From NCBI GenBank assembly GCA_029262755.1, contig JAJCYU010000120.1, positions 1 through 39,609 on the forward strand: a stretch of 39,609 bases of DNA, written 5' to 3'. The position numbers and the translations under genes were made by a program. The notes below the pieces were generated by a model. The model worked only from the letters and a program-made list of their open reading frames with translations. It did no database searches and was not told the DNA's origin. Source of the stretch: Anaerolineae bacterium (GTDB lineage Bacteria; Chloroflexota; Anaerolineae; Epilineales; Epilineaceae). Each line of letters opens with the position of its first letter. Positions within the stretch are counted from its first letter, which is position 1. This document shows positions 1 through 39,609 of the stretch, one piece after another.

Positions 1-2
1 AG

Positions 3-593
3 ACGGGCGACCTCGTGATCAACGAGCTGATGGCCGCCAACGAGACCACGCTCGCCGATCCGGAGGGAGAGTTCGACGACTGGGTCGAGCTCCACAACCG
101 CGGCGACGCACCCATCTCGTTGGCGGGCTACTTCCTTACGGACGCGGAGGACGATCCCTTCGCCTACCCGCTGCCCGATCTCACGTTGCCCGCCGGTGGA
201 CACCTCCTCATCTGGGCCGACAACGACCCGGAGCAGGGCCCCGAGCACGCGAACTTCCGCTTGGCTACCTCCGGCGAATCGCTGCTGCTGAACACCGACA
301 CGGAGACCGTCGACCGCATCGACTTCGGCGAGCAGACGACCGACGTGAGCCTGGCCCGCGACCCGGACGGCGGCGCCGCGTGGGTGGCGTGCGCCAGCCC
401 CTCGCCGGGTACGGTGAACGATTGCGCCGGAGGGCCGCCGATCACGCCGCCGGCGACGCCGACCGATGCGCCGTCCACGCCGACGCCCGAAGTCACCGCG
501 CCGCCCGAGTCGACCGCCACGCCAGGCCCGCCGGCGACGTCGACGCCGGACGAGAGCACAATTTGGTTGCCGATCGCGAGGCGGGGAGGCTGA
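3..593 (+). CDS. C-terminal part of a CotH/lamin-tail-domain surface protein (5' end outside window)
   Basis: The reading frame is open from the first complete codon at position 3, so the gene starts upstream of the window. What remains is one lamin-tail domain (LTD), beginning VINELMAANE and containing DDWVELHNRGD, HLLIWAD and a DFGEQ strand. A Pro/Thr linker follows, and the protein ends IWLPIARRGG. LTDs are beta-sandwich domains common in bacterial extracellular proteins. The same LTD, with the shared strings VINEL, NRGD, HLLIW, DFGEQ and SPSPG, forms the C-terminal part of the complete CotH protein at 28473-30803. By that comparison the missing N-terminal part is probably a signal peptide plus a CotH kinase-like domain, which is inference. 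The aromatic-Leu-Pro tail recurs in six other genes of this window. Confidence 0.85.
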   Translation, partial: TGDLVINELMAANETTLADPEGEFDDWVELHNRGDAPISLAGYFLTDAEDDPFAYPLPDLTLPAGGHLLIWADNDPEQGPEHANFRLATSGESLLLNTDTETVDRIDFGEQTTDVSLARDPDGGAAWVACASPSPGTVNDCAGGPPITPPATPTDAPSTPTPEVTAPPESTATPGPPATSTPDESTIWLPIARRGG

Positions 594-732
594 CGGTCGC
601 GAGGGCCGTGCAAGGGAAGTCCGTGTAAGGTGCGCCCGGTCGCCCAATCGCCATCGAGCGACTATCGTCGCGTACGCGAGTACCTTGGCCGACGCGAGGC
701 CGGCACGGCGTGCCCCTTGAGAGAGTGAACCC

Positions 733-1218
733 ATGATCGATCGAAGGCTCCGTACTTTTCCAGCCGCGCTCCCATCCCTGGCCCTTGTCCTGACCCTCGG
801 CCTCGGATTCCTGCTGAGCGCCTGCGCATCGACGGCGGTCGCGCCTGGTTCGGACCTGCCGTCCGAGGACGGTGCGGACGGGACGCTGCCGCGGATCATG
901 GCGGGCCTGAGCGAGGACGCCGCCGGCGTCAACGCCGGAATCTGGCTCGAGGACTTCGACTCCATCGCGGCCTCGGCCCAAGCGATCGCCGATCACCCCA
1001 CGGTATCGGACGAAGAGCGCGCTTCCATCCAGGCGGTGCTGGGGGAGGACATGGCCGACTTCGCTCTCGGCGACAAGACCGTACACGAGACGGCGGTGTC
1101 GTTGGTCGAGGCCGCCAAGGCCCAAGACATGGCTGAGGTCCTGGCCCTCAACGCGAAGATGCAGACCGAGTGCGTGGCCTGCCATACGGAGTTCCGGGGC
1201 CGGTTGGCAGATCGATAG
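733..1218 (+). CDS. Lipoprotein cytochrome c'-like (cytochrome c' / c556 type)
   Basis: This is a 161-residue protein with an N-terminal signal peptide ending in a lipobox, LLSAC, with the lipidated Cys at residue 31. A single haem-binding motif CVACH lies at residues 147-151, ten residues from the C terminus. A C-terminal CxxCH on an otherwise helical domain of about 110 residues is the hallmark of the cytochrome c' / c556 four-helix bundle. The segment GIWLEDFDSIAASAQAIADHP fits its early helices. The likely role is electron transfer or gas (NO) binding at the outer face of the membrane. The start codon ATG is the only good one before the signal peptide, although the upstream Shine-Dalgarno is weak (GAGAGTG). 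It appears to be a single-gene unit, with the DUF1772 gene converging on it immediately downstream. Family assignment is good; physiological role is unknown. Confidence 0.8.
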   Translation: MIDRRLRTFPAALPSLALVLTLGLGFLLSACASTAVAPGSDLPSEDGADGTLPRIMAGLSEDAAGVNAGIWLEDFDSIAASAQAIADHPTVSDEERASIQAVLGEDMADFALGDKTVHETAVSLVEAAKAQDMAEVLALNAKMQTECVACHTEFRGRLADR

Positions 1219-1228
1219 GACGCGCCCG

Positions 1229-1729
1229 TTACATCGCCAGCATCGCATACGAGAGCAGCGCGGTCGCGGCGACGCTGGCGACGGTGCGCACGTGATTCCA
1301 GCGCGTCCACTCCACGCGGTAGCGGTGCCATGCTTCGGCCGAAGCCGGGTCCGTGGCGTCGAGCGATTCCAGCGCGTTGTTGCGGGGCACGTTGAAGGCG
1401 ACCGTGACAAGCAGCCCGCCGATTAGGTAGCTGAGGCTGCCTGCGACGAGGACCATTCCTACCGTGGAACCGTCGGAGTACAGCACGGAGAGTACCAGCA
1501 CAATCAGGCACGCGATGGGCGTGAGCAGGAAGAAGGCAAGGAAGAGCGGGTTGATGATGCGCACGTTGAGGCGCTGCATGGCCGCCATACCGTGAGCGGG
1601 TGGTAGATCGCCGAGCGCCCGCATGGCGAAGTTGGAGAAGTCGAAGAAGAGCCCGCTCATCAGGCCGCAGCCGATGACGGCCAGCCATGTGGCGAGCGGC
1701 AGGATGATGTTCGCGTCAGGATTGCTCAT
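1229..1729 (-). CDS. DUF1772 (anthrone oxygenase-like) membrane protein
   Basis: This is a small integral membrane protein of about 166 residues with four predicted transmembrane segments. The family signature appears near the C terminus: FNVPRNNALE followed by a W-x3-Y/W-x2-W-x2-WNHVRT type stretch (RVEWTRWNHVRT). DUF1772 proteins resemble the anthrone oxygenases of polyketide pathways, but most bacterial members have no known substrate, and no polyketide genes are nearby. I chose the ATG at 1729 because a GGAG lies about seven bases upstream of it. The earlier ATG at 1741 has no visible ribosome binding site and would add only four residues. The gene ends 11 bp from the convergent cytochrome gene. 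Confidence 0.75.
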   Translation of the reverse strand: MSNPDANIILPLATWLAVIGCGLMSGLFFDFSNFAMRALGDLPPAHGMAAMQRLNVRIINPLFLAFFLLTPIACLIVLVLSVLYSDGSTVGMVLVAGSLSYLIGGLLVTVAFNVPRNNALESLDATDPASAEAWHRYRVEWTRWNHVRTVASVAATALLSYAMLAM

Positions 1730-1907
1730 GGGTGGCTCCATGCGGGGCGAGGGGAGTTGCGCCGCGGGAGTCTATGCGACGGGGATCGATTCGACCACGG
1801 CCGTCGCGGGGAAGACCTTCGCGACCGAGACCGAGCCTTCCGATTCAACGATTGGATCGACGTCCGGGTCGCCCGTAGACGTGCGCGCTGTGCAGGAGCC
1901 ACGCCCA

Positions 1908-2429
1908 CTACACCGCCGCCAGCATCTCCCGCACGCGCGCCAGATGGTGGTCGTCGTGCTCGGCTTGGAAGAAGAGCATGTCGATGACCCGCATGCGCGT
2001 CTCCAGGCGCGGATGGCGGGCCTCCCGCGCGAAGTACTCGGCGGGCGCCGCGCTGAGGCGTGCGACGAGTCGGCCGCGTTCATCGGCCAGCTCCGCGAGC
2101 ACCGCGTCGATGCCCCGCGCGTTGTGCTCCGCCGCGAAGGTGGCCGCGTTGCCCATGTCGGCCGCGACGAGGATCTCGTCGCCCGCGTCGAATTGGTCCA
2201 GCCGGCGGCTCCACAGGCCCTTGTCGAGGTCCGCCAGGTGGCCGAAGTTCTCGATGATCGACCAATCCGGGCCGTCGCGCAGCGCGAGCAGCGAGGGCGG
2301 GACTGCGCGCACGAGCGCCTCTGCGCGCAGGGGCAGGCTGCGCAGGCGCTCCACGAGCTCGGGGTGCAATTTTGCATCGAGCGTGTAGTCGAAGCGGCGA
2401 GTGGACCAGTCCATCAGCGTGCTTGTCAT
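1908..2429 (-). CDS. DinB-superfamily protein
   Basis: The protein has 173 residues with the layout of the DinB/YfiT four-helix metal-binding superfamily. A His lies in NFGHLADL in the second helix, and a His-rich motif AEHDDHHLAR in the last. In this superfamily three His residues usually hold a divalent metal, and members include thiol-dependent transferases and proteins of unknown function. The longer frame extends to 2486, but the ATG at 2429 lies five bases after the stop of the upstream VOC gene and has a GAAGAGA purine tract ahead of it, so it is preferred. The tight spacing suggests co-transcription with the VOC gene. The substrate cannot be deduced. A second DinB gene lies at 14012. 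Confidence 0.75.
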   Translation of the reverse strand: MTSTLMDWSTRRFDYTLDAKLHPELVERLRSLPLRAEALVRAVPPSLLALRDGPDWSIIENFGHLADLDKGLWSRRLDQFDAGDEILVAADMGNAATFAAEHNARGIDAVLAELADERGRLVARLSAAPAEYFAREARHPRLETRMRVIDMLFFQAEHDDHHLARVREMLAAV

Positions 2430-2433
2430 GAGC

Positions 2434-2829
2434 TCAGTTCTCTTCGACGGATTGCCCGAAGGTGATGCGGTTGCCGGAAGGGTCATGGATCGTGAAATCG
2501 CGCATGCCGTAGGGGTAGGTCTGCGGCTCCTGGGCTAACGTGCCGCCGCGCGTGCAAATCGCGTCGGCAAGGCTGTCCACGCCCTCGAGCATGACGTAGA
2601 CCTTGGCGGGTCGGCCGGCCTCGTTGTCGGCGCTATTGAGGTGGATCTGCGCCTCGCCGTGCTGGACGCCGCCGTAGAAGGGGGGCTTGCCTGACTCGGG
2701 TTCGGCCCACAAGAAGGTCGTCTTCCAGCCGAGGATCTCCTCGAACCAGCCGGCGGCGGACGTCACGTCGTCGACGGGCAGGATGGGTACCGCACGGAGG
2801 GTGTTTAGGGGGCCGTTGGTGTCGGTCAT
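2434..2829 (-). CDS. VOC-family (glyoxalase/bleomycin-resistance-like) protein
   Basis: This 131-residue protein has the paired beta-alpha-beta-beta-beta modules of the vicinal oxygen chelate superfamily. The first module opens AVPILPVDDVTSAAGWFEEI, and the second contains EGVDSLADAI followed by the conserved end FTIHDPSGNRITFGQ. Members include glyoxalase I, extradiol dioxygenases and antibiotic-binding proteins; this one looks like the small 'bleomycin resistance' type, whose substrate is usually unknown. The ATG at 2829 is chosen because of a strong AAGGAG about seven bases upstream, which excludes the longer N-terminal frame. It heads a two-gene unit with the DinB gene and is divergent from lemA. 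Confidence 0.8.
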   Translation of the reverse strand: MTDTNGPLNTLRAVPILPVDDVTSAAGWFEEILGWKTTFLWAEPESGKPPFYGGVQHGEAQIHLNSADNEAGRPAKVYVMLEGVDSLADAICTRGGTLAQEPQTYPYGMRDFTIHDPSGNRITFGQSVEEN

Positions 2830-3178
2830 GGAACTACTCCTTGCGGGGTTGCGCGATGGAGAGTCGGCGCAGCGGGGGCGGGGCGGCGGGCGATCTCGAT
2901 CGCCGTCGAAGGCTACGGCCGAGAGGCGGATCGCGTTCACGAGGCAACGCGCGTGTGACGCGTACGCAAGCCTTCTCGATTGTCCACGCGCAGCGGCACC
3001 GCGCAAAACGCTCCGTGCAAACGCCGTGCGTAAACACCCAGTGCAAACACCCCGTGCTGGCGCACGGCCGGAGCACCTTGTTTAATGCTGGGACCCAACC
3101 GAGTCGAAGCGCGACTCGCAGTACCCGATTCGCGTACACTCCGGAAGAACCCACACCCGATAGCAAGGAGCCCGCCCC
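2830..3178. other. Divergent intergenic region between the VOC and lemA genes
   Basis: About 350 bp separate the starts of the VOC gene (minus) and lemA (plus). I see no convincing gene here. It must hold both promoters. The only structure I see is the imperfect GTGCAAAC repeat cluster at 3015-3053, described separately. A strong AAGGAG for lemA lies at its right edge. Confidence 0.5.
3015..3053. repeat. Imperfect GTGC-AAAC-RCC repeats in divergent promoter region
   Basis: Three near-copies lie head to tail: GTGCAAACGCC at 3015, GTGCGTAAACACCC at 3026 and GTGCAAACACCCC at 3041, followed by a further GTGC. They sit in the shared upstream region of two divergent genes, so a regulator binding site is possible. 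Chance repetition is also possible in DNA of this composition. Confidence 0.35.
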
Positions 3179-3751
3179 GTGCTGACGATCTGGATCTTGC
3201 TCGCAGTCACCGCCGTGCTCGTCCTGTGGGCGGCCGTGGTCTACAACAAGCTCGTCGGTCTGCGCAACCGCTCCGACAACGCGTGGTCCGATATCGACGT
3301 ACAGCTCAAGCGCCGCCATGACCTGGTCGGCAACCTCGTGGACGCCGTCGAAGGCTACGCCGGGCACGAGCGCGAGACGCTGCAAGCGGTGGTCGAAGCG
3401 CGCCAGGCGGCATCGGGCGCGGCCGCGCAGGGCGACGCGGCGGCGGCCGGCATGGCGGAGGCGCTGCTGGGACGACGCCTCGGTTCGCTGTTCGCGGTCG
3501 TCGAGGACTATCCGGACCTGAAGGCCAACGAGAACTTTCTCGACCTGCAGCGGCAGCTCGGACAGCTCGAGGACGCGTTGCAACAGGCGCGGCGCTACTA
3601 CAACGCTGTCGTGCGCGATCTGAACACGCGCATCCAGTCGCTGCCCGACGTGCTCATCGCACGCGCCGCCGGGTTCACCGAACGCGCCTTCTTCGAGCTC
3701 GATGATCCAGGCGAGGCCGCCGTGCCGGTCGTCGGCGGGGCGCGAGCGTGA
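3179..3751 (+). CDS. lemA: LemA family protein
   Basis: The protein has 190 residues. One N-terminal transmembrane helix (residues 3-22) is followed by the LemA signature YNKLVGLRNRSDNAW and VQLKRRHDLVGNLV, and then a long coiled helical domain with NENFLDLQRQLGQLED. LemA proteins are anchored helical-bundle proteins of poorly defined function, often paired with a DUF2207 or TPM-domain membrane protein. The start is a GTG with AAGGAG eight bases upstream. The stop overlaps the GTG start of the next gene (GTGA at 3748-3751), indicating translational coupling. The C-terminal tail after EERAFFELD-type sequence is short and Gly/Ala-rich. Confidence 0.9.
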   Translation: MLTIWILLAVTAVLVLWAAVVYNKLVGLRNRSDNAWSDIDVQLKRRHDLVGNLVDAVEGYAGHERETLQAVVEARQAASGAAAQGDAAAAGMAEALLGRRLGSLFAVVEDYPDLKANENFLDLQRQLGQLEDALQQARRYYNAVVRDLNTRIQSLPDVLIARAAGFTERAFFELDDPGEAAVPVVGGARA

Positions 3752-5616
3752 CGCGCCAGGAAGCGAAGGGATCCCTGAGAACTTCGCCAGTCGCTGCGAA
3801 CTCTGCGAACTTCGCGAACCCCGCGAGCCCCGTGAACCCTGTACGCAGTGGCGCCATCGCCCTCCTGCTCGCAGCGCTGCTCGCCACGGCGTTCGCCGTT
3901 GCCCCGGGCGGCGCACGGACCGCCCGCGCCGACCTGGCCGGCTTCACGATCACGGACTTCCACACGGAGCTGTTCGTGGAAGAGGATGCCGGGCTGCTGG
4001 TCGAGGAGACCATCCAGGTCAACTTCAACGAGCCGCGGCGCGGCATCTACCGCACGATTCCCGTGCGCTACACGGACCCGCGTGGCTACCGCTACGGCGT
4101 GCAGTTTCGCCTCCTTGACGTCGTGGACGAGGACGGCAGGAGTCATACGACGGACGTGTCGCGCGAGGGTAGCGACGTTCGCATACGCATCGGGGACGCC
4201 GATCGGACGATCACCGGCCCCGTGACCTACGTGATCCGCTACCACGTGGATGGCGCGATCCAGCACCTCGAGACGCACGACGAACTCTATTGGAACGCGG
4301 TCGGCGACTCCTGGGCCACGACGATCGAGCAGGCCTCCGCCACCGTGCACCTGCCCGGATCGCTGTCCGAGAACGATGTCGAGGCCGCTGCGTTTGCCGG
4401 CGTCTTCGGGAGCACAGAAGGCGACGTATCCATCCAGGTTCCGGAGCCGAGCACGGTGATCTACGCCAGCCCACGTGCGCTCGCGCCCTTCGAGGCGATG
4501 ACCGTGGTGGCCGGCTGGCCGCACGGCAACGTCACGTTTCCCTCGCCGGCGATGATCTGGCTGCGCCGGCTGCTCAGCAATTGGGTGCTCGTGCTGCCCT
4601 TCGTGGCGCTCGCATGGATGACGTCGCGCTACCGAAGCCACGGGCGCGACCCCGAGGGCGCCGGCAGCATCACCGTACAGTACGAGGCGCCGGAAGGCAT
4701 TGGGCCGGGCGAGATCGGCACCTTGGTGGACGAAAGCGTCGATATGCGCGATATCACGGCCACCCTGGTCGACCTCGCCGTGAAGGGCCTGTTGCGCATT
4801 GAGATCGAGGAGAAGAAGGGACTGTTCCGTACGTCGGAGGAAACCGCCTTCGTGCGCATCGCCCCGCCCGACGATCCGCAGCTGGCCGCCCTGCTGCCAC
4901 ACGAACTGGCCGTCTTCAACGGAATCTTTGCCCACGGGCAGCGGGTCGACACCAGCGATCTCAACCACGCCTTCTACCGCGAACTGCCCGGCATCAAGAG
5001 CGCGATGTTCACCCATCTGGTGTCCGCGGGCTTCTTCGCGGAGAGTCCGGAGTCCGTGAAGCTCAAGTACGGTGGGCTCGTCGCGCTGTTGGCGCTCGGG
5101 GTGTTTGCTCTCGGCGCTGTGACGGCCTTTCTTACCGGTGGGATCTTCCCCAACGCGCTTGTCGTGCCGGGTGTTGCGGCCGCATTGACCGGATTGTTCG
5201 CCGCCCCCTTCGTGCCCGCCATGCCGCGCCGCACGGCGGAAGGCGTGCGGATGCGCGAGTGGGCGAAGGGCTTCGAGGAGTTCGTCGGGCGCGTGGAGTC
5301 CGACCGGTTGGAGCGCGTCGAGGCCGTCACGGCCTTCGAGACCCTGCTGCCCTATGCGATGGCCTTGGGCGTCGCCGAGACGTGGGCCAAGAAGTTCGAG
5401 GGCATCTACGCGGAGGGCCGCCAGCCGGGCTGGTATGTGGGGCCGCATCACGGCGGCATGTTCTCGACGCGCTCATTCGAGCGCAGCCTCAGTTCCTCGA
5501 TGGGCGCCGTCGCGACGAGCATGGCCGCCGCACCACGCTCGTCGAGCTCGAGCGGGATGGGCGGCGGCGGCTTCTCCGGAGGCGGCTTCGGCGGCGGCGG
5601 CGGCGGGAGTTGGTAG
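3748..5616 (+). CDS. DUF2207 domain membrane protein
   Basis: The protein has 622 residues. A signal/anchor segment (about 33-52) is followed by the extracytoplasmic DUF2207 beta-rich domain (about 55-270), with FHTELFVEEDAGLLVEETI and RRGIYRTIPV. Next come a membrane helix (275-292), a cytoplasmic domain (300-440) and two more helices (443-463, 469-490). A helical segment and a Ser- then Gly-rich tail ending GGGGGGSW complete it. This Gly-rich, Trp-ended tail and the pairing with LemA are typical of the family, whose function is unknown. The GTG start overlaps the lemA stop. An in-frame GTG at 3832 would give a neater signal peptide and would drop an odd N-terminal tripeptide repeat (Ala-Asn-x) encoded by a 9-bp tandem repeat, so the true start is uncertain. 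Confidence 0.85.
   Translation: MTRQEAKGSLRTSPVAANSANFANPASPVNPVRSGAIALLLAALLATAFAVAPGGARTARADLAGFTITDFHTELFVEEDAGLLVEETIQVNFNEPRRGIYRTIPVRYTDPRGYRYGVQFRLLDVVDEDGRSHTTDVSREGSDVRIRIGDADRTITGPVTYVIRYHVDGAIQHLETHDELYWNAVGDSWATTIEQASATVHLPGSLSENDVEAAAFAGVFGSTEGDVSIQVPEPSTVIYASPRALAPFEAMTVVAGWPHGNVTFPSPAMIWLRRLLSNWVLVLPFVALAWMTSRYRSHGRDPEGAGSITVQYEAPEGIGPGEIGTLVDESVDMRDITATLVDLAVKGLLRIEIEEKKGLFRTSEETAFVRIAPPDDPQLAALLPHELAVFNGIFAHGQRVDTSDLNHAFYRELPGIKSAMFTHLVSAGFFAESPESVKLKYGGLVALLALGVFALGAVTAFLTGGIFPNALVVPGVAAALTGLFAAPFVPAMPRRTAEGVRMREWAKGFEEFVGRVESDRLERVEAVTAFETLLPYAMALGVAETWAKKFEGIYAEGRQPGWYVGPHHGGMFSTRSFERSLSSSMGAVATSMAAAPRSSSSSGMGGGGFSGGGFGGGGGGSW
3796..3840 (+). repeat. 9-bp tandem repeat, five units, at the 5' end of the DUF2207 gene
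   Basis: Five consecutive 9-mers are seen: GCGAACTCT, GCGAACTTC, GCGAACCCC, GCGAGCCCC and GTGAACCCT. In the reading frame they encode Ala-Asn-Ser, Ala-Asn-Phe, Ala-Asn-Pro, Ala-Ser-Pro and Val-Asn-Pro, just before the signal/anchor helix. The period is a multiple of three, so copy-number change would not break the frame. Confidence 0.85.
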
Positions 5617-5731
5617 GCTAGCGCGGCCTCGGCGGAAGCCGCGGTGGCGGAACATGAAGATTCAGTTCGTTCGAGCATTGGGGCGAATGGTCTCGGGGTA
5701 ACCGGTCGCGGACGAAGTGGAGGGCTGCGCG

Positions 5732-6172
5732 ATGAGCATCAGCCAAGTCGGCGGGGACATTCGCTGGCGTATGCACCTGGGCGCGCCACCGGACGCGGTC
5801 TTCGCGGCGCTGGACTCGGACGAGGGACGTGCGTCCTTTTGGGCGGAATCGGCCGTCGAGACCAAGGGTGGAATCGAGTTCCGCTTTGCCAACGGCTACG
5901 TCTGGCGGGGCAAGTTGCTCGTCCGTCGACCACCGCGGCTTTGGTCCATCGACTACTTCGGCACGCCGGCGACCTTCACGCTCGAGCCGGACAGCGAGGG
6001 GGGCACGGAGCTCCTGCTGACCCACGAAGGCGTCTCGGCCGAGGACTGGCATGAGGTGCATGCCGGCTGGCTCAACGTACTCTTTCCCCTCAAGGCCATG
6101 GTCGATCATGGCGTCGACCTGCGCAATCACGATGCGACGCGCACGTGGGAACAGGGCTACGCCGACCAGTAG
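5732..6172 (+). CDS. SRPBCC (START/AHSA1-like) domain protein
   Basis: This 146-residue protein has the pattern of the SRPBCC/AHSA1 ligand-binding fold. An early strand and helix, with APPDAVFAALDSDEGRASFW, leads to the central strands FANGYVWRGKLL and LWSIDYFG. After GTELLLTHEGV comes a long C-terminal helix preceded by GWLNVLFPLKAMVDHGVDLR. Members bind hydrophobic ligands or act as small polyketide-cyclase-like or stress proteins; no ligand can be inferred. The ATG at 5732 is chosen over the upstream GTG at 5717 because GTGGAGGG supplies a ribosome binding site seven bases before it. It follows the DUF2207 gene by 115 bp in the same direction. Confidence 0.75.
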   Translation: MSISQVGGDIRWRMHLGAPPDAVFAALDSDEGRASFWAESAVETKGGIEFRFANGYVWRGKLLVRRPPRLWSIDYFGTPATFTLEPDSEGGTELLLTHEGVSAEDWHEVHAGWLNVLFPLKAMVDHGVDLRNHDATRTWEQGYADQ

Positions 6173-6212
6173 ATCGCAATGTCAGATAGCAATGGATGAA
6201 GGAGGCCGTGCC

Positions 6213-6344
6213 ATGACGTCGCTGGGCCGCATCCACGCGGTGCTGGCGGTGCAGTCGCGGATCATCATCCTGCTTTTCGATCAAGCGTCTTTCGTCATGG
6301 ACCCACGCTACCGTGGCGACGAACAAGTTCCTGCGCTGAGTTGA
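6213..6344 (+). CDS. Possible small protein (43 aa), unknown
   Basis: This short frame begins at an ATG with a perfect AAGGAGG seven bases upstream, 40 bp after the SRPBCC gene. The product starts MTSLGRIHAVLAVQSRIIIL and ends with a charged stretch, DPRYRGDEQ. The middle is moderately hydrophobic (about residues 9-25), and no domain is recognised. The strong ribosome binding site is the only argument for it. It could equally be an untranslated remnant, and there is no length or homology support. Confidence 0.35.
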   Translation: MTSLGRIHAVLAVQSRIIILLFDQASFVMDPRYRGDEQVPALS

Positions 6345-6611
6345 CCGAAACAACATGCTCGGCTTGCCGCTGGCGAGCACTACGCGGCGCCGGCGAGTTC
6401 GCCAACGTGGTGTCCGAGGCTATCGGCCTCGCTCTGTACGTCGTTGCGATGCTTGTGGTGCCCACGCCATGGCTGCTCGGGTCGCAGCGAAGGCAACCCC
6501 TGTCCGTGTACTACGCGACGGCCGACTTTGCTGGTCCGGCAGCCATCGGAGCACGGAAGCTGTTGTCCACGTAAAGTCCGACTCCGTGCGCATCGGGCTC
6601 CAAGCCATGAT
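6345..6611. other. Intergenic region, no supported gene
   Basis: About 270 bp lie between the small ORF and the 3' end of the DNRLRE gene on the other strand. A 77-codon frame with a TTG start at 6341 has one hydrophobic stretch but no ribosome binding site and an arginine/proline-rich remainder. I do not call it. Confidence 0.4.
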
Positions 6612-8018
6612 CTATTCCTCGCGGTGGGAAATGGGCAAGTAGATCCGAGCAGCCACCGTGATGGCTGTCGGAGGGGGCGGGGTGCTGCTGGCTGTAGGCG
6701 CCGGCGAAGTGGCGCCATTGGGCGTTGGCGTGGCGGTCCCGGAAGCCGCAGCGGTGCCGCTCGCGTCGGGCGTCGAGGTGGCGCCGCCGCCGCTCGGTGT
6801 CGGGCTGCCGGACGCGGGTTGGGTCATGGTCGCGCTTGCCGTGGCGAGCGGTGTGCCGTTCGCGGGCGTCGATGTAGCGCTTGATACGGGTGCCGGAGAT
6901 GGCGTAGCGGTCGCGGACGCTGCGGGCGACGCGCCGGCGGTCGGTGATGCGGCCGGCGTTGGGGTCGACGTCGGGACCGTCGACGCGGCCGGCGTGGGTG
7001 TCGGCGTCGCGACGGCGGTCGACGACGCGGTCGACGATGACGTTGCGGTCGCGGCCGGCGATGACGTTGCCGTCGCGGTCGGAAGCGATGTCGCCGTAGC
7101 CGTGGCGGTCGACGAGCTCGTGGGGGTAACAGTCGCGCTCGCCGGGCGCGTTGCGGTGGCCGTCGTGGTGGCGGTGCGGGTGGGCGTGCGCGTCGCGGTG
7201 GGGGACAGGGTGGCCGTGCTCGTCGCCGTCGCGGTCGCGGTTGCGGATGGGGTCGACGATGCCGTGGCCGTTGCGGTGGGCGTCGGCGTCGGCGGGTCGT
7301 AGACGATCACGAGGCGGGGGGCTCGCGAACCCGTTGACTCGAAGAGGCGCTCGAACTCGGTGCCGGCCGGGCCACGGACGACGAGCCCGTGATTGGGCAT
7401 GCTGTCGCGGACCCAGTTCTGGGTCAGTACGCGCAGGTCCCACTCGCGCCAGCCGGGTGATGTCCCAACGGAGGTCGTGGCCCACGTGCCCTGCATGGGC
7501 GGCCGGTTGTTCCAGCGGACGGTGCTCTCATCCCAGGTGAGCGTGATGCGCTGCACGACGAGATCAGCGACCGGCTCGCCACTACCCTGCTCGAGCCACA
7601 TCTCCAGCTCGGCGGATACGATGCGCGACTCCTCGGGAATCGCGCTCGTGTCGAAGCGCAGCAACGGATAGCGCTCCCGTCCTGCCGCGTCGATCTCGAC
7701 CGGCCAGGCGGCAGCATTGTTGTAGTTCGTGGCGGGAAACTGCTCGGCCACGTAGGCATCTGCCTCGGGAGTGAGCGTCACCGACTCATCGGCCACAGGC
7801 GCAACCACAGGTGCGAGACCAGGCGCGAGGACTGGGCCGATCGCAGGTGCGGCGAGCGCGACGTGCGGGCGACCGATCGGCGCCGCGACCGGGGCCGCTA
7901 CCGCGACGGAAAGCGCGAAGCCGAGAGCGGCTCGGCCGACTCTCGGCATGTTGGTGGCTGAAAACCCTTCGCGCTGTCTCCGCCTCGACGGGCGAGTCTC
8001 GTTCGTCAAACCATCCAC
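6612..8018 (-). CDS. Secreted DNRLRE-domain protein with very long Thr-rich linker and YLP tail
   Basis: The protein has 468 residues. After a long basic N-region and a signal peptide (about 24-55) comes one DNRLRE-type domain (about 78-240). It shows the family pattern of a DAYV start, NYNNA, RYPLLRFDTSAIP, then W-D-E-S-T-V-R-W-N-N-R-P and a closing RLVIVYD strand. Such domains are beta-sandwich, carbohydrate- or surface-associated modules. The rest of the protein (about 241-458, nearly half) is low-complexity Thr/Ala/Pro/Ser, ending with the tail IYLPISHREE. The listed start is a GTG at 8018; an ATG at 7949 just before the signal peptide is an alternative, and neither has a clear Shine-Dalgarno. 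The same domain opens the metalloprotease at 9924. Likely a secreted or surface-attached protein; no enzymatic residues are seen. Confidence 0.8.
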   Translation of the reverse strand: MDGLTNETRPSRRRQREGFSATNMPRVGRAALGFALSVAVAAPVAAPIGRPHVALAAPAIGPVLAPGLAPVVAPVADESVTLTPEADAYVAEQFPATNYNNAAAWPVEIDAAGRERYPLLRFDTSAIPEESRIVSAELEMWLEQGSGEPVADLVVQRITLTWDESTVRWNNRPPMQGTWATTSVGTSPGWREWDLRVLTQNWVRDSMPNHGLVVRGPAGTEFERLFESTGSRAPRLVIVYDPPTPTPTATATASSTPSATATATATSTATLSPTATRTPTRTATTTATATRPASATVTPTSSSTATATATSLPTATATSSPAATATSSSTASSTAVATPTPTPAASTVPTSTPTPAASPTAGASPAASATATPSPAPVSSATSTPANGTPLATASATMTQPASGSPTPSGGGATSTPDASGTAAASGTATPTPNGATSPAPTASSTPPPPTAITVAARIYLPISHREE

Positions 8019-8389
8019 CTCTGATTCGCTACTGGTGAAGCCGCTGCCTACCGGCCGCGGTGTCTATACAACAGTGTTCATCCTTGCGAGCACGCCGTAC
8101 GCGAGCCCGCCATATCTGCAACAGCAACCGCCCGAAAGGGGACGATGTGCCAAGCTCCAATACCCTCAAGCACCAAATCCAAACAGGACGCCCCAACAAC
8201 GGTGTGCAGACATCCAAAGGGCCTACCGGTGCTGCGAACCGCCAAGCAAATGCACGTCAAGCTCCACAAAACCCAACCGCCTCTGCCGTCCCGTTCGCAA
8301 TTCCACGATGGCCGCGCCGCAGCCCTTCGTTTCATCCAGGGAGGTGCGCCGCCTACAAGACGTAGAAGCCGATCACGGGGTTACATCCA

Positions 8390-8482
8390 CCCAAGCACCA
8401 CGTCCAAGAACCCGAGAAAAGCACCAAGTACCAAGCCCCAAGGAACAAGAACAAGCACCAAGAAACAAGCCGAATCACCGAA
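8390..8482. repeat. A/C-rich degenerate short-period repeat (CCAAG/ACAAG)
   Basis: This stretch is built of near-copies of CACCAAG, ACCAAG, CCAAGG, ACAAG and similar words at a 7-9 base spacing. Nearby DNA is GC-rich and mixed, so the local composition shift is plain. No function is evident. Confidence 0.6.
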
Positions 8483-8570
8483 ACACCAGCCTACGTTTAG
8501 AGCATAAGGCCCGCATGGCGGCGCAGCTATGGCGCTTCGCGCTGCAAGGAACCTGGAGCTTTCGCCAGGA

Positions 8571-8590
8571 GGGTGGGGTTAGGGGGTGGG
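8571..8590 (+). other. Potential G-quadruplex motif
   Basis: Four guanine runs with loops of one to three bases occur within 20 bases: GGGTGGGGTTAGGGGGTGGG. This satisfies the usual intramolecular G-quadruplex rule. It lies in the non-coding gap about 180 bp upstream of the toxin-antitoxin promoter. Formation in the cell is not shown by sequence alone. Confidence 0.6.
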
Positions 8591-8769
8591 CGCGGAAGGG
8601 CTTCGCCGGTACCGCAAGGTAGAGCGACGATGGCCGTGGATAGCTGCGAATCACCGGCCGCCGTCTTAGGGCTCGCCCTTAGGGAGTAGCGCGGACGTTG
8701 GGGCTGGGTGTTGCCAAGCGAGCTTGTGTTTGCTGTCGCAGACTCGTCCTCGCCGTGGCGCCAGGGGGG

Positions 8770-8798
8770 TTGAAATCTCCTCAGCAATACCGTAGAAT
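8770..8798 (+). promoter_or_regulatory. Sigma-70-type promoter of toxin-antitoxin locus 1
   Basis: A -35 TTGAAA (8770-8775), 17-base spacer and -10 TAGAAT (8793-8798) precede the antitoxin start by about 40 bases. Both boxes are close to consensus, and the spacing is ideal. The -10 box overlaps the first copy of a direct repeat that is probably the operator. Confidence 0.7.
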
Positions 8799-8819
8799 CT
8801 GACAATCATAGAATCAGAC
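8793..8819 (+). promoter_or_regulatory. Candidate operator: direct repeat TAGAATCWGAC
   Basis: TAGAATCTGAC (8793-8803) recurs as TAGAATCAGAC (8809-8819), with ten of eleven bases identical and a 16-bp period. The first copy covers the -10 box and the second covers the likely start of transcription. Antitoxins of this kind usually repress their own operon, so this is the natural binding site. That role is inferred. Confidence 0.55.
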
Positions 8820-8835
8820 TCGCGGAGGAGCCTAC

Positions 8836-9114
8836 ATGCGTACGACCATGAGTGTTACCGAGTTAGCGCGCAGCCTGGCGGACGCGATCAATCGCGTGTT
8901 GTACCGTGGCGAGCGATTCACGATCCTCCGTGGCGGCAAACCTGTCGCTGAGATCGTGCCCGTGCCGGTTGGGCGCCGTCTCGGCGATCTTCCGGACTTG
9001 CTTGCTTCGCTGCCCCGGTTGGGCAAAGAAGGCGCGGCCTCCTTCGCTGAGGACATCGATAGCGCTCGACACGAGCTTGCCGAAGTGGAGCAGCCTGATC
9101 CATGGGCCACCTGA
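8836..9114 (+). CDS. Phd/YefM-type antitoxin
   Basis: This 92-residue protein has the N-terminal layout of the Phd/YefM DNA-binding domain. MSVTELARSLADAINRV is followed by the strand-turn-strand GERFTILRGGKPVAEIVPV, which closely matches the usual 'f-x-I-x-r-x-G-k-P-v-A-x-l' pattern. The C-terminal half is acidic (DIDSARHELAEVEQPDPW) and would wrap the toxin. GGAGGAG lies five bases before the ATG at 8836. It overlaps the PIN toxin gene by 13 bp, so the pair is translationally linked. It should repress its own promoter through the direct repeat at 8793-8819. The family call rests on pattern, not on a search. Confidence 0.85.
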   Translation: MRTTMSVTELARSLADAINRVLYRGERFTILRGGKPVAEIVPVPVGRRLGDLPDLLASLPRLGKEGAASFAEDIDSARHELAEVEQPDPWAT

Positions 9115-9506
9115 TCGACACGAGCGTGTTCATTGACGCCGAGCGAAAAGGCCTGGACATCCGTGCACGCATCGGCGACAGGACGGAAGACCATTTTTTT
9201 GTCTCTGTCGTGACAGCCAGCGAGTTGCTTCACGGTGTCCATCGCGCTCAGGATAGGGCGACCCGGCAGCGGCGTTCCAGCTTTGTCGAATCGGTATTGG
9301 AGGGCGTACGGCTGCTAGAGGTCGATTTGGCAGTGGCGCGTCAGCACTCCCTGTTGTGGGCGGACCTCGCGTCTCGCGGAATGCTGATCAGTCCCAACGA
9401 CATCTGGTTGGCAGCAACCGCGCTCGCGCACGGTCATGTCTTCGCGACAGCGAATCTCCGACACTTCGAGCGCGTGCCGGGCCTACAAGTTGAGCACTGG
9501 GCCTAG
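9102..9506 (+). CDS. vapC: PIN-domain toxin (VapC type)
   Basis: The protein has 134 residues, the usual VapC length. The PIN-domain metal-binding acidic residues are visible: D6 in LIDTSVFID, E41 in TASELLHG and D100 in NDIWLAATAL. The fourth position is Asn (N118 in ATANLRHFERVPGL), as in many active members. PIN toxins are Mg2+-dependent ribonucleases, often cutting tRNA or rRNA. The start codon lies inside the antitoxin gene. The pairing of a PIN toxin with a Phd-type antitoxin is common. Target RNA cannot be predicted. Confidence 0.9.
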   Translation: MGHLIDTSVFIDAERKGLDIRARIGDRTEDHFFVSVVTASELLHGVHRAQDRATRQRRSSFVESVLEGVRLLEVDLAVARQHSLLWADLASRGMLISPNDIWLAATALAHGHVFATANLRHFERVPGLQVEHWA

Positions 9507-9609
9507 ATCTCGCCCGCTGCTGGGTCCAACAGCTCCCTCACCCCGTGCGTGGATTGCCCCCACGTGCTCGTTGAAGCGGGTCGTGTAGACTTTGGCGGTA
9601 GACAGTCGC

Positions 9610-9825
9610 TCAACCCTCGACCCGGACCGTCCAAACGTACGCCCGCCCGCGGCCCGCCACGGTCGCGCGGCGCAGGCTGATCTCGCGCTCCATGCGGGCG
9701 ATCCACTCCGGGCATGGCGAGCGGTGGGGTAGGGTGAGGGAGGATTTCAGCTCCGTCCACGTGAGGCCCTCTGGGTGCTCCAAGAGGGCGTCGCGGATTC
9801 GATCTCTGAACTCGACGTAGCGCAT
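9610..9825 (-). CDS. Small winged-helix-like conserved hypothetical protein
   Basis: This 71-residue product begins MRYVEFRDRIRDALLEHPEG, then continues LTWTELKSSLTLPHRSPCP and ends with a basic stretch GRGRAYVWTVRV. The helix-turn-helix-strand order (RDALLEHPEGLTWTELK, WIARMEREI, then a beta wing with GRGRAYVW) is that of a small winged-helix domain, so nucleic-acid binding is plausible. It is free-standing, convergent with the PIN toxin gene and divergent from the metalloprotease. The ribosome binding site is weak. I do not recognise a named family. Confidence 0.6.
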   Translation of the reverse strand: MRYVEFRDRIRDALLEHPEGLTWTELKSSLTLPHRSPCPEWIARMEREISLRRATVAGRGRAYVWTVRVEG

Positions 9826-9923
9826 GGGCTCAGTATAGGCTGTGGAAGGTCGTGGTATCTGGATGGCGTACTGGATGGATTCGATGACATAAGAGAGGCC
9901 GGTCGAAGAACGAGGAGTCGGAG

Positions 9924-12900
9924 ATGAGCCCGCTGTGTGATTGGGATCGAAGGCCGTTGCGATTCGTCGTCCTTGTCCTCGTCCCCGTTCTTGTCATACC
10001 GATGCTGCTCGGAGGCCTCGATGCGTCCGTGCAGGCGCAGCCGTCACTTTTCGAGAGCGAAGCAAGGCCGGTCGATGCGTCAGCGGAGTTTGCCGCGGCA
10101 GCCCAGGTCGTCATCGACCTGCAGCCCGAGAAGGACACGTACGTGTCCGAAGGGTTTCCGACAACCAACTACTGTCAAGACGCGACCTTGCGCACGGGCG
10201 GGCTGTTCTTCGAGAGCCAGACATACAAGGATCGCGCGCTACTTCGCTTCGACCTCACCGGTATTCCGGGCGGCGCGATAATCCAGTCGGCCACCTTGGA
10301 GCTCACGCTTGAAGCGAGTTCCGGTGGCGGCACGTCCACGATCGGCGTCTACCGGATCTTCGGAGCGTGGGACCCGTGCGCGACGACGTGGGATGCGCAG
10401 CCGAGCCACGACGGCTTGTTCGCACAGACGGGTGTGGGCACGGGCGTGCAGGCATACACCTGGGACGTTCGGCAGTTAGTGCAGTTGTGGACCGACGGAA
10501 CCGGCAACTTCGGCATGTTGCTGCGCACTGTGGACGAGACGGAGACCCTGCGTCGACGCTTCCAGAGCGTGGACGTCGGCCAGAGCGTGCCGCGACTACG
10601 TGTGACCTACGCGCTGCCCACGGCCACGGCGACCCGCACGACGCGGCCGACTGCCACGTTCACCGCCACGCCGACGCGGCCGCCGACCCCAACCTCGACA
10701 CCGAGGCCGCTGCCGTCCTTCACCGCGTCGCCGGTTGCAACGTCAACGGCAACGCCGACATCGACCGCGACCGCGACGCCGACGCCAACCGCAACGCCGA
10801 CGATCACGCCGCTGCCAACCCCGACCTCGACGCCGACGCGCACGCCCACTCCAACCGCCACATCGACGCCGTCCGCAACGCCGACGCCGGCGCACACCGC
10901 GACTCCGGTGTTCACGTGCGAGCGCGACGGCTTCGAGCCGAACGACGACGCCGCGTCCGCCGGCCTGATCCCCGCGGACAGTTGGCTCGACGCGTCGCTG
11001 TGCCCGGCCTGGGATCGCGATGTGTACCGCGTGGCGGCGAAGCCGGGCGAGCGGATCCGGGTGGAGCTTCACGGCTTGGACGCCGCGGCATCGGTCGCGC
11101 TCTTCGATCCGGCCGGCGACCTGGTCGCGAACTCGGACAACCCCGACCGTCTGCCGGAGGATCTGCGTGCCGTGGCCAAGATGGAAGGCGAGTACCGCGT
11201 GCACGTCGCGGCGCCGGCTACGTTCGGACAAGCCGTGAAGGGCCAGAGCGGAGGCGACGCGAACGAAACGCCGTACCGCTTGCGCGTCAGCTTGGGCGAT
11301 CCCTTGCTCGAGGCCGTGCCGGCGGTATCGCAAGCGAAAGGCGCCATTTACTTTTCGGGACGTGGGCTTGGGCCGCCGTCCGGCGCCTGCGAGGTGCGGG
11401 CCTATTGGGACGATGCGCGGCCGGAGAACGTGCTCGGTACGGCAGCGATCGATGCCGCGGGATCGTTCTCCATGCAGGTCGCGGTGCCGGATGGTGCGCA
11501 GATCGGCTCGCATCGCATCGTGGCCGAGCAGGTGTGCAGCGACCTGGAGGCGAGTGGCTTCGCGCGTTCCACGGCATCGCGATTCCTCGACGCACAGCCC
11601 GATCGCACCCAGCAAGGCATGCTGCCCCTGCCGGACACGGGGGTTGAGATCGACCCGGAGCTGCTGGAGTGGATGGGCCTGCTGCCGTGCGAACGCAGTG
11701 GTCCGCCTCGGTTCCCCGAGCTCGATCTGACGGTGGCCGACATCGAGGTGACGCAGGCTATCCAATGCCTCGATTCGGAGGAAGGTGACACGGATTGTCC
11801 CGACATCAGCTTGCCGCTGGTGCGGGATCGGCCCACGCTCGTGCGGGTCTACCTTGCGGTGGACGGGATCCCGGAAGGAGAGACCGTGCGCTGGGTCCGC
11901 ACCACGCTCTTCGTGCGGCGACCGGGGGAGGCGGAGCCGGGCGTGACCGTGCGCTCCGTGCACGCCTGGATCGACGTCGAGCGGGAGTGGGAGGGCTTCG
12001 TCACGGATCCGCTCGCGGGGGGCCGCACGACGCGCGAGACCATGTCGGCCACAGCCAACTTCCGGCTACCGGCCGAGTATCTCAGCGGGGACGTGATCCT
12101 CACCGCGCACGTCAACCCGCGCACCGCGCCGCTGTGCGGCACGCCGGAAGAGGACGCGAACCGTGACAACAACGCGGGCGATCCACTCTCGATCTCGTTC
12201 GAAGAACGCAGCGATCTGCGAATCGGCTACGTGCGCGTCGACTACCGTCCGCCGACCGACTGCGGCTTCACGGGCACGCCCGGCCTGCCGGGAGCCACGA
12301 TCCACGACGCCGCGGACTGGCTCTACAAGATCTTCCCGCTCGGTCGTCCTGCCGAGTACGTGCAGGGGCCCGACCTGAGCTTCAATCGGTGCCTGGTCAC
12401 GTGGGACTCCAATCCGGAGGAGCGCGACGACGTGCGCGACGCCGACCGGGCGCTCAACCAGGCGCTCAACCGGCGGTGGAGCCTGCACTTCCTGGCCTGG
12501 CTATTCTCCCTCGGTGGCACGTCGCTGCCACCGGACCAGATCGTCGGCTGGCTGCCCGCGGACGCCGCCGACGCGGTCCGCGGAGGGAAGGCATTGCTCG
12601 GATTTGCGGATCCACGTTGGTACCGGGGCGGCCAGGGTGTCTCCGCTTGGGTGACGGAACCCGGCGGAGGGCGTACGCTGGCGCACGAACTTGGGCACAA
12701 CTTCGGACTCCGGCATTCGAGCCCCGGCGACGAACGCTGGCCCTACGACACCGCGGACATTCAAGAGGACGGCGTAGACGTATTGGAGATGACGGTCATC
12801 GAAGCCGATCGGGCCAAGGACTTCATGTTCGGCCGACGCGAGGACGCCGATTGGATTTCACCTACATCGTGGCGGCGGCTCTTCGATGCCGACCTTCGGC

Positions 12901-13892
12901 CGTCTCGGTTCGCCTTGAGCGCTGCGGACGGGCATGTGTCGGGGTCAGCGGCGGCCGCCTCTACGTCGGCCCAGACTGCTTCCTTGGCCATCATTACCGG
13001 CGAGATCAGCCGTGATGGCGGTGGGGAGCTGGACCCGTTGATCGTCGGTCCGGCCAAGCCGCTGCCTACGGGCCTGAATCCGCCGCCGGGCGAGCAGGCG
13101 TGCGTCGCGTGGTTGGACGCGTTGGGCGCAGAGCGCGCGAGCTATTGCTTCAACCCGCACTTCGAGAGCGCGGAGACCGGTCCGACCGATCGTGTGCCGC
13201 TGCGCCTCGTGCTGCCGCACCCGCCTGACACAGCGGCCGTGCAGCTGCGCTGGCAGGGTCAGCTTGTCGACGAACTGCGGCCGGGTGGAACTTCGCCCGA
13301 CGTGACGCTGCTCTCTCCCAACGGAGGCGAGGTCGTCGCCGGAATGCAGCGCGTGACGTGGGAAGCGAGCGACCCCGACGGCGACCCGCTGCGCTACCAC
13401 GTGCTCGCCAGCATCGACGACGGCGCATCATGGCGCACCGTGGCCACGGACCTCGTGGAGACGAGCACGGTCTGGGATACGACTCGCGCCGGCGGCGGAG
13501 GTGCCGTGCGCCTGCGCGTTGTCGCCACCGATGGCATCCACACCGCGCACGACGACGTCGACGCCGCCTTTGTGATGCCGCGCATGGCGCCTTCGGCGCG
13601 GATCATCACGCCGCGTATGGGATCGGTCTTCGCTCGCAGCCAGGCGGTGCTGTTGCTGGGTAGCGCGCAGGATCCGGAAGAAGGCGCGCTCGGCGGCGCC
13701 AGCCTCCGGTGGACGTCGGATCGCGACGGACCGTTGGGTACCGGCCGACAGGTCGTGAGCCCTGACCTCAGCCGCGGGCCGCACGTCATTTCGTTGCAGG
13801 CAATCGACGCGGACGGCCTCAGCGACGAGGCGACGGTGGAGCTGTTGATCGGCGAGCGGATCTGGATGCCGTGGGCGGGAGGGGGATCGTGA
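9924..13892 (+). CDS. Large secreted metalloprotease with DNRLRE, PPC-like and Ig-like domains
   Basis: The protein has 1322 residues. In order: signal peptide (1-38), DNRLRE domain (about 48-228), Pro/Thr linker (230-330), a PPC-like beta domain (331-455; FEPNDDAASAG, DRDVYRVAAKPGERIRVEL) and a beta-rich region. A zinc metalloprotease domain follows (about 595-990). It has HELGHNFGLRH at residues 921-931, which is HExxHxxGxxH with H921, E922, H925 and H931, and a possible Met-turn at M968 (KDFMFG). This is the metzincin pattern. Two Ig/FN3-like segments follow (about 1115-1310), and the protein ends IWMPWAGGGS. GAGGAG precedes the ATG by six bases. It should degrade extracellular proteins or process surface proteins. 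A specific peptidase family is not assigned, and no propeptide switch Cys was identified. Confidence 0.85.
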   Translation: MSPLCDWDRRPLRFVVLVLVPVLVIPMLLGGLDASVQAQPSLFESEARPVDASAEFAAAAQVVIDLQPEKDTYVSEGFPTTNYCQDATLRTGGLFFESQTYKDRALLRFDLTGIPGGAIIQSATLELTLEASSGGGTSTIGVYRIFGAWDPCATTWDAQPSHDGLFAQTGVGTGVQAYTWDVRQLVQLWTDGTGNFGMLLRTVDETETLRRRFQSVDVGQSVPRLRVTYALPTATATRTTRPTATFTATPTRPPTPTSTPRPLPSFTASPVATSTATPTSTATATPTPTATPTITPLPTPTSTPTRTPTPTATSTPSATPTPAHTATPVFTCERDGFEPNDDAASAGLIPADSWLDASLCPAWDRDVYRVAAKPGERIRVELHGLDAAASVALFDPAGDLVANSDNPDRLPEDLRAVAKMEGEYRVHVAAPATFGQAVKGQSGGDANETPYRLRVSLGDPLLEAVPAVSQAKGAIYFSGRGLGPPSGACEVRAYWDDARPENVLGTAAIDAAGSFSMQVAVPDGAQIGSHRIVAEQVCSDLEASGFARSTASRFLDAQPDRTQQGMLPLPDTGVEIDPELLEWMGLLPCERSGPPRFPELDLTVADIEVTQAIQCLDSEEGDTDCPDISLPLVRDRPTLVRVYLAVDGIPEGETVRWVRTTLFVRRPGEAEPGVTVRSVHAWIDVEREWEGFVTDPLAGGRTTRETMSATANFRLPAEYLSGDVILTAHVNPRTAPLCGTPEEDANRDNNAGDPLSISFEERSDLRIGYVRVDYRPPTDCGFTGTPGLPGATIHDAADWLYKIFPLGRPAEYVQGPDLSFNRCLVTWDSNPEERDDVRDADRALNQALNRRWSLHFLAWLFSLGGTSLPPDQIVGWLPADAADAVRGGKALLGFADPRWYRGGQGVSAWVTEPGGGRTLAHELGHNFGLRHSSPGDERWPYDTADIQEDGVDVLEMTVIEADRAKDFMFGRREDADWISPTSWRRLFDADLRPSRFALSAADGHVSGSAAAASTSAQTASLAIITGEISRDGGGELDPLIVGPAKPLPTGLNPPPGEQACVAWLDALGAERASYCFNPHFESAETGPTDRVPLRLVLPHPPDTAAVQLRWQGQLVDELRPGGTSPDVTLLSPNGGEVVAGMQRVTWEASDPDGDPLRYHVLASIDDGASWRTVATDLVETSTVWDTTRAGGGGAVRLRVVATDGIHTAHDDVDAAFVMPRMAPSARIITPRMGSVFARSQAVLLLGSAQDPEEGALGGASLRWTSDRDGPLGTGRQVVSPDLSRGPHVISLQAIDADGLSDEATVELLIGERIWMPWAGGGS

Positions 13893-13941
13893 TGGGGATC
13901 GGCCCCGCTCCATTTTTCCGCCTTGGGACACCTGGCTACAC

Positions 13942-13979
13942 TCGAGATCTCGCGAGGCCAACCGCGTCCGCGATCTCGA
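13942..13979 (+). terminator. Inverted repeat after the metalloprotease gene
   Basis: TCGAGATCTCGCG (13942-13954) pairs with CGCGATCTCGA (13969-13979) over eleven base pairs with a small bulge and a 14-base loop. It lies 50 bp past the metalloprotease stop and 33 bp before the next start. There is no T tract, so it may be a transcript-end stabiliser or a site in the leader of the next gene. Confidence 0.4.
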
Positions 13980-14011
13980 CAAACGCGCTGGAATACGCAC
14001 AGGAGAAGAAC

Positions 14012-14527
14012 ATGAACGGTGTCGATACTCTACGCAGCGCCTTTCAATCGTCCTACACCTGGTTCGACGGCACGGTGGCCGACGTAACGGACGAGCAGGC
14101 GGGGCACACCCCGCCCGGCCGGGCTCATCCGATTGCGGCGCTCGTGGCCCACGTGCACCAGTCCGAGGACTGGGCCGTGCAGGAGCTCCTCCAGGGCAAG
14201 CAAACGCTCTGGGAGAGCGGTGGGTGGGAGGAGAAGCTGGGAATCCCGAACTTGATCACGCTCACCGAAGACTGCGCGGTGAACCCCGCGGGCTGCGTCG
14301 CGGCATTGGCGCCCTACGGCGAGGCTGTTCGCGCGGCGACGGCGGCCTACCTGGACGGCGCGTCGGAGGCCGACTTGGATCGCGAGATCGACATGTCCGC
14401 CTTCCATTTGCCCATGATGCGCGCCGGCGACGTGCTCACCCTGCTTCCGGTGAGCAACACGCTGGCGCACACGGGTGAGATTTCAGCCATCAAGGGCACG
14501 CTCGGGGCGCAAGGCTACGCCTTCTAG
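14012..14527 (+). CDS. DinB-superfamily protein
   Basis: This 171-residue helical protein begins MNGVDTLRSAFQSSYTWFDG. Metal-binding-type histidines are seen in ALVAHVHQSEDW (second helix) and NTLAHTGEISAIKG (last helix), the layout of the DinB/DUF664 superfamily. Members are metal-binding bundles, some of them thiol S-transferases. The ATG at 14012 has AGGAGAA five to six bases upstream, so the longer frame from 13871, which would overlap the metalloprotease, is rejected. It is not similar enough to the DinB protein at 1908 to call a recent duplicate. The substrate is unknown. Confidence 0.8.
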   Translation: MNGVDTLRSAFQSSYTWFDGTVADVTDEQAGHTPPGRAHPIAALVAHVHQSEDWAVQELLQGKQTLWESGGWEEKLGIPNLITLTEDCAVNPAGCVAALAPYGEAVRAATAAYLDGASEADLDREIDMSAFHLPMMRAGDVLTLLPVSNTLAHTGEISAIKGTLGAQGYAF

Positions 14528-14831
14528 AAGCGCGTTCTGCAAGAAGCTACATTCAGCGGTACTCGGTAGCCGTAGGCGACGTTGCGTTGGGTGCACTCGC
14601 TCGGGCCGACACAGCGGACGACTTTTCGGGTATGGCACCTGCCTACCGCGGCCGCAGCGCCGGCCGTTCCAGCGCACGGTGGGCGAAACGCGTGCCCAGC
14701 GGAGTCGGCCGCGTCTTCGCATATGCACGGTTCCGACGGACGCACGAGCGCAATGCGGGGTTCATACTTCCCTAGCAATCCTCAGGTACATTCGGATCTA
14801 TGATTTCGGAGCCTTTCGAAGGAGATCCGCC
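14528..14831. other. Intergenic region upstream of the lipoprotein hydrolase
   Basis: About 300 bp have no supported coding frame. They hold the promoter and ribosome binding site (AAGGAGA) of the hydrolase gene. A possible -10 TATGAT lies near 14800, but I find no good -35 at the right distance. Confidence 0.4.
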
Positions 14832-16292
14832 ATGATCCGATCGCGCGTTCTGTCTTTCATGCTGATGTTCGCTGTGCTTGCTGCGTTCACGGGCGCCTGC
14901 GCGGCCGGGGACACGGACGCACCGGCAGCCGTCGATTCCGCCGTGACCGAAGCCTCGGCGGCCGAAGGTGCCTTGGCGCAACCGGCCGTCCCCGTCCAAC
15001 CCGATGCCGACGCTGCCATCCCAACGTCCTCGTCGGAGGCGGTCGTCGAAGAAGCAGTGCCGGCGGAGGACGACCCCGGGTCGGCACCGCCCGACGCAGC
15101 GGTGCCCGAGCCGGTCGACTCCGACTCCGATGCGGAAGCCCCCGCGCCCGCCGCGGAGATCGACACCGCTTCCGCGGACGCCGATCTGGAGCCCGCGGAG
15201 GCCACGCTCGATTCCGCCTCCGCCGAGGTCGAAGCGCCCCCTGTGCCCGAGGACGGCGGGCCGGCGGCGGCAAGCGTCGACCCGGCATCCGTGCCGGTTG
15301 AAGGCGATCCGTTGCAACCGGGTGCTCCGGACGAGGCGGTCAGCTTTGCATTGCCGCCCGGCTATGAGGTGGGCAATCCCGCCACGCATCCCCTGGCCAT
15401 CGAACGGCTGCGCGGCTTGAGCTATCCCGGCAGCGACCTGGTGGTGGTGCAGGAGCTGCCCGCGGGCAGCAACTACTCCCGTTCGGTCGCCACCTACCAG
15501 TCCGACGGGCTCACGATTCGCGGCCTGCTGACCATCCCGAATGGCGAGCGGCCGCCCACCGGCTGGCCCGTGGTCATCTTCAACCATGGCTACATTCCCC
15601 CCGCGCAGTACCGCACGACGGAACGCTACGTCGCCTACCAGGACGCCTTTGCGCGCGCAGGCTACATCACCTACAAGTCGGATTACCGCGGCCACGGGAG
15701 CTCGGAAGGCGAGTCGGGCAGCTCGCGCGGCACGCCCGACTACACCGTCGACGTCATGAACGCGCTGGCCTCCGTAGAGCGCCATCCAGACTCCGACCCG
15801 GAGCGAATCGGCATGTGGGGCCATTCCATGGGCGGTCTTGTCACCCTCAAGAGCATGGTGATCAGCGACCGGATCAAGGCCGGGGTCATCTGGGCGGGCG
15901 TGGTGGCCTCCTATCCGGATCTGTACAACCGGCTTGGGCGTAGCGACCAACCCTCCAGCGGATCGCAGGACCGGTCCGGCCGTCGTGGATGGCGCACCGA
16001 GCTTGTCGAGCTCTTCGGCCCGCCGGAGGAAAACGCCGCGGGTTGGGATGCCGTCTCACCCAACGCACACCTCGCCGCGATCTCGGGGCCGCTGCAGTTG
16101 CACCATGGCACCGCGGACAGCTCCGTGCCGGTGATCTATTCCACACGGCTTCAGGAGCAGATGGAGGCGGCGGGCCGGCCTTCCGAGACCTTCGTCTACG
16201 AGGGCGACGACCACAACCTGGCCGGAAACTTGTCGACTGCGCTGGCACGGTCCGTAGAGTTCTTCGACCGGCATGTGAAGGGTGGGGGATGA
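14832..16292 (+). CDS. Lipoprotein alpha/beta hydrolase (dipeptidyl-peptidase/esterase type)
   Basis: The protein has 486 residues. The signal peptide ends in a lipobox, FTGAC, so it should be lipid-anchored outside the membrane. An acidic Ala/Pro/Asp/Glu linker of about 145 residues follows, and then an alpha/beta hydrolase domain (about 195-486). It has the oxyanion-region strand WPVVIFNHGY, the nucleophile elbow GHSMGG with S332, the acid D429 in HHGTADSSVP and the base H461 in GDDHNL, a complete triad. YRGHGSSEG fits the S9-peptidase or dienelactone-hydrolase-like group. It probably hydrolyses peptides or esters outside the cell; substrate unknown. The ATG at 14832 has AAGGAGA six bases upstream. 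The much longer frame starting at 14475 is not used because it lacks a signal peptide at its start. Confidence 0.85.
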   Translation: MIRSRVLSFMLMFAVLAAFTGACAAGDTDAPAAVDSAVTEASAAEGALAQPAVPVQPDADAAIPTSSSEAVVEEAVPAEDDPGSAPPDAAVPEPVDSDSDAEAPAPAAEIDTASADADLEPAEATLDSASAEVEAPPVPEDGGPAAASVDPASVPVEGDPLQPGAPDEAVSFALPPGYEVGNPATHPLAIERLRGLSYPGSDLVVVQELPAGSNYSRSVATYQSDGLTIRGLLTIPNGERPPTGWPVVIFNHGYIPPAQYRTTERYVAYQDAFARAGYITYKSDYRGHGSSEGESGSSRGTPDYTVDVMNALASVERHPDSDPERIGMWGHSMGGLVTLKSMVISDRIKAGVIWAGVVASYPDLYNRLGRSDQPSSGSQDRSGRRGWRTELVELFGPPEENAAGWDAVSPNAHLAAISGPLQLHHGTADSSVPVIYSTRLQEQMEAAGRPSETFVYEGDDHNLAGNLSTALARSVEFFDRHVKGGG

Positions 16293-16375
16293 GGTAGGGG
16301 ATGAGCGGCCGTCCGGTGCTCCATCCCGGCCCGCCCGGCGCCGGGCGCGTACCCGAGAGACCGTAGGAGCGAACG

Positions 16376-16672
16376 ATGCCTTCGCAAGACTTGTCGAGCC
16401 TGGACCGACCCATCCAGCCCATGCCCGATTTCGTGCGGAAGGCGCTCGAAGCGCGTGGCTTGTGGGGCGCGTACGCGTTGCGGCCGCCCTACCAGCGCAA
16501 CGACTACCTGGGCTGGATCCATCGCGCCAAGCGCGAGGCGACGAAGGCCAAGCGCTTGGCGCAGATGCTCGAGGAGCTCGAGGCCGGCGACGTGTACATG
16601 AAGATGGATTGGCGCGGCGGTGCGGCGGACGATCGTAGCGCGGATGATGGTACGGCGGGCGGTGGTCGCTAG
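16376..16672 (+). CDS. YdeI/OmdA-like small protein
   Basis: This 98-residue protein carries the motif of the YdeI/OmpD-associated (OmdA) family. A short N-terminal helix, PDFVRKALEARGLW, leads to RPPYQRNDYLGWIHRAKREA, then TKAKRLAQMLEELEAGD. In that family the R-x2-Y-x3-I-x2-AK-x2-ET-x-x-R pattern defines a helical domain linked to envelope stress and peptide resistance, with no known reaction. The C-terminal 25 residues are low-complexity Gly/Asp. TAGGAG lies six bases before the ATG. It follows the hydrolase by 84 bp and may share its transcript. Confidence 0.75.
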   Translation: MPSQDLSSLDRPIQPMPDFVRKALEARGLWGAYALRPPYQRNDYLGWIHRAKREATKAKRLAQMLEELEAGDVYMKMDWRGGAADDRSADDGTAGGGR

Positions 16673-16777
16673 GCTGGAACGGGATAGCAGCGGTCGGGGC
16701 AGTGGCGGTTCTGCCGAAGACGGTTGGCCTCAGTGCCTCCCTTGACCGGCAGGTAGCATTTCAGCCAACGACGGGAA

Positions 16778-16810
16778 CGAGGGCCGGCTCTCAAAAAGAA
16801 CCGGCCCTCG
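16778..16810. terminator. Perfect 10-bp hairpin between convergent genes
   Basis: CGAGGGCCGG (16778-16787) pairs exactly with CCGGCCCTCG (16801-16810) across a 13-base A-rich loop. It lies between the 3' ends of the YdeI-like gene and the vWA gene, the place for a bidirectional terminator. Neither side has a T tract, so termination would need Rho or be partial. Confidence 0.6.
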
Positions 16811-16891
16811 AACCAACCAACGAACTAAGTACTCATCGTTCCTTCAGAGCGAATCGGGCTGCAATCGCCCCACGGATTCGCAGGTCAGCCT

Positions 16892-19800
16892 CTACGGACA
16901 GCCGGGGATGCTCGCCTGGATCTCGGCGTAGATACCGGCCAGGGCGCCCGTGTCCGGGGCGAAGAAGTAGCGGCCCGCGTCGCCCGCGACGTCGGCCAGC
17001 AGCGCCGCGTCGGCGCCCTCGCCCAGCCCGACCGCGTAGACCGTGATGCCGGCCGCGCGCGCCGCGGCGCCCGCGGTGTAGGCGGTGTCCGGCTCGATGG
17101 TCTGCTGCCCGTCGGAGAGCAGAACGATGACGTGGCCCGCGCCGGGGCGGCCCTGCTCGGCGAGGACGCGCGTCGCCGTGGTCAGGCCACGGTCAATGCG
17201 AGTGCCGTTGCGCGCCGCGATGCGCGCGACGGCGGCCTCAAGCGCGCCGCGATCGTCCGTCATGCGTTGCACGACCGTTGCCTCCGTCGCGAAGTCGACG
17301 ACGGCCACGCGGTCGTAGTTCGTACGCAGGTCCGTGTTGTCGATGAAGCCGCGCATGCTGGCCTTGGCCGCGGCCAGCTTCTCGCCGCTGCCCTCGGCCA
17401 TCGAGGAGGAGACGTCGACGACGAGCGTAATGTCGAAGCGACGCTTGACGGGGAAGCAGGCGGCGTTGCCGGTCCAGGGAAGGTAGATCGCGACCGGCTC
17501 CGGTGTGGGCGTCGGCGGCAAGGGGGTCTGGGTGGCCGGCACCGGGGTGGCGGTCGGCGTTTCGGCCGGCGGGATGACCTCAAGTTGTGGGATCGGGAAG
17601 GTGAGCGTTTGGGCCTGGCCCCAACCGTCGGTGAACGCGGCCACCAGGGAATCGGCGATCGGCATCGTGCCGCCGACCTGGGGCTCGATCGCGACACCGT
17701 AGGCGCCGCCGTTGAAGCCCATCTCCGGTTGGGTCCATGCGAGATTGGGCGCGCTCCATACACCATCGCCCGTGCCGACGATCGTTGCCTCGTCCGGTGT
17801 GATGTCGGCCGGGACCTGGTAGGTCAGCGTGATGTCCGTGGCCAGGTTGGCCGGCGGCTCGTAGAGCACCATGCGGCGGTGCGCCTCGGCGCTGCCGAAG
17901 AGGGCGTCCTCGTCGCTGGAGGCGAGGTCGAAGGCGCCGAAGCTGTTGATCACGATGATCGTGACGCCGTTCTGGCGCAGCAGGAGCGCGGTGTCCTCCG
18001 CGGGCGGGATGCCCTGGCATTGGCCGGGAAAGAACTCGTTCTCCGGGTTGCAGTAGTCGGCGTTGAGGATGACGAGCACCTTGCGGCGGGTGTCGTCGTC
18101 GAAGAGCGTGAAGGCTTCCTCCATGCCGTCCTTGAGGCGCTGTTTGACGTTCTCGTTGGGCGGGTTGAAGCGGGTGATGTTCTCGGTGGCCTCGAAGTAG
18201 GCGTCGCGGTCGTTGGTCAGCGGCAGGTCGACGGTCGTGCCCGTGTAGAAGGACACGATGCCCGCCCGGTGCTTGCTGAAGTTCACGCGGCTGACGAGCT
18301 GCTTCATCTCCGTGATCAAGGTGCGGGCCGGATCGACGCCCTGCTGCAGGCGGCCGAAGTACGGCACGGTAACCACGATATCGGCCGGCTCTTCGAAGAT
18401 GCCGCACTTGCCGAGCATCGAGATCGAGATGGCCGAGGTGGCGCCGAGGTCGAGCGTGGTCGGCGACGCGGTCGTCTCACCCACGAACTCGCAGGCGCCG
18501 TCGCCGGGGACCGGCAACACCAGGCGGTCGGAGGAGGGCGCGAAGACCGTGATCAGGCTGGACTGTGCGTCCGCGACATACACGCGGCCGCTGCCGTCGA
18601 CGGTGAGGTCGGAGAGCGTCGTGGGATCCGAGAAGTCGAGCGGGCGGCCGTCCAGACGGGCGGTGATCGTACCGTCGTCGGCGTAGCGTTCGATGGAGCC
18701 GGGCTCGCGCAAGACGTACACGGCGCCGTCGGGCGACGGCGGGCCGCCTGCAACGCGGCGTGCGTCGAAGGCGACGGGCACATCGACGATCGGCGTGCCG
18801 TCGGGGGCCATGATGCGCACCAGGTCCTCGAAGTCATCGAGGGCGAAGATGCGGCCGTCCGTGGCCACCTTGAGGTCCGTGTACGGGTTGGCGCTGCCGT
18901 CGTCCGGTAGCTCGATGGGCGGCTGGAGCTCGCGGCCCTCTTCGTTGTAGCGGACGATCTGCACGTTCTGCGTACGCTGCTGCTCCACAACGTCCACGCG
19001 GACGACGAGCAGCTCCTTCGTGACGTGGTTCCAGGCGAGCGCGGGCACCTCGATCTCCTCGAACGAAGAGACGAGGGGGTCGGTCCAGATCGGCTCGATC
19101 ACCGTCTCCGTGCCCTGCTGGGAGCGCCGCTCGACGTTCTGGAACCGGCCGATCCCGCCCTCCACGACGAAGTTGCCGCCGGAGCGCTGGCCGTTGAGGT
19201 AGTAGCCGTAGATCTCACCGAGCACGTCGCCGCCCGACGCTTGGATCACTTGGAAGAACTCGAAGTCACCGCCGAAGCTGCCCGACGAGCTGGCGCGCTC
19301 CGACGTGGCCACCTGTTGGCCCTCCAGATCGAAGTAGCGCAGCTGCGCCGAGTTGTCCGACACGAAGAGGTGGTTGGTGCTGGGCATCGTGATGCGGTTG
19401 GGCGCGAAGAGCAGCGGGTTGTCGGAGTTCTCGTTGGACGCCGCTTCCCAGATCGTTTCGACGGACTTCAACGATTCGTCGCCGTACTTCACGATGACCG
19501 GGGTGGTGTCCAGCTCCGTGCGCTTCTCGCCGCAGCGGCCCGTGTTGGGGTCGTTCTGGGCGAGCGCGTAGTAGTCCTGCGTCATGGCGTTGAGGCGGGG
19601 CAGGGTGACGGTGTCCTTGCAGATCGAGCGCGAGTTCGCGCTGGCCGCGATGGCGAAGTCGTAGTCGCGGCCGTCCAAGATGCAGGCCTGCGTCGCTTCG
19701 CCGATGAAGACCTTGTCGCCGCCCATGGCGTTCATGCGCGTCGCGCGGCAGCTGTTATCGCCTTGGGTGTACCTGGGGTTGAGCAGGTCGTAGGACCGGC

Positions 19801-20572
19801 GCAGGGTGAAGGCGGGCGGCGGGGTCTCGCCGCCGAGCTCCTCGGCCGTCGCAAGGTCGAACAGCTGCACGCGCGCACCGCGCTTGTCGCCGACGGCCAA
19901 CACCCGTCCGTCGGGTGAAACGTCGAGGTCGGAGACGTTCGTGAACTGACCGGCGTCTAGCCCGCGCTCCCCGATGCGGAAGAGCTCCTGCCCGCTGAAG
20001 ACGTCGATCACGGAGACGTTGCTCTCGTCCGCGTCGAAGAGGTACACGCGGCCGTCCAGGGAGGCGGCGATGCTGGTGGCGTTGATGTCCTCCCACTGCC
20101 CGGCGTAGCTGCCGTCCATGCGATACATCACGACCCGCTCGACGGCCGGGTCGAGCACGTACAGGCGCTCGGCGGAGAAGGGGAAGCCCGGCACTGTCGG
20201 ATCGGGTCCAATAGCGAGCTTACCGACGCGGCCCAGCTGCTGCGGGAAGCCGCCCATTACCCCGAAGGGCGTCGAGAAGACGCCGGTGGGAAGCAGACGG
20301 TGCACGCCCCCGATGCCTTCATCCGCGATGAACACGGTGCCGTCGCGCGAGAAGACAAGGTCATTGGGCGACTGGAACAGGCCCTCCGCCGTCGAATCAC
20401 GCACCGGCCATTGGTCGACCATCTGATAGGCGAGCAGCGATTCGGTCTCTTGGGCGGTCACCGCATCCGTGCGGGGCAGTGCAACGGCGGCGCAAACGAG
20501 CGCGATGAGGGTGGCGGCCACGGCAGATGCACGACGTGGTGACAGAGTATTCCAAGGCAAACGAGGAGACAT
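16892..20572 (-). CDS. Secreted beta-propeller/vWA protein with a second, degenerate vWA-like domain
   Basis: The protein has 1226 residues. After a signal peptide (about 1-42) comes a long NHL/beta-propeller-like region (about 45-690) with repeats such as SPDGRVLAVGD and SGRVYVADAQSS. A vWA-like segment (about 715-890) has the right strand order (AGIVSFYTGTTVDLPL, RKVLVILNAD, GVTIIVIN) but no DxSxS metal site. A Pro/Thr linker and the motif IYLPWTG (1029-1035) follow. A canonical vWA domain (about 1045-1226) has the metal site D1053-V-S-S-S, NGTRIDRG and LLSDG. vWA domains bind ligands through a metal ion, so this is probably a surface adhesion or scaffold protein. The ATG at 20572 has GAAAGGA seven bases upstream; the longer frame to 20806 is rejected. 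A 15-bp minisatellite lies just upstream of the ribosome binding site. Confidence 0.85.
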   Translation of the reverse strand: MSPRLPWNTLSPRRASAVAATLIALVCAAVALPRTDAVTAQETESLLAYQMVDQWPVRDSTAEGLFQSPNDLVFSRDGTVFIADEGIGGVHRLLPTGVFSTPFGVMGGFPQQLGRVGKLAIGPDPTVPGFPFSAERLYVLDPAVERVVMYRMDGSYAGQWEDINATSIAASLDGRVYLFDADESNVSVIDVFSGQELFRIGERGLDAGQFTNVSDLDVSPDGRVLAVGDKRGARVQLFDLATAEELGGETPPPAFTLRRSYDLLNPRYTQGDNSCRATRMNAMGGDKVFIGEATQACILDGRDYDFAIAASANSRSICKDTVTLPRLNAMTQDYYALAQNDPNTGRCGEKRTELDTTPVIVKYGDESLKSVETIWEAASNENSDNPLLFAPNRITMPSTNHLFVSDNSAQLRYFDLEGQQVATSERASSSGSFGGDFEFFQVIQASGGDVLGEIYGYYLNGQRSGGNFVVEGGIGRFQNVERRSQQGTETVIEPIWTDPLVSSFEEIEVPALAWNHVTKELLVVRVDVVEQQRTQNVQIVRYNEEGRELQPPIELPDDGSANPYTDLKVATDGRIFALDDFEDLVRIMAPDGTPIVDVPVAFDARRVAGGPPSPDGAVYVLREPGSIERYADDGTITARLDGRPLDFSDPTTLSDLTVDGSGRVYVADAQSSLITVFAPSSDRLVLPVPGDGACEFVGETTASPTTLDLGATSAISISMLGKCGIFEEPADIVVTVPYFGRLQQGVDPARTLITEMKQLVSRVNFSKHRAGIVSFYTGTTVDLPLTNDRDAYFEATENITRFNPPNENVKQRLKDGMEEAFTLFDDDTRRKVLVILNADYCNPENEFFPGQCQGIPPAEDTALLLRQNGVTIIVINSFGAFDLASSDEDALFGSAEAHRRMVLYEPPANLATDITLTYQVPADITPDEATIVGTGDGVWSAPNLAWTQPEMGFNGGAYGVAIEPQVGGTMPIADSLVAAFTDGWGQAQTLTFPIPQLEVIPPAETPTATPVPATQTPLPPTPTPEPVAIYLPWTGNAACFPVKRRFDITLVVDVSSSMAEGSGEKLAAAKASMRGFIDNTDLRTNYDRVAVVDFATEATVVQRMTDDRGALEAAVARIAARNGTRIDRGLTTATRVLAEQGRPGAGHVIVLLSDGQQTIEPDTAYTAGAAARAAGITVYAVGLGEGADAALLADVAGDAGRYFFAPDTGALAGIYAEIQASIPGCP

Positions 20573-21026
20573 GCAGGTGTCCTTTCGAGGCGCAGGGGCT
20601 TGAGGCGCTGGGATACGAGGCGCTGGGGTGGGAGGCGCTGGGATTCGAGACAAAGGGGCAGGGCGATGCGGCGGTCGGACAGACGGTGGGCTTGTGGGAG
20701 GGCCGGTGCCGACGCAGCACGGCGCAACCAGAGGGGATGGGGCATGGGATCGGAGCTGGGTTACGCACGAAGTGTGCTTCGGGTTGTCGGTGCGATTTTC
20801 CGGCACCGGGACGTTTGCGCTCGGTACACGCTAGATCGCCGACGCCTGTCCTTCGACGCGCGGGGAGCACAGAGTCTTATCCTTTCTTCGCAATTGGGTT
20901 CGGTGTGGGGCGTACCCTTTTCAAGGAACCACGTGTCTACTTCCAGAGGACGGTGCTGACACCACGGGGGCCACGCAACCATCTGCAGCAGTATCGTCGC
21001 AGGACCACGCCCTTCGGAGAGACGCG
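20573..21026. other. Divergent intergenic region between the vWA and CARDB genes
   Basis: About 450 bp hold no supported gene. The left end carries the ribosome binding site of the vWA gene and the 15-bp tandem repeat. The rest is mixed sequence, and I found no -35/-10 pair good enough to report. Confidence 0.45.
20587..20646. repeat. 15-bp minisatellite, four units, in the 5' leader of the vWA gene
   Basis: On the plus strand the units are GAGGCGCAGGGGCTT, GAGGCGCTGGGATAC, GAGGCGCTGGGGTGG and GAGGCGCTGGGATTC, with a decayed fifth copy after them. The array ends two bases from the Shine-Dalgarno of the minus-strand gene. Read on the plus strand it would encode Glu-Ala-Leu-Gly-aromatic pentapeptides, but no supported gene uses that frame. 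Confidence 0.8.
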
Positions 21027-22388
21027 ATGAAGAACGCTCAGGCGGAACACGGTCGAAGGGAGCGAGGGCGTCGAGTCCTCGTGTACGCGCTGGTTCTGCT
21101 GGTAGGTGGGGCAGCCGCCCGTGGGGTCGATGCATCCCGCGCATCGCGCTTGGCGCAGGTCGCTACGGCGACCCCCGTGCCCGCCATGTCTGATCTCGAG
21201 TTGGGCGAGGTGGTGATCACGTCTCGGCCGGGCGTCGTGTGTGGGCGGACCGCGAGGGGGTTGTTGTTTCGTTTCGCGAACGTTGGCCACGGGCCGGCGT
21301 CAGGCTTTCTGGTGCGGGCCGGCGATCGCTGGCTCGCGGGTGGTCGTGTGGCGGCCGGAGCCAATGGCTGGGTCTGGTTCGATGGCCTGACATCGACCGA
21401 CGTATTGCGGGTGGTTGTGGACGATGCGGATCAGGTGCTCGAGCTCGACGAAGGCAACAACGAGCGGACGGCGCGGCCGGATGAGGGTCCGATCCCCAAC
21501 TGGCCTACGTGCACACCGACGGCGGTGGCCACGGGTCCGCGGCCGACCGCGACCGCGCGACCGGATCTGCTCGCGGAGATTCTCTCCGTCAGCGTCGCGC
21601 CCGATTGGCGCTGCGAGGACACGCCTGTGTTGGGGCTGCGCGCGCAGTTTCGATTCGAAGACGGTGTGGATACGCCGGCCTTTGTGGTGACGACCAACGG
21701 CACGCCGCGCGCGCACGATGGACGCGCATTCCGCTCCCGCGGCACCACCTGGGTTCCGGGCTTTCGTGCGGAGGGGGGCAACGAGTTGGTCGTCGACGCG
21801 GCGGAGCAGGTCGACGAGGCGGATGAGACGAACAACCATCTGGCGGGGGGCACGCCGCTGCCCCTTCCGACGTTGCCGCCCTGCCCTCCCGGACCCAATC
21901 CCGAGGATCTGCCCGATCTGGTGATCGGAGACACACGATGGGTGCACAAGGGCTTCAACGGCATCTGCATCCCGGCCGACGAGGGTATCGAGCTGCGGCT
22001 GGCGGTGTGGAATCGCGGCGGGTCGACGGCCGGGCCATTCCTGGTCCGCATGCGTACCTCCGGCCGCACATGGCGCGTCGAAGGCCTTGCGCCGGGCACC
22101 GTGGTACGGCTCGAGCCGCAATCGGGCTGGCGTGCAGGCGATTTTCCGCTCGAGATCGAGGTCGATCCGGACAACGAAGTGCCAGAGTCCGACGAAACGA
22201 ACAACCGGCGGTCGTTGCCGACCCCGCCACCCTTCACGCCGCCGCCCTTCTGCACGGCGACACCGACGGGAGGCGGACCGACGGTCACCTCGCGCGTGCC
22301 GACGCCGACGGGTACCGTTCCATCGACGACGGCTACCCCAACGGCCGATCCGGTGTACGTGCCGCTTTCGATTCGGGAGGCGCGGTAG
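21027..22388 (+). CDS. Secreted protein with three CARDB repeats, each with one cysteine pair
   Basis: The protein has 453 residues. A signal peptide (about 13-37) precedes three CARDB-like beta-sandwich repeats (about 56-164, 180-288 and 296-411). Each repeat ends with the family's closing strand and Asn-Asn turn: VLELDEGNNE, VDEADETNNH and VPESDETNNR. The protein has exactly six cysteines, two per repeat (72/162, 196/286, 314/409), spaced 90, 90 and 95 residues apart, which suggests one disulfide in each. A short Thr/Pro linker leads to the tail VYVPLSIREAR. CARDB domains are cell-adhesion-related modules in bacterial surface proteins; no catalytic residues are present. The ATG is preceded by GGAGAGACGCG. 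It is divergent from the vWA gene, and the two may act at the same surface. Confidence 0.8.
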   Translation: MKNAQAEHGRRERGRRVLVYALVLLVGGAAARGVDASRASRLAQVATATPVPAMSDLELGEVVITSRPGVVCGRTARGLLFRFANVGHGPASGFLVRAGDRWLAGGRVAAGANGWVWFDGLTSTDVLRVVVDDADQVLELDEGNNERTARPDEGPIPNWPTCTPTAVATGPRPTATARPDLLAEILSVSVAPDWRCEDTPVLGLRAQFRFEDGVDTPAFVVTTNGTPRAHDGRAFRSRGTTWVPGFRAEGGNELVVDAAEQVDEADETNNHLAGGTPLPLPTLPPCPPGPNPEDLPDLVIGDTRWVHKGFNGICIPADEGIELRLAVWNRGGSTAGPFLVRMRTSGRTWRVEGLAPGTVVRLEPQSGWRAGDFPLEIEVDPDNEVPESDETNNRRSLPTPPPFTPPPFCTATPTGGGPTVTSRVPTPTGTVPSTTATPTADPVYVPLSIREAR

Positions 22389-22394
22389 GAGGGG

Positions 22395-22418
22395 GCATGC
22401 GAATCGTGGATCGCATGC
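22395..22418 (+). terminator. Perfect 8-bp hairpin just after the CARDB gene
   Basis: GCATGCGA (22395-22402) pairs exactly with TCGCATGC (22411-22418) across an 8-base loop, starting seven bases past the stop codon. Its position suggests a transcript-end hairpin. No T tract follows. Confidence 0.5.
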
Positions 22419-22526
22419 AGTAGCATCCATTCGGCGAGTATCCACCCGGCCACGGCGCCTCGCGCTGCTCGTCTCTCCCCGTGCCTGCTACTGCTGAGGG
22501 AAAGACGCCCAAGGACGCAGACGACC

Positions 22527-23408
22527 ATGCCCGAGCTCCCCGAGATCGAAGCCTACCGCGCTGCCCTGCGAGCACGCGTCGAAGGCGAGGTCATCGAACG
22601 CGTGCGCAATCGGTCCGTCTCGTTGCTCAAGACGTGGGATCCGCCGCTGGAGGCCGCGCACGGCCGGCGCGTGCTCGACGTGCGGCGATTGGGGAAGCGT
22701 ATCGTGCTGGGGCTGGAGGACGAACTCTTCCTGGTCGTGCACTTGATGGTCGCCGGGCGGCTAGCATGGCTCGCTCCGGGGGCGGCGATCCCCAAGAAGT
22801 ACGGGCAGGCGGCCTTCGACTTTTCAGGCGGGACGCTGCTGCTGACCGAGGCGGGGACGAAGCGCAGGGCGTCGCTGCACGTGGTTCGCGGCGAGGACGG
22901 GCTGGCGGCGCTGGATCCGGGCGGGGTCGAGATCGCGGACGTATCGGCGCCGGACTTCGCGCTGCGCCTGCGCGCAGCACGGCACACCCTCAAGCGTGCG
23001 TTGAGCGACGCGCGCATCCTGAGCGGCATCGGCGGCGCCTTCGCCGACGAGATCCTGCACCGTGCGCGCCTGTCGCCGATGCAGCTGACGACGAACCTCA
23101 GCGACGAGGAGATGGCACGACTGTGGTCGGCGGCGCGTGCGACCATGGCGGAGTGGGAGGCACTACGCGTGGCGGAGACCGGCGACGGCTTCCCGACAAA
23201 GGTGACGGCCTTCCATCCGAGGATGGCCGTCCACGGCAAGTACGGCGAGCCGTGTCCGGTGTGCGGTGCGCCCGTTCAGCGCATCGTCTACGCCAGTCGC
23301 GAGACGAACTACTGCCCCGGCTGCCAGACGGACGGGCGGATCCTCAGGGACCGAGCGCTCAGCCGGCTGCTGCGCGAGACGTTTCCGAAGCACTTGGATG
23401 AGCTGTAG
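22527..23408 (+). CDS. Formamidopyrimidine-DNA glycosylase family (Fpg/MutM or Nei-like)
   Basis: The protein has 293 residues. The N terminus MPELPEIEAY supplies the catalytic Pro2 and Glu3, and K57 (LGKRIVLGL) is in place. The C-terminal zinc finger is complete, with C243, C246, C263 and C266 in CPVCG...YCPGCQ, and includes R258. The family removes oxidised bases such as 8-oxoguanine and cuts the strand. Two departures are seen. The helix-two-turn-helix Asn of the usual G-[IL]-G-N motif is Gly (GIGGAFADEIL, G170), and the protein runs 27 residues past the last zinc Cys. It resembles the longer Fpg subgroup, so activity on 8-oxoguanine is likely but not certain. It is probably expressed alone or with the downstream YrdB gene. 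Confidence 0.9.
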   Translation: MPELPEIEAYRAALRARVEGEVIERVRNRSVSLLKTWDPPLEAAHGRRVLDVRRLGKRIVLGLEDELFLVVHLMVAGRLAWLAPGAAIPKKYGQAAFDFSGGTLLLTEAGTKRRASLHVVRGEDGLAALDPGGVEIADVSAPDFALRLRAARHTLKRALSDARILSGIGGAFADEILHRARLSPMQLTTNLSDEEMARLWSAARATMAEWEALRVAETGDGFPTKVTAFHPRMAVHGKYGEPCPVCGAPVQRIVYASRETNYCPGCQTDGRILRDRALSRLLRETFPKHLDEL

Positions 23409-23480
23409 GAAGGACACGAATCGCTTCGGAAACGCAGGCGCACGCAAGCACAAGGCGTGACACGCAACTAGGAGATTACC

Positions 23481-23849
23481 GTGGGAGCCCATCCGCTCAA
23501 CCTTGCCGTTCGATTCGCCCTCGAGTTGGCCGTGCTCGCGACGATTGGTGCATGGGGTTGGCGTCAAGCCGAGGGGTGGCCGCGGTTCGCGCTGGCCATC
23601 GCCCTGCCGCTCGTCGCCGCGACCGCCTGGGGAGTGCTGGCGGTGCCGGGCGATCCGAGCCGCTCCGGTGCGGCTCCGATCCCGGTGCCGGGGATCGTTC
23701 GGCTGGTCCTGGAGCTGAGCCTGTTCGCCGTCGCCGTCGTGGCGCTGCGGCACATCGGCCGACCGGGTCTCGCGGCGGGCCTCGCCGGCGCCACCCTGCT
23801 GCACTACCTGCTGTCGTGGGACCGAATCGCGTGGTTGCTCGGGCGCTAA
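23481..23849 (+). CDS. yrdB: YrdB family (DUF2568) membrane protein
   Basis: This 122-residue protein has four predicted transmembrane helices (about 9-27, 35-53, 68-86, 92-117). The family features are seen: an N-terminal LNLAVRFALELAVLATIGAW, WGVLAVPGDPSR between helices two and three, and a C-terminal LLSWDRIAWLL. The function of YrdB is unknown. The start is a GTG with TAGGAGA six bases upstream. It follows the Fpg gene by 72 bp and converges on the DUF3592 gene. Confidence 0.8.
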   Translation: MGAHPLNLAVRFALELAVLATIGAWGWRQAEGWPRFALAIALPLVAATAWGVLAVPGDPSRSGAAPIPVPGIVRLVLELSLFAVAVVALRHIGRPGLAAGLAGATLLHYLLSWDRIAWLLGR

Positions 23850-23919
23850 GAACGCAATGCTGGCGGAGCCTGACTCATAGGCCGCAGACCACCAAGGACG
23901 TCTCTCCATCGCCTGACAC

Positions 23920-24531
23920 TCAGCGCTTCGCCGCCCACCACACCTTGAGGCCGTAGCCGAAGGACGCCATGCCGCCGAGCACGAAGAGGGCGAGCATGAC
24001 GCGGCCCGGCGTGCGGCTCCAGCCGTCCACGTGGTCCGCGAGCTGCGCCGAGCGCGGATCGCCGGGAATGTAAACGACCTCGACCGCGTCGCCGATCTCG
24101 TAGCGACGGAACGAGCGCGCCGGAACGTCGATGCGCACCGGCTGGAAGCTGCCGATATCCAGGGACGGCAGCTCGAACTCGCCGGCCATCACGTCGATGT
24201 GGGCGGTCGGACGCGGCGCGGCCGAAGCGCGATGCATGTACGTGATATCGAAGACATGACTCGTGGTGTCTTGGCCTGGATTACGAAACCGCATCTTGTC
24301 GCGCACGGTGGCCTCCGTCCGCAGACCGCTGGCGCGCAGCTCGGCCATTTCCTGCTCGTTGAACCAGAGTATCGAGAGCAGCAAGAGCCCGAGCCCCCAG
24401 ATCGTGATGGCGAGGGCGATAGCGTTGTTACGCGTGGTCTTGGCGGCGGTGCGAGCACTCGATTCACGGTCCGCTTCGTGTTCATCAGCGGCGTTTCGAG
24501 CCTGGTCCGACGCCCTTCGATCCTCGCCCAC
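23920..24531 (-). CDS. DUF3592-domain membrane protein
   Basis: A hydrophilic N-terminal segment is followed by a transmembrane helix (NAIALAITIWGLGLLLLSIL), an extracytoplasmic beta domain and a second helix near the C terminus (VMLALFVLGGMASFGYGL). The beta domain opens SGLRTEATVRDKM and closes EIGDAVEVVYIPGDPRSAQL, the family's typical start and finish. DUF3592 proteins are common in bacteria, and their role is unknown. The start is uncertain. The frame is open to 24687, with an ATG at 24642 and a GTG at 24531. I favour the GTG because the residues upstream are Pro/His/Cys-rich and look non-coding, but its AAGG is 13 bases away. Confidence 0.7.
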   Translation of the reverse strand: MGEDRRASDQARNAADEHEADRESSARTAAKTTRNNAIALAITIWGLGLLLLSILWFNEQEMAELRASGLRTEATVRDKMRFRNPGQDTTSHVFDITYMHRASAAPRPTAHIDVMAGEFELPSLDIGSFQPVRIDVPARSFRRYEIGDAVEVVYIPGDPRSAQLADHVDGWSRTPGRVMLALFVLGGMASFGYGLKVWWAAKR

Positions 24532-24724
24532 GATCAAGCGATGACCTTGTGTACAGGGCCGAGCGTCGGGGTGAAACGCGCTGCGATCATGGTCGGCAAC
24601 TCCTGGTGGGGCTTGCGGACAATGCGCTGGGGCGTTGGTCATCGGCAAGCTGGGGTGTGGGATCGCGAAACCAGATTGCTCCAACACGACCGCCGATCAC
24701 TCTGTAGCGGATTCTTGCACCGCG

Positions 24725-25165
24725 TTAGGCGCCGCGGTCAGCGAGCGGATGACGCCAGCGAAGACCCGGAAAACGGCTGAAGTCGCGGTCCGTGGTGATC
24801 CATTCGCAACCGGACTCGATCGCCAGGGCGGCAAAGTAGGCATCTGGAATCAGGTTCCCCTTCGCGCCCGCAGACGTGCAAAGGCGCTCGAAGATTCCCC
24901 AATGTCGATCGCCGGGGCTCACCTTGACGGATGTCGGTGACATCCGCAAGGAGTGGCAAAAGGTCATTGCAGTTCCCAACGGGCTGGGGGGATCGAATAT
25001 CCGAGAATGGGTGACGATTCGAACAAATCCGCTGAGCACATGCTCCGAGAACGCCCAGGAGGCATTGCCGTTGACTATCTCTTCCACCCAAGTGCGGTAG
25101 GCTGCATGGTCGGGCGCGTCCTCACGGTGCGCGTAGACCAAGACGTTGACGTCCATCAGGATCAC
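24725..25165 (-). CDS. vapC: PIN-domain toxin (VapC type)
   Basis: This 146-residue protein has the PIN-domain acidic set: D5 in MDVNVLVYAHR, E41 in FSEHVLSGFVRI, D108 in IPDAYFAALAIE, and D126 with D128 in TTDRDFSRFPGL. All four metal-site positions are acidic, so it should be an active Mg2+-dependent RNase. It belongs to the VapC subgroup that carries an LLDVNVLVYA-like N terminus. The start is a GTG overlapping the antitoxin stop by four bases (GTGA), with an in-frame ATG three codons later. Partner: the RHH antitoxin immediately upstream. It is not closely similar to the PIN toxin at 9102, so the window has two independent toxin-antitoxin loci. Confidence 0.9.
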   Translation of the reverse strand: MILMDVNVLVYAHREDAPDHAAYRTWVEEIVNGNASWAFSEHVLSGFVRIVTHSRIFDPPSPLGTAMTFCHSLRMSPTSVKVSPGDRHWGIFERLCTSAGAKGNLIPDAYFAALAIESGCEWITTDRDFSRFPGLRWRHPLADRGA

Positions 25166-25416
25166 GGCTTCGTATCGTCCGTATTCATGAGGTCAAGGAG
25201 CGCTGCGCCGTCGTCCAGATCGACTCCCGGAAAGAGGCCGTTGCCGCCCACGGTGGCTAGCCGTACAGCGTCGCGCGGAAGCTTCACCTGCTTCTGCCGG
25301 GCAAGGAGATTGCGAAGAGCTTCCTCGATCAGCGAAGTCATGGTGCGGTCGGTCTCAGCCGCAAGGACTCTGAGCTCTTTGAGCAAGCCGTCATCGAGTC
25401 GAATCGTCGTACGCAT
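25162..25416 (-). CDS. vapB: Ribbon-helix-helix antitoxin (VapB type)
   Basis: This 84-residue protein begins MRTTIRLDDGLLKELRVLAA and continues ETDRTMTSLIEEALRNLLAR, the strand-helix-helix pattern of the RHH/MetJ-Arc fold. The C-terminal half would bind and neutralise the PIN toxin encoded by the overlapping downstream gene. There is no Shine-Dalgarno. The -10 box lies only seven bases before the ATG, so the mRNA is probably leaderless. A perfect inverted repeat covers the promoter and is the expected operator for the RHH dimer. Confidence 0.9.
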   Translation of the reverse strand: MRTTIRLDDGLLKELRVLAAETDRTMTSLIEEALRNLLARQKQVKLPRDAVRLATVGGNGLFPGVDLDDGAALLDLMNTDDTKP

Positions 25417-25423
25417 GCATCAG

Positions 25424-25452
25424 AGCATATTGCTGGCGCATCAATATGTCAA
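25424..25452 (-). promoter_or_regulatory. Near-consensus promoter of toxin-antitoxin locus 2 (likely leaderless)
   Basis: Read on the minus strand, the -35 box is a perfect TTGACA (25447-25452), the spacer is 17 bases and the -10 box is TATGCT (25424-25429). The -10 box ends seven bases before the antitoxin ATG at 25416. The transcription start therefore falls on or next to the start codon. Confidence 0.8.
25426..25448. promoter_or_regulatory. Inverted-repeat operator CATATTG-N9-CAATATG
   Basis: Two perfect 7-bp half-sites (25426-25432 and 25442-25448) face each other across nine bases. They overlap the -10 and touch the -35 box of the promoter. RHH antitoxins bind such inverted repeats, so binding here would block RNA polymerase. 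The binding partner is inferred from position. Confidence 0.7.
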
Positions 25453-25501
25453 CCGTCTGCATTATGGATCCAACTCGTCCCAACCCAATAGCGCTCACGC
25501 C

Positions 25502-26587
25502 CTACCGCTCCGCCACGAAGCGGTCCACCTCGGCGCGCATCTCGGGTTCGCGCATCTTCGCCTCCACGGCTTCGGGGCGCAGGCTTAGGGCCGGGATCTC
25601 CGCGGTCACGTCGAGGATGAAGTCCGCGCGTTGCCAGAGCAGGTCGACGAGATCGCGCACGTCCGTTTCGGCGCGTAGGGCGGCGTAGTCGTCGGGGTGG
25701 TTCTCGCGGGCGTGGCGGAGGAAGAATTCCACGTAGAGCATCATCGTGACGAGGCCGTCGCGGTAGCTGGTGCTGCCGCGCAGTTGGTCGTGGATGCCGT
25801 AGCCGGTGAACATGGAATGCGTGTAGGCGTTGAACTCGTCCAGCAACGTGAAGAAGTTCTGGTCGCCGGACTGGCCGGTCAGGTACGTGTCTTTGTATTG
25901 GTTATCCAGATCGCCCGTGATGTATGGGGCGATCTCGGAGCGAGGGAAGGTGTCGATGTTGGGCACAAGGCGCGTGTCGTCTGCGCGGATCGCGTAGTAG
26001 TACTCGCGGAAGAAGGTGGGGAGCGCGCCTTCCTGGAAGCCGAGTTGGTGGTCCATCTCGTGGACGGCGACCTGGAGTGCGCGCAGCAGGCCGTCGAAGG
26101 AATCGCGTTGGCCGCCGGTCCAGATGGCCGCGTTGGTCTTGCTGTCGTCCAAGGCCGTGACGATGAAGTGACCGGTGGCGTAGCGGCGTTCGAGGACGGC
26201 CAGCATCGTCTCGTACCAGCGGTCGGCGTCGTAGCCGTCGCGCAGGTCGTCGATGGACGCGAGGTCCGTCAGCGCTTCGCTGTAGGGCGGCTTGCCCGGC
26301 GTGGCGGCGGCCGTGGATGTGGCGGTCGGAAGAGGCGGCGGCGGGGGCTCGCGGTCCGGCGTGGCGGTGGGGCCCGTGGGTGGCCGCGACGTCGGCGCGG
26401 GCGCGAACGCTGAGTTGCCGGCGTTCCGTGCCACGAGCGGCACGAACAGCCAGGTGCGCTCTGGGTCCGGATCCGGTTGCATCGGCGGCGCGGCACCCGC
26501 GGGCGGTGGGGCGAGTGAAAGCGCGATCGTCAGGCCGACGGCAGCGAGTGCGAATACGCCTTGTTTGAGGGATGAGTCCGACGTCAT
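25502..26587 (-). CDS. Secreted protein with HExxH motif (possible metallopeptidase of unknown family)
   Basis: The protein has 361 residues. A signal peptide (about 1-33) is followed by the segment TWLFVPLVARN, a Pro/Thr-rich linker and a helical domain (about 105-361). That domain contains H176-E-M-D-H180, an exact HExxH zinc motif, in LQVAVHEMDHQLGF. Seventy-one residues later E251 in LLDEFNAYTHSMF could be the third ligand, as in gluzincins. I do not recognise the family, and an inactive or non-peptidase role is possible. The ATG at 26587 has CAGGAG seven bases upstream, so the frame extending to 26662 is rejected. It is divergent from the MFS gene. The aromatic-x-Pro motif found at the C terminus of other secreted proteins here lies near the N terminus instead. 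Confidence 0.7.
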   Translation of the reverse strand: MTSDSSLKQGVFALAAVGLTIALSLAPPPAGAAPPMQPDPDPERTWLFVPLVARNAGNSAFAPAPTSRPPTGPTATPDREPPPPPLPTATSTAAATPGKPPYSEALTDLASIDDLRDGYDADRWYETMLAVLERRYATGHFIVTALDDSKTNAAIWTGGQRDSFDGLLRALQVAVHEMDHQLGFQEGALPTFFREYYYAIRADDTRLVPNIDTFPRSEIAPYITGDLDNQYKDTYLTGQSGDQNFFTLLDEFNAYTHSMFTGYGIHDQLRGSTSYRDGLVTMMLYVEFFLRHARENHPDDYAALRAETDVRDLVDLLWQRADFILDVTAEIPALSLRPEAVEAKMREPEMRAEVDRFVAER

Positions 26588-26693
26588 GCTTCGCTCCTGC
26601 TCGTCCGTGCGAATCGGCGGGGAGCCTATACTGCCCGTGGCGCGCAGCGATCGCCACTCCAACCGGCGATCCGCCCAGCCGCTAGCACATCAT

Positions 26694-26837
26694 ATGTTGG
26701 CCACGCCACCGGGCTTCCGCTATATCACCGCGGCGCGCAATATCTTCGCCGATTCCCCCCTCGTATTTGCCGGCGCGGTCGGCATCGGCGTCGTCCTCGC
26801 GGTGGCCGTGCCCCGAGCGGCGGCGCGCGAACGCTAG
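26694..26837 (+). CDS. Possible small single-span membrane protein (47 aa)
   Basis: This short frame begins MLATPPGFRYITAARNIFAD, then has one clear hydrophobic span (SPLVFAGAVGIGVVLAVAVP) and ends with a basic tail, AAARER. Its stop lies 17 bases before the MFS start. The organised layout of leader, helix and positive tail supports it. There is no Shine-Dalgarno, and no family is recognised. It may instead be part of the MFS leader. Confidence 0.35.
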   Translation: MLATPPGFRYITAARNIFADSPLVFAGAVGIGVVLAVAVPRAAARER

Positions 26838-26853
26838 CGCCCCCGGAGCCTCC

Positions 26854-28314
26854 ATGACCGCTGCCCCCGACCCGTCTGCCCTCCCCACGACCGTGCGCTT
26901 CGTTCGCGACAACCGACGCCTGCTCGCTTTCGGCCTCTTGACGGCCTTCTTTTCCTCCTTTGGGCAGACGTACTTCATCGGGACCTTCGGCGACGCGTTG
27001 AAGGCCGAGTTTTCGCTTAGCGACGGGCAGTTCGGCGGTCTGTACTCCATAGCCACCTTGGCCAGCGCATTCGCGTTGACGTGGACGGGTCGACAGTTCG
27101 ACCGGCTGCCGCTGCGTCGCTATGTGACGTGGGTGGTGGTTGGTCTCGTCGTGGCAGCCGTATTGATGAGCACGGCGCGCAACGTGTGGATGTTGGGGCT
27201 CGCACTGTTCGCGTTGCGACATACCGGACAGGGCTTGATGAGCCATACGTCAGGCACGAGCATGGCGCGCGCCTTCGACGGGGCGCGGGGAAAAGCGCTG
27301 AGCATCGCGGCGATGGGTTATCCGCTCGGGCAGGCGGTGCTACCCGCGATCGCGGTGGCGGGCGTGGCCTTCCTCGGCTGGCGGGCGACGTGGGGGTTGG
27401 TCGTGCTCGTGCTGCTCGTGCTGGTCGCGCCGGGTCTACGGTGGCTGCTGCACGGCGTGGAGGATCACGGCGAGGAAAATCACACGGACGAGAGCGGGGC
27501 GGGGTCGTCTGGAGGCGGCAAGCCGAAGGCCGTGTTGGGGGGAGCGCAGGAGTCGTCTACGGGAGTGAGCACGGCAGCGGCGTCGGCGTCGAGTGCGGGG
27601 TTGTCGGCAAGCGCACCGTCGTCGTCGAGCGCGACGTTGACGACGGTATCCCTACCTGAGGTATCCCTACCTGATTCGGTGTTGCCGCTACCGCCTGTGC
27701 AGGACGACGACGCGTGGACCCGCAGCCGTGTGCTGCGGGATCCGCGTTTCTGGTTTGTACTGCCGGCCGCGATTGCCCCTGGCTTTATCCTGACTGGGGT
27801 GTTCTTTCACCAGAGCACGCTTGTGGCGGCCAAGGGCTGGGACCTCGCGACGTGGACCGCGCTGTTCATCGTCTACTCCGCGTTCCAGATCGGCGGTTCG
27901 CTTGGGGCGGGGCCGCTCGTAGACCGGGTCACGGCGCGCGCGGTGTTGCCGTTCTTTCTGCTGCCGATGACCGCGGGCCTCGTGCTCCTCGTGGTCGGTG
28001 GTGGGTTGGGCATCTGGCTAGCCCCAGCCTTCCTGGCGACGCAGGGGATCACGGCGGGGCTGAGCATGACCCTCAGCGGCGCGCTGTGGGCGGAGCTATA
28101 CGGGGTGCGACATTTGGGTGCGATCCGTGCGACCGTAACATCGTTTGGAATCATGGGTACCGCCGCATCGCCGGTCGGCATGGGGGCGTTGCTCGATCGC
28201 GGTGTGAGCATGGACACGCTGGCCTGGCTGGCCGTGGGCTATCTCGTGGTGGCCATGCTCGGTGTCGCGATCGGATTGCGTGGTGGCAAACGATCGATGC
28301 GTGAGGTCGTTTGA
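26854..28314 (+). CDS. Major facilitator superfamily transporter
   Basis: The protein has 486 residues and twelve predicted helices in two groups of six. It starts MTAAPDPSALPTTVRFVRDN. The loop between helices 2 and 3 has the MFS signature TWTGRQFDRLPLRRYV. The central cytoplasmic loop (about 200-290) is unusually long and Ser/Ala/Gly-rich. It contains a Val-Ser-Leu-Pro-Glu/Asp duplication encoded by a perfect 15-bp tandem repeat. The second half opens with VLRDPRFWFVLPAAIAPGF, similar to oxalate/formate- or monocarboxylate-type carriers, but the substrate cannot be fixed. The ATG at 26854 has CCGGAG six bases upstream. It is divergent from the HExxH gene. Confidence 0.85.
   Translation: MTAAPDPSALPTTVRFVRDNRRLLAFGLLTAFFSSFGQTYFIGTFGDALKAEFSLSDGQFGGLYSIATLASAFALTWTGRQFDRLPLRRYVTWVVVGLVVAAVLMSTARNVWMLGLALFALRHTGQGLMSHTSGTSMARAFDGARGKALSIAAMGYPLGQAVLPAIAVAGVAFLGWRATWGLVVLVLLVLVAPGLRWLLHGVEDHGEENHTDESGAGSSGGGKPKAVLGGAQESSTGVSTAAASASSAGLSASAPSSSSATLTTVSLPEVSLPDSVLPLPPVQDDDAWTRSRVLRDPRFWFVLPAAIAPGFILTGVFFHQSTLVAAKGWDLATWTALFIVYSAFQIGGSLGAGPLVDRVTARAVLPFFLLPMTAGLVLLVVGGGLGIWLAPAFLATQGITAGLSMTLSGALWAELYGVRHLGAIRATVTSFGIMGTAASPVGMGALLDRGVSMDTLAWLAVGYLVVAMLGVAIGLRGGKRSMREVV
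27645..27674 (+). repeat. Perfect 15-bp tandem duplication inside the MFS gene
   Basis: GGTATCCCTACCTGA occurs twice back to back. It keeps the frame and encodes Val-Ser-Leu-Pro-Glu then Val-Ser-Leu-Pro-Asp in the long central loop. The exact identity suggests a recent duplication in a region under little constraint. Confidence 0.9.
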
Positions 28315-28472
28315 CGGGCTGGGGCTCGATGAATGGGGACCGACGTGCCAGCCAAGAGTACGGCGCCGAGATGCCGAATCGATAACAGTTCCTTGATACG
28401 CTTCCGGCGGCGGTGACGAGGATTGCAACCGCCCCATCCCCCACGACTCGACGAGCCTGTAGGAGCGCCACG

Positions 28473-30803
28473 ATGCGTCGCTACTCGATTCCCACCGTCC
28501 TGCTGCTATTCGGCGCGACGGCCGTGTTCGCCATTGCGCCGGCTTCCGTCGAGCAATCGGTCGCCGCTGCGCCGGTGGATTCGGTGCCGGCCGGCGTCGC
28601 TCCCATCGCCGCGGCGCCCGACGGCCTGCTTCAAGATCCACCGGCCGACGAAGAGCCGGAGCTCTACGACGACCAGGTCGTCCACGACGTGCACTTCACG
28701 TTCGAGTCGAGCGATTGGCAATCCCAGCTGCACTGTCCGGCGCGCGGAGGACCCGGGGGGCCAGGCGGACCGGCTCGCCCAACGCCGGAGCCGCCGACCG
28801 ACCTGCCGGCGCGGTTGGAGATCGACGGGCACGTCATTGAGCGGGTGGGCGTTCGTTGTAAGGGCAACTCTTCGACGGGGATCAACGGCCCCAAGAAGCC
28901 GCTCAACCTCACGATCGACTCGTTCGACGATGGGCAGGATCTGTGGGGCTTCGACGTGATCAACTTCAACAACAACTACAACGACCCATCCCAGATGCGC
29001 GAGGCGATCATCCTGTCCATGTTGGGCACGTACATGCCCGTGCCACGCCATTCGTGGGCGCAGGTGCACGTCAACGGCCAGGTTGTGGGGCTGTACCTGC
29101 TCGTCGAGCAACTCGATCGGACGTACTCGGAGGACACCTTCGGTGATGCGGGGATCATGATTCGCGGCGACTCGCCCGACATCATTGCGTTCGAGTCCTC
29201 GACGCTCAATTGGCTGGGCGAGGACGTCGACGCGTACCGTGCCGGGTACGAGGTGAAGGGGCGCAACGCCGACTCGGACGAGGGCTACGAGCTGGTGCGC
29301 GAGCTGACCCGGGCGCTCGATGCACCCGAGAGCGCGGGCGGGCTCGCGGAGGAAGACCTCAACGAGGGGCTGTGGGAGATCCTCGATGTGGATAGCGCGC
29401 TTTGGTACATCGCTGGACATAACATCACGGCCGATTACGACAGCTACTTCGTGGGCAAGAACTTCTTCCTGCACTACGGAGAGCGCGATCCACGCCACCA
29501 CATGATCAGCTGGGATATGGGTCTGGGCTTTGGGCTGTTCCCCTTTATCGTTCCCGGCGGAGGTTTCGGTCCCGGCGGCCCCGGCGGACCGGGAGGGGGC
29601 ACGCCCGTCGAGCGCGTGGATCCCTTTGCGCAGGCGGAGTCCATGCAGCGGCCGCTGATCCGTCGGCTGCTGAGCGTACCGGAGTTCCGCGCCGACTACG
29701 TGGCCCACTACCGCGAGCTGCGCGCGAGCCTGTTCACTCAGGAATGGGTCGGCGCGTTGGGCGCGCGCTACCAAGAGCTCACCCGCGCGGCCGTGACGGC
29801 CGAGGAGACCGCGAACGGCTCGATCGCCGGCGCGTTCACCCTCGCGCAATGGGAGCAAAACCTCAACGAGCCGGTGGAGATCGCCGGCCGACGCGGCTCG
29901 ACAACGGTGCCTGGAATCGTGTCGCTCGTGCGCGAGCGTGGCGCGTTTCTCGACGGGCTGGCGGTCCTGCAGCCGCCGGACATCGACTTGGCGGAGCACG
30001 CGGTCGTGCCCGAGGCGCCGACCTCACGCGACGCGGTGACGTTGGTCGCGCGCTTCGACGGCGGCGACGCGGTAACGTCGGCGCAGCTGCGCTATCGGGT
30101 GCGGGGCGGCGTCGAGCAGCGCGTGCCGATGACGCGCGACGAGGACGGCTCGTGGACCGCGGTCGTGCCCGCGCAGGCGACGGGTCGGACGGTGACCTAC
30201 GCGTTCCGAGCCGAGATCGAGGATGGCCGCGTGACGTTCTTCCCGGCCGCCAACTGGACGCAACCCTTCGCGTACGAGATTGCCGGCGTCACGCTACCGC
30301 GCGAGGAGACGGGGGCGCTCGTCATCAACGAGCTGCTTGCGGACAACGAGGCCGGGCTGCTCGACGAGGCGGATGAAGCGGAAGACTGGCTCGAGTTGTA
30401 CAACCGCGGCGATGAGCCGATCGACCTGGCCGGCCACTTCATTTCCGACGACGCGGAGGATCCGTGGTCGTATGGACTACCGGCTATGAGCCTGTTGCCG
30501 GGCGAGCACCTACTGATCTGGTGCGACGGAGATCTGGATCAGGGACCGCTGCACACCCCGTTTCGCTTGAGTCGCGGTGGGGAGAGCGTGGTGTTGGCCA
30601 CCGCGGACGCCATCGTGGATCAGGTGGACTTCGGTGAGCAGGTTGCGGACGTTAGTTTTGGGCGTGTCACCGATGGCGCCGACACCTGGGACCAATGCGC
30701 CACGCCCTCGCCGGGGGCGGCCAATGCGTGCACGGGCTATGAAGCGCCGCCCGAGCCGCCGGCGACCTGGAGCCTGTACTTACCCCGAGTTCTGGACGAA
30801 TAA
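28473..30803 (+). CDS. Secreted CotH kinase-like protein with C-terminal lamin-tail domain
   Basis: The protein has 776 residues. A signal peptide (1-25) precedes a CotH domain (about 68-440). It shows VRCKGNSS, a KKPLNLTID segment, YLLVEQLDRTY and the metal-site Asp D348 in SWDMGLGFG. CotH proteins have an atypical protein-kinase fold, and the spore-coat CotH phosphorylates coat proteins. A beta domain (about 500-605), a lamin-tail domain (about 614-755) and the tail LYLPRVLDE follow. Two Gly/Pro insertions (RGGPGGPGGP at 91-100 and GGGFGPGGPGGPGGG at 362-376) interrupt the CotH domain. The ATG at 28473 has TAGGAG about seven bases upstream. The LTD is clearly paralogous to the partial gene at 3-593. 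No sporulation genes are nearby, so a surface-protein role is likelier than spore coat. Confidence 0.85.
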   Translation: MRRYSIPTVLLLFGATAVFAIAPASVEQSVAAAPVDSVPAGVAPIAAAPDGLLQDPPADEEPELYDDQVVHDVHFTFESSDWQSQLHCPARGGPGGPGGPARPTPEPPTDLPARLEIDGHVIERVGVRCKGNSSTGINGPKKPLNLTIDSFDDGQDLWGFDVINFNNNYNDPSQMREAIILSMLGTYMPVPRHSWAQVHVNGQVVGLYLLVEQLDRTYSEDTFGDAGIMIRGDSPDIIAFESSTLNWLGEDVDAYRAGYEVKGRNADSDEGYELVRELTRALDAPESAGGLAEEDLNEGLWEILDVDSALWYIAGHNITADYDSYFVGKNFFLHYGERDPRHHMISWDMGLGFGLFPFIVPGGGFGPGGPGGPGGGTPVERVDPFAQAESMQRPLIRRLLSVPEFRADYVAHYRELRASLFTQEWVGALGARYQELTRAAVTAEETANGSIAGAFTLAQWEQNLNEPVEIAGRRGSTTVPGIVSLVRERGAFLDGLAVLQPPDIDLAEHAVVPEAPTSRDAVTLVARFDGGDAVTSAQLRYRVRGGVEQRVPMTRDEDGSWTAVVPAQATGRTVTYAFRAEIEDGRVTFFPAANWTQPFAYEIAGVTLPREETGALVINELLADNEAGLLDEADEAEDWLELYNRGDEPIDLAGHFISDDAEDPWSYGLPAMSLLPGEHLLIWCDGDLDQGPLHTPFRLSRGGESVVLATADAIVDQVDFGEQVADVSFGRVTDGADTWDQCATPSPGAANACTGYEAPPEPPATWSLYLPRVLDE

Positions 30804-30820
30804 GTCGGTTGCGTAGGAGG

Positions 30821-30853
30821 GCCGCGCCCGGCGATTCGTTCCTCCGGCGCGGC
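30821..30853 (+). terminator. GC-rich hairpin after the CotH gene
   Basis: GCCGCGCC (30821-30828) pairs with GGCGCGGC (30846-30853) across 17 bases, and an outer GGAGG/CCTCC pairing is an alternative fold. It begins 18 bp past the CotH stop. A T-rich tail is missing, so this is only a candidate. Confidence 0.45.
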
Positions 30854-31110
30854 GCTTGCTCTCGGTAGGTTGCGCGCATTGCCGGCGGCCGAATTTGGAG
30901 TGGTGGTCGATGATGACGAAGCACTCGGTGTATCGGCAGACCTCGACGTCCACAAACGGTTGTCACCATGGACGGATTTGCGGGCCGGCAGCCGAACGCG
31001 GTGCCGGCGAAACTCGGCATTCGTCCGCGGCGAGATCGTGGAGGAGACGTGCTCCTGCGCAAGCGACCTGGAGAATGCATGACGCGACCGTCCTCTGTCA
31101 TGAAATTAAC
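30854..31110. other. Intergenic region, no supported gene
   Basis: About 250 bp lie between the CotH hairpin and the cold-shock promoter. Short frames exist on both strands but lack ribosome binding sites and have arginine-rich, shadow-like composition. I see nothing further to annotate. Confidence 0.4.
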
Positions 31111-31138
31111 TTGTGTTGGGACGTTTTCCGGGTATACT
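31111..31138 (+). promoter_or_regulatory. Candidate promoter of the cold-shock gene
   Basis: A -35 TTGTGT (31111-31116), a 16-base spacer and a -10 TATACT (31133-31138) lie about 200 bases before the cold-shock ATG. The surrounding DNA is locally AT-rich. Transcription would start near 31145 and give a long leader. Confidence 0.6.
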
Positions 31139-31144
31139 GCCACC

Positions 31145-31346
31145 GGTATCGCGTCCTAACGGGCGCGTCGAGCAGCCAGAGAACACGCAGCGGGGGTCCT
31201 GGGTTGCACTACCGGGAGCCCCCTTTTTGCATGGGCTCGTAGGCAAATCGAAACCAGGGAGGGCGACTTGCGCTCTCCCAATGTAGAAGGCGACTCGCGT
31301 CTTCTCAGTATCGTGCACGTGCACGCAACACAGGAGTGGCAACACC
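31145..31346 (+). promoter_or_regulatory. Structured 5' leader of the cold-shock gene
   Basis: The leader of about 200 nt contains, in order, a terminator-like hairpin, two similar adjacent hairpins and a palindrome, then AGGAG about ten bases before the ATG. Hairpin A is GGGAGGGCG-loop ACTTG-CGCTCTCCC (31257-31279). Hairpin B is GAAGGCG-loop ACTCG-CGTCTTC (31286-31304). The 12-base palindrome GTGCACGTGCAC is at 31313-31324. Long structured leaders control csp mRNA in other bacteria; temperature control here is inference. Confidence 0.6.
31192..31228 (+). terminator. Intrinsic-terminator-like hairpin inside the cold-shock leader
   Basis: GGGGGTCCTGG (31192-31202) pairs with CCGGGAGCCCCC (31212-31223) with one bulged base and a nine-base loop, and five T residues follow at once (31224-31228). 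It lies between the promoter and the gene. It could be an attenuator, or the end of a separate small RNA of about 85 nt. Confidence 0.65.
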
Positions 31347-31556
31347 ATGGCGACCGGTATTGTGAAGTGGTTCAACGACACCAAGGGCTTCGGCTTTATT
31401 ACGCCCGACGGCGGCGGAGAAGACTGCTTCGTCCACCATACCGCCATCCAGGGCACCGGCTTCAAGACGTTGGCCGAGGGTGAGAAGGTTGAGTTTGAGA
31501 TCACGCAGGGCAAGAAGGGCCCCGCGGCCGAGAACGTCGTTCGGATGGGCATGTAA
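31347..31556 (+). CDS. csp: Cold-shock protein (CspA family)
   Basis: This 69-residue single cold-shock domain starts [20 protein letters not shown]. It contains both RNA-binding motifs, RNP1 (KGFGFI) and RNP2 (CFVHHTAI), and ends with the usual [17 protein letters not shown] strand. Such proteins bind single-stranded RNA and DNA and melt secondary structure; many are induced by cold. The length and pattern are fully typical. AGGAG lies about ten bases before the ATG, which itself sits in a long structured leader. A very stable hairpin ends the transcript, so the gene is probably monocistronic. Confidence 0.95.
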
Positions 31557-31620
31557 TTGCTCGTTCGGCACGTGCGGGAAGCGCCTTGCGCGCCGGCTGA
31601 CACGTCGCTAACGACTTAAC

Positions 31621-31654
31621 ATCGGGGGCCGCGCCGCAAGGCGCGGCCCCCGAT
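31621..31654 (+). terminator. Strong terminator hairpin of the cold-shock gene
   Basis: A perfect 15-bp stem (31621-31635 with 31640-31654, left arm ATCGGGGGCCGCGCC) is closed by a GCAA tetraloop of the stable GNRA class. It lies 65 bp past the csp stop. The 3' side reads TCGTTAAG, so the U tract is weak. Confidence 0.8.
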
Positions 31655-31788
31655 TCGTTAAGGGCTCCATGACGACCGGTGTCGTGAGCGAATTCAAGAT
31701 TGGGTGCAATCAATTCGTGCCAGGATGCGTGTACAGGGATGGCGGCCTCGAAGCCGCGACCACGTCCAAGCTCCCCAGGAGAACACCC

Positions 31789-32208
31789 ATGACCGCGATC
31801 ACGCGCCAACTCGATGAACGACTGACAAGCATCGCCGCCCTACCAGGGATCGGGCTATTCGTAACCCGTGTTGCTACGGCGTTGATCTTCCTCTATCACG
31901 GATGGCCGAAGGCCACGGATTGGGCGATGGCCACAGACAAATTTATCGGCTTCGGTTTGCCCGGCTTTCTCGGCCCACTCGTGGGCATCCTCGAGGTCGT
32001 GTTTGGGTTGACCTTGCTCGTCGGCTTCATGACCCGCGTCAGCAGCATCGTGCTTGGCGTCATCATCATCGTGGCGCTTCTGGCGGTGCAGCTTCCCGGT
32101 GGTTCGGTCAGCGCGGGCCTTGAACGCGACGCCATGATTCTGGCCGCCACAATCGTATTGGCCGCCTACGGTCCGGGACGCTGGGCCGCAGACCGAACAG
32201 AAGGCTGA
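31789..32208 (+). CDS. DoxX family membrane protein
   Basis: This 139-residue protein has four predicted helices. The DoxX signature is seen in RVATALIFLYHGWPKATDW, then GFLGPLVGILEVVFGLTLLV. DoxX-like proteins occur with redox and thiosulfate-oxidation functions and in oxidative-stress membrane complexes, but many have no assigned role. The ATG at 31789 has CCAGGAGAA upstream; the longer frame from 31669 is rejected. It ends five bases before the ECF sigma gene, suggesting one operon with the sigma/anti-sigma pair and possibly control by that sigma factor. Confidence 0.85.
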   Translation: MTAITRQLDERLTSIAALPGIGLFVTRVATALIFLYHGWPKATDWAMATDKFIGFGLPGFLGPLVGILEVVFGLTLLVGFMTRVSSIVLGVIIIVALLAVQLPGGSVSAGLERDAMILAATIVLAAYGPGRWAADRTEG

Positions 32209-32213
32209 GCAAC

Positions 32214-32795
32214 GTGTCTTCCTCCGCGACGCGGCCCCTTCGATTTCCGGGGTCGCGTCGCGCTTCGGATTCGGGGGCGCAGCCTGGTCCGGATTCGCGA
32301 GCGGAGCTCGACCAAATCGAGGAGCTGCTGCAGCGAGGCTATCGTTATGCGATGGCGTTGACGCACGATGCTGATCGCGCCGCGGATCTGGTGCAGGACG
32401 CGGCCGAAGGGGTGAGCCGACGCGGCGGGCCCTGGTCGCTGCCCTATGTGTTGCGAGCCATTCGCAATCGGCACATCGACCTTCATCGGCGTAAGGGGCT
32501 GTCGCTTGTCGCCCTTGACGTCCGTCATCCTCAGCCGTCGCAGGAACCCGATCTGCCGACCGGCGCCGCCGACCCGCGATTGGAACGCGCATTGGCCGCG
32601 TTGGATACGGACGATCGGGAGCTGCTGTACCTTTCGGCGGTCGAGGGCTGGACCGCGGCCGAGATTGCGGATCTAACCCGTCGCCCTCGCGGCACCGTGT
32701 TGAGCCGCATGGCGCGAGCGAAGGCGCGTATGCGGGCGTCCCTGGAGAAGGAAGGGCAGCCGAACGGTCGGTCGGCGAAGGAGGAAGGCACGTGA
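32214..32795 (+). CDS. ECF-type RNA polymerase sigma factor
   Basis: The protein has 193 residues. Region 2 (about 40-95) contains GYRYAMALTHDADRAADLVQ and then YVLRAIRNRHIDLHRRKGL. Region 4 (about 127-180) contains RELLYLSAVEGWTAAEIADL, then RRPRGTVLSRMARAKARM, which is the DNA-reading helix-turn-helix. Regions 1 and 3 are absent, as in ECF sigmas. The start is GTG. Its stop overlaps the start of the next gene by four bases (GTGA). ECF sigmas are held inactive by a membrane anti-sigma encoded beside them, as here. The target promoters cannot be predicted. Confidence 0.9.
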   Translation: MSSSATRPLRFPGSRRASDSGAQPGPDSRAELDQIEELLQRGYRYAMALTHDADRAADLVQDAAEGVSRRGGPWSLPYVLRAIRNRHIDLHRRKGLSLVALDVRHPQPSQEPDLPTGAADPRLERALAALDTDDRELLYLSAVEGWTAAEIADLTRRPRGTVLSRMARAKARMRASLEKEGQPNGRSAKEEGT

Positions 32796-33547
32796 GCGAC
32801 GACCAAGCGCGAAACGATCCGCTCGAGCGGATGCGAGCGCATTATGCGACCCAGCGGATGTCGCCGGACCGACTTGCGGCGATCGTGAAGGGGATCGAAC
32901 GTCAGCGTGTCTTGCCGGAGGATGCCGAGCGCAAATGGCAGGACGGCGCACGAACCGACCAAGATGCCGCGCGCAGGACTCCGGGTGTGCATGGCACTTG
33001 GGAGTACAGTGCTGGACGGTTCGCGCCCTCGGAGCGCCCAGGCCATGCGGCGACGGCCCGGCGCGCGATCCGGGCGCTGCGGCCCTACACCAGCCTCGCC
33101 GCGGCCCTCGTGCTGGCGGTCGCCTTGGGGACGTTCGCGCGGCGCCAACAGCTGCGGGCCGCTCAGATCACCGGGGTAGCGAGTGAGATCGCGCTGAACC
33201 ACCACAAGGCGCTTGAGTTGGACGTTGAGGTGGATGGCTTTGAGGAACTCGCCGGCGCGATGCCGCTGCTCGATTTCTCGCCGATGGCGCCCGGTGCGAT
33301 CGCGACGGAGGGCTATCGACTGCTCGGTGCACGGTATTGCTCAATCGGAGGATCGATCGCGGCGCAGATTCGGCTCGTGGATTCCGGCGGTGTGCGCGCG
33401 ACGCTGTACGAGCTGCGCGAATCGGGCCATGCCGGGTTGGTCGACCACGCGGACACGGAAGTGGACGGGCTGCGGGTCCGGCTCTGGCGGGAGGGTGGCC
33501 TTCTCATGGGCCTCGCTCGGCCGATCGGCGACGTCGCGACACCGTGA
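32792..33547 (+). CDS. Membrane anti-sigma factor (putative)
   Basis: The protein has 251 residues. A cytoplasmic N-terminal part (1-98) is followed by one membrane helix (about 99-116, SLAAALVLAVALGTFA) and an extracytoplasmic domain (about 120-251) with GYRLLGARYCSIGGSIAAQI and LYELRESG. That outer domain is typical of anti-sigma factors encoded after ECF sigmas. The cytoplasmic part has no HxxxCxxC zinc motif, so it is not a ZAS-type member. The GTG start overlaps the sigma stop, with GGAGG upstream. It should hold the sigma factor at the membrane until a signal is received. The function follows mainly from its place and topology. Confidence 0.75.
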   Translation: MSDDQARNDPLERMRAHYATQRMSPDRLAAIVKGIERQRVLPEDAERKWQDGARTDQDAARRTPGVHGTWEYSAGRFAPSERPGHAATARRAIRALRPYTSLAAALVLAVALGTFARRQQLRAAQITGVASEIALNHHKALELDVEVDGFEELAGAMPLLDFSPMAPGAIATEGYRLLGARYCSIGGSIAAQIRLVDSGGVRATLYELRESGHAGLVDHADTEVDGLRVRLWREGGLLMGLARPIGDVATP

Positions 33548-33591
33548 TCCTGTACTGCGATTGCCAGGGACGGCCGCTTCCCTCACACTAG
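33544..33591 (+). CDS. Possible 15-residue micropeptide coupled to the anti-sigma gene
   Basis: A GTG overlapping the anti-sigma stop (GTGA) opens a frame of 15 residues, VILYCDCQGRPLPSH in sequence with Met for the first residue, ending at TAG. It has a Cys-x-Cys pair. The same kind of overlap links the sigma and anti-sigma genes, which is the only argument for it. It may well be untranslated. Confidence 0.2.
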   Translation: MILYCDCQGRPLPSH

Positions 33592-33633
33592 GCGGATGCC
33601 TGCCCCGAATCTACTGCGCCGGACGCGCGTCAC

Positions 33634-36030
33634 ATGAGCCGTCGCGCGAAGCGTAGCCCAAGGCCTCGAGCCGCTCGTAGCGCCATCCTCATCGCTGCGC
33701 CCGATCACGTGACGATGGCGTGGGTGCTGCGGGCCGCACTGTGGGTGACCGCGATGGCGACCGTTGCGCAGGTGGTCTTGGCCGTATGGTCGTCGGAGCC
33801 GGAGGCGCGGCCGCGTGCGGCGATGCTCAACGCCTTGCCGTTGAGCGCCGTGGTTGTGGCGGGGCTCATCCTTCGTGCGAACCGACCGCGTCTCGGGGCT
33901 CAGTCCTTCGTGCTGCTCCTCTGGCTCGATATGGCGATCCACAGCGCGTTGGAAGGCGGCACGAACTCGCCGACCTTCGGTTCGTTCGCGCTCGTTGTGA
34001 TTGCCGCGGGGCTGATGCTCGGAGTGCGTGTTGCATTGATCTATGGCGCCCTGACCATCGCGACGGGTGGCGCGATCCTCGCCTTCGAGCTCGCGGAGAT
34101 GCTGCCGGCCTTCGAGCCCGTGCCAGGGCACCGGCTTGCGGCGCACATCGCCAGGGTTGTCGCCGGAGCTGGAATCCTATGGGTGGCGATGGGCGCGGTT
34201 GTGCAGGCCGTCGGGGAGGCAAGGGAGAGCCAGCGCTCCGAACGGCGCCTGCGGCGACGCTTGGCCGCCCTGCATGCGGTCAGCGTGCAGCTTGCTCGTA
34301 GACGGAGTGTCGATTCCCTGTGCCGCTCCGCCGTCGAGGCGGCCCACAGCACCCTTCATCTCGGACGCGCCGGATTGTGGCTGGTCGACGGCGAAGGGCG
34401 GGCACGAGGTACGTGGGGCATCGATGAGAACGGGCAACTTCGGGCCGAACACGCCCGACGCTTGCGGATCTCCCCGGACTCGGTGATGGGCAAGGTGATC
34501 GCGGGGGAGACGGATCTCGTGATGCGCGAGCAGGCAACCCTTGTCGACGATCGCGGGCGCCCGGTCGGCACGGGCTGGCACGCGGTGATCGGCCTCGGGG
34601 ACGAGAGCGGCGTCCTCGGGTGCCTGTGCATCGACGGGTTGCTGGCGACGAGCGAAGTGCCCCCGCCCTACACGGCGACGATCCTGCGTGACTACGCGGG
34701 GCACCTCGGCCAACTGCTGCGCCGCCTGCGTGCCGAGCGCACGTTGCGTCGGCGCGAACAGGTGCTCGGGGCCGTCGGTGACGCGGCGCGTGCGTTTCTC
34801 GACGCGGCGAGCTGGAGCGACGTCATCGACGATGTCTTGCGGCGCATCGGGGAGGCTGCGGGCGTTGGAAGGGTGTATCTCGTGGAGATCCCTACCCAAG
34901 ATAAAGCCGGGCGGGTGCCCCTGTGGCGAGCAGAGTGGAGCGCGCCCGGAGTCACGCCGTTGCCAGGTCTGCCGGGTGCGGGCGAGTTTCCCGCGTTCGG
35001 GCTACCGCGCTGGACCGACGCCCTCCAGCGTGGCGAGCCCCAACAGGTGGCCGTCGATTCTCTTCCGCCGGCGGAGCGGGCGCTCTTGGCCCCCTTGGGG
35101 ACCCAGTCCTTGGCGGTCGTGCCGGTGCCCGTGGCCGGGGCGGTCTGGGGTTGCCTCGCATTTGACGACATCGAGTTCGAACGCCGGTGGCTGCCGGCGG
35201 AGCTCGATGCGCTTCGCGCCGCCGCCGGCCTGATCGGCGCGGCCGTGGAGCGGACGCGCACCGAGGCGGCCCTGCGCGAGGCGCAGCGGCTGGAGAGCGT
35301 AGGGATGCTGGCCGGCGGCGTCGCGCACGACTTCAACAACCTCCTAACCGGCGTGCTTGGCCAGGCGACCATCGCGCTGGCTGTCATGCCGGAGGACGAG
35401 AAGGCGCGCATCCACGTCCAGAAGTCGGTGCGCGCGGCCGAGCAGGCTGCCGTGCTCGTTCGCCAACTCTTGGCCTACGCGGGCCGCGGCGAACGGGCCC
35501 TCACCGCCATCGATCTCGACGAGGTCGTGCGGGAGACGGCCTTGTTGCTCGATACGGCGTTGCCGAGCGACGTGCTCAACCTACATCTCGCAGGCGACCT
35601 TCCCGCGCTCTATGGCGATCGGACGCAGCTCCAGCAAGTGATCATGAACTTGGTGCTCAACGCGGGGGAAGCGCTCAAGGACCGCAAGGGGACGATCACG
35701 GTCCGGACGAAGCCGTGCCGCCTGCCGAACCCGGCCTTTGCGGACGGGTGGGCGGGCGGGACCGAGCCGCCCGAGGGCGAGATGCTCTGCCTTGCGGTGC
35801 GTGACACGGGCGTGGGTATCGATGACGAGGCCCTGGAGCGCATCTTCGACCCGTTCTTCAGCACGAAGATGCATGGCCACGGGCTCGGTCTCTCGGCCGT
35901 ATTGGGCATCGTGCGTTCCCACGGCGGTGCGATTCAGGTCGAAACGACCGACGCGGGCACGGGCTTTCATGTCTTCCTTCCGGTCCCGACCGCAACGCCT
36001 GCAGAGGCAGGGGTCGTCGGCTGGGCTTGA
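33634..36030 (+). CDS. Membrane sensor histidine kinase with two GAF-like domains
   Basis: The protein has 798 residues. Six predicted helices (about 28-193) precede two GAF-like domains (about 215-370 and 375-540) and a HisKA domain with H565 in GGVAHDFNNLL. An ATPase domain (about 635-780) has the N box IMNLVLNAGEAL, the G1 box DTGVGID, the F box IFDPFFSTK and the G2 box GHGLGLS. It is therefore a complete class I kinase that would phosphorylate itself on H565. It has no receiver domain, and no response regulator gene lies nearby, so it is an orphan. The helical part resembles membrane-integrated sensory domains but I do not recognise the family. The ATG at 33634 follows the anti-sigma gene by about 90 bp. 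Confidence 0.9.
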   Translation: MSRRAKRSPRPRAARSAILIAAPDHVTMAWVLRAALWVTAMATVAQVVLAVWSSEPEARPRAAMLNALPLSAVVVAGLILRANRPRLGAQSFVLLLWLDMAIHSALEGGTNSPTFGSFALVVIAAGLMLGVRVALIYGALTIATGGAILAFELAEMLPAFEPVPGHRLAAHIARVVAGAGILWVAMGAVVQAVGEARESQRSERRLRRRLAALHAVSVQLARRRSVDSLCRSAVEAAHSTLHLGRAGLWLVDGEGRARGTWGIDENGQLRAEHARRLRISPDSVMGKVIAGETDLVMREQATLVDDRGRPVGTGWHAVIGLGDESGVLGCLCIDGLLATSEVPPPYTATILRDYAGHLGQLLRRLRAERTLRRREQVLGAVGDAARAFLDAASWSDVIDDVLRRIGEAAGVGRVYLVEIPTQDKAGRVPLWRAEWSAPGVTPLPGLPGAGEFPAFGLPRWTDALQRGEPQQVAVDSLPPAERALLAPLGTQSLAVVPVPVAGAVWGCLAFDDIEFERRWLPAELDALRAAAGLIGAAVERTRTEAALREAQRLESVGMLAGGVAHDFNNLLTGVLGQATIALAVMPEDEKARIHVQKSVRAAEQAAVLVRQLLAYAGRGERALTAIDLDEVVRETALLLDTALPSDVLNLHLAGDLPALYGDRTQLQQVIMNLVLNAGEALKDRKGTITVRTKPCRLPNPAFADGWAGGTEPPEGEMLCLAVRDTGVGIDDEALERIFDPFFSTKMHGHGLGLSAVLGIVRSHGGAIQVETTDAGTGFHVFLPVPTATPAEAGVVGWA

Positions 36031-36115
36031 GCGGCGGCGGCGCAGCGCGGTCATGCTAGACTCACGATCCGCCGCGCACATCCGTATCGCTGAAGCTTCC
36101 TAGGAGCCCTAGAAC

Positions 36116-36577
36116 ATGTCCCAGCCAGCCCGTCCCGCCACCGATGCGCCCTACCTGGAGAGCGCGACCCGAATCAGCTTCATGGGTGGGCTCAACTACA
36201 AGGTCGTCAACAACAAGTGGGACCGGTTCCGGGAGCGCTTTCACGACTTCGATGTGGCCCGGGTTGCCGGGTTTTCGCCTGCGGACTTGGAGTCCATGGG
36301 CGAGGACGCCGGCCTGATCCGCAACGCGCGCAAGCTCGCCGCCACCGTCGACAACGCGGAAACGATGATGGCGCTGGCGGAAGAGCATGGATCCTTCGAT
36401 GCGTACGTGGAGGCCCTTCATTCCGAGCGCGGTATGGAAGGCGCCGCGAAGGAACTCGCACGGCAGTTCAAGTTCATATCCGTGAACGGTGCGCGCTTCT
36501 GGATGTGGTCGATGGGCTTCGATATCGGCGACCACGGTGCGGACAGCCGAGCGAAGTACGCGCTTCCGCCCCGCTAG
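36116..36577 (+). CDS. DNA-3-methyladenine glycosylase I (Tag)-like protein, divergent
   Basis: This 153-residue protein shows the helical pattern of the Tag fold: FMGGLNYKVVNNKWDRFRER, then FDVARVAGFSPADLESM, then GLIRNARKLAATVDNA and GSFDAYVEAL. Tag removes 3-methyladenine from DNA. It is divergent. The Tag catalytic Glu (L-E-x-x-Q-A-G-L-S-W) aligns with Ile20 here. The N-terminal Cys and the C-terminal His/Cys that bind zinc in E. coli Tag are not seen. It may act on another base, bind DNA only, or be inactive. It starts 85 bp after the kinase gene; TAGGAG lies upstream of the ATG. Confidence 0.65.
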   Translation: MSQPARPATDAPYLESATRISFMGGLNYKVVNNKWDRFRERFHDFDVARVAGFSPADLESMGEDAGLIRNARKLAATVDNAETMMALAEEHGSFDAYVEALHSERGMEGAAKELARQFKFISVNGARFWMWSMGFDIGDHGADSRAKYALPPR

Positions 36578-36646
36578 CCGCCGTCCGGAGGGTGACTTGA
36601 GAAGCGCCGCGTCGAACCGCGATTCGCCGAGGGTGCAGACGAGCCC

Positions 36647-37450
36647 CTACGAGGCGGCGGTTGCTACGGTACGCATTCGCTCCGCCGCGGTGGCATGCAC
36701 GTCGGTCAGCACATCGGCGACGTACGAGACGGGGTCCGCCTGGGCACGGATGCGCGACCAACGCAGCACGCCACCCGGCGTGCTCCACGACGTGGTCCAC
36801 TGGATGTCTTCCGGTAGATGTGCGGCGAGGCCGTCCACGGCGGGCGAGGCATATACGTAGACGTAGGCTTCGCCGATGTCCGGCGTGCCGGGCGAGAAGC
36901 CGATGTTTAGATGCGGGTCCTTCGCTTCGTCCTCGCCCCGAGCGAACCACAGCGTGGACAGATCGAAGCCGTGGGGCCACAGCGCTATCGGCGTCTGGTA
37001 GCCGCGGATCCCGGCCTTGTAGCGCGCGATGGCTTCAAACAGCCGCCACTGTGCTTCCGCGTACGCTTCACCCGCCGAACGTTGGAGGGCGAAGGGCTCA
37101 TCGCGCGTGACCTTGGCTCGATCCGGATCCAGGCCGGCGTGGCCCAGGTCGCGCAGGCGGTCGAAGACGTCCTCGAACAGGGCTCGTTGGTTGGTGCCCT
37201 CGAGCGGAATCGCGAACTGCTCGACGCCGTCGGCGCGCCACGTCACGGCGGCACGCGCGTAGTCCAGGTGCATGGATCCCCCTAGGGAAAGCTCGCCCGT
37301 GCTCGCGCCACGTCGCTGCGGGATGGTGGCCAGATGCAACCAATTGGGTTGCTCTTGCACACCGAGTTTCCGCGCGGCACGCAGCACCTGCATGGCCTGG
37401 TGCAGCGCATCGCGGGTAGCGGTCCACTCCGTGAGGCGTGGCAAAGACAT
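36647..37450 (-). CDS. DUF5996 family protein
   Basis: The protein has 267 residues. It opens MSLPRLTEWTATRDALHQAM, then QVLRAARKLGVQEQPNWLHL. This matches the family start (LP-x-L...W-x2-T-x3-LH...QV-x-GK...N-W). A later segment, ALWPHGFDLSTLWFARGED, fits the family's conserved H-x-FD region, and AYVYVYASPAVDG the closing Y-x-Y-x-YP region. The function of DUF5996 is unknown. The ATG has CAGGAG six bases upstream and follows the cytochrome fusion gene by 21 bp on the same strand, so the two are probably co-transcribed. Confidence 0.7.
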   Translation of the reverse strand: MSLPRLTEWTATRDALHQAMQVLRAARKLGVQEQPNWLHLATIPQRRGASTGELSLGGSMHLDYARAAVTWRADGVEQFAIPLEGTNQRALFEDVFDRLRDLGHAGLDPDRAKVTRDEPFALQRSAGEAYAEAQWRLFEAIARYKAGIRGYQTPIALWPHGFDLSTLWFARGEDEAKDPHLNIGFSPGTPDIGEAYVYVYASPAVDGLAAHLPEDIQWTTSWSTPGGVLRWSRIRAQADPVSYVADVLTDVHATAAERMRTVATAAS

Positions 37451-37471
37451 TCGGGGCTCCTGGGAGGGGGC

Positions 37472-38980
37472 TCAGGCGTCGTCCGTATCGTCGGTGGCGG
37501 GCGTCAGGGCGGGAGAAGGCAACGAGCGTAGATAGTTCAGGACGTCGCCGCGCTGGGACAGGTCGAGCCGGTAGGCGAAAGCGGGGTGTCCAGGGCGACC
37601 GTTCGTGAGCAGCTCCAACATCGCTCGATCCTCCCCTAGCGTCATCGAGCCGGCCGAATCGTGACAGACCGCGCACTCCGCGTTCCACAAACGCGCCCCA
37701 CGTAGCTGGGAGGCCACGCTCGGCGCCGTCGGATTGCCCCACAGTGGCAGGCTAACGGCGTCGAGATGTCGAATCCCGCCCCACCATAGATAGCCCAGCG
37801 CTACGGCCGTGATCGCGCCTCCGGCGGCGCGGGCCGTCCAGCCACCGTCCGGCCATGCTGCACTTGCGGCGCGTGGTTGCGTGCTGGTGGCCCCATGCCC
37901 GCCGTCGATCGCGCTTGCCTTGCCCGGGCCGAGCGCGCCCCACGTGAGCACCGCGACGCCCAGGGCCAGCCCCGGCATGGCCAGAGCCGCGTGCGATGGT
38001 GGCGTGAGCGCGGCAAGGGGCAAGGGCAGCGCCGTCAAGAAGGCCGCGAAGCCGGCGAGAGCCAGGCGGCGTCGCGAGGCGATGTTGCGGGATCCCGGTG
38101 CGACGAGGGCTGCGCCCAACATGCCTGCGCCCAGCACGAGAACGACGATCCGCGCGGCGAGCACCGCCGGCACGGAGAGCCACGCCAGGCTCGCGGCGCC
38201 CAGAGCGGCTAGGAAGACAGGCGGCAACGCTCGCTGCGGCTGCGCGACGCGGTCCACGGGTAGCACGCGGGCGACGATCGCGGCGGCGGCGCATGCGAGC
38301 GCGACGGCGGCCAAGCCGGTGAACGCGTCGCGGCCGACCAACACCGGCCGCCAATCCGCGACGCGCGAGAGGGCGAATAGCGCAGCGGCCACGGCGCCCG
38401 CCACGGTGCCGGGCAGCGCGTAGGCCGGCAGGACCATGAGTCCGGAGACAACCGTGCCCGACATCGTCGCCAGCGTGAGGGCGCCGATGAGCGTGGCGAC
38501 GACGAGGAGGGCGGCCGCGAGCCAGCCGACGGACACGGCGCGAGACACGCGAGAGGCGCCGGCGATCGGCGACTCCTCGACCGCGATCGTGAAGCCGGCG
38601 ACCGGATAGAGTGAGCAGTCGAAGGCATAGTCGCCTTGAGCCGCGAACTGCCGGCGCCAACTCTGGCCGGGATCGAGCACGAAGGGTCCGAAGATGTGAC
38701 GGCTCGTGTCCTGGTTGTCGACCACGAGCTCGATCCCCACCGAGGTCGTGATCCACTGGGGCAGCACATCGTCCAAGGGCAGCCCTGCCTCGGCGCGCTC
38801 GGCCGTGCCCGGTGGGATGACGTAGCGCTTTTCTGCCTCGCTGCGTTGAGCCGGCTCGATACGGGCCACGATCACCAGGCATACAGCGACGAGCACGATG
38901 GGTGTGAGCGCGGAGACCCAGCGCGCGGTGCGACTGTCCGCGCGACGTGCTTCACCGTCCTGGATTGGTTCCGCGCGCAT
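37472..38980 (-). CDS. Cupredoxin-like / polytopic membrane / cytochrome c fusion
   Basis: The protein has 502 residues. The N-terminal anchor helix (about 22-40) is followed by a small cupredoxin-like beta domain (about 75-135; VVDNQDTSRHIFGPFVL and GDYAFDCSLYP). It keeps one His (H95) and the Cys (C122) but lacks the second His and Met of the copper site. About ten helices (150-400) come next. The C-terminal cytochrome c domain has C436-A-V-C-H440. Where mono-haem cytochromes c have a Met in G-M-P-A-F, this one has His (H465 in GHPAFAY). It probably moves electrons at the outer face of the membrane. I do not know this architecture from a named family. The ATG at 38980 is chosen over a TTG two codons earlier, and there is almost no Shine-Dalgarno. 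Confidence 0.8.
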   Translation of the reverse strand: MRAEPIQDGEARRADSRTARWVSALTPIVLVAVCLVIVARIEPAQRSEAEKRYVIPPGTAERAEAGLPLDDVLPQWITTSVGIELVVDNQDTSRHIFGPFVLDPGQSWRRQFAAQGDYAFDCSLYPVAGFTIAVEESPIAGASRVSRAVSVGWLAAALLVVATLIGALTLATMSGTVVSGLMVLPAYALPGTVAGAVAAALFALSRVADWRPVLVGRDAFTGLAAVALACAAAAIVARVLPVDRVAQPQRALPPVFLAALGAASLAWLSVPAVLAARIVVLVLGAGMLGAALVAPGSRNIASRRRLALAGFAAFLTALPLPLAALTPPSHAALAMPGLALGVAVLTWGALGPGKASAIDGGHGATSTQPRAASAAWPDGGWTARAAGGAITAVALGYLWWGGIRHLDAVSLPLWGNPTAPSVASQLRGARLWNAECAVCHDSAGSMTLGEDRAMLELLTNGRPGHPAFAYRLDLSQRGDVLNYLRSLPSPALTPATDDTDDA

Positions 38981-38990
38981 CGTCAAACTC

Positions 38991-39608
38991 TTAGGCCGCC
39001 TCGCCCGGCGCGACCAGGCCTAACTCGGTCTCCAACGTGACGATCTCATCGCGTAGCACGGCCCGCTCTCCCAATAGCTGGTCTACGGCGCCCTCGATCT
39101 CGTCCGACCACGCGGTTTGCCAGCCGCTCAGGGCACGCAGGAGGTTGCGCGCCGGGGTGAGCAGGTCGTTGCGCAGGGGATCGAGCAAGCGTCCACGCAA
39201 GCCGGGTTCGCCGGAATCGGCTTCGGGTAGCCACAGTTCGCGCAGGGGAGCAATCAAGCCTTCATCCGCCGCCGCGACGGCGTCCGGCGCAAGGCCGAGC
39301 ACGTCGCGGACGGCCTCGAGGGCGGCGCGCGCATCCTCGGCGAAGCCGAAGGGCAAGCGGTCTAGGATTCCGTCCACAAACTGTCCGACCGCTTCCACGA
39401 CGGACCCGGCGGTGGCCTGCAAGGCGCCGGCGAGCAACGTGAGGCGAATGGAGAGTCCTTCGGCGACACCGGCCATACGCTGCAGGCCCGCTTCGAGGGG
39501 CTCGATGGCCTGCTCGAAGACGCGTGCGGCGTCGTCGATGAGGTCGATGCCCGCCGCGAGGATCGAGGCGACCGAGCGCACGACGGAGAACGCGGCGGCC
39601 ACGGTGGC
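38991..39608 (-). CDS. Partial alpha-helical protein of unknown function (N terminus outside window)
   Basis: The frame is open to the right edge of the window. About 205 residues are visible, mostly helix-forming Ala/Leu/Glu/Asp with a weakly hydrophobic repeat (SVASILAAGIDLIDDAARVF, then LTLLAGALQATAGSVVEAVG). The C terminus is a coiled-coil-like stretch, GERAVLRDEIVTLETELGLV. No catalytic motif or named domain is recognised. Its stop is ten bases before the ATG of the cytochrome fusion gene, so it is probably the first or an upstream gene of the same operon. Confidence 0.65.
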   Translation of the reverse strand, partial: ATVAAAFSVVRSVASILAAGIDLIDDAARVFEQAIEPLEAGLQRMAGVAEGLSIRLTLLAGALQATAGSVVEAVGQFVDGILDRLPFGFAEDARAALEAVRDVLGLAPDAVAAADEGLIAPLRELWLPEADSGEPGLRGRLLDPLRNDLLTPARNLLRALSGWQTAWSDEIEGAVDQLLGERAVLRDEIVTLETELGLVAPGEAA

Positions 39609-39609
39609 G

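Follow-up and report, generated by a model that had tools for sequence, protein, structure and literature searches.

Tagged genes of the window

The window, by which we mean the whole 39,609-nucleotide stretch of Anaerolineae DNA that was analysed, contains seven genes whose products carry a short aromatic-Leu-Pro element, referred to below as the YLP-box. All seven [ILV]-[YWF]-[LMV]-P-x motifs of the original prediction were found where it had placed them, and five of them are C-terminal. IWLPIARRGG (561-590, plus strand) closes a lamin-tail-domain (LTD, PF00932) protein whose gene ends at 593, IYLPISHREE (6615-6644, minus strand) a CBM96/DNRLRE-domain protein (CDS 6612-8018), and VYVPLSIREAR (22353-22385, plus strand) a CARDB-domain protein (CDS 21027-22388). 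In these three the box is preceded by a Thr/Pro linker, which is long in the CBM96/DNRLRE protein. The other two C-terminal boxes are IWMPWAGGGS (13860-13889, plus strand) of a 1322-aa CBM96 and metzincin-like protein (CDS 9924-13892), a weaker fit to the consensus with a residue other than Arg at the fourth position after the proline (P+4), and LYLPRVLDE (30774-30800, plus strand) of a CotH and LTD protein (CDS 28413-30803). The box of this last protein is kept in CotH relatives, paralogues and orthologues, of genomes G000, G001 and G002, with unrelated linkers.

Two boxes are displaced. IYLPWTGN (17465-17488, minus strand; CDS 16892-20572) is preceded by a Thr/Pro linker and followed by the protein's C-terminal vWA domain, which is flanked by Cys (PF00092; 16928-17434, minus strand; ACFP ... 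IPGCP-end). LFVPLVARN (26423-26449, minus strand; CDS 25502-26587) lies about 47 residues into its gene product, just past the signal peptide and before a Thr/Pro linker. The expectation that most tags follow such a linker was borne out for the three C-terminal tags named above and for the vWA copy, and not for the other two C-terminal tags. A signal peptide-like N terminus was seen in six of the seven genes predicted to encode secreted proteins; the seventh, ending at 593, is truncated by the contig start. The string FHVFLP near the end of a histidine-kinase-like protein (33634-36030) was set aside as a decoy, since we take it to be the usual last strand of histidine-kinase-like ATPase domains.

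Motif shape and enrichment in exported proteins

Eight residues long, the element reads [ILV]-[YWF]-L-P-hydrophobic-small-x-R, or in relaxed form [ILV]-[YWF]-[LM]-P-[hydrophobic]-[small]-x-[R/K]. The core proposed originally is present and proved too short, as the Arg/Lys at P+4 belongs to it; Arg occupies this position in 29 of 42 sampled tails and P+4 is the final residue in 15 of the 42. The collected C-terminal tails end at most 12, mostly at most 7, residues past the proline, in agreement with the claim that no hydrophobic helix follows the tag.

The suggested comparison with cytoplasmic proteins and shuffled tails was made on a 623-kb random part of the source genome, window included, with gene and signal-peptide calls from our own simple script. 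The motif occurred within the last 16 residues of 15 of 133 exported and 3 of 188 cytoplasmic proteins (Fisher p = 2.4e-4), with a mean of 1.4 matches in shuffled exported tails. The result was replicated in G002, a genome of the same family (10/75 exported vs. 2/110 cytoplasmic; shuffles 0.8), and in both genomes the observed count was reached by 0 of 2000 shuffles. The box follows 12 of 25 terminal and 10 of 136 internal Thr/Pro linkers, vs. 1% of random windows. The tag is a real mark of exported proteins. Some of the "cytoplasmic" genes with tail matches are truncated or misclassified exported proteins and others are decoys; at least one of the three in the 623-kb sample looks like a misclassified fragment.

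Restriction to Chloroflexota and relation to the NCBIfam models

Such tails had been said to recur in secreted proteins of Chloroflexota, and the DNA pattern [IVM]YLPL[IVM]xR-stop, run over 84,980 species, gave 29 matches, 28 of them labelled Chloroflexota. TGA is a glycine codon in Gracilibacteria. The remaining match (L128), labelled "Gracilibacteria", is probably mis-binned, as its box gene ends in TGA, its GC content is 60% and its coverage is low. A second pattern scan covered 301 Chloroflexota genomes with the reversed pattern as control, the totals being summed by hand. Matches to the pattern vs. the control numbered 126 vs. 2 in family f53 (19 genomes), 17 vs. 1 in f63 (7 genomes), 8 vs. 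0 in f89 (2 genomes) and 29 vs. 0 in the source genome's own class (38 genomes); the other 235 genomes gave 19 vs. 21. The tag is almost only a Chloroflexota speciality, confined to part of this one phylum.

The view that the tag has no assigned function needs correction in part: it is already catalogued in NCBIfam as "YLP-box putative sorting motif" (NF050076.1 sort_motif_YLP and NF053834.1 ultrashort_CTERM), where its machinery is unnamed. In both cases exported proteins of Chloroflexota have a short Tyr-Leu-Pro box at their very end, and the scores of canonical tails from this phylum reach or approach the NCBIfam cut-off. The lineage studied here differs in that Trp/Phe and Tyr are about equally frequent and the P+1 residue varies, and its displaced copies, before vWA and after the signal peptide, fall outside the scope of a C-terminal model. 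Scanned against NCBIfam and Pfam, neither the full-length window proteins nor their last 25 residues gave a match for the tag; this was largely a sensitivity problem, and it was the canonical relatives that exposed the YLP-box models. Among the matches listed in 5 Mb of the source genome, two sites lay above the NF050076 cut-off and nine above that of NF053834, and no listed site of either model was on the window contig. Since short motifs pass HMMER filters poorly, the scores of this lineage's boxes, most of which stay below those models, would point to divergence, not non-membership. Our literature search found no description of "YLP-box" or of YLPLV-type strings. What is new here is the relaxed lineage variant of the YLP-box, its recurrent displaced copies and a candidate partner peptidase.

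Displaced copies and proposed role of the YLP-box

The linker-box-Cys-vWA-Cys architecture was found in seven genes of the lineage's family (16892-20572 and six more), and boxes after the signal peptide form a second displaced class. Displaced copies thus form a class that recurs and are no accidents; their recurrence argues, as had been supposed from the two in the window, for a docking or recognition peptide over a strictly C-terminal cleavage signal.

With moderate confidence, we read the tag as a relaxed form of the Chloroflexota YLP-box, specific to this lineage, and as a short linear sorting or retention motif that holds exported proteins on the envelope. Chloroflexota envelopes are multilayered. 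Box-bearing proteins would be exported via Sec, with the box as the free tip of a flexible linker, directly ahead of a terminal domain or shortly behind the signal peptide; after export, a surface partner would recognise the extended strand outside the cell and so retain the protein on the envelope. Of the original prediction, a real tag of exported proteins is supported, and NCBIfam independently speaks of a putative sorting motif; the function itself we infer. That label, the retention of the box in CotH paralogues and orthologues despite unrelated linkers, and the P+4 Arg support the retention reading, as do the enrichment in exported tails, the restriction to Chloroflexota, the association with Thr/Pro linkers, the seven vWA genes and the C25 data given below.

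A PorU-like C25 peptidase as candidate partner

The search for a co-occurring enzyme family, also proposed at the outset, yielded as its best match and leading candidate a putative partner, a PorU-like C25 peptidase (gingipain/PorU family). C25 was found in 15 of 16 YLP-box genomes vs. 0 of 14 box-free Chloroflexota (hypergeometric by hand, ~1e-7 per genome; 7/8 vs. 0/8 families, ~7e-4), a co-occurrence that is phylogenetically confounded, as box-positive and box-negative genomes belong to separate families and probably separate classes. The C25 protein of G271 aligns with PorU (NF033707, E 7e-50; PDB 6za2, E 3e-14) over a stretch that takes in part of the N-terminal region, and its 169.6 bits lie below the curated PorU cut-off of 420. 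Catalytic His and Cys are in place (YAGHG, SMTCLTG), and the protein ends in YRIDVPLVQR; several C25 peptidases themselves have a YLP-box. The G271 gene adjoins genes for an LPLTAG-anchored protein and a YLP-box protein, and two f63 genomes (G147, G108) have their C25 and a sortase gene roughly 1 kb apart. The peptidase could bind, cleave or transpeptidate the box, or be mere cargo.

These features recall the type IX secretion system (T9SS) of Bacteroidota. There too a C-terminal signal, the CTD, marks Sec-exported, mostly beta-rich cargo, and PorU carries the CTD (PMC11285876) as the co-occurring C25 carries the box. However, the CTD folds into an Ig-like domain (PMC11285876), whereas the YLP-box has about 8 residues and often ends a low-complexity linker. 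Chloroflexota, moreover, are reported to be without BAM and LPS pathways, and given the reported lack of BAM (PMC13319060, PMC7332563) one would not expect them to have a T9SS translocon in an outer membrane.

It is possible, although we think it rather unlikely, that the YLP-box is a processed signal, resembling that of the T9SS with a tag of 8 residues, which a surface PorU-like C25 recognises and cuts, joining the protein to a surface molecule. The genome counts, the homology to the T9SS sortase PorU with its His and Cys, the peptidase's own box and the gene neighbourhoods all fit such a role. Yet cutting at the internal copies before vWA would free the vWA domain, and where P+4 is terminal, cleavage after Arg removes nothing. 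C25 as ordinary cargo fits the same data and kinship confounds the co-occurrence; both points, together with the translocon not to be expected and the box-positive genome G009, in which no C25 was seen, also count against the retention reading. More speculative still, and in our estimate improbable, is a fuller version in which the box is an ultrashort, helix-less signal read by the PorU-like C25 in a system that is related to the type IX sorting step and stands on its own. This would fix box proteins, the peptidase included, to the unusual outer layer of Chloroflexota, and the displaced boxes ahead of Cys-flanked vWA domains would be a built-in variant whose processing releases or exposes vWA.

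Alternative explanations

A purely structural role, in which the box ends linker tails as a strand or caps them protectively, for folding or protease resistance and with no part in sorting, would suit the beta-like hydrophobic alternation of the box, the several positions at which it is tolerated and the disordered linkers that often end in it. We regard this as distinctly unlikely, given that the box is confined to part of one phylum and conserved across unrelated folds, with a conserved P+4 Arg.

Ordinary LPXTG sortases, with the YLP-box as a degenerate, helix-less substrate, are a poorer prospect still. Sortase (PF04203) was present in 25 of 25 box-positive vs. 11 of 25 box-negative genomes, both tags share Leu-Pro close to the C-terminal end of exported proteins, and some LTD proteins of the source's class have a terminal LPxTG but no helix (e.g., LFLPTTGR-stop). 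The YLP-box tails listed, however, are without Thr-Gly at P+2/P+3, neither a transmembrane helix nor a basic tail follows the box, displaced copies precede soluble domains, and the box is tolerated internally. The hybrid pattern [YF]LPxTGR-stop gave 5 matches, no more than its reversed control and thus no enrichment, and this route to sortase was dropped; the box-positive G271 has, besides, a separate canonical substrate (LPLTAG, helix and RRR).

PEP-CTERM/exosortase, GlyGly-CTERM/rhombosortase and MYXO-CTERM/myxosortase are likewise systems of lineage-confined C-terminal sorting tags with many proteins per genome. Their tags are tripartite, with a helix and a basic tail (PMC11980579), both of which the YLP-box lacks. 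Exosortase was found in only 4 of 50 genomes, rhombosortase above the model cut-off in 0 of 30 and SLH domains in 0 of 30, and on these counts the three were dropped as YLP-box machinery. The source genome has one exosortase, which may belong to a separate system.

Chance hydrophobic-aromatic-Pro matches in Pro-rich tails can be dismissed almost entirely: motifs of four residues are frequent, and there are decoys such as histidine-kinase ends, but no shuffle reached the observed count in the two genomes and the reversed control is near zero in box-positive families.

Implications

With the C25/PorU-like candidate, the YLP-box machinery becomes directly testable. If C25 does read the YLP-box, there would be a type IX-like sorting step in bacteria reported to be without BAM and LPS. 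By extrapolation, the tag is possibly carried by 150 proteins in the source genome, and offers a direct handle on the surface dressing of these bacteria.

The tag in the window

All seven aromatic-Leu-Pro motifs named in the original prediction were found in the window, which is an entire contig (C120) of the 5.06-Mb assembly. Five are C-terminal (genes ending at 593, 6612, 13892, 22388 and 30803); the contig start truncates the gene ending at 593, whose N terminus, and with it any signal peptide, would lie beyond the window. Two boxes are displaced: the copy at 17465-17488 separates a Thr/Pro linker from a vWA domain, and that at 26423-26449 lies shortly after the signal peptide of the coding sequence 25502-26587. 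Domain searches revealed different make-ups: LTD; CBM96/DNRLRE; CBM96 with a metzincin-like region; NHL and vWA; CARDB; and CotH with LTD, the remaining tagged protein having no assigned family and a weak metalloprotease match. A histidine-kinase-like protein (33634-36030) provides a natural decoy, with an end, FHVFLP..., that we take to be the last strand of its ATPase domain. The window also holds two probable type II toxin-antitoxin pairs (8836-9506 and 24725-25416; translations read by eye only), with PIN-like toxins and Phd-like and ribbon-helix-helix-like antitoxins.

Enrichment, shape and position

The C-terminal enrichment over cytoplasmic and shuffled tails, proposed earlier as a check, was observed in 623 kb sampled from the window's own genome, namely the window together with 53 contig pieces. 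With genes and signal peptides called by our own script, both sets of calls being heuristic, [ILVMFATY][YWFH][LMVIF]P occurred within the last 16 residues of 15/133 exported vs. 3/188 cytoplasmic proteins (p = 2.4e-4). Shuffled tails gave a mean of 1.4, and none of 2000 shuffles attained 15. The same-family genome G002 gave 10/75 vs. 2/110, with the same outcome for shuffles. Scaled up from the sample, the genome may encode about 150 tagged proteins.

In a consensus from 42 tails of both genomes, with Pro fixed by the search itself, position -3 is I/V/L/A, -2 is Y/W/F and -1 is L (31/42) or else M; +1 is usually a hydrophobic residue (W, L, I, Y) and +2 usually a small one (A, S, G, V). Arg occupies +4 in 29 of the tails, and +4 is the final residue in 15. 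The usual form in the rest of the phylum is VYLPLVxR.

The displaced copies proved to form recurrent classes. Seven genes share the order domain(s), linker, box, a few residues and Cys-vWA-Cys close to the end, while a box following the signal peptide is found in 25502-26587, L189:1602-4298 and L131:14360-15610, the last in another Chloroflexota genome, G271. In a distant genome (stretch L059), IYLPLVFR precedes an LTD domain. Many displaced copies retain Arg, Lys or Asn at P+4. Given these displaced classes, the box does not need a free C terminus. CotH paralogues and orthologues retain it at the end of unrelated linkers. The motif follows 12/25 terminal and, in the sampled proteins, 10/136 internal (7.4%) Thr/Pro linkers, against a background of 1% for windows drawn at random from exported proteins.

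A catalogued motif in part of the Chloroflexota

The tag belongs to a catalogued kind: canonical Chloroflexota tail-bearing proteins are matched by NF050076 (sort_motif_YLP) and NF053834 (ultrashort_CTERM), two NCBIfam models that bear the name 'YLP-box putative sorting motif-containing protein'. Among the sites listed in the genome profile search, two passed the NF050076 cut-off and none for either model lay on the window contig; the box of this lineage is a relaxed form mostly missed by these models. The original prediction knew of no assigned function; the motif was already in NCBIfam, although as a 'putative' sorting motif, and literature searches found no paper describing it.

That such tails recur in Chloroflexota, as the original prediction stated, was borne out when a DNA pattern for [IVM]YLPL[IVM]xR-stop was run against 257 Gb of sequence representing 84,980 species: 28 of 29 matching stretches came from Chloroflexota-labelled records (Chloroflexaceae, Chloroflexales, Roseiflexus, Viridilinea, Anaerolinea, Ardenticatenaceae, Thermoflexales, Caldilineales, Aquidulcis and other Chloroflexi). 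Chloroflexota make up a few per cent of such sequence collections. The 29th (L128; GC 60%, coverage 1.8, box gene stop TGA), labelled Candidatus Gracilibacteria, is probably a mis-binned Chloroflexota contig. A looser pattern was run in both directions over 301 Chloroflexota genomes against a reversed-pattern control, with sums made by hand from the table and class names inferred from the named strict-pattern matches. It gave 126 matches vs. 2 in family f53, 17 vs. 1 in f63, 8 vs. 0 in f89 and 29 vs. 0 in the window's own class, and 19 vs. 21 in the other 235 genomes, indicating that only part of the phylum has the tag, at least in the searched form. A variant ending in Lys or Asn added matches chiefly in f63 and the own class.

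Helix-less LPxTG-like ends (LPETGAR, LPTTGR, LPVTGE, LPEIG...) were seen on homologous exported-type LTD/OB-fold proteins of several class families (stretches L047, L048, L050, L053, L066 and L069), and YLP-boxes replace such ends in related LTD proteins.

Candidate machinery

The search for a co-occurring enzyme family, also suggested in the original prediction, yielded Peptidase_C25 as the best candidate, present in 15/16 box-positive vs. 0/14 box-negative genomes, but relatedness confounds both significance values calculated by hand (~1e-7 per genome, ~7e-4 by family). The C25 case draws on these 30 genomes and the reading of one protein sequence. SLH domains and rhombosortases above the model cut-off were each found in 0/30 genomes. 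Among 50 genomes picked by tag count, the tag-positive choice being heuristic, sortase (PF04203) was present in 25/25 box-positive vs. 11/25 box-negative genomes and exosortase in 4/50. Exosortase sites include G000:C141:15141-15884 in the own genome, G002:C21 and G020:C162, where a PEP-CTERM-type system may coexist with the box; most box-positive genomes have none.

In two f63 genomes a C25 gene lies ~1 kb from a sortase gene (G147:C1:5931505-5933870 and G108:C241:19403-21790). Comparison of coordinates placed YLP-box matches within C25 frames of the own genome (C304), G202, G147 (C2) and a second frame of G271. The G271 C25 protein L135:1302-3950 begins with a signal peptide and aligns with the T9SS sortase PorU across its middle and C25 domain (NF033707, E 7e-50, under the model cut-off; PDB 6za2, E 3e-14). 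Judged from the sequence, its His and Cys stand at plausible catalytic positions, and its C terminus is PLYRIDVPLVQR. Its gene is the last of a three-gene same-strand run (L135:1302-8657, minus strand). The other two genes encode a DUF11 protein that carries a canonical LPLTAG-helix-RRR anchor and a DUF11/isopeptide-type protein of 1118 aa with the YLP-box YRYFIPLIGR at its end. PorU carries a CTD of its own (PMC11285876), so a tag on C25 is compatible with an enzyme role; the C25 proteins may also be ordinary cargo of the tag system. A plain LPXTG-type sorting signal is argued against, as Thr-Gly and a following helix belong to LPXTG whereas the box has neither and occurs internally, and a hybrid LPXTG/box motif was not enriched.

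The Chloroflexota envelope is multilayered, BAM genes are reported to be missing, and the outer layer is debated (PMC7332563, PMC13319060). The box is a short, position-tolerant peptide tied to exported proteins in part of one phylum. We infer that it would be recognised at the cell surface and the recognised protein held on the envelope, where its role may be docking only or may involve processing by a PorU-like enzyme.

Follow-up and report, generated by a model that had tools for sequence, protein, structure and literature searches.

The cold-shock gene csp of an Anaerolineae bacterium (Chloroflexota) is probably transcribed alone behind a 5' leader of about 200 nt, in which a predicted early intrinsic terminator would have its read-through set externally. 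The gene lies in the 39,609-nucleotide stretch of DNA analysed here, called the window, to which all positions refer. As judged by comparison of sequences, attenuation is the best-supported reading of this leader, because an early intrinsic terminator recurs in the csp leaders of Gemmatimonadota and of the window's own class. In the window the intrinsic terminator is placed, as a predicted structure, between the promoter and csp. The gene (31347-31556; on the forward strand, as are the leader features and the hairpin after the gene) encodes a 69-residue cold-shock-domain protein (Pfam CSD, 104 bits, E = 3.8e-30), and a 15-bp hairpin detected 3' of it by the hairpin scan (31621-31654) is the probable end of the single-gene transcript.

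The leader region spans 31111-31346. Its promoter-like sequence (31111-31138), read by eye, consists of a -35 element TTGTGT (31111-31116), a spacer of 16 and a -10 element TATACT (31133-31138), and transcription is expected to start near 31145. An earlier note on this DNA had called the promoter good. This is true of the -10 element but overstated for the whole, because the best -35 matches only 3 of the 6 consensus positions and a consensus promoter scan of 30800-31800 returned nothing. The minimum-energy fold begins with the hairpin CGCGTCC-TAAC-GGGCGCG (31150-31167). It is followed by the P1/P2 element (31173-31250), delineated by the fold and by the covariance models R1 and R2 described below, in which an interrupted outer stem encloses the terminator hairpin; in the unconstrained fold of the leader, the arms of the outer stem are GCCAGAG... 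and ...CUCGUAGGC. The T5-tailed hairpin reported in the earlier note is present at 31192-31228, as seen in the sequence, the fold and the hairpin scans. This hairpin, P2, has a stem of 11 bp with one bulge (31192-31202 with 31212-31223), a U5 tail (31224-31228) and a folding energy of -21.4 kcal/mol, and its U-run lies at -123 relative to csp. P2 was missed by a strict terminator scan because its stem is bulged. In the nascent RNA ending at 31228, the predicted pair probabilities of the terminator are about 0.67-0.94.

Two adjacent hairpins with a common GGCG-loop-CG closing are folded downstream, hairpin A (31257-31279, 9 bp, loop ACUUG) and hairpin B (8 bp, loop ACUCG), the limits of the latter being corrected to 31285-31305. 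The palindrome CGTGCACGTGCACG, previously given as 12 bp, is perfect over 14 nt (31312-31325) and forms a 5-bp hairpin with the loop ACGU. Standing just 5' of the Shine-Dalgarno sequence AGGAG (31332-31336, 10 nt 5' of the ATG), it could be a DNA-binding site or a small hairpin. The whole leader folds with -103.2 kcal/mol compared to -80.6 ± 4.6 for shuffled sequences (z = -4.9; none of 200 shuffles was equally stable), and the segment 31250-31330, comprising hairpins A and B and the palindrome, reaches z = -4.1 on its own. The adjacency of the two hairpins is by itself near chance: pairs of hairpins of at least 8 bp within 12 nt occur at 2 places on the forward strand of the window, the leader being one, and 0-3 times in each shuffled window, about one per window. 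This count leaves out the shared GGCG-ACUYG-CG core and the position ahead of csp, which are what is notable about hairpins A and B. The hairpin core GGCGACTYGCGYC was considered as a genomic repeat and rejected: its 5 other exact matches in the genome do not fold into hairpin pairs.

We compared csp leaders by counting terminator-like hairpins, defined as hairpins with a U-rich tail located at -200 to -30 from csp. The collection of 103 Gemmatimonadota-type leaders includes the window, one Eisenbacteria leader, one from a 'Deltaproteobacteria' MAG and a few others. Such a hairpin is present in 68 of them, compared to 5-15 in shuffles, and in 12 of 469 stretches of flanking DNA. The U-run of the window leader is located at the same place as the terminators of related leaders, within the range of about -50 to -170 that marks the Gemmatimonadota element. 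Of 55 csp leaders from the class of the window itself, 33 carry a terminator-like hairpin (shuffles, 0-6). This recurrence supports the attenuation that the earlier note had proposed. The own-class leaders resemble the window in having this hairpin before csp but differ from it in sequence: their terminator is GCC-rich, and a GTAGG..GTAAG-like element, conserved for example in L007, L016, L020, L125, L132 and L142, follows the promoter. The apex of the terminator that follows holds a complement (CTTAC, CTTCG, CTTCA) of the GTAAG, or CGAAG/TGAAG, of this element; the two might form an antiterminator or a kissing pair. Complementarity of the terminator loop to upstream sequence was found in 14 of the 33 own-class leaders against 23% expected, which is suggestive only, and is at chance level in Gemmatimonadota.

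Many Gemmatimonadota leaders contain a hairpin GGACCUGG...GGUCC followed by a U-run, enclosed in an outer stem formed by CCAGnGAC and GUUUCUGG. Model R1, derived from 21 leaders, was run on 90 loci and gave 40 matches that constitute alignment A2, from which model R2 was built. In A2, 14 of 18 pairs have changed on both sides, and 69 double-changed cells were counted against 32.4 ± 5.4 after shuffling, slid controls being all lower, in an alignment that was fitted to the structure, which favours this count. R2 was then applied to 149 genomes of the Gemmatimonadota class: among its best 30 loci, 26 were read directly and have csp or rpsU-csp downstream, and the remaining 4, near contig ends, adjoin known csp genes by their coordinates. 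None of the best 30 loci in 150 genomes of the window's own class precedes csp. The element is thus specific to csp where it is strong. The same element is found ahead of rpsU in rpsU-csp operons (L198, L208, L193, L212, L037, L179), in many cases with a broken U-tract.

When both strands of the window were searched, the csp leader (31173-31239) ranked first for R1 and for R2, with a full-length match. The match is weak (R1, 13.6 bits, E = 0.088; R2, 15.4 bits, E = 0.028, both for 39.6 kb), and the leader is absent from the genome-wide R2 search at E ≤ 0.01. Direct sequence similarity between the window leader and Gemmatimonadota leaders was also tried and did not rise above shuffles. Given its place before csp, the model match is suggestive; we regard the leader as alike in architecture to the Gemmatimonadota element and as a possible, not a certain, homologue of it. 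Both are positioned before csp and have a GCCAGAG motif, a CCUGG terminator hairpin with a U-run, enclosed by an outer stem, and two structured elements ahead of AGGAGU.

The two leaders differ between the terminator and the Shine-Dalgarno site. In Gemmatimonadota leaders (for example L195, L200, L207 and L163), an H-type pseudoknot GCCC-nn-CGYGR-GGGC-n5-YCRCG is located at -103 to -84. It is found in 47 of 102 leaders (shuffled mean 2.6, maximum 6; at most 8 at other positions) and covaries, several pair types being present at every pair. We found no H-type pseudoknot in the window; about half of the Gemmatimonadota leaders likewise lack it. A Shine-Dalgarno-proximal hairpin with a GUACGG/CCGGACUCC internal loop is present in 43 of 102 leaders. 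Its outer stem has 285 of 344 cells paired, shuffled partners giving 250 ± 5, in a register optimised for each leader, which favours pairing, and the ACUCC within the hairpin is the complement of the Shine-Dalgarno GGAGU. This hairpin is absent from the window, which has two ACUYG hairpins and the palindrome. Pairing of the ACUY loop with GAGU of the window's Shine-Dalgarno site amounts to 4 pairs only and is not claimed. Conservation of leader stems among orthologues, raised in the earlier note, is thus divided: the terminator recurs in related leaders, whereas the stems of hairpins A and B are not conserved there, the pseudoknot and a different hairpin being found instead. A wider interpretation can be offered tentatively. 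In at least two phyla, csp would be under a leader terminator antiterminated by its own product. The Gemmatimonadota version would constitute a new structured RNA class, made of the terminator in its outer stem, the compact H-type pseudoknot and the Shine-Dalgarno-proximal internal-loop hairpin, and the window would carry a diverged, horizontally moved copy in which two ACUYG hairpins have replaced the pseudoknot.

Sequence identities make csp look foreign to its genome. Its closest relatives are from Gemmatimonadota (76-81% identity), the next best, in 199 genomes of its own class, reaching 69-72%. Among 400 genomes of its own phylum, only one other genome (G612) has an equally close csp, L300, whose leader is like the Gemmatimonadota type without the terminator, which hints at a similar transfer, or at contamination. 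An fpg/mutM-like gene (22527-23405) is 54-59% identical to most Gemmatimonadota tested and 29-38% to the own class. Since csp and fpg are both nearer to Gemmatimonadota than to the own class, either both were gained by lateral transfer or the contig was placed in the wrong bin. The window's CotH protein has a C-terminal YLP motif, a motif associated with Chloroflexota. Downstream of csp, a DoxX gene (31669-32208) adjoins a region (32214-33547) where an ECF-type sigma factor gene is directly followed by a gene of unknown function, possibly an anti-sigma factor.

How read-through might be controlled was considered from the RNA itself. A self-contained antiterminator in the window was rejected, as the best fold without the 5' arm of the terminator is 11.5 kcal/mol worse. 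External control of read-through is most likely because the RNA has no predicted competing antiterminator. Transcription would often end near 31228 and leave an RNA of about 84 nt. In a varying share of transcripts it would continue, the outer stem would fold around the terminator and downstream hairpins would form, and the cold-shock protein would be made. The level of read-through would depend on a protein that binds single-stranded RNA in trans, for which Csp itself is plausible, or alternatively on a changed behaviour of RNA polymerase in the cold. Csp is the natural candidate because CspA, CspC, CspE and CspD of E. coli reduce intrinsic termination (PMC9765468, PMC4347634); by this analogy, we infer that csp would here be under the control of its own product. 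The sequences show the structures, how stable they are and that such terminators recur before csp; termination, its regulation, the regulator and cold as the signal are likewise what we infer for the window leader. The U-tract of only 5, the bulged stem, the weak R2 match and the lack of significant sequence similarity to Gemmatimonadota leaders are points against this mechanism.

Alternatively, the leader could act mainly after transcription, on translation or mRNA stability, with P1/P2 and the hairpins being protein-binding or RNase-resistant and the U-tract serving as a single-stranded Csp-binding site. P1 covaries although only RNA that has read through can form it; the pseudoknot and the Shine-Dalgarno-proximal hairpin are conserved in relatives; and in the cold, CspA of E. 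coli enhances translation of the mRNA that encodes it (PMC9947658). In several related leaders, moreover, the hairpin is preserved but the U-tract is broken (L193, L165, L188 and L208, mostly before rpsU-csp), so part of the family may use the element for something other than termination, after transcription. However, about two thirds of the leaders keep a terminator-grade hairpin and U-run at this position, and we regard this explanation of the window leader as unlikely.

The earlier note had also proposed a temperature-sensitive leader. An RNA thermometer like that of E. coli cspA would refold with temperature to open or close the Shine-Dalgarno site. The shared gene family, the long leader and the cold-shock context speak for it. 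In the energy model, however, the Shine-Dalgarno site becomes only a little more accessible on warming from 10 to 55 °C (unpaired probability 0.45 and 0.61, respectively) and the hairpins do not open; predicted pairing is thus nearly constant, and the proposal is not supported for this sequence. Nor did any family of Rfam 15 match the window leader at gathering or permissive thresholds. The cspA thermoregulator model RF01766 scored 36.8 bits, compared to a gathering cut-off of 78 bits, when the coding part was included and gave no match without it. On twenty related loci, Rfam likewise returned only cspA, where the coding part was included, and nothing in the short loci that contain little beyond the leader. 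The window leader resembles the E. coli cspA thermosensor leader (RF01766; Giuliodori 2010, as cited in PMC9947658 and PMC3738593) in being a long structured 5' leader of csp, but it has neither an RF01766 match nor a predicted temperature switch. A thermometer is thus very improbable here.

Elsewhere among bacteria, attenuation can release products that work in trans, an example being cited in PMC3738593. In a further reading, the U5 hairpin closes a small RNA gene of its own, about 84 nt long and beginning near 31145, and csp has a second promoter downstream of it. The promoter-to-terminator distance fits, but we consider this reading the least probable of all: in relatives the hairpin goes together with csp or rpsU-csp, which suits a leader better than a free-standing RNA gene, and the scan of 30800-31800 found no second promoter-like site. 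The separate RNA of about 85 nt put forward in the earlier note and the attenuated leader product would be the same molecule, about 31145-31228.

Under the attenuation reading, the window leader is a variation on csp leader attenuators. We found no description of such csp-leader terminators in these groups in the open-access literature, the part of the literature covered by our search, and cold shock goes unmentioned in a survey of bacterial attenuators (PMC2965389). Read-through raised by Csp proteins has been described for the metY-rpsO operon (CspA, CspC, CspE) and for SgrS, the tnaC leader and others (CspD) (PMC9765468, PMC4347634). The window leader is similar to these systems in having an intrinsic terminator hairpin with Csp as candidate antiterminator; it differs in that csp itself is the gene whose leader contains the predicted terminator. 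In the leaders tested, the conserved Gemmatimonadota pseudoknot leader had no Rfam match, and it offers a concrete target. What is known of how cold induces csp genes comes mostly from E. coli, with leader refolding and mRNA stability as the dominant means. We know of no intrinsic terminator that belongs to the E. coli cspA leader. A leader terminator before csp in two groups that are far apart points to attenuation of transcription as a further widespread means of control, and the direct feedback loop that this may entail is testable, since Csp proteins are known antiterminators.
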